The notes below the pieces were generated by a model. The model was not told where the DNA came from. It saw only the letters and a program-made list of their open reading frames with translations, and did not search any database. This document shows, piece by piece, positions 1-54,543 of a stretch of 54,543 bases of DNA. This stretch comes from an uncultured Aliivibrio sp. (GTDB taxonomy: Bacteria; Pseudomonadota; Gammaproteobacteria; Enterobacterales; Vibrionaceae). Each line of letters begins with the position of its first letter. Within the stretch, counting starts at the first letter, position 1. The stretch covers positions 1 to 54,543 of the forward strand of contig NZ_CAMLHO010000026.1 of assembly GCF_946479765.1 (NCBI RefSeq). Direction: 5' to 3'. The translations under genes were made by a program, and so were the position numbers.

Positions 1-2
1 AT

Positions 3-71
3 GAGCAAGTGATGTTCTTAGATGACTACATCGGATTGATTAAAAACTTATTTGATAGTGCTTTCAAATAA
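3..71 (+). CDS. C-terminal end of an unidentified protein (cut by window edge)
   Basis: An open frame enters from the left edge and stops at a TAA at 69-71. It gives about 22 residues ending in DDYIGLIKNLFDSAFK. The acidic and hydrophobic composition suggests an amphipathic C-terminal helix. No family can be assigned from so short a piece, and the frame could be chance. Confidence 0.35.
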   Translation, partial: EQVMFLDDYIGLIKNLFDSAFK

Positions 72-162
72 TAGATAGTAATTTTCAATAATCAAAAGCA
101 TTAAGCCAAATAGAGTAGATGGAAAGCCCATTTACGTTGTTTGGCTTTGTTGTTTTTAAGGC

Positions 163-642
163 TTATAAAACGCGTCTAACTTGCCAGAATGCTTTTTTCC
201 AATATGGGTTATCTAAACTTGAAATGATCACGCCTTTTGAGGTGGATGCATGCATAAATTCACGATTGCCAATATACACGCCCACATGTCTTACCTTTAT
301 ACTGGTTTTAAAGAAAACAAGATCGCCTTTCTTAGCCTTTGCTAATGGGATTTTTACTCCAGTAACAACTTGATACTGCGTTGTTCTAGGAAGTGATAAT
401 TGATGAAGGTTATTTAATGCATCTTGAGTGAACGCTGAGCAATCGACTCCGCTTTTGTTGGAACCTCCGTATTTATAAGGAACCCCTTGCCATTCTTGAA
501 AGTAGTCTTGGTAATCATCTGATTGTAATAATTGAGGGTGCTGAGTTGTAATTTCTTGTTTGGTTAATTGTGGAGATGATGGGGAAGAGGCACAACCAAA
601 TAAACCAAGTAAAGCAAGAGCGCAGATAGATTGGCGAATCAT
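163..642 (-). CDS. nlpC: NlpC/P60 family lipoprotein peptidase
   Basis: Predicted outer-membrane lipoprotein that cuts peptide cross-links or stems in peptidoglycan. The ATG at 642 is chosen because AGGA lies six bases upstream and the signal peptide then starts directly (MIRQSICALALLGLFGC), with lipobox Cys17. An upstream in-frame start at 669 would add nine residues before the signal peptide. The NlpC/P60 domain fills residues 45-159, with catalytic Cys68 in GVDCSAF, His119 in RHVGVYIG and His131 in FMHAS. The C-terminal half is strikingly close to E. coli NlpC (KGVIISSLDNPYW, then FWQVRRVL). At 159 residues it has the usual size. It is a single gene facing the left edge with no operon partner seen. 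Confidence 0.9.
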   Translation of the reverse strand: MIRQSICALALLGLFGCASSPSSPQLTKQEITTQHPQLLQSDDYQDYFQEWQGVPYKYGGSNKSGVDCSAFTQDALNNLHQLSLPRTTQYQVVTGVKIPLAKAKKGDLVFFKTSIKVRHVGVYIGNREFMHASTSKGVIISSLDNPYWKKAFWQVRRVL

Positions 643-810
643 AATCAATCCTAGATGATAAAAAGGCAATGTAACTATTTTGACCGATTATAGGTAGAAA
701 AAGCAATATTAATACGAATATCACCTAGATAAGAGTTTGATTATGTTTGGTTGCATAATAAAACAGAGAAAGGATAATAGCGAAATTCAAAATAGTAGTG
801 TGTGGTAGTA

Positions 811-1500
811 ATGCGTCTTGATAAATTTGTTTGCAAGAGTACAGAGTTAACCAAGGATCAAGCATTGGTGATGATTCATGAGGGAAGAGTGAAAGTAAAT
901 AGTGACACTGTCACGATTAGGTCCGCTCAAGTTCATGAGAATAATGAAGTTACTCTTAATGGTTCTCTTTTAACACCTAGACCGTTTCGTTATTTGATAA
1001 TGAATAAACCCGCGAATACAATTTGCTCCAATATTGATGAAGTCTACCCCTCGCTATTTAATTATATAACAGAAGGTAATAATGCAGAGTTACACATTGC
1101 AGGACGATTAGATTCCGATACCACAGGGTTAGTGTTAATTACGGATGATGGCCGTTGGTCTTATAATATCATCACACCAAGTAAGGAATGTGAAAAAGTA
1201 TATCGAGTCGGTCTACGTAAACCGATAACAGAAGATGCGGCAGAAAAATTTGCAATAGGTCTTCAGTTACAAGGTGAATCACAACTCACACGACCTGCAA
1301 AGTTAGAAGTGATTACATCTCAAGAAGTGCTTTTGACTATTACAGAAGGTAAATTTCACCAAGTAAAACGTATGTTTTCTACGATTGGTAATAAGGTGAC
1401 TTCTCTGCATCGTGAAAAGATTGGTGATATTAGCTTGGATGTGGAAGAAGGTGAGTGGCGCTATTTAACGGTGGGGGAAGTTCGATCTTTTGAAGAATAA
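811..1500 (+). CDS. rsuA: 16S rRNA pseudouridine(516) synthase RsuA
   Basis: Converts uridine 516 of 16S rRNA to pseudouridine. The N-terminal S4-like RNA-binding domain covers residues 1-50 (MRLDKFVCKSTELTK). The catalytic domain follows, with the family motif GRLDSDTTGL and nucleophile Asp101, then the conserved FHQVKRMF segment near residue 190. Length (229 residues) and sequence follow E. coli RsuA closely, including LTRPAKLEVIT and the C-terminal LHREKIG. The ATG at 811 gives the canonical MRLDKF start; a GTG at 802 in the same frame would add three residues. No strong Shine-Dalgarno is visible. It converges on the membrane hydroxylase gene, with a hairpin between them. Confidence 0.92.
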   Translation: MRLDKFVCKSTELTKDQALVMIHEGRVKVNSDTVTIRSAQVHENNEVTLNGSLLTPRPFRYLIMNKPANTICSNIDEVYPSLFNYITEGNNAELHIAGRLDSDTTGLVLITDDGRWSYNIITPSKECEKVYRVGLRKPITEDAAEKFAIGLQLQGESQLTRPAKLEVITSQEVLLTITEGKFHQVKRMFSTIGNKVTSLHREKIGDISLDVEEGEWRYLTVGEVRSFEE

Positions 1501-1503
1501 GAA

Positions 1504-1538
1504 ACAAGTAAGGCCATAGTGATAGTAGCCTTACTTGT
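1504..1538. terminator. Bidirectional hairpin between convergent genes
   Basis: ACAAGTAAGGC and GCCTTACTTGT form a perfect 11-bp stem around a 13-base loop. It sits between the stops of rsuA and the convergent hydroxylase gene. The T-tract is weak on the plus strand, so termination efficiency is uncertain. Confidence 0.6.
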
Positions 1539-1548
1539 GATTTAAACG

Positions 1549-2352
1549 CTATTTTTTTCTGAAAGGTTGAGTGAGCATCTTATCTAATCGTTGCTCTTTT
1601 TCGTTTCTAAATAAAGCAATCCCAATTTTCATATCTTCTTGGCCATCTCTCGGTCTGACTAAATACGTTTTTCCAATACGATCCCAAATAGATAAGAAGA
1701 AGCCGTAGTTATTATGCATTTCAGTCGCATGAATTGAATGATGAACTCGATGAAAATCAGGTGTAACCACTAATACTCGTACATAACGATCTAACCACTT
1801 TGGAATAAAGATATTACTGTGATTAAACATCGCGCTTACGTTCAAAATAATTTCAAATAAAATGACCACTTCAACAGGAATACCTAACAATCCAATTGCC
1901 GTAATTTTAACCAACATAGAGAAGGTTATTTCAATAGGATGAAAGCGTGAGCCTGTAGTTACATCGATATCCTGATCGGAATGGTGCATACGATGTAAGC
2001 GCCATAACAAAGGAACACGGTGGAAAGCTCGATGTTGCCAGTAGATCAACCAATCTAATAACAGGATGGATAGAAGTCCCGTTAGAAACGATGGCGTGTT
2101 TAGATAATTAAATAATCCCCACTGCTCTTGGTGTGTAATTAAAGCCGCATCAACCGCTAATAAAGGCAGAACTAGGCGAAGAATCAAACTATTAAATAAG
2201 ACTAAGCCAATGTTACTAAGCCAACGCGTCGATTTTTTTTGAGTTAATACTTTTCGAGGCCATTGGTATTCAGCCAAAGAAAAAATGATAAATGCAACGA
2301 TAAAACAGCCCAAACGAAGGGGGTCACTGTATTCAATCCAGTTAATTTCCAT
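1549..2352 (-). CDS. Sterol desaturase / fatty acid hydroxylase family membrane protein
   Basis: Di-iron integral membrane oxygenase of the fatty acid hydroxylase superfamily; the lipid substrate is unknown. About four hydrophobic segments are visible. The histidine clusters that bind the two irons are present: HRAFH, then HRMHH in the middle, and HRVHHS followed by EMHNNYG near the C-terminus. The start is set at the ATG at 2352 (MEINWIEYSD, 267 residues). The longer frame begins at a GTG at 2388 and would add 12 residues. It is divergent from tapT, with about 86 bp between the starts. Function beyond the family level cannot be given: bacterial members act on carotenoids, hopanoids, ether lipids or fatty acids. 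Confidence 0.85.
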   Translation of the reverse strand: MEINWIEYSDPLRLGCFIVAFIIFSLAEYQWPRKVLTQKKSTRWLSNIGLVLFNSLILRLVLPLLAVDAALITHQEQWGLFNYLNTPSFLTGLLSILLLDWLIYWQHRAFHRVPLLWRLHRMHHSDQDIDVTTGSRFHPIEITFSMLVKITAIGLLGIPVEVVILFEIILNVSAMFNHSNIFIPKWLDRYVRVLVVTPDFHRVHHSIHATEMHNNYGFFLSIWDRIGKTYLVRPRDGQEDMKIGIALFRNEKEQRLDKMLTQPFRKK

Positions 2353-2438
2353 TAGGAATTCTCTTATAGAACTTGTTATTACCGACACTGTAAGTAAAAT
2401 GCGTTTTTTTTTCCATATAAATAGCTTGGTTATTGCAA

Positions 2439-3182
2439 ATGCGTATTCACAAAGTTCACCAATTACACATAGAAAGACTAGCTCGCTCTACAAAGCCCTT
2501 CAATGCACGAGGTGCTAATGTGGACCGTTGTAAGTTTTGTCAGGTACGTAAAGATTATTGTATTTGTGAGTATCAGCCTGAAAGTACGTCAAAAGCGGCT
2601 TTTTTATTGATTATGTTTGATACTGAAGTTTTAAAGCCAAGTAATACCGGTAAATTAATTGCTGATGTCATTCCTGAAACACATGCCTATCTATGGTCTC
2701 GTACTGAACCAAATTCAGAGATGTTAGCGTTACTGCAAGATGAATCATATCAACCATTTGTTATTTTCCCTGAAGAGCAGATTGAAAATAAAACGCTAGT
2801 TACGAATGATATTAATCTTGAAGAAGGTAAAACACCGTTGTTTATTCTTCTTGATGGGAGTTGGCGCGAAGCGGGGCGCATGTATCGTAAGAGTACTTAC
2901 CTACATCAATTACCAGTGCTTTCATTTAACCGTGAACATCTTTCTAGTTATATCATGCGTAAAGCGTCGAAAGATCATCAACTGGCGACCGCTGAAGTGG
3001 CGAGTTTGGTCTTGGATTTATTTGGAGAGAAAGACAATGCAAGGCATTTAGAATGCTGGTTTGAACTATTTCGTGAGCATTATCTTTACAGTAAACGCCC
3101 AGTGAAAAGTACTGAACGAGGAATGGGCTTGGAACGATTGATTGAATTTCGTACAGAACTAAAAGGAAGCAACCAAATCTAA
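2439..3182 (+). CDS. tapT: tRNA-uridine aminocarboxypropyltransferase (DTW domain)
   Basis: Transfers the 3-amino-3-carboxypropyl group of S-adenosylmethionine to U47 of tRNA (acp3U). The protein follows E. coli TapT (YfiP) along its length: an N-terminal zinc-type cysteine set (CKFCQVRKDYCIC), then FDTEVLKPSNTGKLIADV, WSRTEPN, and the signature LLDGSWREAGRMYRKS. The DTW motif here is DGSW. The ATG at 2439 gives 247 residues; an in-frame TTG at 2433 is less likely. The Shine-Dalgarno is weak. It starts divergently from the membrane hydroxylase and reads toward nagK, about 125 bp away. Confidence 0.9.
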   Translation: MRIHKVHQLHIERLARSTKPFNARGANVDRCKFCQVRKDYCICEYQPESTSKAAFLLIMFDTEVLKPSNTGKLIADVIPETHAYLWSRTEPNSEMLALLQDESYQPFVIFPEEQIENKTLVTNDINLEEGKTPLFILLDGSWREAGRMYRKSTYLHQLPVLSFNREHLSSYIMRKASKDHQLATAEVASLVLDLFGEKDNARHLECWFELFREHYLYSKRPVKSTERGMGLERLIEFRTELKGSNQI

Positions 3183-3306
3183 TGGGATTTTGAGGTTCAT
3201 TTCACACAAAATAAAGGGTAATTCCGCCTAGGTCACAGTCTGTATTTATAAAAATTAGATAAAATGACACCATAAAAATTTTAATAGATTAGGACAAGGA
3301 TACCTT

Positions 3307-4215
3307 ATGTACTACGGTTTTGATGTAGGTGGCACAAAGATTGAATTTGGCGCGTTTAACGAAAAACTTGAGCGTGTTGCTATAGAGCGAATTCCAACGC
3401 AAACTGAAGATTACGCACTATTGGTTGATGATATTGCAGGCTTAATTGCAAAGTACGATGCTGAGTTTGGCGTAGAGGGCAATGTTGGTTTAGGAATCCC
3501 AGGAATGGAAGATGCTGAAACGGGCGCTTTACTTACCAGTAATGTACCAGCAGCAAAAGGTCAGTTTTTGCGTAAAGATTTAGAAGCGAAAATTGGTCGC
3601 TCAGTAAAAATTGATAACGATGCTAACTGTTTCGCTCTATCAGAAGCGTGGGATGAAGAGCTTAAAGATTCTCCATCAGTAATGGGATTAATCTTAGGGA
3701 CCGGCTTTGGTGGTGGTTTAATTTTTGATGGTAAAGCATTCTCTGGCTACAGTCACGTTGCTGGTGAGTTAGGTCATTCACGTTTACCAATCGATGCATG
3801 GTTTCACTTAGGCGAGAAAGCACCACTATTAGGCTGTGGTTGTGGTAATAAAGGCTGTTTGGATAGCTATCTTTCTGGTCGTGGTTTTGAATTGCTTTAC
3901 GCTCACTATTACGGTGAAGAGAAAAAAGCGATTGATATAATTAAAGCGAATGAAGCAGGTGAGGCGAATGCTGTTGAGCATGTAGATCGCTTTATTGAAC
4001 TGCTAGCGATTTGTTTTGCTAACTTATTTACCTGTTTTGACCCACATGTGGTTGCGTTAGGTGGTGGATTATCAAACTTTGATCTGATTTATGAAGAGTT
4101 GCCAAAACGACTTCCAAAACATTTATTGTCGGTTGCGCGTGTCCCTCGTATTATTAAAGCGAAGCATGGTGATTCAGGTGGTGTGCGTGGCGCAGCTTTC
4201 TTGAATATTAAATAA
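3307..4215 (+). CDS. nagK: N-acetyl-D-glucosamine kinase (ROK family)
   Basis: Phosphorylates N-acetylglucosamine to GlcNAc-6-phosphate in the cytoplasm, salvaging sugar from murein turnover or chitin. The N-terminal phosphate-binding motif is [12 protein letters not shown]. The sugar-binding [13 protein letters not shown] and LGTGFGGGL motifs follow. The ROK zinc motif is [15 protein letters not shown], preceded by GELGHSRL. A length of 302 residues matches E. coli NagK (303). The ATG at 3307 has AAGGA about seven bases upstream. A strong terminator follows. The presence of a secreted chitinase elsewhere in the window fits GlcNAc use, but no direct linkage is visible. Confidence 0.93.
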
Positions 4216-4268
4216 AATCATCGTTAGATTATACGGTAGATAGTTACATGTAGTAAGAAAATGCAGAT

Positions 4269-4327
4269 AAAAAAAGAGCCTCGTGTTGTTTGTTATTAAT
4301 AACAGATAAACAGAGGCTCTTTTTTTT
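4269..4327. terminator. Strong bidirectional terminator between nagK and the SEC-C gene
   Basis: AAAAAGAGCCTC and GAGGCTCTTTTT form a 12-bp stem flanked by A-tract and T-tract. It can therefore terminate both convergent transcripts. Confidence 0.85.
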
Positions 4328-4358
4328 GCAATGCGATTAGTTAAAAGTTAATTAACAA

Positions 4359-4691
4359 TTAAGCACAACATTTTTTGTATTTTTTACCACTACCACAAGG
4401 ACATGCTTCATTGCGGTTAGGTGTTTTTTCAAAGCGAGTTGTTTTAGGCTTGTTTAATACGCCTTCAAGCTCAAGAATATTTTCTTCTTTCTCAGCATTC
4501 ACTTCGATGTTTGCGAATAAGTTATGCTCAGTAATCTGCGCTTCAATTTCAACTTTACGTTCTTCTGTTTGAACAACTAAAGTTAGTGGAGCTTCTTCAG
4601 TACCTAACTTAACGTCACGCTTAGTGTTAAAACCAGAGTTAACGTGGTTTTGACGAGTTTCGATACGACCTTTGAAGAACATTTTAGACAT
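4359..4691 (-). CDS. Small SEC-C motif metal-binding protein
   Basis: A 110-residue cytoplasmic protein ending in a SecA-type zinc motif (NEACPCGSGKKYKKCC), in which three cysteines plus a fourth ligand bind Zn. The N-terminal two thirds are a small acidic beta-rich region beginning MSKMFFKGRIETRQNHVN. This resembles the short 'PBPRA1643-type' SWIM/SEC-C proteins of vibrios and relatives, whose role is unknown. It stands alone on the minus strand, downstream of a shared terminator and about 86 bases upstream (on the map) of the mobB-moeA stop. Too short to be SecA. Confidence 0.85.
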   Translation of the reverse strand: MSKMFFKGRIETRQNHVNSGFNTKRDVKLGTEEAPLTLVVQTEERKVEIEAQITEHNLFANIEVNAEKEENILELEGVLNKPKTTRFEKTPNRNEACPCGSGKKYKKCCA

Positions 4692-4777
4692 CTTGGAGCC
4701 TTATATTTTTTGGACACAGTATTTTAAGCACTTTATACCATCAAAGTGCCTAGCAATACACTAGAATACTCATTTAT

Positions 4778-6559
4778 TTAAACTCTCGAACCTAACGGAA
4801 TAATCGTTACTTTCTCACCAATATCTACCGATTCAACCTCAGGTTGTACTTCAATTAAGCAGTTTGCTTCGCTCATTGAACGTAAAATACCAGAGCCTTG
4901 TTTACCTGTGGTAACTACTTCCATTTGGCCATTTTGGTTAATAGAGTAAATACCACGGCTATATTCTGTTCGGCCCGTGCGAGAGCGAATGAATTCTTTT
5001 GCTATCGCCGTAAAGGTTTCAGGTTGCCAGTCGTCTTCACCTTGAAGTTTACGTAATGCAGGCTCAACAAATTGTAAGAACGCCACTATTACCGCGACAG
5101 GGTTACCCGGTAAACCAAAGAAAGGCGTGTCACCAATATGACCAAAAGCAAGAGGGCGACCCGGACGCATATTAATACGCCAGAAGTTAATATTGCCTAA
5201 TTTATCTAAAATCGTTTTGATGTAATCGGCATCACCAACCGATACACCACCAGAAGATAAAATCATATCCGCTTGTTGTGATGCTTGAGAAAGCGTTGAT
5301 TCTAAAGCTGTTTCACTATCTTCAATGATGCCAAAATCAATCACTTCACAGCCTAGTTTCTGCAATAATGCCGTTAATGTGAAGCGGTTGGAGTCATAAA
5401 TAGAATTGGCTTTTTGTATTTCTCCCGGAGCCTGAACTTCATCACCAGTAGAGAAAATAGCCACTTTAGTTTTATTGAATACAGGTATAGAGGCAATACC
5501 AAGAGAAGCAAGCATACCGACTTCAGGCGCTGTAATGCGTGAACCTTTAGCAATACAGATTTGATCGATAGCGAGATCTTCACCCGCAAGACGAACGTTT
5601 TGGCCTTTACGAATGCCAGATTTTCCTGCATCAAAGCGGACTTGATCGCCTTCTTGAATCGCTTGTTCTCGCATGATCACAGTATTGCCATTTTCAGGCA
5701 CTGGTGCCCCCGTCATGATCTTGGCGGCTTGGCCGTGTTGAAGAGGGAGATCATAACTGTGACCAGCCATAATTCCGGCAACCACAGTGTAACTTTCACG
5801 CTCTATATCATCCCCACAAATCACATAGCCATCCATTGCTGAATTATTATGTTGAGGAACATTGATTGGCGATAAAATATCTTGGGCCGCTAATGCATTA
5901 ATAGAGTCGATTAAAGAGACATTACTTTGTGAATTTAGCGGTTTTATTGCTTCTAAAATCTTAGCTCTGCCTTGGCTAACAGATAAAAACGCAGGTGATA
6001 ATTCATCGCAGTTAGCGGATAAGTCACTCTGTTGTTTGTGTTGCTGCTGTTTCACGTATTCAACAATGAATGCAGTAATCGCATCGGTGTCATTGATGTC
6101 CATTTGAGGCAGTTCTGATTCTGCTTTTGAGTCTGACGCAATCGCAATAATGTTGTTATCTTCAGGGAAGATCCACGGTTTACCTACTTCATCGCGGTGC
6201 AATTCAATCTTTGTGTATGGCAGTTGTTTAAATCCTTCAATAAGGATCAAATCCAGTTCAGTTTGATCTAACTTATTGATTAACTGTTGGCAGGTGGTTT
6301 CTTCATCTGGTGTTTCAGTAATTAATGCATTACGAAAACGCGAGCTAATTAGCATTTGGCTAGCGCCGGCTTTACGTAAACGGTAGCTGTCTTTGCCTTC
6401 TTGGTCGATATCAAAATTATGATGAGCGTGTTTGATGACTGCGACTTTTAGTCCCATTTCATTCAGTTTTGGCAATAGCTTTTCTAGTAATGTCGTTTTA
6501 CCTGTGCCGCTATAAGCAGCAAAACCCAATAGTGGGATAGACGCAGTCGTTAAGCTCAT
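4778..6559 (-). CDS. moeA: MobB-MoeA fusion: molybdopterin guanine dinucleotide adaptor plus molybdotransferase
   Basis: A 593-residue fusion of two cofactor enzymes. Residues 1-165 are MobB-like: a P-loop GTPase with [12 protein letters not shown] at 12-23, followed by [18 protein letters not shown] and [17 protein letters not shown]. Residues 185-593 are MoeA-like and insert Mo or W into adenylated molybdopterin, with [20 protein letters not shown] and GLPGNPVAV motifs. The two proteins are often separate genes in other proteobacteria. The ATG overlaps the mobA stop by 4 bases (ATGA), so translation is probably coupled. It is the last gene of the tup-mob-moe operon. Fusing the GTP-binding adaptor to the metal insertase suggests channelling of the cofactor between steps. 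Confidence 0.93.
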
Positions 6560-7140
6560 AATAAAGATCCAAATTGTTCGAGTTCTTGAGGGCTATTCAA
6601 ATTGATAAAAGCATTTGGGTAAGCAGAGAAATCAGCAAAAACAGTATTACACTCTTTGTATAATAGGATGATTTTTCTATCTCCGCGTGCTAAGAAGGCA
6701 TCAATTTTAGGAATAATACGTTTATGCATTAAAGTGACGACCGGTTGCATGTATTCGCCATCATGAGCGACCACAATATCAGTGTCTTCTTTTACTGCAT
6801 CACACAATAAAGAGACAAGGTTGTCAGGCAGGTTAGGGGAATCGCAAGGAATAAAACCAACCCAATCAGAATTCATATTGATTAAGCCTGAATGCATTCC
6901 TGCCAGTGGACCGGGGTAATCACTAAATTGGTCTTTAAATGTGACGCCGTAACGAGAGTACTCTTCAATACTTCGATTCGCATTAATGGCAATCTGATCC
7001 GTTTGCGGCGTTAAAATTTCAATGGCATGTTCAATTAGAGGTTTGTCTTGAAAAGTCACAAAGCCTTTGTCTTGACCACCCATACGGCGGGCTTGTCCAC
7101 CCGCTAAAATTACCCAACTAGTTTGCTTTGGCTGGAGCAT
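6556..7140 (-). CDS. mobA: Molybdenum cofactor guanylyltransferase MobA
   Basis: Transfers GMP from GTP to the molybdenum (or tungsten) cofactor, giving the MGD form used by DMSO-reductase-family enzymes such as the formate dehydrogenase in this window. The nucleotidyltransferase motif [16 protein letters not shown] lies near the N-terminus, followed by a [10 protein letters not shown] segment and PCDSPNLP (metal-binding Asp). The ATG at 7140 has AAGGATAAGT just upstream and gives 194 residues. The longer frame begins at a TTG at 7158. It overlaps the tupC end by 23 bases and mobB-moeA by 4, so the genes form one translationally coupled operon. Confidence 0.93.
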
Positions 7141-7825
7141 ACTTATCCTTGCTAACAATCACTTTTAATGGGGTTGATTCTATCAGCTTTGCATCCGAAA
7201 TAGTCCATTGGCGATGACAAATTTCAGTTAGGGCGTTAGTTTGATGACTAGTAACGACAATACTTGAACTGCGATCGAGCAGATCTTTTGCCATAATAAC
7301 TAATAGATCAATCGATTCTTGGTCAACACTGGCGCTTGGTTCATCCATTAATAAGATAGAAGGCTTTAATACCCAAGCACGAGCCATAGCGACACGTTGC
7401 TTTTCACCACCAGATAATACAGAAATGTGTTCATCAGCTAAGGTTTCAAGACCTACCATGCGTAGCGCATTAATCACCATGTTACGTTTTTCAAGTTTAT
7501 TCATGGTGGTGTATTTCATACCATAAATAACATTATCGAAAACCGTACCATCAAACAAAAATGGGTTCTGATGTAAATATACGATTTGATTGTTTCCAGA
7601 TCGTCCGAATAAACGAGCAGTCCAGTGAGGTTGATTCAGGTTTAATTTACCCGTTGTTGCGGTCTGTAAACCAGATAAAATTTTAAGTAAGGTTGTTTTA
7701 CCTACACCATTAGCACCACGTAAATAGACCGATTCTTTTGGGCCTAGCGACAAATGTGGGATGTGGAAAAGCACACGATCATTAAATCGCATTGATAGAT
7801 TATCGGCAGTAATTCTTATTGTCAT
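7118..7825 (-). CDS. tupC: Tungstate ABC transporter ATP-binding protein TupC
   Basis: ATPase of the oxyanion importer, on the cytoplasmic face of the inner membrane. Walker A is [10 protein letters not shown] (about residues 36-45), the signature is LSGGEKQR, and Walker B is [10 protein letters not shown]; the H-loop is VTSHQ. At 235 residues it is a minimal ABC subunit without the C-terminal molybdate-binding (MOP/TOBE) domain of ModC, which favours TupC. It lies 12 bases after tupB, and its end overlaps mobA. A regulatory domain is absent, so control must be transcriptional. Confidence 0.88.
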
Positions 7826-7837
7826 TTTTTATGCCTA

Positions 7838-8536
7838 CTAAGTACGTAAATACCCTTTACCACGAGTGATAGAGAGTAAGAAGTTTAACACTAGCGCTAA
7901 GATTAATAGCACCATACCAAGAGCAATCCCTTGAGCAAATGCACCTTTTTGGCTTTCCATCGCGATTGCGGTTGGAATATTCCGAGTGGCATTGAAGATG
8001 TTACCGCCGACCATCATAGAGCAGCCGACCTCGGTTATGATCCGAGAAAAACCAGCAATAACTGCGGCTAGAATAGGGAATCGAGTTTCCCAAATTAAAC
8101 TACCAAAAGCACGAGGTAGTGACGCTCCTAAAGTAAATGCGGTTTCCCATACTCGACGGTCACTGTGTTGAAATGCGCCATGCATCATGGCAACCATAAT
8201 AGGGAAACAGATAAACATCTGACCAATGATCATCGCTTCTTGCGTAAAGAGTAGCTGCCAGTCTCCCAAAGGTCCCGAGCGAGAAAGCATCATATACAAC
8301 AATAAACCGATAACCACGGTAGGTACTGATTGTAATGTATTAATAATAGAGAGCAGTAGCCACCGTCCCGGAAACGAGCCATAAGCAAGTGCAAATGCCA
8401 GTAATAAAGCAGGGAGCAATACAACCGCCATTGCAAATAATGAAACAGAAAATGAAACACCAACGATGCTCCATAATGCAGTATCACCACTAAACAGTAA
8501 TTGAATTGCTTCGTGAGAGGTGGCTAATATGCTCAT
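7838..8536 (-). CDS. tupB: Tungstate ABC transporter permease TupB
   Basis: Inner-membrane channel subunit, 232 residues with about five or six hydrophobic helices. The cytoplasmic coupling segment typical of BPD-type permeases lies in the middle (AFTLGASLPRAFGSLIWE, the EAA loop). Family members pair with TTTSTxxSGLL-type binding proteins, and that is the neighbour here. Only 3 bases separate it from tupA, and 12 from tupC. Confidence 0.88.
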   Translation of the reverse strand: MSILATSHEAIQLLFSGDTALWSIVGVSFSVSLFAMAVVLLPALLLAFALAYGSFPGRWLLLSIINTLQSVPTVVIGLLLYMMLSRSGPLGDWQLLFTQEAMIIGQMFICFPIMVAMMHGAFQHSDRRVWETAFTLGASLPRAFGSLIWETRFPILAAVIAGFSRIITEVGCSMMVGGNIFNATRNIPTAIAMESQKGAFAQGIALGMVLLILALVLNFLLSITRGKGYLRT

Positions 8537-8539
8537 GGA

Positions 8540-9361
8540 TTATTTAGCGTCCGCAGTAAATAGTTGTTTGCCACTTAGTTTAAAGCTATTAATCATTGTT
8601 TGGCCTTTATCACTGATTAACCAATCACTGAATATTTGCGCGCCTTTAGTGTTTAAGTTGTTGTAACGCTCAGGGTTGATTAGGATTACCTGGTATGGAT
8701 TAAATAGACGCTTATCGCCTTCAACCATGATTTCTAAGTCTAATTTGTTTTGGTAAGCTAACCATGTACCACGGTCTGTTAATGTGTAAGCTTGCAGTTC
8801 AGAAGTCATGTTTAATGTTGGTCCCATGCCTTGACCTACGGCTTTATAACCACCGAAGTTAGGTTCAATTTTAGCTTGTCCCCAAAGGATTAATTCTTTT
8901 TTGTTTGTGCCTGAGTCATCACCACGAGAAACGAAAGTTACGTCAGTTTCTGCCATTTTCTTAAAGGCAGCAGTAACCTCTTTCATGCCGTGAATGTGTG
9001 CAGGATCAGTTTTAGGGCCTACAAGCACAAAATCATTATACATTAGTGCTTTTGGGTCAACACCATAGCCTTTTTCAACAAATTCTGCTTCTGCTTTAGG
9101 GGCGTGAGTCATTACTAAATCAACGTCACCGTTTTCACCCATTTTAAGGGCTTTGCCTGTACCTGCGGCAAGAACTTGAACTTCATAACCGGAATCTTTT
9201 TTAAACTCAGGTAATAAATAATCTAATAAACCTGAATGGTAAGTACTGGTTGTTGTTGCCAAACGAACGGTGCTTGTGTCATCTGCATAAACGTTCGCAG
9301 CAGAAAAAGAACCAAGAGCCAGTGTAGCCATAACTGAAAATGTACTGATTTTATTGTTCAT
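8540..9361 (-). CDS. tupA: Tungstate-binding periplasmic protein TupA
   Basis: Substrate-binding protein for tungstate (possibly also molybdate). The signal peptide covers residues 1-26, with predicted cleavage after NVYA. The mature start carries the family signature LATTTSTYHSGLLDYLLPEF; the TTTS residues ligate the oxyanion in known TupA proteins. GDDSGTNKKE, another family motif, lies mid-protein. The length (273) is usual. It is the first gene of the operon, about 70-85 bases downstream of a sigma54-type promoter on the minus strand. Selectivity for W over Mo is known for the family but cannot be proven from this sequence. Confidence 0.92.
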   Translation of the reverse strand: MNNKISTFSVMATLALGSFSAANVYADDTSTVRLATTTSTYHSGLLDYLLPEFKKDSGYEVQVLAAGTGKALKMGENGDVDLVMTHAPKAEAEFVEKGYGVDPKALMYNDFVLVGPKTDPAHIHGMKEVTAAFKKMAETDVTFVSRGDDSGTNKKELILWGQAKIEPNFGGYKAVGQGMGPTLNMTSELQAYTLTDRGTWLAYQNKLDLEIMVEGDKRLFNPYQVILINPERYNNLNTKGAQIFSDWLISDKGQTMINSFKLSGKQLFTADAK

Positions 9362-9431
9362 GTTATATCCATGTAATGAAAGGTAATATCGTTAGTAAAT
9401 GTCTCAAAATAATAGACTCATTACCATTAAA

Positions 9432-9446
9432 GCAATCATTATGCCA
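9432..9446 (-). promoter_or_regulatory. Predicted sigma54 promoter for the tup-mob-moe operon
   Basis: On the minus strand the sequence reads TGGCATAATGATTGC, with GG and GC separated by exactly 10 bases, matching the consensus TGGCAC-N5-TTGC except at one base. The -12 side faces tupA, and transcription would start near 9420. A sigma54 activator is encoded divergently, which fits. Confidence 0.78.
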
Positions 9447-9537
9447 AAATTTATACTGATGATTTTGTATATAACATAATGATATATAAGCAATTGAATG
9501 CTATTTTTATATAAAAACCTTACAAAAAATGTGACTA

Positions 9538-9551
9538 GGACAAAATGTCTC
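9538..9551. promoter_or_regulatory. Candidate activator site, distal to the tup promoter
   Basis: GGACAAAATGTCTC contains the inverted halves GACA and TGTC. It lies about 95 bases upstream of the tup -24 element. The same word in the same kind of position occurs upstream of the formate dehydrogenase operon (43899-43933). Inferred enhancer for the adjacent sigma54 regulator. Confidence 0.6.
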
Positions 9552-9594
9552 ATTAGAAAGGATACATTTTGCAGAATACAGGTTAGAATAATTA

Positions 9595-9608
9595 GGACAT
9601 TTTGACCC
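9595..9608. promoter_or_regulatory. Second candidate activator site in the tup / regulator spacer
   Basis: GGACATTTTGACCC is a second copy of the GGACATTTTG word, 57 bases from the first. A weaker ACATTTTG lies between them (about 9564-9571). This one is only 36 bases from the regulator start codon and could also allow autoregulation. Confidence 0.5.
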
Positions 9609-9644
9609 ACAAATCCCTGTCAGTACTATTAATTAGGAAATATT

Positions 9645-11063
9645 ATGGTAGCAAAATCAGATTGGCACGCATTCTCAGTTCTTGTGGTTGATGATGAAAT
9701 AGGTATGCAAACCATACTAAAAAAAGCATTAAGTAAACAATTCGGTCAAGTTCATACCGCAGGAACGATTGAAGATGCAGAAGTAATTCGCCAATCTCAC
9801 CATCTTGATCTAATTATCTTAGACATTAATTTGCCGGGGCAAACGGGATTAGAATGGCAAGAAAGTATTGCTTGCGATTTTCGTAATTATGATGTGATAT
9901 TCATGACAGGGTATGCAGAGTTAGATACCGCAATTCAAGCACTTCGTTTAGGGGCTGCTGATTTTATATTAAAGCCATTTAATTTAGAAAACATGCTACA
10001 AGCGGTGAGACGGTGTATGGATCGACGTCTTGTTGAACGTACTAATTTTGCGCTGCAAAGAGAAGTTGAAAAGAATAACCCAATAGAGATCATTGGTAAT
10101 GCAGAAAAAACCTTACAATTAAAACAAATGGTGGCTCAACTTGCGCCCTCAAACGCTGCGGTTTTAATTGAAGGTGAATCCGGTACTGGTAAAGAGCTAG
10201 TTGCTCGTGGTTTGCATCAATTAAGTCATCGAAATGGTCCATTTGTGCCTTTAAACTGTGGCGCGATTGCCCCTGATCTTTTAGAGAGTGAATTGTTTGG
10301 TCATACATCAGGTGCTTTTACTGGCGCGAAAAAAGCTCGAGAAGGTCTATTTAGAGTTGCAAATAATGGCACCTTGTTTTTAGATGAAATTGGTGAGATG
10401 CCAATTGGGATGCAATCATCATTACTACGAGCGTTAGAGCAAAAAGCGATTCGTCCTGTAGGTTCTGAAAAAGAGATCCCAGTTGATGTTCGTATTGTAG
10501 CGGCAACCAATCGAAACTTGCTTGAAGAAGTAGAAAAAGGCAATTTTAGAAAAGATCTTTTTTATCGATTGAATGTCCTTACAGTGTCATTGCCAGCCTT
10601 GCGTGAACGTAAAGCGGATTTGGCTTGTTTGACTGAGCATTTTTCACACATGATCGCTAAAGAAATGGGATTAAAACCAATTCACTGGGCACACGAAGAT
10701 ATAGCTGCCATGACTCAATATGATTGGCCGGGGAATATTCGTGAGCTTAAAAATATGATTGAGCGTTGTATTTTACTCGGTAAACCGCCAGTAGATCACT
10801 GGTCTAGCTTACAAGGTGATACGCCACTGCATCAATCATCGAATCAAGAGCAGATGCTAAATCAAGAACCAACTGAATGTACTTGTATGCCGGAGATGGA
10901 TGAATACCCTGACCAGTGGACATTAAAAGAAGTTGAAAAGAAGCACATAATTACGGTTGTAGATTTGCATGACGGGAACAAGTCAGCGGCCGCAAGGCAA
11001 CTAGGTGTTGCTCGTAAAACATTAGAGAGAAAATTTAAAGAGTGGAGTGAAGAGATCGCATGA
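9645..11063 (+). CDS. Sigma54-dependent response regulator, likely controls tup and fdh genes
   Basis: NtrC-class activator of 472 residues. The receiver domain (1-125) has phosphoacceptor Asp60 in LIILDINLPG and the conserved Lys110. The AAA+ domain (about 145-385) has Walker A GESGTGKE (177-184), the sigma54-contacting GAFTGA loop (223-228) and Walker B TLFLDEIGEM. A Fis-type helix-turn-helix lies at about 440-466 (SAAARQLGVARKTLERK). The linker holds a CTC pair (Cys412, Cys414). ATG at 9645 follows AGGA. The stop overlaps the kinase start (ATGA). It is divergent from the tup operon, whose promoter is sigma54-type, so the target is inferred from context. Confidence 0.92.
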   Translation: MVAKSDWHAFSVLVVDDEIGMQTILKKALSKQFGQVHTAGTIEDAEVIRQSHHLDLIILDINLPGQTGLEWQESIACDFRNYDVIFMTGYAELDTAIQALRLGAADFILKPFNLENMLQAVRRCMDRRLVERTNFALQREVEKNNPIEIIGNAEKTLQLKQMVAQLAPSNAAVLIEGESGTGKELVARGLHQLSHRNGPFVPLNCGAIAPDLLESELFGHTSGAFTGAKKAREGLFRVANNGTLFLDEIGEMPIGMQSSLLRALEQKAIRPVGSEKEIPVDVRIVAATNRNLLEEVEKGNFRKDLFYRLNVLTVSLPALRERKADLACLTEHFSHMIAKEMGLKPIHWAHEDIAAMTQYDWPGNIRELKNMIERCILLGKPPVDHWSSLQGDTPLHQSSNQEQMLNQEPTECTCMPEMDEYPDQWTLKEVEKKHIITVVDLHDGNKSAAARQLGVARKTLERKFKEWSEEIA

Positions 11064-13102
11064 TGTTATCTCCTCTTTTATGGAAACGTAGAATCAAAAC
11101 CATGGTGAGATATCGCTTATTGTGGTTAAACTCTGTTCCTTTATTTCTCACATTGCTTGCTTTAGTGATTATTACTGCGTTTTGGTCGGTGCATTATACG
11201 TGGCAAAACGCACTCAATGATGTTGGAAGTAAATTATCAATAGCGAAGAATAGCGTTGATTTTCTGCAACAAGAGCAGGGGGCTGAACTTCGTGCTTTTG
11301 TTGAGTCATATCAATTTCAAACAAGATTAAAAAATAATGATCCAGATCTTCAGTATTGGGCTGAACACCAAGCTGATAACTATAATTCTGATTTTATTGT
11401 TGTTCATCCTATTGATTATATTGAACACCTCCCTGCATCATCGGTTAACGCATTGTCATTAGGGATCTCTCGTACCTTTTTTCAAGTGATGACGAATGAA
11501 GATTTAAAGAATATTAGTTCGGAATTAAGCACTCAAGTCCAAGTTATCAATAAAGAAAACGGCAGTATTGAAAAGCGGGGACTGGTGATTAGAACCCTAA
11601 TCCCTATTTTTAATAAGGAAGGTAACTTAGCTTGGATAGTTGATAGTGGCATTATTCTTAATAACAGTACTTTTTTGGTTGATAGGATCCGAGACCTTAT
11701 TTATCCAGAAGGCGACTTAGCGTCAGATAATTATGGCACAGTCACTCTGTTTTTAGATGATTTACGTATTAGCACTAACGTACCATTACATAATGATTTT
11801 GCGAATAAATCTCTAAATCAAGGTCGAGCAATAGGAACAAGCGTCTCTCCTGAAGTAAAAGAAAGTGTAATTCAAAATAGAGAACGTTGGGTTAACCGAG
11901 CTTATGTGTATAACAATTGGTATATATCAGCTTATCAACCAATAAAAGGTATGGATGATAATGTCATCGGCATGTTATATACCGGATATTTAGAGTGGCC
12001 TTTACTTAAGCAATATCTACAAAATCTAGTAGAGGCAGGAGTAACGATTTTAATTACGTTGTTGTTATCAACTATTTTTGTACACAGAGGGGCAAGAGAT
12101 CTCTTTCTGCCAATTGAAAAAATTCATTATGTTGTTAAATCAGTTCAAATGGGCAAAAATGTCCGAATTGGAAATTTAGGATTAGATAATAACCATGAGC
12201 TTACGAGTTTGGCTCAACAATTTGATAATATGTTGGATCAATTGCAGCAGCGAAATATTGAGATCCAAAGAGCGTCTAAAGAATTAGAATCAAAAGTTGA
12301 GTCTCGAACAGCAAGTCTGCATGAAAAGACGATTGAGCTTGAGCAATACATCAAATTATTAAAACAAGCACAAGATAAGCTTATTATGAGTGAAAAGTTA
12401 GCGTCTCTTGGAGAGTTAACTGCGGGTATTGCTCATGAAATTAATAACCCAACGGCTGTGATTTTAGGTAATGCAGAGCTAATTAAGTATGAACTAGGTG
12501 ATGGTGCTCATGTCATTTCAGAAGAGCTAGACGCGATAATGGAACAGATTGACCGTATTCGGAATATTACTCGTAGTTTACTGCAATATAGTAGACAAGG
12601 AGGTATTCAAGATGAGGTCACGTGGCAATATATCAATCCAATTATTGAAGAGAGTGTCATCTTAGTTCGAACTGGTGCGAATAAGCGGGATATTGAGGTG
12701 GAATTCGATTTTCAACAACCGCCACGAGTAGAAGTTAATAGACATCATTTATTACAGGTGCTCGTTAATCTACAAATGAACGGTATTCATGCAATGAACA
12801 GTAAAGGAAAGTTAATTATTCGTAGTAGAACGTGGTATGAAGGCGAAATTGAACTTGGTGCGATCATTGAAATTGAAGACTTTGGTTTAGGAATGAGCTC
12901 AGATCAGCTAAATAGAATATTTGACCCTTTTTATACGACTAAGCGTGATGGAACAGGGCTTGGACTTTCGGTTTCTCAAAGTTTATTAAGCCAAACGAAT
13001 GGAGAAATAAAAGTTCGTTCTAGGTTGGGAGAGGGCTCGGTATTTACCGTATTCTTACCTATAAAATACGAGTGTTCTCAATATGATAACTTGGTTGGAT
13101 GA
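11060..13102 (+). CDS. Membrane histidine kinase, partner of the sigma54 regulator
   Basis: 680-residue sensor kinase. A transmembrane helix near residues 25-47 is followed by a large periplasmic region (about 50-325) of double-Cache type. A second helix (about 327-345), a HAMP-like segment and a coiled coil (about 400-440) come next. The HisKA motif GIAHEINNP has phosphoacceptor His459. The ATPase domain carries the N box (NLQMNGIHAM), the G1 box (EDFGLGMS), FDPFYTTK and GTGLGLSVSQ. It starts at ATG 11060, overlapping the regulator stop by 4 bases; a second ATG follows directly. The ligand is unknown; formate, tungstate or a respiratory signal would suit the neighbours. Confidence 0.92.
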   Translation: MMLSPLLWKRRIKTMVRYRLLWLNSVPLFLTLLALVIITAFWSVHYTWQNALNDVGSKLSIAKNSVDFLQQEQGAELRAFVESYQFQTRLKNNDPDLQYWAEHQADNYNSDFIVVHPIDYIEHLPASSVNALSLGISRTFFQVMTNEDLKNISSELSTQVQVINKENGSIEKRGLVIRTLIPIFNKEGNLAWIVDSGIILNNSTFLVDRIRDLIYPEGDLASDNYGTVTLFLDDLRISTNVPLHNDFANKSLNQGRAIGTSVSPEVKESVIQNRERWVNRAYVYNNWYISAYQPIKGMDDNVIGMLYTGYLEWPLLKQYLQNLVEAGVTILITLLLSTIFVHRGARDLFLPIEKIHYVVKSVQMGKNVRIGNLGLDNNHELTSLAQQFDNMLDQLQQRNIEIQRASKELESKVESRTASLHEKTIELEQYIKLLKQAQDKLIMSEKLASLGELTAGIAHEINNPTAVILGNAELIKYELGDGAHVISEELDAIMEQIDRIRNITRSLLQYSRQGGIQDEVTWQYINPIIEESVILVRTGANKRDIEVEFDFQQPPRVEVNRHHLLQVLVNLQMNGIHAMNSKGKLIIRSRTWYEGEIELGAIIEIEDFGLGMSSDQLNRIFDPFYTTKRDGTGLGLSVSQSLLSQTNGEIKVRSRLGEGSVFTVFLPIKYECSQYDNLVG

Positions 13103-13609
13103 TTTTATACCCTAAGATAATTAGTTCATGCTAATTATGAAGATGGGTATGATAAATCCAAAAAGGAAAAAAGAATGACTAATAAAATGTTATCCTCTTC
13201 ACAAAATATGGCACAACTTCAAAGTTTGTACTTTTTATAACCATAATGTTTACGAAATTCGTTGATATTATGATTATGATATAGGATAGTTAGCTCGTCC
13301 GGTTATGACCCCGAACAGTACTAAATTAAGCCACATTCTGAGACGTGTGGCTTTCCTTTTTCTTCCCCTTTACTTATTGTTTTACCTATTCTTTTCTAGA
13401 TGTATCCATTCTATTTTGTATTAAAAAATCTAATCAATAATGACGATATTATCAGTCTGATCTGTATGTAATTGAGTTTTATTTTGTTCGGTAAGTTGTT
13501 CTTTCATACTTATATGAACCCAAAATGAATAATGTGCTCACTAATCATTAAGATACGACCCTGTAATCTTACTCCTAAGTTAACGAATGAATCTACTTGG
13601 AGAAAAATT
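13103..13609. other. Long spacer after the kinase gene
   Basis: About 500 bases without an ORF. It holds an AT palindrome at 13117-13138 (ATAATTAG / CTAATTAT), a convincing terminator at 13328-13361 about 225 bases past the kinase stop, and AT-rich sequence before the glycosyltransferase. The stretch ahead of the terminator could be a long 3' end or an unannotated small RNA. Confidence 0.5.
13328..13361 (+). terminator. Rho-independent terminator
   Basis: AAGCCACA and TGTGGCTT pair as an 8-bp stem with a 10-base loop, followed by TCCTTTTT. It lies 225 bases beyond the kinase stop, so it may end the kinase transcript or a separate small transcript. Confidence 0.75.
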
Positions 13610-14341
13610 ATGAGCCCATTAAGCATTGTAATCATCACATTAAATGAAGAAAAACGAATCGGTCGTTTATTGGAAGATTTAACAAAACAAACAAATCAAA
13701 ACTTTGAAGTGGTCATTGTTGATTCAAACAGCGAAGATGCCACATGTGAAGTTGCTCAGGCCTTTGCAGCGAGTATTTCTGATTTAATGATCCACAAAAT
13801 GGATAAACGTGGTGTTAGCCTAGGTCGTAATACTGGCGCATCACTCGCTAAGCATGAACGCTTACTATTTTTAGATGCAGACGTAAGCCTAAAAACAGAT
13901 TTTCTTGAGAGAGCAGCAACACAATTAGCTGAGAAAAAATTAGAAGTCGCTGGTGTGTATATGGGCTCTAAAGGGCTTCCTATTGCTCATCGAGTAGGCT
14001 ACGGTTTATTTAACTTAGGTTTATTTGCTACTCAATTCACTTTTCCAACTGCCGTTGGTGCGTGTATTTTCTCAACAAAGCGTGCGCACAATGAATTGCA
14101 AGGTTTTGATGAAAACATCACTTTATGTGAAGACTGCGATTATGTGAAACGAGCAAGTCAAACCTGGCGTTTTCGATTTTTACCAATGACGTTTGAGTTT
14201 GATCCACGTCGATTAGACCAAGATGGTTTATTTACGATGGGGGCTACGTATTTAAAAGCCAATATTCGCCGCTTTTTCTTTGGTGAGATGCGCAATAACG
14301 AGATGGAATATAAATTCGGTCATTATTCTGAGCAAAAGTAA
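13610..14341 (+). CDS. Family 2 glycosyltransferase
   Basis: Cytoplasmic GT-A fold transferase of 243 residues using a nucleotide-sugar donor; acceptor unknown. The N-terminus SIVIITLNEEKRIGRLLEDL is typical of GT2, followed by VVDSNSEDATCEVA, a DADVSL (DXD-type) metal-binding site, and CEDCDYVKRA in the acceptor region. The ATG at 13610 has GGAG eight bases upstream; the frame extends 26 codons further upstream without a ribosome site. It lies 15 bases ahead of a DedA-LssY membrane protein gene and is probably cotranscribed, suggesting joint work on an envelope lipid or lipid-linked sugar. Confidence 0.88.
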   Translation: MSPLSIVIITLNEEKRIGRLLEDLTKQTNQNFEVVIVDSNSEDATCEVAQAFAASISDLMIHKMDKRGVSLGRNTGASLAKHERLLFLDADVSLKTDFLERAATQLAEKKLEVAGVYMGSKGLPIAHRVGYGLFNLGLFATQFTFPTAVGACIFSTKRAHNELQGFDENITLCEDCDYVKRASQTWRFRFLPMTFEFDPRRLDQDGLFTMGATYLKANIRRFFFGEMRNNEMEYKFGHYSEQK

Positions 14342-14356
14342 CCAGCATAGGTAAGC

Positions 14357-15640
14357 GTGCTTATGTATGATTCTATGGCATTATTTACGGGCGCATTATT
14401 GGATGCGCTCATAGGGCCAAATTTATTTGTGCCGGGTGAGCCGTTCTTAATTGCAGCCGGTTTTCAGCTTCATCAAGGCGTTTGGGCTGGCGTTATTGCA
14501 GTATTGTTCGGTGGTCTTATTGGTGATCAACTCAGTTATTGGATTGGACGTCGCTTTGGCCGAAAGGCTCAGACACGATTAATGAACTGGCAACCAAAAA
14601 CTCGCCGACCCATTGCTCGCTGTCGCTTGTTACTTCAGAGAAAAGGTAATTCGGTCTTATTGTTTGCTCGCTTATTAGGACCAGTGGCTTGGATCGTTCC
14701 CTTTATCGCTGGTGTAAATAATATCGAGTGGCGACGATTTTCATTGTTTGCATCTATTGGATTACTACTTGGTGTGGGTCAATTTGTCTTATGGGGGTAT
14801 TTACTCTCTTATGGGATTGATGCCTTTCCATTGATGAGTGATATGACACTATTTGTCACCGAGCATAAACAATCAATAGTGACCTTGTTACTGATAGTTA
14901 TTTTTTTCGTGATGGCAAAGAAGTTTCAATGGAAAAATATTGGCAAGAAATCAGTAGCAGTAGTTGTGAGTGCTATTATTTATTTGAATTATAGTCATTT
15001 TTTTTGGGTCGCTGATGATGTAATAGAAAAGTCAATTCCTGCACCATTGCATTTTGATGAAACAAAAACATCTTTCAAAGCTTTCCCTGGAGTATCTTCT
15101 TTTTTTGATGCGCAAGCGGTTAATATCGCACTTATTGGCCATCACCCTCAATCTATAATGGTGCAATTAGGTTGGATTGAGAATAAAACGTTTTCTCGTG
15201 ATGATATTGAATTTGTTGATTATCTCTCACTGATTAAGAATAAAACGCCACCGGTTTCTGATCTATTTTGGAACGGGCGGATACAAGATATGGCATTTCA
15301 ATTACCGGGCGATTTATTAAAGAGAAGTCATATTCGGTGGTGGAGTGCAGGTAAGAACGAAAATAATGAACAAGTATGGTTAGGAGTACTAAGTTACGAT
15401 GATGGGTTAACGATTACCGCTTATCGAGGTATTGTGACTATGTTACATAGCATTGATCCTAATGTAGATGAGGAAAGAGAACGATTAAAAACGAGTATTG
15501 ATACTTTTTTTCTCGATTTAACGACCTTAAATATAGCTTATGCAGAACCGATCACTGAAGATGAACAACATGATTACTATTCTGATGGAAAGATACTAGT
15601 TATTGGTTTATCACAGAGTTTACTCATCGCAAATAATTAG
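14357..15640 (+). CDS. DedA family membrane protein with C-terminal LssY-like domain
   Basis: 427 residues in two parts. Residues 1-200 are a DedA/SNARE-associated domain: EPFLIAAGF near the N-terminus, GGLIGDQLSYWIGRRFG, and FARLLGPVAWIVPFIAGV, with several membrane helices. Residues about 230-420 are a soluble domain beginning PAPLHFDETKTSF and containing FWNGRIQDMAFQLPGD, which resembles the LssY C-terminal domain. DedA proteins are linked to lipid carrier flipping; LssY-type domains occur in membrane proteins near secretion or lipid enzymes. The GTG at 14357 has AGGTAAG at close spacing; an ATG at 14363 is the alternative. It converges with a kinase gene across a hairpin. Confidence 0.8.
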   Translation: MLMYDSMALFTGALLDALIGPNLFVPGEPFLIAAGFQLHQGVWAGVIAVLFGGLIGDQLSYWIGRRFGRKAQTRLMNWQPKTRRPIARCRLLLQRKGNSVLLFARLLGPVAWIVPFIAGVNNIEWRRFSLFASIGLLLGVGQFVLWGYLLSYGIDAFPLMSDMTLFVTEHKQSIVTLLLIVIFFVMAKKFQWKNIGKKSVAVVVSAIIYLNYSHFFWVADDVIEKSIPAPLHFDETKTSFKAFPGVSSFFDAQAVNIALIGHHPQSIMVQLGWIENKTFSRDDIEFVDYLSLIKNKTPPVSDLFWNGRIQDMAFQLPGDLLKRSHIRWWSAGKNENNEQVWLGVLSYDDGLTITAYRGIVTMLHSIDPNVDEERERLKTSIDTFFLDLTTLNIAYAEPITEDEQHDYYSDGKILVIGLSQSLLIANN

Positions 15641-15660
15641 GGTCGTTATTGACCCTAATT
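15635..15660. terminator. Hairpin between convergent genes
   Basis: AATTAGGGTC and GACCCTAATT make a perfect 10-bp stem with a 6-base loop, starting over the DedA-LssY stop codon. There is no long T-tract, so it may act weakly in both directions. Confidence 0.55.
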
Positions 15661-15701
15661 TAGATTGTCAGAATACGATGTTTAATAAAGCAGAAAAACG
15701 A

Positions 15702-17066
15702 TCACTCTTTTACTCGTGGGAAGGTTAGGGTGGCTTTTAGTCCTCCCATTGCACTCTTTGATAATTCAAGCGAGCCGCGATAACTGTGCGCCATTTCACT
15801 CACAATATTTAGCCCAAGACCTGTTCCTGGAGTCGTTTCATCCAAACGGATACCACGTTTAATGACTTGTTCAAACTCTGATTCAGGAATACCTTCACCA
15901 TCATCCTCAATCATTATACGAATTTGATTTGCTTCAACTTCCTTAGAATGAACACGGATCATTGAATGTGCCCATTTATATCCATTTTCAAGTAAGTTTC
16001 CTAGCATCTCATCGAGATCAGTTTTATCGACGGCGATATGATCTTCACTGTCTAGCTCATTTATTAATATCACGTCACGTTCAGCATAGACTTTATCAAA
16101 TGCCATTGAGATCGCATCTACTCGTTCAGAGGGTGAGGTGGCCACTGAGAGGATATTCATTGAACCTGCCATGCGAGCACGACTAAGGTGATAATCAATA
16201 TGTGCTTGCAGTTGAGCAATAGGAGCAGATAACCGATTTTTATCTTCAACGCTCAAATATTCTAATTCATTTTTTAGTACCGATAGAGGTGTCTTTAATG
16301 AATGAGATAAATTACCGGCATGATGACGAGCACGTTCAAGTAACTCTTGGTAATGAAATAATAGTGCGTTGAGATCAGAAACCAATGGCGCGATCTCTTG
16401 AGGATAATGCTGACTTAATGCCTGTTGTTCACCTTTACGCAGCATAACTAACTCAGATTGCATTTTAGCTAAAGGGCGAAGTGACCAGCTGACTTGAATA
16501 CCGATAAGAAACAATATGCCACTAAACAATAAGCCCAGAATAACCCAAAGCTGTCCTGTGAGTTGCTGCAATGTTTTTTCTAGAGGATCTTCATCAAGAC
16601 CAATAGTAATCGTCACAGGGGTTTTTATTTCAGGAAGATAAATTTTCTTTTGAATATAAATAAGTTTTTCATTATTAGCCCCTTTAACATTAGGGCTAAT
16701 ATCTAACGTATCTTCTTCGAATGTGAGCTTTTTATCCCATAAAGAACGAGAACGTAACTCTGTACCTTTTGTATTAGCTGTCCAGTATAACCCGCTATAA
16801 GGTTGATTAAAGCGAGGGTCAGATAACCGAGAAGGCATGATGAGATTACCTTCACTGTTTACTTCGATATTGGCGGTGATTTCATCCATAGAAAGAGAGA
16901 GCTGATCTTTCTCATCCTGGACTAAATAGTCACTGACTAGTTTTGGAATACCAATACCCGCCGCTAAGATCATTGCAGATAGCCAAAAAGCCGCAGCAAG
17001 AAGCAAGCGGCTTTTTAAACTCAATTTATTGAACGTACCTTTAAGGTGCTTAGGTGCTCTTTTCAC
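15702..17066 (-). CDS. PhoQ-like sensor histidine kinase
   Basis: 454-residue inner-membrane kinase. Transmembrane helices at about 21-43 and 172-194 flank a periplasmic domain of about 130 residues. HAMP is near 195-245. The dimerisation motif HAGNLSHSLKTPLSVL has phosphoacceptor His255, the form typical of PhoQ-type kinases. The ATPase domain shows LDEMLGNLLENGYKW, DDGEGIPE and GTGLGLNIV. It lies 15 bases after its response regulator gene. An acidic, signal-bearing PepSY protein is encoded upstream in the same direction. Signals such as cations or antimicrobial peptides are known for the family but not demonstrated here. Confidence 0.9.
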   Translation of the reverse strand: MKRAPKHLKGTFNKLSLKSRLLLAAAFWLSAMILAAGIGIPKLVSDYLVQDEKDQLSLSMDEITANIEVNSEGNLIMPSRLSDPRFNQPYSGLYWTANTKGTELRSRSLWDKKLTFEEDTLDISPNVKGANNEKLIYIQKKIYLPEIKTPVTITIGLDEDPLEKTLQQLTGQLWVILGLLFSGILFLIGIQVSWSLRPLAKMQSELVMLRKGEQQALSQHYPQEIAPLVSDLNALLFHYQELLERARHHAGNLSHSLKTPLSVLKNELEYLSVEDKNRLSAPIAQLQAHIDYHLSRARMAGSMNILSVATSPSERVDAISMAFDKVYAERDVILINELDSEDHIAVDKTDLDEMLGNLLENGYKWAHSMIRVHSKEVEANQIRIMIEDDGEGIPESEFEQVIKRGIRLDETTPGTGLGLNIVSEMAHSYRGSLELSKSAMGGLKATLTFPRVKE

Positions 17067-17081
17067 TATAGGCCTTTATTT

Positions 17082-17738
17082 TTAAGGGTTTAATTGATAA
17101 CCAAGACCACGAACTGTTTTTATTATATTAGGGGCGATCTTTTTACGAATACGACCAATAAAGACTTCAACGGTGTTTGAATCACGATCAAAATCTTGTT
17201 TATAAATATGTTCAACTAAGGTTGTTCTTGAAATTACTTTTTCTGGATTATGCATAAAATAGGCAATAACTTTGTACTCAAGCGCAGTTAAGCTTACCGC
17301 TTGTTCTTGCCATAAAACTTTGGAACTTCTTGTATCTAAACTTAAATCGCCAATTTTTAGAATAGGGGAGGCGTTTCCTGATGCTCTACGTAATTGAGCA
17401 CGAATACGAGCAATTAATTCCACCATTTCGAAGGGTTTAGTTAGATAATCATCAGCGCCTGCATTTAACCCTTCAACGCGTTGAGATAACGTATCACGGG
17501 CACTTAAAATAATGACTGGCGTATTAATGTTTTCATCACGGAGGCTTTTTAAAACGGTTAAGCCATTTAATTTAGGTAGACCGAGATCAAGAACAATTGC
17601 ATCCCATTCTTCAGTTGTTGCTCTATATAAAGCATCAATCCCATCTTGAGATAACTCTGGGACCCAATCTGCGCTTTCTAATGTGTCTATAATTTGTTCG
17701 CCTAGACGAGGGTCATCTTCTACCACTAAAATTTTCAT
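17082..17738 (-). CDS. OmpR/PhoP-family response regulator
   Basis: 218-residue DNA-binding regulator. The receiver domain (1-115) has the acidic pair EDD at 7-9, phosphoacceptor Asp51 in VLDLGLP and Lys101 in DYLTKPFE. The winged-helix domain (about 125-218) ends in VEVFIGRIRKKI and TVRGLGYQL. It is expressed between a PepSY protein (35 bases upstream) and its kinase (15 bases downstream). Confidence 0.92.
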   Translation of the reverse strand: MKILVVEDDPRLGEQIIDTLESADWVPELSQDGIDALYRATTEEWDAIVLDLGLPKLNGLTVLKSLRDENINTPVIILSARDTLSQRVEGLNAGADDYLTKPFEMVELIARIRAQLRRASGNASPILKIGDLSLDTRSSKVLWQEQAVSLTALEYKVIAYFMHNPEKVISRTTLVEHIYKQDFDRDSNTVEVFIGRIRKKIAPNIIKTVRGLGYQLNP

Positions 17739-17773
17739 TGTAATTTTTGTCTCTAGTAATTATGTAGGGATTA

Positions 17774-18163
17774 TTATTTCAAGGCAGATCGTATGTCACG
17801 ACCCTTGATTTCTATAATGGCTAAGGTTGTTGCGTTATACTCAACTTTGATAACATTATTATCATGAACAAGCTTTAATTCATAAGTCCATTCATCGTCA
17901 TCTTCCTCTAGTTCAACCTTAATGATGCGACCATGAAAATCTTTATCGACCATGGCGTATAGTTCGGAAAATGGTTTTACTAGCCCTGCTTGAACTGCAT
18001 CATAGACTTCATCTTGATCTTCCTCTATCTCGATTCGAGCTTCACTTTGAGGAACATCAATGACCAATTTATGTCCATTTTGATGTTCATTCGCTAATGC
18101 GCTTTGAGATAGGGAGAGAAGGGTAAAGAGGGCAGCTAGGTATAACGCTGATTTCTTTCGCAT
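17774..18163 (-). CDS. Periplasmic PepSY-domain protein
   Basis: 129-residue exported protein, with a signal peptide over residues 1-24 (cleavage near SALANEH). The ATG at 18163 has AGGA six bases upstream; the 20 extra codons in the longer frame would spoil the signal peptide. The mature part is rich in Glu and Asp (EIEEDQDE, ELEEDDDEW) and holds a single PepSY repeat, DAVQAGLVKPFSEL to IKGRDIR. It is the first gene of a three-gene unit with a PhoPQ-like pair. PepSY proteins often bind or inhibit; a role as accessory sensor for the kinase is an inference from position. Confidence 0.82.
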   Translation of the reverse strand: MRKKSALYLAALFTLLSLSQSALANEHQNGHKLVIDVPQSEARIEIEEDQDEVYDAVQAGLVKPFSELYAMVDKDFHGRIIKVELEEDDDEWTYELKLVHDNNVIKVEYNATTLAIIEIKGRDIRSALK

Positions 18164-18352
18164 GGGATTTCCTAGTTGAGTGAACACAGAAGAAGTATAA
18201 AACAACGAAGATGAATAGAACATGAATTTTAGTTCAAAAAAAGCCTACTCATAATGAGTTATTCTGATAAATGTGTAAATTATTGTGAGTGATTGTGTTT
18301 TTTCATGGTGCAAATAATAAGGTGTTGATTCTAATCGATAAATGTTACTTAT

Positions 18353-18368
18353 TGTGATTGAAATCATA
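18353..18368. promoter_or_regulatory. Possible CRP-type site upstream of the BCCT gene
   Basis: TGTGATTGAAATCATA matches TGTGA-N6-TCACA at 9 of 10 positions. It lies about 100 bases upstream of the transporter start, a plausible activator distance. A single match in AT-rich DNA is weak evidence. Confidence 0.35.
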
Positions 18369-18468
18369 ATTATTTGACTGTTTTTTTGCCTTTTTTAAAA
18401 ATATTTGACTGGTTTTACGTTTTTTAAGCTGCTAGAGTCCCATCCCTCACGCATCAAGTGGGATACCC

Positions 18469-20028
18469 ATGTTTAAAAATAGCAATGAAAATAGCGATAA
18501 ACTAGTTCCAACACTTACTATAGGATTTATCCTTTTATTTCTTCTCTTTGCTCTTGTTGATCTCTCAACATTTACAGCAACGATTCAAACCATGTTCATG
18601 TCAGCATCGACAATGTTTGGCTTGTGGTGGCAGTGGTTAATGATCATCACGTTTGTTCTCGCCCTTATCATAGCGATGAGTAGCTATGGTAAAATCAAAA
18701 TGGGTGGTGAAGAAAAACCAACGTTCGGTACATTTAAATGGGTCGCAATGATCATGTGTACTTTACTTGCTGGCGGTGGCGTTTTTTGGTCAGCCGCTGA
18801 ACCTATCTTTCACTTCATCACGCCTTCTCCAACTTTCTCCGATATTAAAGGTGGTACTCTTGCTGCGGTAACGCCAGCATTAAGTCAAAGCTTTTTGCAT
18901 TGGGGCTTTCTAGCATGGGCTGTATTGGGTACATTAAGTACGATTGTACTAATGTATGCACATTATAACTGTGGTGTTAAATTGCGTCCTCGTGCGCTGC
19001 TATATCCAATTTTAGGTACGAAACTTGAAAATCATTGGTTAGGCTCATTAATCGATGCTTGTTCTATTATTGCTGTTGCAGCAGGTACTATTGGCCCAAT
19101 TGGCTTCTTAGCAACACAGCTTAGCTATAGTCTGACCGTACTCACAGGGCTTGAAAGCACGCTGATGAGCCAAATGGGTCTTTTATCTATGATTGTTGCC
19201 ATTTATTCAGTTTCAGCCTTCACAGGGATGGACAAAGGCTTACAGTGGTTAAGCCGAATGAATGTTATTGGCGCTGTGACGTTACTAGTCGCTATTTTAG
19301 TACTAGGTCCAACAAGCTTTATCTTTACTGAGTTTGGTCTGGCATTTGGTAACTATATTCAACACCTTCCGGAAATGAGCTTAAGCACTGCAGATCCTGC
19401 ATGGAACTCATGGTGGACGTGGTTCTTCTGGGGTTGGTTCATTGGTTTTGCACCGATGATGGCTATTTTTATTGCTCGTATTTCTAAAGGACGCAGTATT
19501 CGTGAGCTTGTAATTACTGTAGCAATTATTGCTCCTATCGCGACAAACTTTTGGTTCTCTGCATTGGGTGGTACGGGTATTTTCCTTGAGCTACAAACGC
19601 CAGGTAGTATTTCTGGCCCGTTACAAGAAGCCGGATTACCTGCGGTATTACTCGCGTCATTAGAGCAGTTACCGTTAAGTTGGTTGTTAATCCCTGCATT
19701 CTTAGTGCTGACGACAACGTTTGTTGCTACAACGGGTGATTCAATGGCCTATTCAATTGCAATGGCAGTTGAGGGTACTGATACTCCATCACGTTACCAA
19801 CGTCTGTTTTGGGCAATAATGATGGGTGTGGTTGCTGGTGTATTATTGATTGCCGGAGACGGTGGACTAAATGCTCTACAATCTTTCATTGTGATCACAG
19901 CGGTTCCAGTATCAATCTTACTTGGCTTTACGTTTATTTCGGCACCGATTGCCGTATTACGAATGAAAAAAGTAGAGCAAGAAAGCTACCAGTCTGAAGC
20001 GGTTAGCCAGAAAACAGCGACTGCATAA
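18469..20028 (+). CDS. BCCT family betaine/choline/carnitine transporter
   Basis: 519-residue inner-membrane secondary transporter with about 12 helices. The BCCT signature is clear: a tryptophan-rich segment WTWFFWGWFIGFAPMMAIFIA around residue 315-335, followed by RISKGRSIREL. GGVFWSAAEPIFHF lies near residue 105. The N-terminal tail is short and the C-terminal tail lacks a long osmosensing extension. It imports compatible solutes or related quaternary amines by Na+ or H+ coupling. It is a single gene ended by a clear terminator; the substrate cannot be told from sequence. Confidence 0.9.
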   Translation: MFKNSNENSDKLVPTLTIGFILLFLLFALVDLSTFTATIQTMFMSASTMFGLWWQWLMIITFVLALIIAMSSYGKIKMGGEEKPTFGTFKWVAMIMCTLLAGGGVFWSAAEPIFHFITPSPTFSDIKGGTLAAVTPALSQSFLHWGFLAWAVLGTLSTIVLMYAHYNCGVKLRPRALLYPILGTKLENHWLGSLIDACSIIAVAAGTIGPIGFLATQLSYSLTVLTGLESTLMSQMGLLSMIVAIYSVSAFTGMDKGLQWLSRMNVIGAVTLLVAILVLGPTSFIFTEFGLAFGNYIQHLPEMSLSTADPAWNSWWTWFFWGWFIGFAPMMAIFIARISKGRSIRELVITVAIIAPIATNFWFSALGGTGIFLELQTPGSISGPLQEAGLPAVLLASLEQLPLSWLLIPAFLVLTTTFVATTGDSMAYSIAMAVEGTDTPSRYQRLFWAIMMGVVAGVLLIAGDGGLNALQSFIVITAVPVSILLGFTFISAPIAVLRMKKVEQESYQSEAVSQKTATA

Positions 20029-20052
20029 CAGATAAAGAACAATACTGAATGA

Positions 20053-20087
20053 AAGGCTTATCGCAGGATCTGTGGTAAGCCTTTTTT
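20053..20087 (+). terminator. Rho-independent terminator of the BCCT gene
   Basis: AGGCTTA and TAAGCCT pair around a 15-base loop, followed by six Ts, 25-60 bases past the stop. Confidence 0.8.
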
Positions 20088-20216
20088 AATATCTGCTATT
20101 TGAGTGAGAAACGAATAGTAGATCGATAAATGAACTATGATTTTAGTGTTGATACAACAAGACATTCGTCCAGAGCACACCGTGCAAAATTTTGCTAATG
20201 ATATGATGGGGTAAGA

Positions 20217-20651
20217 ATGAAAAATAAAGCCGTTACTTTACAACAATTATTTCTTAGAGAGACTCTGGGAAGGCCAATCGCAGAGCGAGGAAGTCAATCA
20301 CTAACGGAAATTCAACTAGAGCAATATGATCAGTGGTTGTCTGAGAAACGTGATTTTTCAGTTGAAGAGGTATGTGCATCCCATTGGATTAAGTCATGTA
20401 CAGCGGGTTACATTACCGAGGTTATTTTCAAGGCGAGTGGCAGCTTAACTGAATTTACGTTGTTTGATAGATTAAAAACGGTCGGGCAGTGGGAGTTAGA
20501 TGATGGTTTATTGTATGTATCAATATTTAAAGGTGAAAACCAATACGATTTTGTAATTGTGGCAAACTCTAGCGTTAACATTCACTCTGCGATTGAATAC
20601 AAAAATGATGAACTTCATTCCTATCTTAAATTAGCTCAGACGAGAGTGTAA
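20217..20651 (+). CDS. Conserved-looking hypothetical protein
   Basis: 144-residue soluble protein, not recognised. It begins MKNKAVTLQQLFLRETLGRP and is acidic overall, with no signal peptide or membrane segment. A GGGGTAAGA Shine-Dalgarno region sits directly before the ATG. The central region, with alternating hydrophobic residues (AGYITEVIFKASG, then LYVSIFKGENQYDFVIVAN), suggests a beta-sheet fold. It stands alone between the BCCT terminator and the convergent chitinase gene. Codon use looks like that of its neighbours. Confidence 0.75.
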   Translation: MKNKAVTLQQLFLRETLGRPIAERGSQSLTEIQLEQYDQWLSEKRDFSVEEVCASHWIKSCTAGYITEVIFKASGSLTEFTLFDRLKTVGQWELDDGLLYVSIFKGENQYDFVIVANSSVNIHSAIEYKNDELHSYLKLAQTRV

Positions 20652-20659
20652 ATAGAAGA

Positions 20660-20680
20660 TGGGTCGCTTATGACGACCCA
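20660..20680. terminator. Hairpin between convergent genes
   Basis: TGGGTCG and CGACCCA form a 7-bp stem with a 7-base loop between the hypothetical gene and the chitinase stop. No T-tract; weak. Confidence 0.45.
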
Positions 20681-20716
20681 CCGTGACATTTTCTATTAAT
20701 CATTAATATCGAAATA

Positions 20717-22405
20717 TTACACTCTTTTCCAAACTCCCCATTCACCAGAAGCTTCAGGGTTATTACCTTGAGTCCACCACTGAGCTTGATAAGTTATGCC
20801 GTTAACGGTCACTTGGTCACCGCTATTATAACTTGCAGTTGCATCCCATGTTGAATCAGGATCTACGGGTACTGTTGGAGGTGTTGGTTCTATTGGAGCT
20901 GGCGGAGTTGGTTCAATAGGAGCCGGAGGAGTCGGTTCTACTGGATTTGTTGTTGGAGTTCCGCTGATCACTTCCCAAACACCAGTTGTACTTGTTGCTG
21001 GGTTATCACCTTGGTTCCACCATTTAGCTTGGTAAGTTACTCCACTTACAACAACTTGATCGCCAGTGTTATAAACCTTATTTGCATCCCAAGTATTTGT
21101 TGGATCTACCGGGTCGGTGGGATCAGTCGGCTCTGTTGGTAAAGAATCAACCACACGAGTCACAGGCCAGTTAGCGTGAGATTCATAGAAGTTAGTGACA
21201 CATTTTTCATAATCACCAGGGACAAGCGCAGAATATGCAGTTTGGAAGCCCACTAATTCACACTCAAAAGAAGCCCCCTCAGGACGATCAGAATAGTATT
21301 TCCAATTACCATCCCAGTTAGTATAAAGCACATCGGTTGCACCATTTAAATTCAAACTGCCATAAGGGGTTTGTTGCCAACAGGTATTTGCTTCATCCGC
21401 TTCTACTGGAATTTGGTAATGTTTTGCCAAACCCTCCCAATAGCGAATACGGTTAACGGGCTGGCCTTTATCTTTGTTTTGTTCTCCACACTCAATACCG
21501 CCATTAATCACGTTAATCGTTGTACCAAATCCGTAGCCGATACCCGCATTAGTTTCTCGTTGAGAAGGGGTCCAAGTACGGTCGATAACATGCAGCATGG
21601 CAGGTTTTGGTGCTTGGGGTGTTAAAAAGAACCAAATTGCTGAGGCAAGGTTTAGCCAAGAATCAGCGACTAACCCTGGATTATTTAGTAATACTGTCGC
21701 ATCACCACCGTACATCACTTCAGAGAAAGCACCGTAGTTAAAGTGGTAAGATAATTGTTTAGCACCACGACCAAAGTAACCTTCACCAGCGGCACAGGGC
21801 CAGCGTTTGTTTTGCCAATCATTTTGGCCACAGCCGGTAGTGTATCCTTCTTGACCTTCAGACCACCCCATTTCACGAACGTGCACTAAGGCTTGTTGCC
21901 ACTCTTCAAGGGCAAGAGGGTTGTCAGAAATGTTATCGATAGCAATGTGACCGCCAGTTTCTTGAGAGAAATGAGCAAATGCCGTTACGATGGATTTTTT
22001 ACAAATGGCATCAGAGTCGCGTCCATCCGTATAGTCACCACAAAAAGCAGGGAACTTACCAATAGCACGCAAAAAACGAGTATAAGTGTATTCAGGCGCT
22101 GCCATTTGGGTTAAGAAAAACCATTCAGATTGAGGAAAAACACGCTCAACACGTTTCACGTTCGCAGGATTTGTTGCAACTCCTGCATCAATCGCTTCTA
22201 CTGCGGTATTAGGTAATGTTTCTAATGCTTTAGCCCAGACGTCATACATAGGGTCTAATGTTTTCGCATCTTCGGCAGCCTTAATTTCTGCTTTAGAAAC
22301 AATATAACCTGTTGGGTTTTCGGGATCAGGCTGAGGGTTCATAGTAAAACTATTGGCTGCAAAACTACAAGCGAGTAGTGTTGGTAATAAAGCAAGTTTA
22401 AACAT
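20717..22405 (-). CDS. Secreted GH19 chitinase with two chitin-binding modules
   Basis: 562-residue exported endochitinase. A signal peptide covers about residues 1-18. The GH19 domain (about 55-400) contains the catalytic region AHFSQETGGH (Glu near residue 147) and GYFGRGAKQLSYHFNYGAFS. Two CBM5/12 modules follow, at about 440-480 and 515-562. Both have the form TW-x-Y-x-GDQVxVxGxTYQAxWWxQGxNP, with aromatic residues for chitin contact. Pro/Thr-rich linkers join them, one containing repeated EPTPPAPI. The ATG at 22405 follows AGGAG. It releases chitin oligomers from crustacean or plankton material, consistent with nagK in the same window. Confidence 0.92.
   Translation of the reverse strand: MFKLALLPTLLACSFAANSFTMNPQPDPENPTGYIVSKAEIKAAEDAKTLDPMYDVWAKALETLPNTAVEAIDAGVATNPANVKRVERVFPQSEWFFLTQMAAPEYTYTRFLRAIGKFPAFCGDYTDGRDSDAICKKSIVTAFAHFSQETGGHIAIDNISDNPLALEEWQQALVHVREMGWSEGQEGYTTGCGQNDWQNKRWPCAAGEGYFGRGAKQLSYHFNYGAFSEVMYGGDATVLLNNPGLVADSWLNLASAIWFFLTPQAPKPAMLHVIDRTWTPSQRETNAGIGYGFGTTINVINGGIECGEQNKDKGQPVNRIRYWEGLAKHYQIPVEADEANTCWQQTPYGSLNLNGATDVLYTNWDGNWKYYSDRPEGASFECELVGFQTAYSALVPGDYEKCVTNFYESHANWPVTRVVDSLPTEPTDPTDPVDPTNTWDANKVYNTGDQVVVSGVTYQAKWWNQGDNPATSTTGVWEVISGTPTTNPVEPTPPAPIEPTPPAPIEPTPPTVPVDPDSTWDATASYNSGDQVTVNGITYQAQWWTQGNNPEASGEWGVWKRV
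20879..20950. repeat. 24-bp tandem repeat encoding the chitinase linker
   Basis: About three imperfect 24-base units, each of the form GG-x-GT-x-GGTTC-x-A-x-x-GGA-x-x-x-G-x-x, encode EPTPPAPI on the minus strand. Units of 8 codons could vary in number between strains without shifting the frame. Confidence 0.7.
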
Positions 22406-22590
22406 TATTAACGCTCCTTGTGATAATTTAAAGATTAAATTAAGTTGGAATAACTATAGGAGTTTTTATAAAGTTTAGTTATCTAGATAGATAAATCAGT
22501 TTTAACTATGCGAGTTGTTTCAAAGAGTATAAATTATAAGCAAAAGCATATTCACAATGTGATTAGCACTACAGTCAAGGAAATGTATTA

Positions 22591-23037
22591 ATGATAAGCA
22601 TTAGAGCAGCAGAGAAAATCGATTTAAAAAAGATCTATGAAATAGAAACCGAAGCGTTTGGTAATCATGGATATCCCTCTTTTTTCATTAGACAGGCGTT
22701 TGATTGCTGGGCTAATGGACTGCTAGTTGCCAAAAAAGAGAAAGAAATTGTAGGCTATCTTTTACAAGTGCCATCAAGCGCAATAAAAGGAGATGCATGG
22801 GTATTATCATTGGCTGTGGCAAAGAAAGCGCAAGGCATTGGGCTTGGTAAACAATTACTAGAAACAGCGATTGAGAATGCCAATGGATACAAACGATTAC
22901 TCTTAACGGTATGCCCAAAAAACACAGGTGCATATGCTTTGTATCAATTGTATGGTTTTTATTTATTAGAAGAAGAGCAAGACTATTTTGATATTGGTGA
23001 AGACCGTCTTGTTTTAGCTCTGGATATTGCAAAGTAA
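22591..23037 (+). CDS. GNAT family N-acetyltransferase (RimI-like)
   Basis: 148-residue acetyl-CoA-dependent acetyltransferase. It starts MISIRAAEKIDLKKIYEIE. The acetyl-CoA pyrophosphate loop is in LSLAVAKKAQGIGLGKQLL (Q/R-x-x-G-x-G/A form), and GAYALYQLYGFYLLEEE is the usual C-terminal motif. It resembles RimI-type N-terminal acetyltransferases, but the target cannot be assigned. It is the first of several small GNAT or housekeeping genes on the plus strand, with about 55 bases to the next. Confidence 0.8.
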   Translation: MISIRAAEKIDLKKIYEIETEAFGNHGYPSFFIRQAFDCWANGLLVAKKEKEIVGYLLQVPSSAIKGDAWVLSLAVAKKAQGIGLGKQLLETAIENANGYKRLLLTVCPKNTGAYALYQLYGFYLLEEEQDYFDIGEDRLVLALDIAK

Positions 23038-23093
23038 CTTGTTATTGTATCTTTTAAGAATAAAAAATAGTTAACATTAAAGGTGGAGAGAGC

Positions 23094-23513
23094 ATGGAAA
23101 TCGATTATAAAGTCAATGAACCTATTACTGCAGAGCAGTTTATTATTCTGTTAAAGAAAACCTCTTTAGGTGTTCGTCGTCCAATTGATGATGTTGAAAA
23201 AATACAAGCCATGCTTGATAACTCAAACCTAATTGTGACCGCATGGGGCGATGGGGAATTGATTGGTATTGCTCGCTCAGTTACTGATTTTAACTTTTGT
23301 TGTTATTTATCGGACTTAGCAGTAGACGAAAGTATTCAATCTGTCGGGATTGGAAAATATCTTATCTTGGTGACCAAAGAAGAGCTAACGCCTGATTGTA
23401 AATTAATCTTACTCGCGGCACCAAAGGCAGAAGGGTATTACCCAAAAATTGGCTTTGAAGCTCACAATAGTGCATGGGTTTTATCGGATGCAAGTCAATT
23501 GGCTCTTTTCTAG
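23094..23513 (+). CDS. GNAT family N-acetyltransferase
   Basis: 139-residue single-domain acetyltransferase. SDLAVDESIQSVGIGKYLI carries the acetyl-CoA-binding loop, and GYYPKIGFEAHNSAWVL is the C-terminal strand-helix region typical of this subgroup. A GGTGGAGAGAGC ribosome-binding region precedes ATG 23094. Twelve bases separate it from the next gene, so the two are probably cotranscribed. Substrate unknown. Confidence 0.8.
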   Translation: MEIDYKVNEPITAEQFIILLKKTSLGVRRPIDDVEKIQAMLDNSNLIVTAWGDGELIGIARSVTDFNFCCYLSDLAVDESIQSVGIGKYLILVTKEELTPDCKLILLAAPKAEGYYPKIGFEAHNSAWVLSDASQLALF

Positions 23514-23525
23514 CAAGGTAATAAA

Positions 23526-24311
23526 ATGATATCAATTAGTGTATTAGGTTGCGGTTGGTTAGGTTTACCTCTAGCTAAAGGTTTAGTGAATGATCTCTTT
23601 CAAGTTAAAGGCTCTGTGAGAAGTGAGGAAAAAACAGAAGCATTAAAGCAAATTTCTGTTATTCCCTATGTCTTAGACCTTGATAAGCAAGAACAAGATT
23701 GGGCGCCGTTTTTACATTCAGATATTCTTGTTATCGCGATACCATCGAAGAATATTGAGGGTTTTTCCTCGCTTATTGCTTTAATAGAACAGTCTTCAAT
23801 TAAGCACCTTGTATTTGTGAGTTCAACGTCGGTTTATGCTGATAAAAATGGGGTAGTCACTGAAGATCAATCGGCATTAAACGCTTCAGTCTTATATCAA
23901 ATAGAGTCTTTATTTACCCAATCAACGGCTTTTAGTACCACTATTATTCGTTTTAGTGGTTTGGTAGGTTACTCACGAAATCCTGGGCGATTCTTTGCTA
24001 AAAGTGGGCGCTCAGTGAGTAACCCAGACGCACCAGTTAATATGATCCACCAAGATGACTGCGTTGAGTTAATTAAGCAGATCATAAAACAAGAGAAATG
24101 GAACAATCTCTTTAATGCCTGTGCCGATACGCATCCAACAAAGCGAGAGTTTTATACACAAGCCACGCAACGTATAGGCATTGCTCCGCCTTGTTTTATC
24201 GAATCAGATGAACAAACCTTTAAAATCATCAGTAATCAAAAGATTAAAGACACATTAGGGTATGAGTTTATTTATCCCGATGTGATGAAAATTACTTACG
24301 ACGAATGTTAA
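23526..24311 (+). CDS. NAD(P)-dependent epimerase/dehydratase-like protein (YeeZ-like)
   Basis: 261-residue extended-SDR-like protein resembling E. coli YeeZ. The dinucleotide-binding start is VLGCGWLGLPLAKGL (the G-x-G-x-x-G pattern). The active-site region reads VFVSSTSVYAD, and LVGYSRNPGRFFA aligns with YeeZ's GPGRHPGRFFA. The catalytic Tyr-x-x-x-Lys of classical SDRs is not obvious (a Tyr is followed by QIE), so its activity is uncertain. It follows a GNAT gene by 12 bases. Confidence 0.75.
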   Translation: MISISVLGCGWLGLPLAKGLVNDLFQVKGSVRSEEKTEALKQISVIPYVLDLDKQEQDWAPFLHSDILVIAIPSKNIEGFSSLIALIEQSSIKHLVFVSSTSVYADKNGVVTEDQSALNASVLYQIESLFTQSTAFSTTIIRFSGLVGYSRNPGRFFAKSGRSVSNPDAPVNMIHQDDCVELIKQIIKQEKWNNLFNACADTHPTKREFYTQATQRIGIAPPCFIESDEQTFKIISNQKIKDTLGYEFIYPDVMKITYDEC

Positions 24312-24346
24312 TTCACTAAAGCGCGATTCTAACTAAGGACAGAATA

Positions 24347-25192
24347 ATGAAGAACTCATCAGCAACAAACCCACTAATAACAAGCACATGGTTAGCTGAA
24401 CACCTTAATGATGAAAAACTGGTCATCGTCGATGCTTATATGGCGAATGTCGTTGGTAAAGAGCCTTTAGTTTATGAGGAATTTTCTTGTTTGCCTAATG
24501 CTCGCAAGCTTGATGTAGAAGTTGAATTTTGTGATCACGCCTCTGCTCAGACTCATGCATTACCGACTGAAACGCAGTTTACTCAAGCAATACAGAAACT
24601 AGGCATTAATTCAGATTCAATCGTTGTTTTATACGATAACCAAGGTATTTACTCTGCTCCTAGAGCGTGGTGGACGTTTAAGGTGATGGGATTTGAACAT
24701 GTTTACGTTCTGGATGGCGGATTACCTCAATGGCTAAAAGAGGGAAGAGAAACCGCATCAGAATACACAACAACATCGATATTAGGTAATGCGACTGCGA
24801 AAGCGGTGAAAGGCTTAGCATGTGACTCGGACGAAGTACTTAGCGTAATAAATACCGATGTTGCAATTTTAGATGCACGTGGAGAAATGCGCTTCTTAGG
24901 TAAAGCGCCAGAACCACGAGAAGGAGTTCGTAGTGGTCACATTCCAAGTTCGAAAAACATCCCGTTTTCCATATTGTTAGATAATTATACCTATCAAGAT
25001 GAAGAGACATTACGAGCTATTTTTACAGAAAGAGTGCCATCAGTAGATACAAAAACCTATTTCAGTTGTGGCTCAGGTATTACCGCGTGCATCTTAATGT
25101 TAGCCGCCGTATCTATTGGTTATAAAGAGGTCGTTTTATACGATGGCTCATGGGCTGATTGGGGAACTAATCACTCGTTGCCGATAGAGTAA
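24347..25192 (+). CDS. sseA: 3-mercaptopyruvate sulfurtransferase (two-domain rhodanese)
   Basis: 281-residue sulfurtransferase that moves sulfur from 3-mercaptopyruvate or similar donors to thiol acceptors or cyanide. Residues 1-140 form an inactive rhodanese domain; residues 155-281 form the active one, with Cys241 in the loop CGSGITA. This loop form is typical of mercaptopyruvate sulfurtransferase rather than thiosulfate sulfurtransferase. The motif GHIPSSKNIPF lies before the active loop, as usual. It lies 35 bases after the YeeZ-like gene and 18 before a small DUF6500-like gene. Confidence 0.88.
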   Translation: MKNSSATNPLITSTWLAEHLNDEKLVIVDAYMANVVGKEPLVYEEFSCLPNARKLDVEVEFCDHASAQTHALPTETQFTQAIQKLGINSDSIVVLYDNQGIYSAPRAWWTFKVMGFEHVYVLDGGLPQWLKEGRETASEYTTTSILGNATAKAVKGLACDSDEVLSVINTDVAILDARGEMRFLGKAPEPREGVRSGHIPSSKNIPFSILLDNYTYQDEETLRAIFTERVPSVDTKTYFSCGSGITACILMLAAVSIGYKEVVLYDGSWADWGTNHSLPIE

Positions 25193-25210
25193 TTAAAGTA
25201 AGGGTGATCT

Positions 25211-25429
25211 ATGAGAGACATTTTAAGAGCAAAAATCATCACGGTGTGTGATAAGAAAATAGAGCAAAAAGGAGATAATGTAGGCTTGCCTTTTTATGCT
25301 TTCTTTGCTAATAAAAACGATGATCCAGAGTTATTAATGGAAGCGGCAACGTGGTGGATTGCTACCCATAAATTAGATCACTTTGAAAAAGCAATTAAGA
25401 TAAAAACAATGATTCAAGATGGGCAATAA
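25211..25429 (+). CDS. Small conserved protein, probably DUF6500
   Basis: 72-residue cytoplasmic protein, MRDILRAKIITVCDKKIEQK at the start and FFANKNDDPELLMEAATWWI in the middle. I recall this layout from the DUF6500 family, but cannot check it. No motif for catalysis is visible. It has a ribosome site (AAGGGTG) and overlaps no other gene; its stop is directly followed by the start of a truncated GNAT fragment. Confidence 0.65.
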   Translation: MRDILRAKIITVCDKKIEQKGDNVGLPFYAFFANKNDDPELLMEAATWWIATHKLDHFEKAIKIKTMIQDGQ

Positions 25430-25510
25430 ATGAAAATAGAAATTCGCCAAGGCACAATAGAAGATGTACTCGAGGTAGATGCGCGCATCTCAGAGGTAGT
25501 ACTAGAGTAA
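25430..25510 (+). pseudogene. Truncated N-terminus of a GNAT acetyltransferase
   Basis: An ATG immediately after the DUF6500-like stop opens 26 codons (MKIEIRQGTIEDVLEVDARI, then SEVVLE) before TAA. The start is the typical first strand and helix of a GNAT domain, in which a 'DARIPEF'-type segment would continue for over 100 residues. The rest is missing, so this looks like a deletion remnant and not a functional gene. Confidence 0.6.
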
Positions 25511-25596
25511 AAAATCACTCTTTATGGTCTACAATCAAAGAATAGGTAAACCAAATAATACTTTGAAATACTAAGCTCAGAATAAAGGATGATTCA

Positions 25597-26061
25597 ATGG
25601 AAAGAATTACGTTTAAAAAAGTCACAACGTGTGAATATCCCTCATTGTTTGGGATATATAAAACGTATTTTCACTCTATAATTGAAGGCTCACTTGGCTG
25701 GGATGAAATGTTTCAACAACAACGCTTTATCGATTCATATCCTCAAGAGTGGTTTGATTGGGTTATGTTTAGCGGAGAGCGTTTAGGGTTAATCTGTACT
25801 CATTTGGATCTTAACAAAGCACATGTTCATCTGTTTATCATTTTTAAAAAATACCAAAACAAAGGAGTAGGTGCTTCTGTAATGAGATGCTATCAGCATC
25901 ATTTCAGTGACAGGGTCACCAAGATAAGCCTTTCTTCATTTAAAAATAACCCCAAAGCTATCCAGTTTTATCACGGATTAGGGTATAAAATTGTCGGAGA
26001 AGATGAACACTTTGTCGATATGGAACATTCACTGCTTTATTCTGGACAACTTGGGGGTTAA
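25597..26061 (+). CDS. GNAT family N-acetyltransferase
   Basis: 154-residue acetyltransferase-like protein. VHLFIIFKKYQNKGVGASVM contains the acetyl-CoA loop, and NNPKAIQFYHGLGYKIVGEDEHF is the classical C-terminal motif. The first third (FHSIIEGSLGWDEMFQQQRF) resembles a group of GNATs whose substrates are unknown. The preceding 87 bases hold no gene. It converges with the GST gene only 9 bases beyond its stop. Confidence 0.8.
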   Translation: MERITFKKVTTCEYPSLFGIYKTYFHSIIEGSLGWDEMFQQQRFIDSYPQEWFDWVMFSGERLGLICTHLDLNKAHVHLFIIFKKYQNKGVGASVMRCYQHHFSDRVTKISLSSFKNNPKAIQFYHGLGYKIVGEDEHFVDMEHSLLYSGQLGG

Positions 26062-26070
26062 CAAAGACGG

Positions 26071-26721
26071 TTATTCCCCAAAAATAATCTTCTCAGATCC
26101 TTTCTGCCATTTTGGGTGTGTAAACATCGCTTTTGAAAACGTAGGATCATTATAATGATTCACCAACCACGCTCTTAAATAAGGGAGCGGAGCTTGAGCG
26201 TACCACTTCTTATCGACTCGTGAAAACTGACGAATAAAGGGCAAGATAGCGTAATCCACCAAACTCGGTGTTTCTCCCATAATATAAGCATGCTGAGATA
26301 ACGCCTTTTCGATCGTCATTAACCATTCACAACATCGTTCTCTGCATTCAACTTCATTCGTATCATGGTAGCGAGAGGCTGCGCGATATTTTTGCAATGC
26401 ATCCACAAACTTATTGTCACTTTGATTAATGACATCAAGCATCTGAGTTAATTTTGTCTCATCGTGTGAGTAGAGCAAATTATTAGGATCTGATTGGGTG
26501 AGCGCCCATACCATCACATCAAGACTTTCATCGATTACAGATCCATCACCCAGTAGCAATACAGGAACTGTACCTTTTGGTGAAATTGACAACATTTCTT
26601 CAGGCTTATTGTTCATATCAATATCGCGCAGCACCACAGTCTGCTGTGCATGCAAAATAGCAAGACGAGAACGCATCGCATATGGACACTGTCGAAGAGA
26701 GTAAAGAATAGGCGTTGTCAT
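26071..26721 (-). CDS. Glutathione S-transferase family protein
   Basis: 216-residue soluble protein. The thioredoxin-like N-terminal domain carries CPYAMRSRLAILHA, with a single cysteine at the active helix start, and the cis-Pro region SPKGTVPVLLL followed by IDESLDVMVW. The helical C-terminal domain ends in the usual acidic/aromatic region. The Cys-Pro-Tyr form and size resemble glutaredoxin-2/GST proteins rather than classical Tyr-type GSTs. Substrate unknown. Confidence 0.82.
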   Translation of the reverse strand: MTTPILYSLRQCPYAMRSRLAILHAQQTVVLRDIDMNNKPEEMLSISPKGTVPVLLLGDGSVIDESLDVMVWALTQSDPNNLLYSHDETKLTQMLDVINQSDNKFVDALQKYRAASRYHDTNEVECRERCCEWLMTIEKALSQHAYIMGETPSLVDYAILPFIRQFSRVDKKWYAQAPLPYLRAWLVNHYNDPTFSKAMFTHPKWQKGSEKIIFGE

Positions 26722-26796
26722 GATGAAATACTCAAAAGTTAAAGCAATTAAAACGATATTAACGGAATAAATGGCTAGATCCAGCCTTATTTCTTT

Positions 26797-26810
26797 ATGA
26801 TCTAGATCAA
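26797..26810. promoter_or_regulatory. Possible FNR/CRP-type box upstream of the U32 gene
   Basis: ATGATCTAGATCAA matches the FNR consensus TTGAT-N4-ATCAA at 9 of 10 positions, about 94 bases before the U32 start codon. Other U32 genes (ubiU/ubiV) are induced without oxygen, so the context is reasonable. It could equally be chance. Confidence 0.4.
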
Positions 26811-26903
26811 TAAAAGCCGAATGAGTGGTAATGAAAGCGTGGGGCGAGTAGAATGCCCCCTCAAAAAAATTATTACATAAAAACCGAAGCGAGCAATTTC
26901 ATA

Positions 26904-29156
26904 ATGAGTAGAAAACTTGAATTATTGGCACCTGGTGGTGATGTTGAAGCGATTAAAGCGGCCATCGTTGCAGGAGCAAATGCTGTTTACTGTGGTCTAG
27001 ATATGTTCAACGCCCGTAACCGAGCATCCAATCTTTCATTTGATGAACTAAATGGCGTGTTACGACTTGCTCATGAATACGGTTGTGAAGTATTCCTGAC
27101 ATTAAACGTTGTTATTCTTGAACATGAAATTAAATCATTAGCGAAGCTGCTTAATCAATTAGTGAACACAACTATTGATGGCATCATCGTTCAAGATTTG
27201 GGTGTGTTTAACTTAGTTAAAAAATACTTCCCAACATTAGATGTTCACGCTTCTACTCAGTTAACGACGCACAATGAAGGTCAAATTCACTTCCTTTCAA
27301 AAGTCGGTGCATCACGTGTTAATTTATCCCGTGAACTGAATATCGACGAAATCAAAGAAATGACAGCCGTTGCTCATGAACACGATATCCTAACGGAAGT
27401 GTTTGTGCATGGTTCGTTGTGTATTGCTTTCTCTGGCCAATGTTATTCAAGCTCAGTGAGTGTGGGTAACTCAGGTAACCGTGGTCGTTGTAGTCAAGCG
27501 TGTCGTGATGAATATGAAATTACCGCAGCGGGTAACAAATTCCCATTAAACCTAAAAGATAACTCAGCGTACTTCGATTTACCGGAACTTGTAGACGCGA
27601 AAGTGGATTCACTGAAAATTGAAGGTCGTATTAAAGGCGCTCACTACGTCTATACTGTGGTGGAAAACTGGCGTAAAAATATTAATACGTTTATTGAAAC
27701 GGGTGAGCTATATGAAGATGACTCGAATCTACATAAAGTCTTCAACCGTGGTTTAACCAACAAATTCTTAAAAGGGAATTTGACCAAAGACATGTTTATC
27801 GATAATCCTCGTGATAACAGCGTAAATTACGCGGTTGATCAGAGTAACGCGATTGATGTTGTTCAAATCCAAGAAGTGAAACAAGAGCTTTACACTGATA
27901 AAAATGCAATCGGTGCCACTCTTGAAGAAAAAGTGAAGTCTCTAAGTATCGACAAAATTGCGATTACGATTGCGTTTAAAGCGGTATTAGGTGAGCCACT
28001 AACGGTGATCATTACACCAAGTAAAGACGATCAAGAAACGTTTGAAGTGAAATCTACATCACTACTGAGCGAAGCCGGTCAAAAATCGATCACTTCAAAA
28101 GAGCTAGAGAAGCGCTTTAAAGGTGTGATTACGCCAGATTACCTTCTTGAAGGTTACGATTTCTCAGAGCTTGGAGACAACCTAGCCGTTCCATTCAGAG
28201 AGCTTTCTGAGCTTAAAGAGAAAGTCGCTTTCTTATTGAATGGTTCTAAAGAAGTGATTAAACACACAGATGTTGCGGCATTAGTACAGCAGCCAAAAGT
28301 CGAAGAGAAACCGACATTGTCGATGCTGATTTCTGATGTTGCCGATTTGAACATATGTGATGTGACTGACGCAGACATTTACTTCAAATTACCAGAAAGC
28401 TTTAAAAAGCGTGATAAAACATACATTAATATCTTCTTAGAAAACCCTCGTTTAATCCCATGGTTCCCTGCGGTTCTGATTGGTAAAGATTACGACGAAG
28501 CCGTGAAAGTACTTGAAGAAGTAAAACCAGCTCGTATCGTAACCAATAACACAGGTATTGCGTATAAAGCCTTTGAAATGGGAATTGAATGGGTTGCCGG
28601 TCCATTCTTAAATACAACGAATTCACACGCTTTAGTGACAATGAAAGAAACACTAAATTGTGCGGGTGCGTTTATTTCAAATGAAATCAATAAAGGTCAG
28701 ATGAAACACATTCGTCGTCCTGAAAACTTCAAGTTAGCCTACAGCATTTATCATCCAATCCTGATGATGACAAGCCGTCAGTGCTTCTTCCAACAAACGG
28801 TAGGTTGTAACAAACCAGCGATTGAAGCGGGTTGTATGTTGAAGTGTGAGAAAGCGACTACGATTACTAACGTGAAAGGCATTTCATTCGCGGTTGATAA
28901 GCAAAAAGGTGGTTACCCAAGCATCTATAATCACGAACAATTCTTAAACATGGATATCGTGACCGATTTCTCTGACTTGTTTGATGAGTTCTTTATTGAT
29001 CTAACTAACATTGGTGGCGGTTCTAAAGAACAAGCTGATAAAGTTGAGTTAGTTAAGCACTTCGAGAAACTCGTAAATGGTGACATGAGTGTTCAAGATG
29101 AATTGTTCACTATGGTTCCAATCAATACTAATGATCAATATCAACAAGGTTTGTAA
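26904..29156 (+). CDS. U32 family protein (probable RNA hydroxylation or related Fe-S enzyme)
   Basis: 750-residue protein. The N-terminal U32 TIM-barrel domain has LELLAPGGDVEAIKAAIVAG, NAVYCGL, and a conserved cysteine set CYSSSVS to RGRCSQACR (about residues 182-203). Such cysteines bind a 4Fe-4S cluster in characterised U32 proteins. A second cysteine group appears near the C-terminus (QCFFQQTVGC, then EAGCMLKCEK). The N-terminal half resembles RlhA/YdcP, which hydroxylates C2501 of 23S rRNA, but the C-terminal half is longer and different. ATG 26904 is chosen from family starts; an in-frame ATG at 26853 also exists. A terminator follows. Confidence 0.8.
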   Translation: MSRKLELLAPGGDVEAIKAAIVAGANAVYCGLDMFNARNRASNLSFDELNGVLRLAHEYGCEVFLTLNVVILEHEIKSLAKLLNQLVNTTIDGIIVQDLGVFNLVKKYFPTLDVHASTQLTTHNEGQIHFLSKVGASRVNLSRELNIDEIKEMTAVAHEHDILTEVFVHGSLCIAFSGQCYSSSVSVGNSGNRGRCSQACRDEYEITAAGNKFPLNLKDNSAYFDLPELVDAKVDSLKIEGRIKGAHYVYTVVENWRKNINTFIETGELYEDDSNLHKVFNRGLTNKFLKGNLTKDMFIDNPRDNSVNYAVDQSNAIDVVQIQEVKQELYTDKNAIGATLEEKVKSLSIDKIAITIAFKAVLGEPLTVIITPSKDDQETFEVKSTSLLSEAGQKSITSKELEKRFKGVITPDYLLEGYDFSELGDNLAVPFRELSELKEKVAFLLNGSKEVIKHTDVAALVQQPKVEEKPTLSMLISDVADLNICDVTDADIYFKLPESFKKRDKTYINIFLENPRLIPWFPAVLIGKDYDEAVKVLEEVKPARIVTNNTGIAYKAFEMGIEWVAGPFLNTTNSHALVTMKETLNCAGAFISNEINKGQMKHIRRPENFKLAYSIYHPILMMTSRQCFFQQTVGCNKPAIEAGCMLKCEKATTITNVKGISFAVDKQKGGYPSIYNHEQFLNMDIVTDFSDLFDEFFIDLTNIGGGSKEQADKVELVKHFEKLVNGDMSVQDELFTMVPINTNDQYQQGL

Positions 29157-29189
29157 GATTGACTCTTAGTTAATATTGAAGAAAAATAT

Positions 29190-29221
29190 AAAGCCGTGAT
29201 TACGTATCACGGTTTTTTTTG
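29190..29221 (+). terminator. Rho-independent terminator of the U32 gene
   Basis: AAGCCGTGAT and ATCACGGTTT form a tight stem with a 5-base loop, followed by a run of eight Ts. Confidence 0.88.
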
Positions 29222-29257
29222 TCTATAATTCAGTAATACGTATGAGAGGAACTGGCT

Positions 29258-29788
29258 ATGGTGACACTACAACTACTCAAAACAGAAGATGCCGCGGCAT
29301 TACTGGAGTTTGAATTGGTAAATCAAGAATGGTTTGAATCATTTATTGAAGCGCGTGATGAAGACTTTTTCAGTGACGAAGGGATTAAAGATCATATCGA
29401 TTTTTATCTTTCTGAATATGAAAAAGACAGAATTTATCCAATGCTCCTGAAGAATGCTCAAGGAACCATTTGTGGCCGAGCTAATCTCTATAATATTAAT
29501 AAAGAAAAAGAGTCTGGTTTTATTGGTTATCGAATTGGTGAAGCATTCATTTCTCAAGGATTGGCGACTTATGCGACTAAATTTTTGATTGATGTAGCAA
29601 GAGATACGTTAGCGTTGAGCCAGTTAATTGCTACAGCATCGACAGATAATTTAGCGTCACAAAGAGTGTTAAGTAAAAATGGCTTTAAACAAGTTGGATT
29701 TAAGCCTGAATTTACCATTGTGGACGGTGAAATAATTGATTGTTATGAATATCGCTGTGTAATTAAGCAGTTGTCTGTAGCGATATAA
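29258..29788 (+). CDS. GNAT acetyltransferase, RimJ/RimL type
   Basis: 176-residue acetyltransferase. GYRIGEAFISQGLATYATKFL contains the acetyl-CoA-binding loop, and ASTDNLASQRVLSKNGFKQVG is the classical RimJ/RimL C-terminal motif. RimJ/RimL-type enzymes acetylate protein N-termini, polyamines or small molecules; the target here is unknown. It is preceded by the U32 terminator and so has its own promoter. Confidence 0.85.
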   Translation: MVTLQLLKTEDAAALLEFELVNQEWFESFIEARDEDFFSDEGIKDHIDFYLSEYEKDRIYPMLLKNAQGTICGRANLYNINKEKESGFIGYRIGEAFISQGLATYATKFLIDVARDTLALSQLIATASTDNLASQRVLSKNGFKQVGFKPEFTIVDGEIIDCYEYRCVIKQLSVAI

Positions 29789-29853
29789 AGTGAATATAGA
29801 AGTAGGCTGAGGCTTACTATATAATTCCTTTTTTTTTGAAAGGAGTTCCTATA

Positions 29854-30204
29854 ATGGAAATGATCATAGTCTCTTCTGAAAAACAGAAACGTTTAATCAT
29901 GATCTTTGCTCGTATGAAGGCAAAGATGTCAGATAAAGCGTTACTGAAAAATTTAGATGCATACCAAATTAACTCAACGGCTTACCCTGCATTTAAAAAA
30001 GCATCAGATCTTCATATTGAGCGTATTCATTTACCGTTTGGTGATGACAGAACTGGCTCACTAGATGGTGGCGATTTCCTATTTCGCTATCTTTCTAAAG
30101 GCTATATTTGCCTTGGTGATTTTGAAGGTCAACCAAAACCAGATTTAGGTCCATGGGGTGTTCGATCTGTTCGTCGTCAACCTAAAATTGGTTTCGGACT
30201 GTAA
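29854..30204 (+). CDS. Hypothetical protein, 116 residues
   Basis: Not recognised. ATG 29854 has AAAGGAG eight bases upstream, a strong ribosome site; the longer frame starts at a TTG at 29836 within that region. The N-terminal half is basic and helical (KQKRLIMIFARMKAKMSDK). The C-terminal half is richer in Gly, Pro and Asp (FGDDRTGSLDGGDFLFRYL to PDLGPWGVRSVRRQPK). It has no signal peptide. It is a single gene between a GNAT and the secreted phosphodiesterase. Confidence 0.7.
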   Translation: MEMIIVSSEKQKRLIMIFARMKAKMSDKALLKNLDAYQINSTAYPAFKKASDLHIERIHLPFGDDRTGSLDGGDFLFRYLSKGYICLGDFEGQPKPDLGPWGVRSVRRQPKIGFGL

Positions 30205-30434
30205 TCGATTAAAACTATCAATTACAGGATAGTTATAGCTGCATCGTAATCCTAGAGAGCTAAATCAGAACTAAATTGCAATGGGAGTATTCTATAAAAT
30301 TCATACTTATGAGTTTTGTAGAGGGCTTCCATGAATTAAGCTCACTGTAAATATCATCACTTCTTTTGCTATTCTCGCAGCCCTCGTTATATTCAAATGT
30401 GTAATTATCCAAATTACTATAAAAGGAAGTTAAA

Positions 30435-33326
30435 GTGAAAAACAGATCGTTTTCGTCAATATTTACTCTCAGTGTGTTATCTCTTTCAATGTTGAGTGCC
30501 AACAGTTCGGCCAATGTCAGTGCTATTCCTGTGATTGGTGGCGTAGTTAACTCAACAGAAATACTAAAAAATCAGATAAACAATTCTGTCGTTTATACAA
30601 CGAAAACGGTTCGTGATGCCGCTATTTTTACCATTGCTGGTATCACATTAGACGCTTACATTTTATCGCTACCATTGGAGGGGGATGTTAAGAAAAGCAT
30701 CATTGCAAAGCTTTCAAATCCCTCATACGCGATCCCTTTAGGGCATTTTATTTATACCTTTGTTGATAAATACGGAGATATGGATAATGAAGATGCTTTT
30801 AAAACCTACTTAAAAACGCAATATGATGAAGAAACACTTAATGGGTTTAGCCATTCTCTATTTACTCTGGATGACGTTAAAAAAGAAGATAAGCCAGAGT
30901 TAGCAGATAGCCATCACCAAGGGCTAAATATTGATCGTAAATTCATTGCGAATATGGTGATTGTTTATGATGAATTGGTACAGACTGGTGAGTGGAAGGA
31001 TCTTGAGGTACTGCCTGAGCGTTATACCTATCTGTCTGATAGCCCTAAAGATAAAAAGATCATAGATAAAATTCAACCCATCATTATCGCGGGTATGACA
31101 AAAGCCGTCATGAGTATGGACGAAGGGGACATGCGTGCGGCGTTAGAGCACATCATTGCAGATGGTCAGCCTGAACATAAAGGCTCTGTAAATAATAAAG
31201 CAGAAGCATTAACTATTACTCTTATTGATTTTGTTCGTCTTAATGTATTGAAATCGTACCGTCAGTTTATTTATCAAGAACAACGACAAGAAGTATTGAA
31301 TGAGTGGTTACAAGAAAACTTTAAAGATAACCCAGAGACGGTTATTGCTTATTTAGACTCTCGTCAGCAGCGTCGACTAGCGGTTCAAGTTACGGTTGAT
31401 GGGCTGCAACAAGGGCTACTTGAAGGTATTGTTTCTCCGCTGAAAAAGCCATTCATCAAACAGATCTATCAAGATCACCTTAACCATGAAAGCTACAAAC
31501 CTCAGAATGAAATCACCACGCAGCCAGAACATGAACAACAACTGTCATTTTTAAAAAGACTGACCGAGAAAGAGTATAAAGACCCATCGTACTTGCCATT
31601 TTTTACTGAGCTGCATGAAAATTACGATAACAGCATTGTCGATGTGGGCATTTCATCAACACCGACTATCAGTGTTCGCAATTTACCGATAATAAAAACT
31701 GGCGCAAAAGTGTCAGGTAAAGGCGGGACTGGGATACCAAATTTTCACTTTGTCGATAGAAAAGAAGATCGTGCCTATTACTTCTTTGGCAACGATGCGT
31801 TGCAACTTGACCGCTTGATGGAAGCGAACAAGGTTCAAACCATGTTTGATCGCTTGGATTATTTGGTGACTTTAAACTGTAATGCGCAATATGATTGGAA
31901 TGCACATACCACCTATGATGGCTTGGTGAATTTAGGGGCAGGTGAGAGCTTACGAGATTTTGGTGAAAAGCGTTGTCTGCGAGAGTTGACGCAACGTGCA
32001 GAAATAGAGAAAACAGTGTCGATCATGAGAGCCGATCTTATTGAAGACATTCGTATTTATAACGGTATCTTTGCCTTGGATATTTACAGTAAGTTAACTC
32101 AAAAATGGAAGATCCAACAAAACCTAGAATCCCTCTCGAAACTTGAACAAAAAGGGATGCCAGATTACACCTTAATCTATAACCCATGGCCGGATCATTT
32201 TGCCCATTTCACTGGTCCATTTAGTGATGAAATCCTCATGCCTACCGGGGAATTGAATCGACTAGATTATTGGTTAACGCAATTTACCAACACATATAAA
32301 GACGCTGGCGTATATGATAGAACCCTATGGGGAATGGCAGGAGATCACGGTTTAGCGCCTGTTTACTATTCATTGAATCCGGAAAAACAGGTATTTGAAT
32401 CTCTTGAAAAAGAACTTGGCTATCCATTAGTGATAAAGAAAATCTCATCCGACGAAGGTGAAGGGCCTAAAATTACCAATGCGCTTAATTATGAAAGCAA
32501 TAAAGAAGTCGATGTGGTGGTCGCTTCTACTGCGGGTGGTAATTTCATGATGGATTTCTTTAATTCTGCCCAAGGTTGGAAAGTGCAACCAACGTACGCT
32601 GAGCTAACAACGTGGACGCCTGTTAATGCGCTAAAAGGTAAGTATATCAACGTGATTAATGAGGTTGCTTCAGGTTTAGAAGAATCGTTAGATTATCTCG
32701 TTGTTAGAGAAACAAACTGTACGTTAGATGAATGTACAGTTCGAATTATCGGTTTTAAAGACGATGTTAGAGTTGATGAATTAATCACTAAAAAAGGGGA
32801 CAGATTACTGTATCAGCCTGTTATTGGATCATCCCAGTTACTTGAACTCGATGTTCTGAATCCTTATAAATCGCAGCCAAATAAAGCTGAATTAGCATCA
32901 TACCAAGAGTTATATCAACGATGTATGGTATCTGCCGTTAATGACAATGTGAATTCATGGTGTACAGAGCAAGAGTGGAGAAACTTGACTGCTTACACGG
33001 CGCGACCAGATTCCGTGAATCAATTGGCTAAATTGTATGAAGAAGACAGAGCAGGGACGATAAACTTGTTTCCTAAATTTGGTGTTGGTTTTAATACCAA
33101 AGTGCCGGGTAGACATGCTGGCGAACATTATTTAGAAAAAGATGCTTTTTTAGGATTCTGGGGAACCCCTGTAGGCCCTAATGTTACGCCATTAACGAGT
33201 GAGGCGAATGGGTCATTAGCGCCAACATTGTATGAATATCTTACTCAAGAAACCGTGATTGAGAATCACAACGGCTGGGGCTATCCTTCTTTACTCGATG
33301 ATCTAGATATACAACCGAGAAAATAA
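30435..33326 (+). CDS. Large secreted alkaline-phosphatase-superfamily (phosphodiesterase-like) protein
   Basis: 963-residue exported protein with a signal peptide of about 27 residues (cleavage near NSSAN). GTG 30435 has AAAGGAAG upstream. The first 400 residues are a helical region without a recognised fold. The C-terminal half resembles type I phosphodiesterase/nucleotide pyrophosphatase enzymes: a possible nucleophile region TPTISVRNLP, metal-binding NPWPDHFAHFTGP, and WGMAGDHGLAP. Late GRHAGEHYLEKDAFLGFWG is also family-like, with His as a metal ligand. It would hydrolyse phosphoesters in the periplasm or outside the cell. The exact substrate is unknown. Confidence 0.78.
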   Translation: MKNRSFSSIFTLSVLSLSMLSANSSANVSAIPVIGGVVNSTEILKNQINNSVVYTTKTVRDAAIFTIAGITLDAYILSLPLEGDVKKSIIAKLSNPSYAIPLGHFIYTFVDKYGDMDNEDAFKTYLKTQYDEETLNGFSHSLFTLDDVKKEDKPELADSHHQGLNIDRKFIANMVIVYDELVQTGEWKDLEVLPERYTYLSDSPKDKKIIDKIQPIIIAGMTKAVMSMDEGDMRAALEHIIADGQPEHKGSVNNKAEALTITLIDFVRLNVLKSYRQFIYQEQRQEVLNEWLQENFKDNPETVIAYLDSRQQRRLAVQVTVDGLQQGLLEGIVSPLKKPFIKQIYQDHLNHESYKPQNEITTQPEHEQQLSFLKRLTEKEYKDPSYLPFFTELHENYDNSIVDVGISSTPTISVRNLPIIKTGAKVSGKGGTGIPNFHFVDRKEDRAYYFFGNDALQLDRLMEANKVQTMFDRLDYLVTLNCNAQYDWNAHTTYDGLVNLGAGESLRDFGEKRCLRELTQRAEIEKTVSIMRADLIEDIRIYNGIFALDIYSKLTQKWKIQQNLESLSKLEQKGMPDYTLIYNPWPDHFAHFTGPFSDEILMPTGELNRLDYWLTQFTNTYKDAGVYDRTLWGMAGDHGLAPVYYSLNPEKQVFESLEKELGYPLVIKKISSDEGEGPKITNALNYESNKEVDVVVASTAGGNFMMDFFNSAQGWKVQPTYAELTTWTPVNALKGKYINVINEVASGLEESLDYLVVRETNCTLDECTVRIIGFKDDVRVDELITKKGDRLLYQPVIGSSQLLELDVLNPYKSQPNKAELASYQELYQRCMVSAVNDNVNSWCTEQEWRNLTAYTARPDSVNQLAKLYEEDRAGTINLFPKFGVGFNTKVPGRHAGEHYLEKDAFLGFWGTPVGPNVTPLTSEANGSLAPTLYEYLTQETVIENHNGWGYPSLLDDLDIQPRK

Positions 33327-33338
33327 AGAGAAGGTCGA

Positions 33339-33538
33339 TTCATTATTGGTAAGCCAGTCATGTTATTGATTGTAGTAGGTGCATTGAATGGTTTTATTTT
33401 ACCTGTAACCTTAACTGCCATGCTCATTATTGCAACAAAATCGTCGATTGTTGGTGACTATAAATGTCCTGTTGGATGTCAGTCTTCGGTTGGTTAGTCA
33501 CTGGTATAATGGCGTATATGAGTATATACACCTTGTAA
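33339..33538 (+). pseudogene. C-terminal remnant of an NRAMP-family metal transporter, frameshifted
   Basis: Just after the phosphodiesterase stop, one frame reads FIIGKPVMLLIVVGALNGF, then ILPVTL and KSSIVGDYK. A second frame, entered after loss of one base near 33472, continues WMSVFGWLVTGIMAYMSIYT to TAA at 33536-33538. Together they reproduce the last helices of NRAMP/YcsG-like transporters. No start or N-terminal 85 percent is present. It is a decayed remnant next to the 5-oxoproline-linked genes. Confidence 0.72.
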
Positions 33539-33766
33539 GTGGTGTTATTTTGTTCAAATGGACTGATAATTCTAAGGATATCACTATATTTTAGAATTAT
33601 TATGCAGATAAATACTTTTCATCTGTTTAATTTTCAATATACTCAATAGCAGGCCCTAATATGTTTACCGACGTGTTAGGGTCTACTTAGTTTTAACATA
33701 CTGTAAATTTTACAAGTATCCGTCCTTCATGATGTTGGGCTGAGATAAAGCAAATAAGGATATAAG

Positions 33767-34444
33767 ATGATTGATTTTTGGCCTTTAATCGGAGTAGTAA
33801 TTATTACTCTTGGGCTGGCTTTACGTTTAAACACGTTATTGGTTATTTTAACCGCAGGAATAGTGACTGGTTTGGTTGCTGATATTGACTTTATAGAGAT
33901 TTTATCCATTTTAGGTGCTTCATTTACTCAAAATCGCTATATGTCTTTATTCATACTTGTACTCCCTATGATTGGTGTACTAGAGCGCTTCGGTTTAAGA
34001 GAGCGAGCAGAAACGCTGATTGGCTCAATCAAGCAAGCATCTGCTGGTCGAGTTATGTTTACGTATCTATTACTGCGTAAAGTAACGAATGCGTTAGGTT
34101 TAAATTTGGGTGGGCACCCATCAATGATCCGTCCTTTAGTGGCACCAATGGCAGAAGCCGCTGCTGAGAAGAACAGAAAACCGTTAACGAATAAAGAAAG
34201 ACAGCATATTCGTGCGCTTGCGGCAATGAGTGAAAACTTTGCTAACTTTTTCAGCCAATTAATCTTTATTGGCGCGGGTGGTTTACTACTTATTAAAGGC
34301 GTACTTGAAGAGCACGGTTACAGTGTTGCGTTAAATGACATGTTTATGTGGGCGATTCCTACGGCATTAGCCTCGTGCGTTGTGTTCTATGTTCGAGCAT
34401 GGATAGAAGATTCACGTTTAGCGAAAGCTGGCAAAGAAGAGTAG
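33767..34444 (+). CDS. DUF969 membrane protein, probable 5-oxoproline transporter subunit
   Basis: 225-residue membrane protein with about five hydrophobic segments. The N-terminus MIDFWPLIGVVIITLGLALR and internal LGLNLGGHPSMIRPLVAPMAE mark the DUF969 family. DUF969 and DUF979 are always paired and have been associated with 5-oxoproline uptake. Here they sit directly ahead of pcp, whose product releases 5-oxoproline (pyroglutamate) from peptides. The gap to the DUF979 gene is 9 bases. Confidence 0.85.
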   Translation: MIDFWPLIGVVIITLGLALRLNTLLVILTAGIVTGLVADIDFIEILSILGASFTQNRYMSLFILVLPMIGVLERFGLRERAETLIGSIKQASAGRVMFTYLLLRKVTNALGLNLGGHPSMIRPLVAPMAEAAAEKNRKPLTNKERQHIRALAAMSENFANFFSQLIFIGAGGLLLIKGVLEEHGYSVALNDMFMWAIPTALASCVVFYVRAWIEDSRLAKAGKEE

Positions 34445-34453
34445 GAATTAATC

Positions 34454-35359
34454 ATGTTAGAGTATATTTATCAAGCGACAGGCTTACTTCTGATTGCGTT
34501 TTCATTTCAAAGTTTTACTGATAAAAAGAACCCAAAAGCCATTGGCACAGGACTTTTTTGGTTAGCTTATGGTCTTTCTTTTTGTTTAGGTGCAGTATTA
34601 CCTGATTGGGTTGTCGGAGCATTAGTCTTAGTGATGACCTTGATCGCTTCGGCGGGATTGATGGGCATTGGCTCTTACAACTCAAGTGATAATGAGTTCA
34701 GAGAAACCAGCGCGAAGTCATTACAAAACATGTTGTTTCTTCCTGCGTTAATTGTACCCGTGGGTACGATTTTATGGAGTCAGGTAACGGGAACAAGTGC
34801 ACTGATTGGTTTGGGGTTAAGTTCATTTTTATCACTTATTGTCGCTAACGGGCTAACAAAATGCAAACCCGTACAAAGTATTCATGAAGGCCGTCGCCTG
34901 ATTGATACGATTGGTTGGGCGGCTATTTTATCTCAATTTCTAGCTGCATTAGGTTATCTATTTGGTCAGGCAGGGGTCGGTGATACCGTTTCTCAAATAG
35001 TAAAAGAAATTGTCCCTCACGGCAGCGTATTAGCTTATGTCATTGCGTATACGTTTGGTATGGCTCTTTTCACTATTGTTATGGGTAATGCGTTTGCGGC
35101 TTTTGCTGTAATTACCGCAGGTATTGGTATTCCATTGCTGATTGTTGAAATGGGCGGTGATCCAATTGTGATTGGTGTATTAGGTATGATCTCAGGCTAT
35201 TGTGGTACCTTAATGACACCAATGGCGGCTAACTTTAACGTTGTACCTGCGGCATTATTGGAATTAGATAATAAAAACCAAGTGATCATTACCCAGCTCA
35301 TTCCCGGTTTTATAATGCTACTTATTAACACCACCTTTATGTACTTTTTTGCCTTTTAG
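34454..35359 (+). CDS. DUF979 membrane protein, partner of DUF969
   Basis: 301-residue integral membrane protein with about nine or ten helices. Motifs include FWLAYGLSFCLGAVLPDWVV and the conserved GMISGYCGTLMTPMAANFN near the C-terminus. It lies 9 bases after the DUF969 gene and 9 before pcp, so the three form one operon. Together with DUF969 it is the likely importer for pyroglutamate or pyroglutamyl peptides. Confidence 0.85.
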   Translation: MLEYIYQATGLLLIAFSFQSFTDKKNPKAIGTGLFWLAYGLSFCLGAVLPDWVVGALVLVMTLIASAGLMGIGSYNSSDNEFRETSAKSLQNMLFLPALIVPVGTILWSQVTGTSALIGLGLSSFLSLIVANGLTKCKPVQSIHEGRRLIDTIGWAAILSQFLAALGYLFGQAGVGDTVSQIVKEIVPHGSVLAYVIAYTFGMALFTIVMGNAFAAFAVITAGIGIPLLIVEMGGDPIVIGVLGMISGYCGTLMTPMAANFNVVPAALLELDNKNQVIITQLIPGFIMLLINTTFMYFFAF

Positions 35360-35368
35360 GGGTTAACG

Positions 35369-36007
35369 ATGAAAAAGATTCTAATTACAGGTTTCGAACC
35401 TTTTGGTAATGACAAAATTAACCCAGCGCTAGAAGCTGTAAGATTAATTGCAGGTCGTAAATTGAACGGTGGCGAGATTAGCATTTGCCAAGTGCCCGTT
35501 GTGCGTTATAAATCGATCGACGTGGTGAAACAAGCCATTGAAGATCAACAACCATATGCCGTGATCACAGTAGGTCAGGCTTCGGGTCGAACGGCTATAA
35601 CGCCAGAGCGAATTGCAATTAATGTGGATGATTTTCGCATTCCAGATAATGATGGCATTCAAGTGATTGATGAACCTGTAGTAGAAGGAGGCCCTGATGC
35701 TTACTTTACTACTCTGCCAGTAAAAGCGATGGTAAGTGCGATGCAAAGTGAGGGGATCCCTGCCATGGTATCGAATACAGCTGGGACATTTGTATGTAAT
35801 CATTTGTTCTATGGAATACAACATTACCTAAAAGACAGCAATATTCGTCATGGTTTTGTACATATTCCACTATTGCCAGAGCAATCTGTTGATGGTTCTC
35901 AACCAACAATGAAGTTAGAGCAAATAGCAGAAGGCTTAGCTATTGCTGCTCAAGCGATTATTGATAATGATGAAGACATCCAGCAAGGTGCAGGAACGAT
36001 TTGTTAA
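35369..36007 (+). CDS. pcp: Pyrrolidone-carboxylate (pyroglutamyl) peptidase
   Basis: 212-residue cytoplasmic cysteine peptidase (family C15) that removes N-terminal pyroglutamate. It begins [20 protein letters not shown]. The catalytic triad is visible as Glu80 in [12 protein letters not shown], Cys143 in [11 protein letters not shown] and His165 in HGFVHIP. Length is that of the family. It is the last gene of the DUF969-DUF979-pcp operon and is followed by a terminator. Confidence 0.95.
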
Positions 36008-36037
36008 TGTAATAATCGTCGAATGATATTCGTATAT

Positions 36038-36077
36038 ATAAGCCTAACAATAGTCATTATTGCTAGGCTTTTTTATT
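36038..36077 (+). terminator. Rho-independent terminator of the pcp operon
   Basis: AAGCCTAACAAT pairs with ATTGCTAGGCTT (one mismatch), followed by TTTTATTT, about 30-70 bases after pcp. Confidence 0.82.
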
Positions 36078-36350
36078 TGCTTGGGCGGGAGAACTATAGG
36101 TTAATTTTAGCTGTAAAATGTGTTATTTGTCTGTGTGTGGTGTGGTTTTGATAATAAATTCATTACTACTTAGGTAGTGGTTTGTGAAAAGGGACACATT
36201 TTTAAATAGTAAGACTGTTAATATGAATAAGAATGTAACCATTTGCTTCATTTATGAGTCTTGTAATTATGGTAGCAGTGTCGGCTACATTGTTTACTAT
36301 TAATTGCCTCCATCTTATTTAAAATCACAACCATTAGAAGTAGAAAGATT
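36078..36350. other. Spacer before the chemoreceptor gene
   Basis: About 270 AT-rich bases with no ORF, presumably containing the promoter of the chemoreceptor. I see no clear sigma28 box and no sigma54 match. A GGGACACATTTT at about 36190 recalls part of the regulator word but lacks the second half. Confidence 0.4.
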
Positions 36351-38243
36351 ATGCATCTAACCTTAAAAATTAAACTTGTTTTAACAAGTGTGGCACTTAT
36401 CGTATTAACGATTATATCTCTAGGTACTTTTTCATACCAAACAATGAAAACACAAGCATGGGATGCAATTCACAGTGAGAGTGGGAATACTGCGAAAGCG
36501 TACAGTTTAGGCATTGGAGATTGGTTCAAAGGGCGTCAAGATGCAATAACTGCAATGAAAGAAGCAATTGAACGCGATCCTAATCTCGATATGGTCGCTC
36601 ATTTAAAGCAAACTTTTACTTCAGGTGACTTTGGTTTGAGTTACTACGGTGATGCAGAAGGCGTAATGCAACGTCAAGATCCATCATTGAATAAAGCGGG
36701 CTACGATCCTCGTACACGTGGGTGGTATAAAGAAACTATTGCCGCCAATAAAGGCATAACAACAGAGCCTTATGTAAGTCACACCATGCAAGCGTTAGTG
36801 GTTACGCTAACAGAGCCGGTTCGTGAAAATGGTCGAATCGTGGGTGTTACGGCATCAAACTTAGCATTGAGTGCATTAATTGATGATGTGCTTGATATTT
36901 CGGTTCCGGGCGATGGTTACGCAATGCTTCTTGATGTGAGCAATCGAATTGTGGTTGCGCACCCAAATGAAAAAATGGCGTTAAAGCCAATTTCAGAACT
37001 GGGGCAAGGGTTTGATGCCAATAATCTGAATAGCGAAATTTCATCGGATGGTTTCTTCTTTACTGAACAACAAGGCAAAGAGAAAGCGGTGATGGTGACA
37101 GCAGTTCCTAATACTCATTGGGCGATTGCTCTTGTTATGGATAAAGAGACGCTTGAAGCGCCATTAAATGCGATGTTAGTAAAATTATGCCTTATTGGTG
37201 GTTTAATCTTACTGTTTGTTTCGTTATTTACTGGCTGGTTGGTTACGCGTCAGTTGAGAGAGCTAGGTACTGTATCAGAAGCATTAGCAGGCATCGCCAA
37301 TGGTGAAGGGGATTTAACGGTTCGTATCAATGTGAAATCGGATGATGAAGTTGGCAAACTGGCTGAGAATTTTAATCAATTTGTGTCTCGCTTACATACA
37401 ATGGCATCGAATCTACAAGAGATCACGTTAGAGCTAAATCGCTCGGCAGCAGATTCTGCCAGTTCTGCGATTAAAAGAAGTGAAAATATTCGCCAACAGC
37501 AAGATGAAATTACAATGGTAGCCACTGCGGTGACAGAAATGGCGAGTGCAACACAAGAAATCGCAGGCAATGCAGAAAACACGGCAAAATCAGCCTCGCA
37601 AGCGGTAGAGCTGACGCAAGAAGGCCATCAACAAGTGAACCAAAGCCAATCTTCAATTGGTAACTTAGCGAGTGAAGTTAATAGTGCGGTAGGTATTATT
37701 GAAGCTCTCAACGGTCACGCTCACAAAATTAGTTCAATTTTAGCGACAATCCGCTCTATTGCAGAGCAAACTAACTTACTGGCGTTGAATGCTGCCATTG
37801 AAGCAGCGCGAGCAGGAGATCAAGGTCGTGGCTTTGCTGTGGTTGCTGATGAAGTTCGTGTATTATCGCAACGAACACATACATCAACCGAAGAAATTCA
37901 ATCAATGATTGAAACATTACAAACAACAACGCAAGAAGCCGTTTCAGTGATGTCAGACAGTCATAATCTTGCAGAAACCAGTGTAAAAGACGTTGATGAA
38001 GCGGGAGTAAGTATTGATAATATCGCCTCTCAAATTAATGTTATTAGTGACATGGCAACACAAATAGCATCGGCAGCCGAAGAGCAATCAAGCGTAACCG
38101 CTGAGATCAGTCGTAATACTGAAGGTGTGCAAGAAGTCGCCAACCAAATGGCAAGGGAAGCAGAAATAGCAGCGCAGCAAGCGGAAGCATTAAAATCATT
38201 AGCAGATTCGTTAGAAGAAGAAATTAAGCGTTATAAATTATAA
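36351..38243 (+). CDS. Methyl-accepting chemotaxis protein with Cache sensor
   Basis: 630-residue membrane chemoreceptor. Helix TM1 is at about 8-30. The periplasmic double-Cache domain (about 35-275) contains [14 protein letters not shown], a motif seen in amino-acid-type Cache domains. TM2 (about 278-300) is followed by HAMP and a long signalling coiled coil with the hairpin tip [20 protein letters not shown]. The downstream strand of the Cache pocket reads GVTASNLAL where the amino-acid-type motif has Asp, so the ligand may differ. It is a single gene with its own terminator. Confidence 0.92.
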
Positions 38244-38263
38244 AATCATAAGAAACCCTATAT

Positions 38264-38290
38264 AAACCGTCATTTTTTGGCGGTTTTTTT
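38264..38290 (+). terminator. Terminator of the chemoreceptor gene
   Basis: AAACCGTC and GGCGGTTT pair, with one G-T, around a T-rich loop, followed by Ts. Confidence 0.7.
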
Positions 38291-38471
38291 ATGAGATTAG
38301 TTCAGAATAAAAATTAGAGTCGTACCTTGTAAAATAATTCATAAACATTTTCCATTAACTATTCCCAAAAGTAAAACAAGGTGTAGAATACGCTTCCTTG
38401 TCGGCTAACACACTATGTGTGATGTATTCCAGTGTATTGAAAATAAAGACGAATACACTTTTAGGATAGAA

Positions 38472-39620
38472 ATGAAAAACGCATTATTTGCTCTTGTTAT
38501 TGCTCTAATTACGGTTTCTTGTACCCCAATTTTCGATGGTGATTACAATCAATCAAATTCAAATTCAACATCATGTGATTGTAGTGGAAACTCTTCGTCT
38601 GGTTCAGGATCGTGGAAACCAAATACCTCAGAACAAAATCAATCAATTGAAGAACAGTTAGCGAATTTATCTGACCATGTGCATAAAACATGGGGTGATA
38701 AAGAGTTTCTGGAAGCAGGTAAACATCGTTACGTAAAGTACCTTGATGGCTACCGTACACGCGCACATATTGATTTTGATAAAGGTAAAGTTTACATTTC
38801 AACGGTTTCTCAATATCAACCTAAAGAGACGCTTAAAAAAGCAATTATTGGCACCCTTTTAATGCCATCAGATCCCTCACATGTTGATTTATTCAGTGAT
38901 AAATCAATTCCTTTGCGTGGTCGTCCGTTTTTACTTGGTCAAATTAAAGATCAAGAAAATAAAGATATCGAATGGCCGTGGAGAGCAGGAAAATACGCAG
39001 ACTATTTAATTGAACATAAGCTGCAATCAAAAACGATTAAAAATGGCAAAGCGTATTACGTTGAGATCTCAATGGTGGATGACCACTTAGAGCAGCGTGA
39101 ATTTCAATACGCAGATTTAATCAAAAAAGCATCGAATGAATACGATATATCAATTGATTTAATCTATGCAATTATTCAAACAGAAAGCAGCTTTAACCCT
39201 TATGCCGTTAGTCATGCAGGGGCGTATGGATTAATGCAGGTGATCCCAAAAACAGCAGGAGCAGACGTTTTTAAGTTAGTAAAAAATAAATCAGGAATAC
39301 CGACTAAAGAATACTTATTTAATCCTGCAAACAACATTGATACAGGAACTGCATATTTCTATATTTTAAAAAATCGTTATTTACGAGATATTACTCATGC
39401 AACTAATAAACATTACAGCATGGTCTCAGCCTATAACGGTGGTTCTGGTGGGGTATTTAGCACTTTTGATCCTAGTAAAACCAAAGCGATTAACGAAATA
39501 AATAGCTTGCAGCCAAGTCAATTATATTGGGCGTTAACCAATAAACACCCTAAGGCTGAAGCTCGACGATATTTAGAAAAAGTATTGAAGTTTCAGAAAG
39601 AATTCAATGAAAAAGCGTAA
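38472..39620 (+). CDS. mltC: Membrane-bound lytic murein transglycosylase C
   Basis: 382-residue outer-membrane lipoprotein that cleaves the MurNAc-GlcNAc bond, giving 1,6-anhydro ends. ATG 38472 follows AGGATAGAA and opens the signal MKNALFALVIALITVSC with lipobox Cys17. A Ser/Asn-rich linker (about 25-45) precedes the N-terminal MltC domain. The SLT catalytic domain follows, with IYAIIQTESSFNPYAVSHAG (the Glu in TESSF is catalytic), YGLMQVIP and SAYNGGSGGVF. It is 44 bases upstream of the HD-GYP gene. Confidence 0.9.
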   Translation: MKNALFALVIALITVSCTPIFDGDYNQSNSNSTSCDCSGNSSSGSGSWKPNTSEQNQSIEEQLANLSDHVHKTWGDKEFLEAGKHRYVKYLDGYRTRAHIDFDKGKVYISTVSQYQPKETLKKAIIGTLLMPSDPSHVDLFSDKSIPLRGRPFLLGQIKDQENKDIEWPWRAGKYADYLIEHKLQSKTIKNGKAYYVEISMVDDHLEQREFQYADLIKKASNEYDISIDLIYAIIQTESSFNPYAVSHAGAYGLMQVIPKTAGADVFKLVKNKSGIPTKEYLFNPANNIDTGTAYFYILKNRYLRDITHATNKHYSMVSAYNGGSGGVFSTFDPSKTKAINEINSLQPSQLYWALTNKHPKAEARRYLEKVLKFQKEFNEKA

Positions 39621-39663
39621 TGCGAAGCCTTCGTTACTATCAATAATTAATGGTGTATAGTAA

Positions 39664-41796
39664 GTGAGATTATTTTGGTTTTTACTAGTGTGTTTGTATT
39701 CTTCTTTTTCATGTGCAATTCTGTTAACAGAAGCAGAGCAAGATTGGATAACAAATAATCGTGATTTTACATTTTATAATGATAATTATAATTCAAGGCT
39801 TTTCTTTATAGAAAATGGAGTTCAAAAAGGGCTTTATAGTGATTTAATTAAAGATATCAATAAAAAATTAAACACTAATTTCCATATAAAAGTAGAAGAC
39901 CTAGAAGATCTTATTACTAAGTTTGATAATGTTGAGACTGGCGCTTACTTTGATTTTGCCAAAACTGAAGAGAGAGATCTGAATTATAATTTTATACCTA
40001 CATTATATCGTATAAGTATTAAGGTTTTTTATAAAGACGACGATCTTATTCATGATCTAGTGAGTTTAAATAACAAAAGAGTAGACTTGGTTGAAGAATG
40101 GTATTCTTCAAATGAGTTCATTCTAAAATATGAGGATGATATTAATTATATCCCAGTTAGATTTACTGGTTTAAATGAGATGATGGCAGCATTAAACAAT
40201 GGTGAGATTGACGCTTTCATAGCAGATACACAAGCAATTAGTGAGAAATCATATTTCACGCATGAGCTACCAAGACTCGATAGTTTGTATACTTCTTTTG
40301 CAGTAACAAAAGATCAGCCTGAATTACACGCTATATTAATAAAATATTTCAATGAATTAAGTGCAGTTGAGATAAAAGAATTAGTCAAAAATTCTCGCGA
40401 AGAAAACTTCATTTACTTCTTTAAAAATAATCAGGAAATTAAAGGGTTAAATGTAACCGTTGGTTATGGATTTGAGGAGTTTCCTGCCAGTTATCTTGTT
40501 AACGGAGAATACGAAGGAATAGCACCGGCACTTTTTGACAGTATAGAAACGATTTTTAAAGACACTGTGACATTTACTCAACCGAAATTGGGGGAGTGCC
40601 TAGAATATGATCTATTACTTTCTACTTTTTCTAATGAATGTATTACTGAACATTACTATCTCACCAAGCCATATTATAGTTTTGAATTATCTGTATTTAA
40701 TAAGTTAGAAGGCAGTTTTATCTCTAGAATATCTGATGTGAACTATTCAACATTAGGAATACTTAAAAATGCTCACTATTATGATTATGTTAAAAATAAT
40801 ACCTCTAATGTAACCATGGTCTTCTTTGATACGTTTGAGGAGATTATAGATGCTTTGAATGATGGTAAGATCGATTATGCCTTTGGTGATCAACGCTTAT
40901 TATTTAACCATACGATTAATGATGATATGTATGGTTTAAAAACAGCGGGTACATTAAAAGAACGAATTTCGGTTTATATGGCAGTAAAGAAAGATAAAAA
41001 AGCCTTATATGACCTTATTAATTTGATATCAATCAGCTCTGATAGTGAACATTTGATCAAAAATGTCTATATCAATGAAAATAAAAAATACAAACACAAT
41101 GACACTTGGGTGCTTGCTGTAGGTTTATTGGTCATTGTACTCTTAGCTGCTCGTGTACTTATTGCCAAACGGTCAGAACGAAAGCTATTAACGATGAATG
41201 AATCTTTGATTGGATCGTTAGAAATGGCTTCGCTATACAGTGATGAAGAAACGAGTGAGCACAACAAACGTATTAATGTATATTCTGGGCATTTATCGAA
41301 TTTATTAGGAATGCCAAAGCCGTTTATTAAAGAGATTCAAATGATTGCGTCCTTGCATGATATTGGAAAAATCGGTATTCCTCATTACATCTTGAAAAAG
41401 CCTGGAAAATTAGATTCAGATGAGTTTGATGTGATGAAACAACACGTCAATATTGGTTATGAAATAATTAAAAACACAGAGCTTAGTTTAATAACTAAAA
41501 ATATAGTGCTTTATCACCATGAAAAGTGGAATGGGAAAGGGTACTTAAACTTAGTGGGTGAAGCGATCCCAATTGAAGCAAGAATTGTAAGTATTGTCGA
41601 TGTGTATGATGCCTTAAGACAAAAGCGTGTTTACAAAGAGGGATTTACTCATGAAGTGTCGATTAAGATTATTGAAGAAGAACGTGGTGTATCTTTTGAC
41701 CCCGTGATGGTTGACTTATTCTTAAAACATCATGAAGAATTCAGAACTATTTTTGAAAACAATCAAACACATGCACCAAGAATACCTCTTAAATAG
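39664..41796 (+). CDS. Membrane HD-GYP protein with two periplasmic solute-binding-like domains
   Basis: 710-residue predicted c-di-GMP phosphodiesterase. GTG 39664 opens a signal or anchor segment (FWFLLVCLYSSFSCAILL). Two substrate-binding-3-like domains follow, at about 22-245 and 262-480, both periplasmic. A transmembrane helix lies at about 482-503. The HD-GYP domain (about 515-690) has the HD pair His565-Asp566 in LHDIGKIGIP and the later HHEKWNGKGYL. The last motif has Leu where most have Pro (GYL rather than GYP). Either the activity is retained with a variant motif or it is changed. A double sensor suggests amino acids or similar solutes as signal. Confidence 0.85.
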   Translation: MRLFWFLLVCLYSSFSCAILLTEAEQDWITNNRDFTFYNDNYNSRLFFIENGVQKGLYSDLIKDINKKLNTNFHIKVEDLEDLITKFDNVETGAYFDFAKTEERDLNYNFIPTLYRISIKVFYKDDDLIHDLVSLNNKRVDLVEEWYSSNEFILKYEDDINYIPVRFTGLNEMMAALNNGEIDAFIADTQAISEKSYFTHELPRLDSLYTSFAVTKDQPELHAILIKYFNELSAVEIKELVKNSREENFIYFFKNNQEIKGLNVTVGYGFEEFPASYLVNGEYEGIAPALFDSIETIFKDTVTFTQPKLGECLEYDLLLSTFSNECITEHYYLTKPYYSFELSVFNKLEGSFISRISDVNYSTLGILKNAHYYDYVKNNTSNVTMVFFDTFEEIIDALNDGKIDYAFGDQRLLFNHTINDDMYGLKTAGTLKERISVYMAVKKDKKALYDLINLISISSDSEHLIKNVYINENKKYKHNDTWVLAVGLLVIVLLAARVLIAKRSERKLLTMNESLIGSLEMASLYSDEETSEHNKRINVYSGHLSNLLGMPKPFIKEIQMIASLHDIGKIGIPHYILKKPGKLDSDEFDVMKQHVNIGYEIIKNTELSLITKNIVLYHHEKWNGKGYLNLVGEAIPIEARIVSIVDVYDALRQKRVYKEGFTHEVSIKIIEEERGVSFDPVMVDLFLKHHEEFRTIFENNQTHAPRIPLK

Positions 41797-41819
41797 AGAG
41801 TGAGTAGTTAGATGTTATA

Positions 41820-41862
41820 GACGAGTAAGAGGTTTTTTGTACTTACTCGTCCCTGTTTTTTC
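41820..41862. terminator. Bidirectional terminator between HD-GYP and fdhD genes
   Basis: GACGAGTAAG and CTTACTCGTC form a perfect 10-bp stem around AGGTTTTTTGTA, followed by CCTGTTTTTTCT. Confidence 0.75.
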
Positions 41863-41881
41863 TAGAATCTAGCTCTTAGTA

Positions 41882-42733
41882 CTAATCCCTAAGCGCCGCT
41901 TCACCTTTCACATCAAAATTGATTTTCTCATGGCCAGCAAACACTTGGAAACGCTTACCTTTAGCACGAGCAATAATCGTAATGCCAAATTTCTGCGCTA
42001 AATCTAAGCCCATTTGTGTTACGCCTGAACGAGAAAGTAGTACTGGGATCCCCATCTGAGCAACTTTGATGACCATCTCAGAGGTTAACCGACCTGTCGT
42101 ATAAAACAGCTTATTGTCACCCGTACCACGGTTTAACCATAACTCACCAGCAAGTGTATCTACCGCATTGTGGCGACCTACATCTTCCACAAAAGACGAG
42201 ACTTGGTTGTTTTCACAAATCGCACAGCCATGTACAGCGCCAGCGGCTTTATACGTATCATTGTGATAAGTCAGCGCTTCTAAAGACGCATAGATATCAG
42301 ATTGGTTGATATTAACTTGAGGTACTTGGTAATTTTCAAGTTGCTTCATTACATTGCCATACATGGTGCCTTGACCGCAGCCAGAAGTAACCGTTTTTTT
42401 CTTCAAGTTTTCTTTTACGTGCTCTGTGGTTTCTTTGGTATTTACCGCGGCTGTTTTGGTTTCCCAATCGATCAATACCGACTCTAAAAGCGACACATCA
42501 GAGATGAAATGTTGGTTTTTCAAATAGCCCAATACCAATTCAGCAGGGCGAGCGCCTAACGTCATTAATGTCACGACTTCTTGCCAGTTCAACATTAGGG
42601 TTAATGGCTGCTCGCATGCCACTTCTTTGCTTAGCTTCTCACCGTATTCATCATAAACATCCACAGTAAGAGTTTGTTTAGGTACAGCGCCAGTAGTTAT
42701 TATTTTTGGTGATTGGCTCAAAGTAAGCTCCAA
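41882..42733 (-). CDS. fdhD: Formate dehydrogenase accessory sulfurtransferase FdhD
   Basis: 283-residue cytoplasmic protein that delivers sulfur to the molybdenum cofactor of formate dehydrogenase. Family motifs include ACEQPLTLMLN, LGYLKNQHFI, GAVHGCAICE, EDVGRHNAVD and TTGRLTSEMV. The catalytic loop, usually with a CxxC, reads TSGCGQGTM here with only Cys119. It is divergent from DUF3305, and the spacer holds two opposed sigma54 promoters. It is separated from the HD-GYP gene by a terminator. Confidence 0.93.
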   Translation of the reverse strand: MELTLSQSPKIITTGAVPKQTLTVDVYDEYGEKLSKEVACEQPLTLMLNWQEVVTLMTLGARPAELVLGYLKNQHFISDVSLLESVLIDWETKTAAVNTKETTEHVKENLKKKTVTSGCGQGTMYGNVMKQLENYQVPQVNINQSDIYASLEALTYHNDTYKAAGAVHGCAICENNQVSSFVEDVGRHNAVDTLAGELWLNRGTGDNKLFYTTGRLTSEMVIKVAQMGIPVLLSRSGVTQMGLDLAQKFGITIIARAKGKRFQVFAGHEKINFDVKGEAALRD

Positions 42734-42768
42734 ATTAATGAGATTTAAGGTAATTAGTTTTTTATACG

Positions 42769-42783
42769 CAAAATTTATACCAC
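42769..42783 (-). promoter_or_regulatory. Predicted sigma54 promoter for fdhD
   Basis: On the minus strand the sequence reads TGGTATAAATTTTGC, with GG and GC 10 bases apart. Transcription would begin near 42757, about 24 bases before fdhD. Confidence 0.65.
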
Positions 42784-42798
42784 AGGATGAGTTGTGGT
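42779..42798. promoter_or_regulatory. Inverted repeat between the divergent sigma54 promoters
   Basis: ACCACA and TGTGGT are separated by 8 bases. The repeat overlaps the -24 region of the fdhD promoter and lies just upstream of the opposite promoter. It could bind a repressor or a second regulator; the GGACATTTTG word is not here. Confidence 0.4.
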
Positions 42799-42820
42799 TA
42801 AATTAGAAATACAGTGCTGT

Positions 42821-42835
42821 TGGTACAAGGATTGC
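42821..42835 (+). promoter_or_regulatory. Predicted sigma54 promoter for DUF3305-DUF3306
   Basis: TGGTACAAGGATTGC has GG and GC 10 bases apart and agrees with TGGYAC-N5-TTGC. The start would be near 42847, about 37 bases before the DUF3305 GTG. A partial word GAGACAAAA follows at 42851. Confidence 0.68.
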
Positions 42836-42883
42836 TTTATCTTACGAATAGAGACAAAAACCTCATAGAAAGAAGGGTAACTT

Positions 42884-43345
42884 GTGGAACTAAAGACAGA
42901 AAGCGTTTGGCCACTGCAATTTGAAGTGATTGAAGAAATGAAGCAAGTAGGCCGTTGGAGTGCCCCTTCTTGGCATATTGGTGATGTACAGCTGTATGAA
43001 AAAGTGGCTGCAACAACACAAAGTAACGGGATGTTATTTAAGCGTGAGCTAGAGATTTTTTTAGATGAAAGAACCGACTACCGATTCAATCTAAGCTCGC
43101 AAAGTCCTAAGTTATTCTTTGCGTTTGAAAATGATAACGATGTGCTTACACCAGTGATGATCACCGCGTCCCAAAGCATGATAGGGCAATACATGGATGG
43201 CGATTATGTTGTGCTATCTATCGACATGCCACTACCAATGCAAGCGTGGTTAGAAGCGTTCATTGGAAAGCATGGCGAACTTATCGAAATTCGTAGAAAA
43301 AAACGTAAAGGTGCGGGGCGCGCAAGTGAGCAACTTTCTAAGTAG
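42884..43345 (+). CDS. DUF3305 protein of formate dehydrogenase locus
   Basis: 153-residue soluble protein. GTG 42884 follows AAGGGTAACTT. Family features include VGRWSAPSWHIGDV near residue 23-36 and VMITASQSMIGQYMDG. The C-terminus is basic (RRKKRKGAGRASEQ). DUF3305 proteins are regularly found next to DUF3306 and fdh genes; the role is unknown but presumably in maturation or assembly. The end overlaps DUF3306 by 20 bases. Confidence 0.85.
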   Translation: MELKTESVWPLQFEVIEEMKQVGRWSAPSWHIGDVQLYEKVAATTQSNGMLFKRELEIFLDERTDYRFNLSSQSPKLFFAFENDNDVLTPVMITASQSMIGQYMDGDYVVLSIDMPLPMQAWLEAFIGKHGELIEIRRKKRKGAGRASEQLSK

Positions 43346-43892
43346 ATGGTCATTAAGAAAAAGAAAAGTTCAACAAGGTGAAGAAGTTAGTGATGAGAAA
43401 GTAATAGATCTTACTGAGAGTGTTGATCACTCTGAAGATATTGCTCTCATTAATACTCATACTGAATTGTCTTCTGATACGTCGTCAACTGAGACAGTCG
43501 AAGCTTTGGAAGAGGGTATCGAACTTCCAACCGAAGAAGACCTTGTTAGCATTAATGGTACAAGTAATGTTAGCCAATTTATGGCGACAGGCGTAGATAA
43601 GAATCTGAAAAAAGCCGCATTGAGAAAGATGTTTTTAAATCCAGAATTTGCGATGGAAGATGAGCCTAACTACTCAACTCCACCAAAGTTAGATCCTGAA
43701 ATCGCAGCTAAATTAAGAGATTGGATGGTTGAGCCAATAGAAGAGGAAGAAGACGCGGAAGCATCAGAATTATTAGTAGAACAAGCCGTAGAAAACGTAG
43801 AAGAAATAATCCCAATTAATGGGAATGATAATGAATATCAATGCGTTAACAAAGATGAAGCACAAGAAAGTGAGACAAAAAAGACCATCTAA
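43326..43892 (+). CDS. DUF3306 protein of formate dehydrogenase locus
   Basis: 188-residue acidic protein. GTG 43326, inside the DUF3305 end, gives the family start MSNFLSRWSLRKRK; an ATG further upstream in the same frame would create a 21-residue extension. The basic N-terminus is followed by a long Glu-rich low-complexity part. The conserved ATGVDKNLKKAALRKMFLNP and LDPEIAAKLRDWMVEP lie near the centre and end. A further acidic tail follows. Function unknown; translation is probably coupled to DUF3305. Confidence 0.82.
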   Translation: MSNFLSRWSLRKRKVQQGEEVSDEKVIDLTESVDHSEDIALINTHTELSSDTSSTETVEALEEGIELPTEEDLVSINGTSNVSQFMATGVDKNLKKAALRKMFLNPEFAMEDEPNYSTPPKLDPEIAAKLRDWMVEPIEEEEDAEASELLVEQAVENVEEIIPINGNDNEYQCVNKDEAQESETKKTI

Positions 43893-43898
43893 GCAATA

Positions 43899-43933
43899 GG
43901 GACATTTTGAACCAGTTTGAGACAAAATGTCCC
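43899..43933. promoter_or_regulatory. Candidate activator site upstream of the fdh operon
   Basis: GGGACATTTTG and CAAAATGTCCC form a perfect 11-bp inverted repeat with a 13-base centre. It lies about 100 bases upstream of the sigma54 promoter at 44012. The same word occurs twice in the tup/regulator spacer (9538, 9595). No T-tract follows, so it is not a terminator. Confidence 0.65.
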
Positions 43934-44011
43934 GTCATTAAATAAAAGATAAAAAATAGTGTAAAAATACAGCGTTCTTCCTATTAATATAAATATTTAT
44001 TACCCATTAAG

Positions 44012-44028
44012 TTGGTACGGTTATTGCG
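44012..44028 (+). promoter_or_regulatory. Predicted sigma54 promoter for the fdh structural operon
   Basis: TTGGTACGGTTATTGCG has GG at 44014 and GC at 44026, 10 bases apart. Transcription would begin about 44039, 55 bases before the polyferredoxin ATG. Confidence 0.78.
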
Positions 44029-44094
44029 ATACAACATCTAGGAACCAGTCATCGAACTGAATCGGCCCGAATGGGGTCAAGAATAGGTGAAGCA

Positions 44095-45759
44095 ATGTTA
44101 TCTCAATTTTTAGCACAATCTGAAACAACAAATGCCAAAGCTCGTCTGTTTGCTATTACGCAAACCGTAGAGCTGAACAACTTGATCCCGCCAACAGTAA
44201 GCTACGAAAGCCGTGGCAACCTCGTTATTATCGGACCTACTCGAATCATTGTTGATGTTGCCGAGCAATTCACCGATTTAAACAGCATCACGCTTGTCTC
44301 TACTGAATCAGAAAATCAAGCACATGAATCCGAACGTACCGTTTACTTTGCCAAAGAGTTATCAGTAAAAGGCTTTTTAGGCGCATTTGATATCGAATGT
44401 GTTGTGAATGGCGAAAAAGTAAATCTAGCGAAAGTCACCATTGGTGCGACAGCATTCGATTTAGTTCTGGATATGAAGCTAGACAGCGTTATGTCTGAAC
44501 AAGTGCCTGTTCCTGGTTATTACCCAGTAGGGCGCGGCTATCCAACATTGGCACAAGTATTAGACGAATTGCCAGGTTTGGTGGGTACGTTTGATAAACC
44601 AAAATATTTCCGTTTAAACCCAGATTTATGTGCGCACAGTTCACGTGGCGTAAAAGGGTGTGAGCGTTGTGTAGATGCTTGTCCTGCTGGTGCGTTAACC
44701 AGTGAAGGTTCAGATCAAACAGGCCACCACATTCAAATTAATCCATACCTTTGTCAAGGTGTTGGTACGTGTTCAACGGCTTGTCCAACAGAAGCCATCA
44801 GCTATGCATTACCCGAAGCTGAAAAAACACAAAACTTTGCTGCTCGTTTATTAGCAAATTATAAAAAAGAAGGTGGTGAGACTCCAATCATCGCTTTCTG
44901 TAGTGATCGCCATGAAAACTTCAATGTCATGGCATTAAAAACCATGCCTGATCATGTAATTCCTGTCGTACTTGATGAGATTTTATCTGTCGGTATTGAT
45001 ACGTGGTTCTCCGCGTTAGTGAATGGTGCAGCTCAAGTTCTATTTATCGCAAGCCGCAGAATGCCAGAAACAATTCAACGAGTATTAACGCAAGAAGTTG
45101 AAATCGCACAAGCGTTCTTAATGCAACTTGGTCTTGAACCAGAACGTGTACAAGTTGTGTACATGGAAGCATTAAATGACATGATGTTAATTGATACACC
45201 ATTATCAATCATTGACGGTCAATTAACGGGTAATAAACGTGAACGTTTAATGGGCGCATTGGATCATCTAGCAGTAAGCAGTATTGAAATTACTGAAATC
45301 CAAGTGATGCCATCTCATGCTCCTTACGGAACGGTTAATTGCGAAACTAAAGATTGTACGTTGTGCATGAGTTGCGTTGCGGTATGTCCAACGCGTGCAT
45401 TACACAGTGATCCTGATTCGCCAACATTGAAATTCATCGAGCAAGACTGTGTTCAATGTGGTTTGTGTGTCAATGCGTGTCCAGAAAAAGCATTAAGCAT
45501 GAAAGTGCAAATGAACTGGAATAAAGAACAACGTCAAGAAACACAGATCATGCATAAAGAAGACGCAGCATGCTGTTTAACGTGTGGCAAACCATTTGCT
45601 CCTGCATCAATGATTGAAATGCTAAGAGTTAAGTTACAAGGTAACCCTCACTTTAGCGATGAAGCTTCCATCAACCGTCTATACATGTGTGAAGACTGTC
45701 GAGTAAAAGACATCTTTATCGACTTATCAGCAAATCCAGAAAAACAATTAAAGGTCTAA
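44095..45759 (+). CDS. Four-cluster ferredoxin-like protein of formate dehydrogenase locus
   Basis: 554-residue cytoplasmic protein. The ATG at 44095 has AGGTG close upstream; an in-frame ATG at 44071 would add eight residues. The N-terminal third is unmatched. Two 4Fe-4S motifs lie near residue 200-240 (CERCVDACP, then CQGVGTCSTACP), two more near residue 420-460 (CTLCMSCVAVCP and CVQCGLCVNACP), and a C-terminal pair CLTCGKPF and CEDC may bind zinc or a fifth cluster. It probably shuttles electrons in connection with formate dehydrogenase or its assembly. It is the first gene of the fdh operon. Confidence 0.85.
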   Translation: MLSQFLAQSETTNAKARLFAITQTVELNNLIPPTVSYESRGNLVIIGPTRIIVDVAEQFTDLNSITLVSTESENQAHESERTVYFAKELSVKGFLGAFDIECVVNGEKVNLAKVTIGATAFDLVLDMKLDSVMSEQVPVPGYYPVGRGYPTLAQVLDELPGLVGTFDKPKYFRLNPDLCAHSSRGVKGCERCVDACPAGALTSEGSDQTGHHIQINPYLCQGVGTCSTACPTEAISYALPEAEKTQNFAARLLANYKKEGGETPIIAFCSDRHENFNVMALKTMPDHVIPVVLDEILSVGIDTWFSALVNGAAQVLFIASRRMPETIQRVLTQEVEIAQAFLMQLGLEPERVQVVYMEALNDMMLIDTPLSIIDGQLTGNKRERLMGALDHLAVSSIEITEIQVMPSHAPYGTVNCETKDCTLCMSCVAVCPTRALHSDPDSPTLKFIEQDCVQCGLCVNACPEKALSMKVQMNWNKEQRQETQIMHKEDAACCLTCGKPFAPASMIEMLRVKLQGNPHFSDEASINRLYMCEDCRVKDIFIDLSANPEKQLKV

Positions 45760-45763
45760 TACC

Positions 45764-46375
45764 ATGAATGAACAACACCAGATCCGACAAGAAATTTATG
45801 GCTTATTAGCGCATTTATTCCGTTCAGCACCAGAGCAAGCATTGATTGATTGGTTAGTTACCATCGAAACGGAACAGAGCGAAACCCACGGTATGAGCCA
45901 AGCGTGGAGCCAATTGGTTAAGGCGGCAGAGCAAGCAAGCCTTAACGACACGCTAGAAAAACTAGAAGACGAATACCAAAATCTATTTATTGGTGTTGGC
46001 CGCGGTGAAGTGATGCAGTTTGGATCATGGCACATTGCGGGTGCATTAATGGAAAAACCATTAGTCGCACTTCGCCAAGATCTAATGCAATTAGGTTTTG
46101 AGCGAGCAGAAGACGTAAAAGAACCAGAAGACCATATTTCAGCATTATGTGAAGTAATGGCCATGCTTATTGAAGCGGGTGAGGCAGAAGTGCTGCAACA
46201 ACGTTTCTTTAATCGTCATATTCAACCTTGGTATGTATCACTGTGCGAGCAAATCAATAACGCAGAAAATGCGGATTTCTACCAATCAGTGGCGTGCCTA
46301 ACCGAAGCGTTCTTTAGTGTAGAACAAGTACGCTTTGCAAAAAATCCAAACGCAATTGAAGTCACAGAAGTATAA
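45764..46375 (+). CDS. TorD/DmsD family redox chaperone
   Basis: 203-residue cytoplasmic helical protein. It begins NEQHQIRQEIYGLLAHLFR. The family region EYQNLFIGVGRGEVMQFGSWH lies near residue 65-85, and EPEDHISALCEVMAMLIEAG near 120. TorD-type chaperones bind the Tat signal of a molybdoenzyme and hold it for cofactor insertion. The target here is probably FdhA, two genes downstream. It is 4 bases after the polyferredoxin gene. Confidence 0.88.
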   Translation: MNEQHQIRQEIYGLLAHLFRSAPEQALIDWLVTIETEQSETHGMSQAWSQLVKAAEQASLNDTLEKLEDEYQNLFIGVGRGEVMQFGSWHIAGALMEKPLVALRQDLMQLGFERAEDVKEPEDHISALCEVMAMLIEAGEAEVLQQRFFNRHIQPWYVSLCEQINNAENADFYQSVACLTEAFFSVEQVRFAKNPNAIEVTEV

Positions 46376-46422
46376 ACGTAGTAGTGACAACCCGAATTAA
46401 AACCATAAAAACAAACGCCCAT

Positions 46423-46439
46423 TCCAAGTGAATTGGAAG
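46423..46439 (+). promoter_or_regulatory. Small hairpin in the spacer before the Tat protein gene
   Basis: TTCCAA and TTGGAA pair around a 5-base loop, in a 78-base spacer of the fdh operon. It ends just before AAAGGAG, the next ribosome site. It could stabilise or separate the downstream message. Not T-rich, so not a terminator. Confidence 0.4.
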
Positions 46440-46453
46440 CAAAGGAGCATTGA

Positions 46454-46654
46454 ATGAGCAATAACAAAACGGACCTAAACCGCCGAAATGTACTAAAGGG
46501 CCTTGCAACTGCTGCAGCCGTAGGAACAGTAGCCGCTGCGGTTTCAGGTACAGCAAACGCAACACCATCAGTAACTGCTGAAAAAAGCGTTGAGAAAAAA
46601 GGCGATGGATATCGTGAAACTCAACACATTCGTGATTATTACGACAGCCTATAA
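46454..46654 (+). CDS. Small twin-arginine-signal protein of formate dehydrogenase locus
   Basis: 66-residue protein. A Tat signal begins LNRRNVLKGLATAAAVG, with a hydrophobic stretch and cleavage region TANA. The short mature part contains DGYRETQHIRDYYDSL. Small proteins of this kind, with a Tat signal but no cofactor, are known next to formate dehydrogenase genes. A structural or assembly role is likely. AGGAG lies six bases before the ATG, and only 12 bases separate it from fdhA. Confidence 0.82.
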   Translation: MSNNKTDLNRRNVLKGLATAAAVGTVAAAVSGTANATPSVTAEKSVEKKGDGYRETQHIRDYYDSL

Positions 46655-46666
46655 CGGAGCATAATA

Positions 46667-49522
46667 ATGAAACTGACTAAACGTTCCGATTCGGTACAAA
46701 AACAAGAGAACCAACTGGGCATTACTCGTCGTATGTTCATGCGTACCTCAACTATTGCCGCTGGTGCAGTAGCAAGCGTAAGCATGTTTGTTCCAAGCAT
46801 GATGAGAAAAGCACAAGCACAGGAAGTGCCAGTTGATGCACCAACAGAAGTGAAACGTACTATTTGTTCACACTGTTCTGTTGGCTGTGGTATTTACGCT
46901 GAAGTTCAAAATGGCGTGTGGACAGGTCAAGAACCTGCATTCGATCATCCATTTAACGCAGGCGGTCACTGTGCAAAAGGCGCAGCACTGCGTGAGCACG
47001 GTCATGGCGAACGTCGTCTAAAATACCCAATGAAGCTTGAAAACGGCAAGTGGAAAAAACTGTCTTGGGATCAAGCGATCGAAGAGATCGGTAACAAAGC
47101 GTTAGAGATCCGTAAAGAATCAGGTCCTGACTCAGTTTACTGGTTAGGTTCTGCGAAGCACAACAATGAACAAGCGTATTTGTATCGTAAAATGGCATCA
47201 TTATGGGGCACAAATAACGTCGATCACCAAGCGCGTATTTGTCACTCAACCACAGTAGCCGGTGTTGCAAACACTTGGGGTTACGGTGCTATGACCAACT
47301 CATTCAATGACATGCATAACTGTAAATCTATGCTATTTATTGGTTCAAACCCTGCGGAAGCTCATCCAGTAGCAATGCAACATATTCTGATCGCTAAAGA
47401 GAAGAATGGTTGTAAAATCGTTGTTGCCGACCCACGTCGCACACGTACCGCAGCAAAAGCGGATCATTATGTTTCATTGCGTCCGGGCTCTGATGTTGCC
47501 TTTATTTGGGGCGTATTGTTCCATGTATTCGCAAACAAATGGGAAGATCAAGAATTCATTAACCAACGTGTGTTTGGTATGGATGAGATCCGCACTGAAG
47601 TTGCAAAATGGAATCCTGTGGAAGTTGAACGTGTTACTGGCGTGACAGAAGCGGAAGTTTTTGAGACTGCAAAACTGCTTTCAGAAAACCGTCCAGGTTG
47701 TGTTGTTTGGTGTATGGGTGGTACTCAACATACGACTGGTAACAACAACACACGTGCTTACTGTATTCTAGAACTTGCTCTTGGCAACATGGGTAAATCA
47801 GGCGGTGGTGCAAACATCTTCCGTGGCCACGATAACGTACAAGGCGCAACGGATTTAGGTGTTCTTTCAGATACGCTTCCTGGCTACTACGGTGTTGGTG
47901 AAGGCGCATGGAAACACTGGTCAAAAGTATGGGATCTCGATTACGCATGGGTTCAAAATCGATTCGACCAAGGTAAATACAACGGCAAAACGCCAATGAA
48001 CAACTTTGGTATCCCTGTATCTCGTTGGGTTGATGGTGTTTTAGAAGACAAAGCAAACATCGAACAAAACGACAATATCCGTGCAATGTTCTACTGGGGT
48101 CACGCAGTAAACTCACAAACACGTGGTACTGAGATCAGAAAAGCAATGAGCAAGTTGGATATGATGGTTATCGTCGATCCATACCCAACCGTTGCAGCAG
48201 TAATGAATGATCGTACTGATGGCGTATACCTTCTTCCTGCAACAACGCAGTTTGAAACGCACGGTTCAGTAACCGCATCAAACCGTTCATTCCAATGGCG
48301 TGAGCAAGTAATTCAGCCATTGTTTGAATCAAAACCTGACCACGAGATCATGTACCTACTGACTAAAAAATTAGGTTACTCAGATCAACTGTTCAAACAC
48401 ATCAAAATTGATGAGAACAACCAACCTGTCATTGAAGACATTACTCGTGAATTCAACAAAGGCATGTGGACAATCGGTTATACAGGTCAAAGCCCTGAGC
48501 GTATTAAAGCGCACACAATGAACTGGCACACCTTCCATAAAACAACGCTAGAAGCAGAAGGCGGTCCAGTTAATGGCGAAACCTACGGTCTTCCTTGGCC
48601 TTGTTGGGGTACGCCAGAAATGAAGCACCCAGGTACGCACATTCTTTATGATACGTCAAAACCTGTAGCGCAAGGCGGCGGTAACTTCCGTACCCGTTTT
48701 GGTGTGGAATTTGAAGGTCAAAGTCTATTAGCTGAAGACAGCTACCCAGTAGGCTGTGAAATTGAAGATGGTCACCCAGAATTCACTGACAAACTGCTTA
48801 AGCAACTTGGCTGGTGGGACGATTTAACAGCGACTGAAAAAGTAGCTGCTGAAGGTAAAAACTGGAAAACCGATCTATCAGGCGGTATTCAACGTGTTGC
48901 AATTAAACACGGTTGTATGCCTTTTGGTAATGCAAAAGCACGTGCGATTGTATGGACGTTCCCTGACCGTGTTCCACAACACCGTGAGCCGTTATACACA
49001 CCACGTCGTGATTTAGTTGCTGATTACCCAACATGGGATGACCGCGCGGCTAACTTCCGTATACCAACGTTGTACAAAACAATTCAAGACCAAGATAAGT
49101 CAAAAGAATACCCAATTATTCTGACTTCTGGTCGTCTGGTTGAGTACGAAGGTGGCGGTGAAGAAACGCGTTCTAATCCATGGCTTGCAGAGCTTCAACA
49201 AGAAATGTTTGTAGAAGTTAACCCGAAAGACGCAAACGACATCGGCTTTAAAGATGGTGATATGGTTTGGGTTGAAGGCGCAGAGAAAGGTCGAATTCAC
49301 GTTAAAGCAATGGTGACACGTCGTGTTAAACCGGGCTTAGCGTTCGTACCATTCCACTTTGGCGGTAAATTCCAAGGTGAAGACTTAACGACTAAGTACC
49401 CAGAAGGTACGGTTCCATACGTTATTGGCGAAGCAGCAAACACAGCAACCACTTATGGTTATGATCCTGTAACACAAATGCAGGAAACCAAAGTGACACT
49501 ATGCAAAATCACGAAAGCGTAA
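46667..49522 (+). CDS. fdhA: Formate dehydrogenase catalytic subunit FdhA
   Basis: 951-residue molybdo- or tungstopterin enzyme exported by Tat (TRRMFMRTS at residues 20-28). The N-terminal 4Fe-4S motif is CSHCSVGC with Cys67, 70, 74 and Cys102. The active-site residue is Cys192 (RICHSTTVAG), where E. coli FdnG has selenocysteine. The cofactor-binding domains follow, with GSNPAEAHP, WCMGGTQHTTGNNNTRAYC and the C-terminal molydopterin dinucleotide-binding domain (TSGRLVEYEGGGEETRSNP). It oxidises formate to CO2 on the periplasmic side. The gene name follows use in Shewanella-type operons and is by analogy. Confidence 0.92.
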   Translation: MKLTKRSDSVQKQENQLGITRRMFMRTSTIAAGAVASVSMFVPSMMRKAQAQEVPVDAPTEVKRTICSHCSVGCGIYAEVQNGVWTGQEPAFDHPFNAGGHCAKGAALREHGHGERRLKYPMKLENGKWKKLSWDQAIEEIGNKALEIRKESGPDSVYWLGSAKHNNEQAYLYRKMASLWGTNNVDHQARICHSTTVAGVANTWGYGAMTNSFNDMHNCKSMLFIGSNPAEAHPVAMQHILIAKEKNGCKIVVADPRRTRTAAKADHYVSLRPGSDVAFIWGVLFHVFANKWEDQEFINQRVFGMDEIRTEVAKWNPVEVERVTGVTEAEVFETAKLLSENRPGCVVWCMGGTQHTTGNNNTRAYCILELALGNMGKSGGGANIFRGHDNVQGATDLGVLSDTLPGYYGVGEGAWKHWSKVWDLDYAWVQNRFDQGKYNGKTPMNNFGIPVSRWVDGVLEDKANIEQNDNIRAMFYWGHAVNSQTRGTEIRKAMSKLDMMVIVDPYPTVAAVMNDRTDGVYLLPATTQFETHGSVTASNRSFQWREQVIQPLFESKPDHEIMYLLTKKLGYSDQLFKHIKIDENNQPVIEDITREFNKGMWTIGYTGQSPERIKAHTMNWHTFHKTTLEAEGGPVNGETYGLPWPCWGTPEMKHPGTHILYDTSKPVAQGGGNFRTRFGVEFEGQSLLAEDSYPVGCEIEDGHPEFTDKLLKQLGWWDDLTATEKVAAEGKNWKTDLSGGIQRVAIKHGCMPFGNAKARAIVWTFPDRVPQHREPLYTPRRDLVADYPTWDDRAANFRIPTLYKTIQDQDKSKEYPIILTSGRLVEYEGGGEETRSNPWLAELQQEMFVEVNPKDANDIGFKDGDMVWVEGAEKGRIHVKAMVTRRVKPGLAFVPFHFGGKFQGEDLTTKYPEGTVPYVIGEAANTATTYGYDPVTQMQETKVTLCKITKA

Positions 49523-49535
49523 GGGGTGATATAAA

Positions 49536-50144
49536 ATGGCTAGAATGAAATTCTTATGTGACACCAAGCGTTGTATTGAATGTAACGGCTGTGTCACAGC
49601 ATGTAAAAATGAAAATGATGATGCGCTAGAGTGGGGCATCCAACGTCGTCGCGTAGTAACACTAAACGACGGTGAGCCGGGTGAAACGTCAATCTCAGTT
49701 GCATGTATGCACTGTACCGATGCGCCTTGTATGGCCGTTTGTCCTGCGGATTGTTTTGAACAGACAGCAGATGGCATCGTACGTCACAACAAAGATCTTT
49801 GTATCGGTTGTGGTTACTGCCTATTTGCTTGCCCATTTGGTGCGCCGCAATTCCCTAAACAGGGTGCCTTTGCTGAGCGTGGAAAAATGGACAAGTGTAC
49901 ATTCTGTGCTGGTGGTCCGGGTGTAGAACCAGGTTCACAAGAAGAACGTGAAAAGTATGGTTCAAACCGTATTGCAGAAGGTAAGTTGCCAATGTGTGCT
50001 TCATTATGTGCAACAAAAGCACTGCTTGCTGGTGATGCTGAGAAAGTTTCTGACATCTTCCGTCAACGTGTTGTAGAGCGTGGTGCAAAAGACGCGGGTT
50101 GGACAAACGGTGAAGACTTATCGTTTGATGCGACTAAGAGCTAA
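49536..50144 (+). CDS. fdhB: Formate dehydrogenase iron-sulfur subunit FdhB
   Basis: 202-residue electron-transfer subunit of four 4Fe-4S clusters. Motifs in order are CIECNGCVTACKNEN, CMHCTDAPCMAVCP, CIGCGYCLFACPFG and CTFC, with a later MCASLC. Without its own signal peptide it is presumably exported with FdhA or remains attached to the membrane subunit. GGGGTGAT precedes ATG 49536, 13 bases after fdhA. It takes electrons from FdhA to FdhC heme. Confidence 0.93.
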   Translation: MARMKFLCDTKRCIECNGCVTACKNENDDALEWGIQRRRVVTLNDGEPGETSISVACMHCTDAPCMAVCPADCFEQTADGIVRHNKDLCIGCGYCLFACPFGAPQFPKQGAFAERGKMDKCTFCAGGPGVEPGSQEEREKYGSNRIAEGKLPMCASLCATKALLAGDAEKVSDIFRQRVVERGAKDAGWTNGEDLSFDATKS

Positions 50145-50160
50145 TCCAGTGGAGAGAGCG

Positions 50161-51180
50161 ATGTTGAAACAACTAAAACGTCTTTCTCTTTCGTTATTGC
50201 TGCCAGTATTGGCAGCATTAACACTGACATTTGCTATGCCTAGCATGGCAAATGACAGTGTAGCCGCGAAAAGTGCAGAGAAAGAAATGACCCAACTTGG
50301 TGGTGCTGATTTTTGGCGTCAAGTAAGAGCGGGCGAAGAAGGCTATACGACTTCACAGTCACCAGAGCATGGTGTATTGATCAGTACTGCTGGTGAAACA
50401 TGGTATGTATTGAAAGAGAAGTGGATGTCGCCATTAGGTGCATTAGCTATCTTTGGTAGTTTAGTTATGGTGGCACTGGCGTATTTTACGATTGGTCCCC
50501 TAAAGTTAAGTAAACCAAAAACAGGACGTCGAATTCAACGTTGGAGCAAAATGGACCGTGCATTGCACTGGAGCATGGCGTTTACGTTTTTAACACTGGC
50601 GTTCAGTGGGTTATGTTTGGTTTACGGTAAGCACTTTTTAAAACCAATCTTACCGACAGACATTTGGGGTATGATCATTTATGCCGCGAAGCAATACCAT
50701 AACTACATGGGTCCAATTTTTGCCATTCTACTGATCACGGTATTAGTGAAATGGTGGAGAAAATCCATGGTCAATAAAACCGATATTGTGTGGTTTATGA
50801 AAATGGGCGGCATGGTAGGTAAACACAAAGGAACGCACCCATCAGCAGGTTTCTCTAATGGTGGTGAAAAAGCGATTTTTTGGTTACTTATCGTTTTTGG
50901 TATTATTGCGGCAATCAGTGGCTTTGTTCTCGATTTCCCAATCTTCGGCCAATTACGCCGTGATATGGAATTATCGAACTTGATCCACATGTTCTCTGCA
51001 CTGATCTTGATTTGTGGCTTTATTTTCCACATATACATTGGTCTGTTCGGTATGGAAGCCGCACTGGATGGCATGATCACCGGTGATGTTGACGAAACAT
51101 GGGCTAAAGAACACCACGATTTATGGTATGACGAAGTAAAAGACTTACCTGAGAATCAGCCAAAAGACAAAAACAGCTAA
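50161..51180 (+). CDS. fdhC: Formate dehydrogenase cytochrome b556 subunit FdhC
   Basis: 339-residue membrane subunit. ATG 50161 has GGAG six bases upstream and starts a signal-like segment (MLKQLKRLSLSLLLPVLAAL) ending near MANDS. A longer frame inside fdhB is not used. An extra N-terminal periplasmic region (to about residue 90) is followed by four helices with histidines for two b hemes: RALHWSMAFTF, YHNYMGP, LIHMFSA and FHIYIGLFGMEAALDG. It anchors the complex and passes electrons to quinone. A terminator follows. Confidence 0.92.
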   Translation: MLKQLKRLSLSLLLPVLAALTLTFAMPSMANDSVAAKSAEKEMTQLGGADFWRQVRAGEEGYTTSQSPEHGVLISTAGETWYVLKEKWMSPLGALAIFGSLVMVALAYFTIGPLKLSKPKTGRRIQRWSKMDRALHWSMAFTFLTLAFSGLCLVYGKHFLKPILPTDIWGMIIYAAKQYHNYMGPIFAILLITVLVKWWRKSMVNKTDIVWFMKMGGMVGKHKGTHPSAGFSNGGEKAIFWLLIVFGIIAAISGFVLDFPIFGQLRRDMELSNLIHMFSALILICGFIFHIYIGLFGMEAALDGMITGDVDETWAKEHHDLWYDEVKDLPENQPKDKNS

Positions 51181-51218
51181 TAGCGAGTTAATATTCGTAT
51201 AGCGATAATTGGTAAAAT

Positions 51219-51254
51219 CAAAAGCAGAGCAGGGTAACTTGCTCGGCTTTTTTG
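51219..51254 (+). terminator. Terminator of the fdh operon
   Basis: AAAAGC-A-GAGCA pairs with GCTC-GG-CTTTTTT around GGGTAACTT, an imperfect stem with a T-tract, about 40-75 bases beyond fdhC. Confidence 0.68.
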
Positions 51255-51425
51255 TACCTAAAGATTGGCAAAAGAGAAATATCATCATTTATAATTAATA
51301 CTATCAATAGGTTGAGTTTTAACAAAAACCAGAGCTTAAAGGCAAAACAAAAAGAAACCACATGAAATCTACCTAAGAATGAGTATGATATACGCAAGAT
51401 AAATAACCATTTCAAAGGATGACTT

Positions 51426-51965
51426 ATGTTTACAGTAGAAGTTGATAGTGAATTAAAACTGGCACTTATTGAACCTTCTTTTGCGAAAAAGTACTTTGAG
51501 ATCGTATCGAAGGAAGACGCTTATTTATCTCAATGGCTAGCTTGGCCGTCACACGCAAAGTCTGAGGATTTCTTTCTACGCTTTGTGCGTAAATCGTTAC
51601 TTGATTATGCCGAAGGTAAAGGAATGGTTTGCGCCATGATTTACCAAGGTGAGTTAGTCGGTAATGTCAGCTTTAACACGATTAATCATAATTTAAAAAT
51701 GGCTGAGATTGGCTATTGGCTCAGTGAGTCTTATCAGGGTAACGGTATTATTACTCGTGCGGTATCTAAGTTAATCGAGATTGCTTTCACAGATTTACAG
51801 CTTGAGAAAATTCAAATAGCAGCAGGCGAGCACAACTTACCAAGCCGTAAGGTTTGTGAGCGTTTAGGAATGACATTAGAAGGCATTATTTCTAATCGAG
51901 AAAACCTGAATGGCCGTATTATCAACCATGCTATTTATGGTTTATCGAAGCAGCCTGTGAGCTAA
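51426..51965 (+). CDS. GNAT acetyltransferase, RimL/YdaF type
   Basis: 179-residue acetyltransferase starting MFTVEVDSELKLALIEPSFA. AEIGYWLSESYQGNGIITRA contains the acetyl-CoA loop, and HNLPSRKVCERLGMTLEGII is the RimL-type C-terminal motif. SKEDAYLSQWLAWPSHAKS near residue 28-46 is typical of ribosomal-protein or small-molecule GNATs. Its stop codon lies in a sequence (CTAAGCGC) that may be the left arm of a degenerate integron site. GNATs are frequent cassette genes, but its own promoter region looks chromosomal. Confidence 0.85.
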   Translation: MFTVEVDSELKLALIEPSFAKKYFEIVSKEDAYLSQWLAWPSHAKSEDFFLRFVRKSLLDYAEGKGMVCAMIYQGELVGNVSFNTINHNLKMAEIGYWLSESYQGNGIITRAVSKLIEIAFTDLQLEKIQIAAGEHNLPSRKVCERLGMTLEGIISNRENLNGRIINHAIYGLSKQPVS

Positions 51966-52136
51966 GCGCATAAAGCGACACGTTGTCGTATAGCATGAAT
52001 GAAACGATGAATGTCGAATTGTTATGATGTTGATTTATTTCAGTTTAAGAAAAAGGCTAGTAAGCCTTAATAGAATAAGTAGCGACAAATCTGGTAGGGA
52101 ACTATAAGACATTTTGTCGTAGAAAGAGCGTTAGTT
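51962..52136 (+). other. Degenerate palindromic site at left edge of the cassette region
   Basis: The left piece CTAAGCGCATAAAGCGACAC, then GTTGTCGTATAG, is partly matched in reverse orientation at the right end (rc: CTAACGCTC to GACAAAATGTCTTATAG). The right end is GAGCGTTAGTT, the same core as the next attC. This looks like a decayed attC or attI, but the 110-base centre does not pair and no integrase is next to it. Confidence 0.4.
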
Positions 52137-52157
52137 TTATAATGTATAAAGGAGTAT

Positions 52158-53879
52158 ATGTTGAGCGTTAATAAATTGGATAAAATGACGATTTTCAGGG
52201 CAAAGAAAGCGGTAAAAGCTTTTTCTGAAATTTTTGACGTAACGACTAAAACTCTTGATAGCTTTAAATTCAAAAGCGAAGAAAACCTTGTTGAAGGTAT
52301 TGTCAAATATAGTGAAGTTGGCGGGGTAAAAAAAACACAAGATGATTATCCATGGATGGCAATGGTCAATGAGTTATCAGAGGATATAAATCTTAAGTTT
52401 TCATCTACTAATAAAACTCCTTCTGCTGTTGTGGGGATAAAAATCACAAAACAGCCTAGTAATGATGTTTTGTTTTTTCTTTTAACCTTTGGAATGCACA
52501 CGTCTAGATTCATAAACAACGATAAGCTTGTTAACGACTTTGGTATTAAAGTCGCTATGAATATTTGTGACCCTGAAAATTTACGGAAAGTAAATACGAT
52601 GACTCATTCATCAGTATCTACCTTAACTGATAGGCAAGCAAGCAAAGGAGCCAGTTTAGATATCTTTGATATTAACGATGAAAAGGAGTTTTTTAGATCT
52701 ATTGCAGGAACGACTCATACAAACTATGACTTTATTAAATCATTTTCAGGCCGTAACTCAATTCAAGTAAATTTCAATAAAAAAGCTTTCGTAGACAATG
52801 ATGATTTAATAAATATCTTACTGAAATTAGATACTGCTTACGAATTGCGTTCTTATAAAAAAAGTTTCCCTACATACGGACGGTTAGATTTTGTTAGTGA
52901 TAATGACCAAATAAAAGTTCTTGATAATATATTATTTGACAAGCTTAAATTGAATAAGCTCGATTCTATTCATTTATCTTCAAGTGTCATTGAAAGTGAT
53001 GACCATGCTTTTTATAGTTATGAGGATATTCAGGACTCATCTGTAAAACATGATGATTTGAACATATATGAATTATTAAAAGCTCATCCTAAGTTCAATG
53101 TAAAATCATCTATTACGACTATAAAAAACTGGAAAATTTATAGTGCTAGTGATGCTGGTGAATACTCAAGTATGAGAGCTTATGATTGTATTAATTTTGA
53201 AACTGTGATCAAAGGAGAAACCTTTATACTCACTGGCGGGGTATGGCGAAGTGTTAGTACTGATTTTAAAACACAAATCGATGACTACATTAAAAATAAG
53301 GTAAATGACAACCAAGAAACATATTTACCTAATGATGTTTCAATACATTGCATAGTGAAAGGTGAAGATAGATATAAAGAGGAGGTATATAATTCTCATG
53401 TAGCTAAAAACTATAATGATATTTTCCTTTTTGATAAATCAAAAATTAAAATTGCAGATCAAAAGTTATATGAAATATGTGATTTATTTCATTCAGATAA
53501 AAGCTTTATCCATGTGAAGGTTTTTAAATCAGGCACAAGCTCTTTAAGTCACCTTTTTCTACAATCTCGATTCTATATAGATGCATTTATTAAAGAAGAA
53601 GCAACTCGAAATTCTATGAGGGATTTTGTAAACAACAACACAAATGATGAAAATAAAAATAAAAACAAAAAAACGTTTTTAACCTTAATTCCGAAAGATA
53701 GAAAGGATGTCCATGCTTCAAGTTATTCTATTATTTTGTGTATATTAACATTCGACAAAAAAAAGAATATTGATAGTTTACCCTTCATGGTTAGGTATGA
53801 ACTAGCAAAAACTCATAAGTACCTATTAGAAGAGAGGGGGATAGAGTTATCATGCGCTATCAGGTTGGTGAAAAAATAA
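52158..53879 (+). CDS. DUF6119/TIGR04141 family protein in an integron cassette
   Basis: 573-residue cytoplasmic protein. It matches the sporadically distributed DUF6119 (TIGR04141) layout: a mid-N-terminal FFLLTFGMHTSRFINNDKLV, NDFGIKVAMNICDPENLRKV, a region about THSSVSTLTDRQASKGASLD, and the C-terminal FIHVKVFKSGTSSLSHLFLQ. The family is patchy and often near defence or mobile genes; no enzymatic activity is established to my knowledge. AAAGGAG lies 3 bases before ATG 52158 or 6 before TTG 52161. Codons are very AT-rich (ATA, AGA, AAT), unlike its neighbours. It is bounded by GTTAGTT at 52130 and 53974, so it fills an integron cassette of about 1.84 kb. Confidence 0.82.
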   Translation: MLSVNKLDKMTIFRAKKAVKAFSEIFDVTTKTLDSFKFKSEENLVEGIVKYSEVGGVKKTQDDYPWMAMVNELSEDINLKFSSTNKTPSAVVGIKITKQPSNDVLFFLLTFGMHTSRFINNDKLVNDFGIKVAMNICDPENLRKVNTMTHSSVSTLTDRQASKGASLDIFDINDEKEFFRSIAGTTHTNYDFIKSFSGRNSIQVNFNKKAFVDNDDLINILLKLDTAYELRSYKKSFPTYGRLDFVSDNDQIKVLDNILFDKLKLNKLDSIHLSSSVIESDDHAFYSYEDIQDSSVKHDDLNIYELLKAHPKFNVKSSITTIKNWKIYSASDAGEYSSMRAYDCINFETVIKGETFILTGGVWRSVSTDFKTQIDDYIKNKVNDNQETYLPNDVSIHCIVKGEDRYKEEVYNSHVAKNYNDIFLFDKSKIKIADQKLYEICDLFHSDKSFIHVKVFKSGTSSLSHLFLQSRFYIDAFIKEEATRNSMRDFVNNNTNDENKNKNKKTFLTLIPKDRKDVHASSYSIILCILTFDKKKNIDSLPFMVRYELAKTHKYLLEERGIELSCAIRLVKK

Positions 53880-53980
53880 AACTAACAAGCCAATCAAGCG
53901 GGACTAAAAACAGTTTGCTCGGTTTCGCTTCGCTACACATTTTAGCAAACAATTTTTAGCCCCTTATTGGGGCGTTAGTT
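53880..53980 (+). other. Integron recombination site attC (end of cassette 1)
   Basis: About 101 bases, with ends AACTAAC and GTTAGTT that are exact reverse complements. The outer arms AACAAGCCAATCAAGCGGGAC and GCCCCTTATTGGGGCGTT pair imperfectly, and the inner arms ACTAAAAACAGTTTGCT and AGCAAACAATTTTTAG pair with one mismatch. The loop GGTTTCGCTTCGCT is typical of Vibrio sites. It begins next to the DUF6119 stop codon, as usual in cassettes. Confidence 0.85.
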
Positions 53981-54403
53981 TACAAGAGTAGAACAGGGAT
54001 TTTATTCCAAGAGCTTGTCCGGTTATTGTGCTTTGCACCTGTTCGTTTACTAATATCACGAACTTTCCGGTGGCACTATATGGGAAGTGTTCGTGGTTGC
54101 GTAGTCACTTACTGGCTCTAACTTTTTCGTGATAGTTCTTTGGTGTGGCTTCTTTTTCTTGGTGGCTAATCCGTGAATATTGGTTTTAGTCGTACTTGGT
54201 TGTCAGGTTCATCGAACGAATCCTTTGTCAGTTTGAGAGCTTCAATTTTGGTTGTTTAGCGCATGTCGCTTCTTAGCCAAGTTTGTTTTGTTAGTTGGGT
54301 TTGAGTTTCGTAGTTTTCAGTTTTACATCTGCGTCGAAAGCCAGTAGTTTTGTAACCAATTCAGCACCTTGGTGCTAAACTTTGGCTTCATCATGTAGGT
54401 AAA
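53981..54403 (+). other. Cassette 2 body, no convincing ORF
   Basis: About 420 bases between two attC sites, rich in G and T on this strand. No ORF over 25 codons stands out in either direction. A short minus-strand ATG frame of 23 codons (MMKPKFSTKVLNWLQNYWLS, then TQM) has no ribosome site. AGCACC and GGTGCT form a small palindrome at 54363-54378. It may be non-coding, carry a promoter or RNA, or be a degraded cassette. Confidence 0.7.
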
Positions 54404-54527
54404 ATAACAAGGCATTTAAGACAGATTCGCAACACTCGGCGTTTTCAATTCAAGTTGAGTTTTGTGTTTACGGTGTAATGGTTTAGTAAGGTGGTAGTGT
54501 TGCTCACTACTTAATGCGGCGTTAAGT
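54404..54527 (+). other. Integron recombination site attC (end of cassette 2)
   Basis: About 124 bases. The left arm ATAACAAGGCATTTAAGACAG, then ATTCGCAACAC, pairs with the right arm GTGTTGCTCACTACTTAATGC, then GGCGTTAAG. The end GTTAAGT fits the recombination core GTTRRRY. Length and arm sequence are like the long Vibrio (VCR-type) repeats. Confidence 0.85.
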
Positions 54528-54543
54528 TTCTAAGGAGAACAAG
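54521..54543 (+). other. Start of a third cassette
   Basis: The crossover core GTTAAGT (54521-54527) is followed by TAAGGAGAACAAG, with AAGGAG at 54532 as a ribosome site. The next cassette gene would begin just beyond the window. Confidence 0.55.

Follow-up and report, generated by a model that had tools for sequence, protein, structure and literature searches.

A candidate formate-sensing two-component system proposed to join metal import to a distant formate dehydrogenase operon through a shared operator and sigma54 promoters

The DNA analysed here, a stretch of 54,543 nucleotides from an uncultured Aliivibrio sp. (the window), raises the question whether two operons that lie 34 kb apart, one for metal import and cofactor assembly and the other for formate dehydrogenase, are governed by one sigma54 activator. 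The tup operon, on the minus strand, comprises tupA for an oxyanion-binding protein (8540..9361; 254.6 bits with the TupA model, below the cut-off of 400), a tupB-like ABC permease gene (7838..8536; ABC_perm1 195.4 bits, cut-off 100; TupB 165, below 320), a tupC-like ABC transporter ATPase gene (7118..7825; ABC_tran; TupC 99.5 bits, below 400), mobA for the cofactor guanylyltransferase (6556..7158; TIGR02665 218.7 bits, cut-off 151.85), and a mobB-moeA fusion for assembly of the Mo/W cofactor (4778..6559; NCBIfam PRK14491.1 996.9 bits, cut-off 532). None of TupA, TupB, and TupC reached the NCBI equivalog cut-offs for the TupABC tungstate transporter, and the cargo may be either tungsten or molybdenum. 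The fdh operon, on the plus strand, encodes a 4Fe-4S protein (44071..45759; Pfam), a TorD/DmsD-like chaperone (45764..46375; Pfam Nitrate_red_del, under the NCBIfam cut-offs), a small protein with a twin-arginine-like leader as read from the sequence (46454..46654), the catalytic subunit FdhA (46667..49522; Molybdopterin domains; TIGR01591 478.4 bits, below the cut-off of 666), the iron-sulfur subunit FdhB (49536..50144; FDH3_beta 332.6 bits, cut-off 240), and the cytochrome b subunit FdhC (50080..51180; formate-DH-gamma 261.4 bits over residues 151-354, cut-off 115.85). The start of the fdhC open reading frame is probably too early. The fdh cluster also holds fdhD for the sulfurtransferase accessory protein (41882..42733, minus strand; Pfam FdhD-NarQ 262.7 bits; NCBIfam fdhD_narQ 131.6, slightly under the cut-off of 140.9) and, on the plus strand, genes for a DUF3305 protein (42884..43345; Pfam) and a DUF3306 protein (43263..43892; Pfam), the latter with an actual start that is probably later.

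Both operons have GG-N10-GC sigma54 promoters, just as the preliminary description of this DNA had stated: TGGCATAATGATTGCT at 9431..9446 on the minus strand, reading toward tupA, and TGGTACGGTTATTGCG at 44013..44028 on the plus strand. A third intergenic box absent from that description, TGGTACAAGGATTGCT, is present before the DUF3305 gene (42821..42836, plus strand). The boxes alone prove little because boxes of such quality are not rare in 54.5 kb, six with up to two mismatches being found against about 2.5 expected from shuffles. Their evidential weight is in their position and conservation. A box points toward tupA in 78 of 79 tupA/regulator loci and toward the regulator in none of the 79 (an eightieth, L103, on a short contig without tupA, was left out), an equivalent fdh-operon box is in 22 of 27 fdh upstream regions and missing in five, and a similar box precedes DUF3305 in 22 of 32 loci.

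The preliminary description had also reported an 11-base word common to both loci. Exact copies, GGGACATTTTG, are found at fdh only (43899-43909 and, inverted, 43923-43933); the tup copies at 9541-9551 and 9594-9604 are one base off, and that at 9561 has two differences. Taken as the element, the 11-mer was not in excess (17 found versus 17.8 expected with up to two mismatches). The true element is a 17-bp dyad, TGRGACA-N3-TGTCYCA, upstream of both the tupA and the fdh promoters, with about two copies per locus, rather than an inverted pair of 11-base words. When scored with a matrix built from 52 sites at loci of other organisms, the best site in the window was TGAGACAAAATGTCCCG at 43918..43934 (23.5), followed by TAGGACAAAATGTCTCA at 9536..9552 (22.4) and TAGGACATTTTGACCCA at 9593..9609 (17.9). 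The last is immediately 5' of the regulator start and is also present, in register, in 13 genus loci. A weaker dyad, AGGGACATTTTGAACCA, is at 43898..43914 (13.7). Further matches, scoring 17.7 at 14775 within a coding region, 16.0 at 52105 upstream of a DUF6119 gene that has no sigma54 box, and 12.1 at 6440 within mobB-moeA, were excluded from the regulon because a promoter is missing. Since no score of at least 15.9 occurred in 20 first-order shuffles, in which about 0.3 matches of at least 13.6 are expected per window, those at 14775 and 52105 are not simply due to chance.

In the genome the dyad form is rare and specific. The 15-17 bp dyad GGGACAWWWTGTCCC with up to two mismatches occurs at nine places in the whole genome, four of which are these sites, and the 3.80 Mb contain two places that match TGRGACANNNTGTCYCA with up to one mismatch, both of them in the window (reversed control, one). 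Of the five GGGACAWWWTGTCCC places outside the window (C18, C20, C27, C65, and C67), the two rescored with the matrix, C18 and C20, score below 16. A wide regulon was rejected, because GGGACAWWWTGTCCC with up to three mismatches gave 118 places versus 152 for the reversed control. Widespread occurrence of the repeat at unrelated genes, which had been named beforehand as grounds for abandoning a common circuit, was not seen in these genome-wide scans.

The activator encoded beside tupA is the only protein on the contig with a Sigma54_activat domain, in agreement with the earlier account; the genome has 13 matches to this domain. The gene (9645..11063, plus strand) codes for an NtrC-type response regulator with a receiver (Response_reg 86.2 bits), a sigma54 AAA+ domain (Sigma54_activat 228.7 bits), and a Fis-type helix-turn-helix (HTH_8 42.1 bits), and the operator dyads are about 80-220 bp upstream of the -24/-12 promoters, a layout typical of regulators of this type. 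In 11 aligned sequences D60, K110, the FTGA part of the GAFTGA loop, and the greater part of the core of the helix-turn-helix are invariant; GAFTGA is complete in the window regulator and its second residue is Ser in one of the 11. The regulator scored below the curated cut-offs of the best 25 of 111 NCBI models and does not qualify as a named equivalog such as ZraR, AtoC (383 bits, cut-off 714), NtrC (381.9, cut-off 558.6), LuxO (329.9, cut-off 800), or the formate hydrogenlyase activator (245.8, cut-off 830). Its counterparts are probably VF_1401 of Aliivibrio fischeri and VC1522 of V. cholerae. Downstream, at 11060..13102 on the plus strand, is a gene for a membrane histidine kinase with a periplasmic sCache_3_3 domain (Pfam).

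We propose that this pair (9645-13102) is a formate-sensing two-component system dedicated to formate dehydrogenase that acts through the dyad and the sigma54 promoters, and we regard this reading as probable. Periplasmic formate would be bound by the sCache_3_3 domain of the kinase through R236, T239, and T260, and the kinase would then bring about phosphorylation of the regulator at D60. The regulator would bind the dyads at 9536-9552, 9593-9609, and 43898-43934. In its role as a sigma54 activator it would open the 9446-9431 promoter for the tup transporter, mobA, and mobB-moeA and the 44013-44028 promoter for the Fe-S protein, the chaperone, and fdhABC. The enzyme and its supply of metal and cofactor would thus be produced together, and it may be that the enzyme is built and its metal gathered when formate appears. 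That this two-gene sensor/regulator switches on both the metal importer and the distant formate dehydrogenase genes is very probable from the sequence comparisons; formate as the signal is the least certain step.

The preliminary description had suggested a periplasmic ligand for the kinase, and the sensor domain allows this to be sharpened to formate as the candidate. Formate has been assigned to an sCache_3_3 receptor domain, and Arg/Thr/Thr has been reported for the formate receptor PacF (PMC12501870, PMC8698456). By profile, sCache_3_3 is present in 25 of 25 aligned kinases, which places them in the Cache_3 family, and H459 is invariant in them. The stretch 11663..12001 (plus strand) carries this domain and the PacF-type triad: in an alignment that does not contain PacF itself, R236 and T239 are found in 25 of 25 kinases and position 260 is Thr in 22 and Ser in three. 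The PacF spacings of the triad are seen in three of four fetched Cache_3-Cache_2 receptors. Compared with the receptors, the kinases have a longer loop from T239 to T260, and the assignment of the third residue therefore depends on pattern alignment. A search of solved structures with the sensor domain gave weak matches only (E 0.0021 and 0.0045). Alternatively, the regulon could be as proposed and the kinase could sense sufficiency of tungstate or molybdate, directly or via TupA, and not formate. Sensors that adjoin a transporter often detect its cargo, tupA and the kinase-regulator pair are divergently oriented wherever both occur (79 of 79 loci), and the fdh cluster can be distant. We nevertheless consider metal sensing unlikely, since the formate pattern keeps two invariant residues with Thr or Ser as the third, one relative has tup and fdh without the pair, and the sCache domains of known ligand are described as binding mainly organic acids (PMC8698456).

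The occurrence of the dyad in relatives is consistent with a site for this regulator. With up to one mismatch it is present in 73 of 79 tupA/regulator gaps and in 24 of 27 fdh upstream regions, being missing in three; the named loci compared extend from Aliivibrio as far as Shewanella and Aeromonas. One hundred permuted half-sites gave means of 0.77 loci in the tup gaps and 0.33 at fdh. The maxima were 41 of 79 and 15 of 27; two permuted half-sites scored high, in 41 and 29 of the 79 tup loci, and these two may closely resemble the true half-site. Spacers of 0-2 and 4-8 bases gave no match or one match each in both sets of regions. Of the 25 genomes that have the regulator, 23 contain the strict pattern (42 places in all, against 8 for the reversed control), the exceptions being G026 and G041; of the 36 that lack the regulator, 6 contain it (7 places, against 9 for the control). 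These counts are not independent because the loci are related and 14 of the 25 genomes belong to one genus; G025, in which the regulator is in frame-broken pieces, is among the 25. In 16 chosen genomes a relaxed pattern gave 41 places versus 19 for the reversed control; it caught one of the two loci in G002 and G037 and none in G041, and its sole place in G061 was outside the tup and fdh loci. Some of the places that belong to neither locus were fetched for inspection.

Could the dyad be the site of another factor, such as a repressor encoded elsewhere, with the regulator using other, unrecognised sites? Comparison of these genomes establishes, at the level of sequence, an operator that is specific, that is present in trans at both promoters, and that co-occurs with the regulator; binding of the dyad by the regulator, like activation and phosphotransfer, is what we infer. 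Another factor would also fit Shewanella, in which the dyad precedes hyaA with no sigma54 box seen; hyaA itself has 33 matches in 31 of 40 genomes, and 30 of these loci were fetched and examined. Against this, the dyad tracks the regulator, and in G023, the relative with tup and fdh but without the regulator, no operator was found in 17 kb. The 3-base-spacer dyad has the layout of an enhancer site: in 20 of 21 fdh promoters its centre and the -12 element are separated by 89-93 bp (by 99 bp at the fdh operon of the window, longer by roughly one turn of the helix). The helix-turn-helix of the regulator and the site itself are both nearly invariant. We therefore consider another factor improbable. 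The hyaA dyad is left unexplained by a pure sigma54 model, and the regulator is present in 38 of the 40 Shewanella genomes. A wider form of our proposal, that the same formate-sensing kinase and sigma54 regulator serve formate dehydrogenase and its metal import and cofactor supply and in Shewanella have also acquired hyaAB, whose promoter has no sigma54 box, has in our estimate slightly less than an even chance of being correct. If it is true, an NtrC-type regulator would be working in another way at that promoter.

Within the genus, 12 of 14 genomes carry both loci on one contig, at a distance of about 25-49 kb, but the clusters are adjacent in many relatives. At 32 of the 80 named loci, fdhD and DUF3305 come after the kinase gene inside the 10 kb that was fetched, sometimes with hardly anything in between. 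The linkage is therefore old, which makes the distance less surprising. The stricter dyad occurs at both tup/regulator and fdh in all 14 genus genomes, one of which has an additional copy. G029 has an operator at each locus at a distance of 111 kb, and in four genomes, three of them Shewanella, the fdh cluster is preceded by an operator and a sigma54 box; in Shewanella sp. ANA-3 these are about 195 kb from the regulator. It is very improbable that the regulator governs only the tup side and itself, with fdh under another sigma54 activator and the fdh dyads inherited as relics of adjacency, since the operator has been kept at both loci after separation in 14 of 14 genus genomes, at 111 kb in G029, and before DUF3305 at the separated fdh clusters of Shewanella. 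At the DUF3305 promoter of the window genome, the matrix scan found no operator adjoining the sigma54 box.

Published data from Vibrio bear on the same promoters. In an rpoN mutant of V. parahaemolyticus, VP1510-1515 were down by log2 3.17 to 4.75, VP1501 by 1.45, and VP1508 by 1.84, and RpoN ChIP peaks of V. cholerae are indicated for VP1501, VP1508, and VP1510 (PMC9817140). The printed VP1501 and VP1508 boxes are identical to the V. diabolicus boxes before tupA and DUF3305, and the printed VP1510 box is one base off the V. diabolicus fdh box. Matched by their boxes, the three promoters would correspond to those of tupA, DUF3305, and fdh, and VP1510 is the presumed counterpart of the 4Fe-4S gene at 44071..45759. 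The VP1510 promoter was not shifted in EMSA with V. parahaemolyticus RpoN, from which the authors infer indirect control (PMC9817140). Sigma54 control of fdh has already been reported in Vibrio, and the three promoters, as matched by their boxes, are RpoN dependent there. In the parts of that report considered here, VP1501 and VP1508 are called hypothetical and no activator, operator, or signal is identified (PMC9817140). What is new here is the assignment of the activator, the operator, and formate as the ligand candidate.

Taken together, the comparative evidence on dyad and boxes supports one sigma54 regulon that takes in formate dehydrogenase together with metal import and the cofactor genes, the single circuit that the preliminary description had put forward. 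The comparisons supply a target list, an operator, and a candidate ligand for a sigma54 activator that occurs from Shewanella and Aeromonas to Vibrio and has had no named role, and they suggest which activator serves the fdh promoters whose RpoN dependence was described in Vibrio. The proposal is also one of feed-forward from substrate to metal, in which synthesis of an enzyme is coupled to import of its active-site trace metal.

FhlA of Escherichia coli, a sigma54 activator, responds to formate and switches on a formate dehydrogenase system. It has in common with the window regulator that a sigma54 activator serves such a system, formate being the signal proposed here, but FhlA detects formate intracellularly and is without a kinase or a receiver domain, whereas the window pair has both. 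In this respect the pair resembles NtrB/NtrC, AtoS/AtoC, and ZraS/ZraR, in which a kinase and a receiver-AAA+-Fis regulator likewise act with sigma54 from upstream dyads, and it differs from them in the sensor domain and the targets. The sensor domain is like those of PacF, McpF, and Atu0526, with a Cache_3-type ligand domain, the conserved Arg, and, in PacF, the Thr, but these are described as chemotaxis receptors while the domain in the window belongs to a histidine kinase (PMC12501870, PMC8698456).

The minus strand of the left locus carries mobB-moeA, mobA, genes for an ABC transporter and tupA, which encodes the binding protein. Divergent from them are the genes for an NtrC-type response regulator, at 9645-11063, and, at 11060-13102, for a histidine kinase whose periplasmic part has an sCache_3_3 domain. 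The right locus carries fdhD on the minus strand and the genes for DUF3305, DUF3306, a 4Fe-4S protein, a TorD-like chaperone, a small twin-arginine-type protein and fdhABC. Close named matches of the regulator are in Aliivibrio, namely, A. sifiae (96%) and A. finisterrensis (94%). Among the 13 Sigma54_activat matches in the whole genome, 10 of them strong, the regulator's is the only one on this contig. Since the transporter scores under the NCBI cut-offs for TupA/B/C, we give the transported metal as tungsten or molybdenum.

The preliminary description held that the tup and fdh operons, 34 kb apart, may form one sigma54 regulon and that they share an 11-base word upstream of both promoters. 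The sigma54 boxes were found at both places, at 9446-9431 (minus strand) toward tupA and at 44013-44028 toward the fdh operon, and a third box lies at 42821-42836, before DUF3305. A conserved element is indeed present upstream of both operons (9536-9552 and 9593-9609 at tup; 43898-43914 and 43918-43934 at fdh), and it is better described by a 17-bp dyad, TGRGACA-N3-TGTCYCA, than by the word, whose count with two mismatches was not above expectation and which forms an exact inverted pair at a single place, at fdh. With up to two mismatches, GGGACAWWWTGTCCC occurs at nine places in the genome, four of which are these sites; with three mismatches it is at background level (118 versus 152 for the reversed control). 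With up to one mismatch, TGRGACANNNTGTCYCA occurs at two places, both at the tup and fdh loci (control, one). Counted from coordinates, the distance from operator centre to the -12 element is 99 bp at fdh (43926 to 44025) and 110 bp at tup (9544 to 9434). Between the two tup operators, at 9558-9574, is a degenerate third dyad-like element (...ATACATTTTG...), which is also in 13 loci of the genus printed in register. Separately, an operator-like TAAGACATTTTGTCGTA (score 16.0) at 52105-52121 lies ahead of a DUF6119 gene and has no sigma54 box.

A profile search was carried out and the best 80 loci, from Aliivibrio, Photobacterium, Vibrio, Enterovibrio, Grimontia, Moritella, Aeromonas and Shewanella, were compared. 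In all 79 that bear tupA it lies opposite the regulator and is followed by tupB, tupC, mobA and moeA, and the kinase follows the regulator unless the contig ends; fdhD and DUF3305 are inside the fetched DNA in 32. With up to one mismatch, the dyad was found in 73 of the 79 gaps between tupA and the regulator; in fdh upstream regions it was found within 330 bp in 22 of 27. When 420 bp was searched it was found in 24 of these 27, whereas 100 permuted half-sites averaged 0.33, with a maximum of 15. Spacers of 0-2 and 4-8 instead of 3 gave 0 or 1 matches in each of these region types. Outside them there were 27 sites in 1.56 Mb, some of which were farther upstream of fdh or within moeA. The sigma54 box points toward tupA in 78 of 79 loci and toward the regulator in none of the 79. 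A box toward the fdh operon is present at 22 of 27 loci, and one toward DUF3305 at 22 of 32. At fdh promoters the -12 element is 89-93 bp from the operator centre in 20 of 21 loci. Several loci of Photobacterium and Vibrio also have operator-like dyads within mobB-moeA (L100 6100, L102 6229, L105 6210, L108 2631, L121 5095, L134 5940 and L161 6242).

Of a set of 61 genomes, consisting of this one and relatives, 24 gave a match to the regulator; these 24 and two more gave a match to the first fdh-operon protein (26 in total). The two extras are G025, with the regulator in frame-broken pieces, and G023, without it. Of the 25 regulator-bearing genomes, counting G025, 23 contain the strict pattern RGACAAAATGTCBC (42 places, versus 8 for the reversed control); of the 36 lacking the regulator, 6 contain it (7 places, versus 9 for the control), giving a Fisher p of 2.8e-9 that ignores kinship, 14 of the 25 being from one genus. 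All 14 of these have one site at tup/regulator and one at fdh, and one has an additional site. In G023, where fdh and tup adjoin, neither regulator nor kinase nor a match of at least 12 to the matrix built from other organisms' sites was found within the 17 kb fetched. The comparative tests that were run agree with the tup-fdh circuit, with exceptions such as G026 and G041, which lack the strict pattern despite having the regulator. In G025 (L224), the regulator and fdhA are in pieces in different frames (1857-3208 and 11107-13956), perhaps because of assembly errors. In three relatives (L041, L042 and L043) the fdh-operon Fe-S protein match has one in-frame TGA, which may reflect the choice of start or a stop.

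The operator is also found where the two loci, 34 kb apart here, are farther from each other. In G029 they are separated by 111 kb and each has an operator, and in Shewanella sp. ANA-3 (G063) about 195 kb lies between the regulator (4.899 Mb) and fdhA (4.704 Mb). In G063, G064 and G065, which were reached from named Shewanella loci, and in G041, the operator of the fdh cluster (matrix 15.7 to 20.2) is before DUF3305, with the listed starts of operator and sigma54 box 66-68 bp apart; therefore, the site has moved with its target to a different promoter. The dyad also lies, in Shewanella, 178-198 bp upstream of hyaA, the [NiFe] hydrogenase small subunit gene (L192 4560, L193 4828 and L225-L254), scoring at least 16 in 21 of 30 loci and at least 12 in 26 of 30; a sigma54 box with up to two mismatches was found within 350 bp of hyaA in none of the 30.

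Published RpoN data could be compared through V. diabolicus L115, V. diabolicus being a near relative of V. parahaemolyticus. Its tupA and DUF3305 boxes are contained exactly in the RpoN sites printed for VP1501 and VP1508, and its fdh box is one base off that of VP1510, in the portions of PMC9817140 covered. Because of these matches we read VP1501 as tupA and read VP1508, like it labelled hypothetical there, as DUF3305. In the same portions, the V. parahaemolyticus rpoN mutant shows VP1510-VP1515 down by log2 3.17 to 4.75, VP1508 by 1.84 and VP1501 by 1.45; VP1501, VP1508 and VP1510 are flagged as V. cholerae RpoN ChIP-seq peaks, and no activator is named for these three promoters (PMC9817140). 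Against direct control, the VP1510 promoter was not shifted by RpoN alone in a gel shift and the authors term the control indirect (PMC9817140). In the genome studied here no operator lies near the DUF3305 box, though its presumed counterpart VP1508 is RpoN dependent. By elimination, the regulator in Aliivibrio fischeri is probably VF_1401. From gene order, we presume that VC1522/VC1523 are the regulator and tupA. In the parts of two papers covered, VC1522 is a listed V. cholerae response regulator (PMC4441509) and AphA is bound at VC1522/VC1523 (PMC6855506).

The sCache_3_3 domain is present in 25 of 25 aligned kinases. As given in the portions covered, a gut-bacterium chemoreceptor domain of this type has been assigned formate (PMC12415202), and changes at R142, T145 and T158 altered formate binding by PacF (PMC12501870). 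Three of four fetched Cache_3-Cache_2 receptors have R140, T143 and T156, spaced as in PacF, and the fourth has R146, T149 and then a Thr one residue nearer. The matching kinase residues are R236 (25/25), T239 (25/25) and T260 (Thr in 22, Ser in 3); the run that holds them resembles RxSTNV...RAxGT, and its loop is longer than in the receptors. This residue pattern points to formate as a candidate signal.

Among the matches listed in the open-licence PubMed Central literature, no paper connects fdh or tup in these bacteria with this regulator or with a different two-component system. In the parts of the sources covered, BaeSR of Salmonella responds to tungstate (PMC3160322), and a 2007 comparative study gives Fnr, ArcA and NarP sites at fdn, fdo and fdhD and does not cover the present fdh cluster (PMC1805755). 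Relative to the open literature surveyed, the activator assignment, the operator and the probable ligand are new, and the component parts of the circuit are of known kinds.
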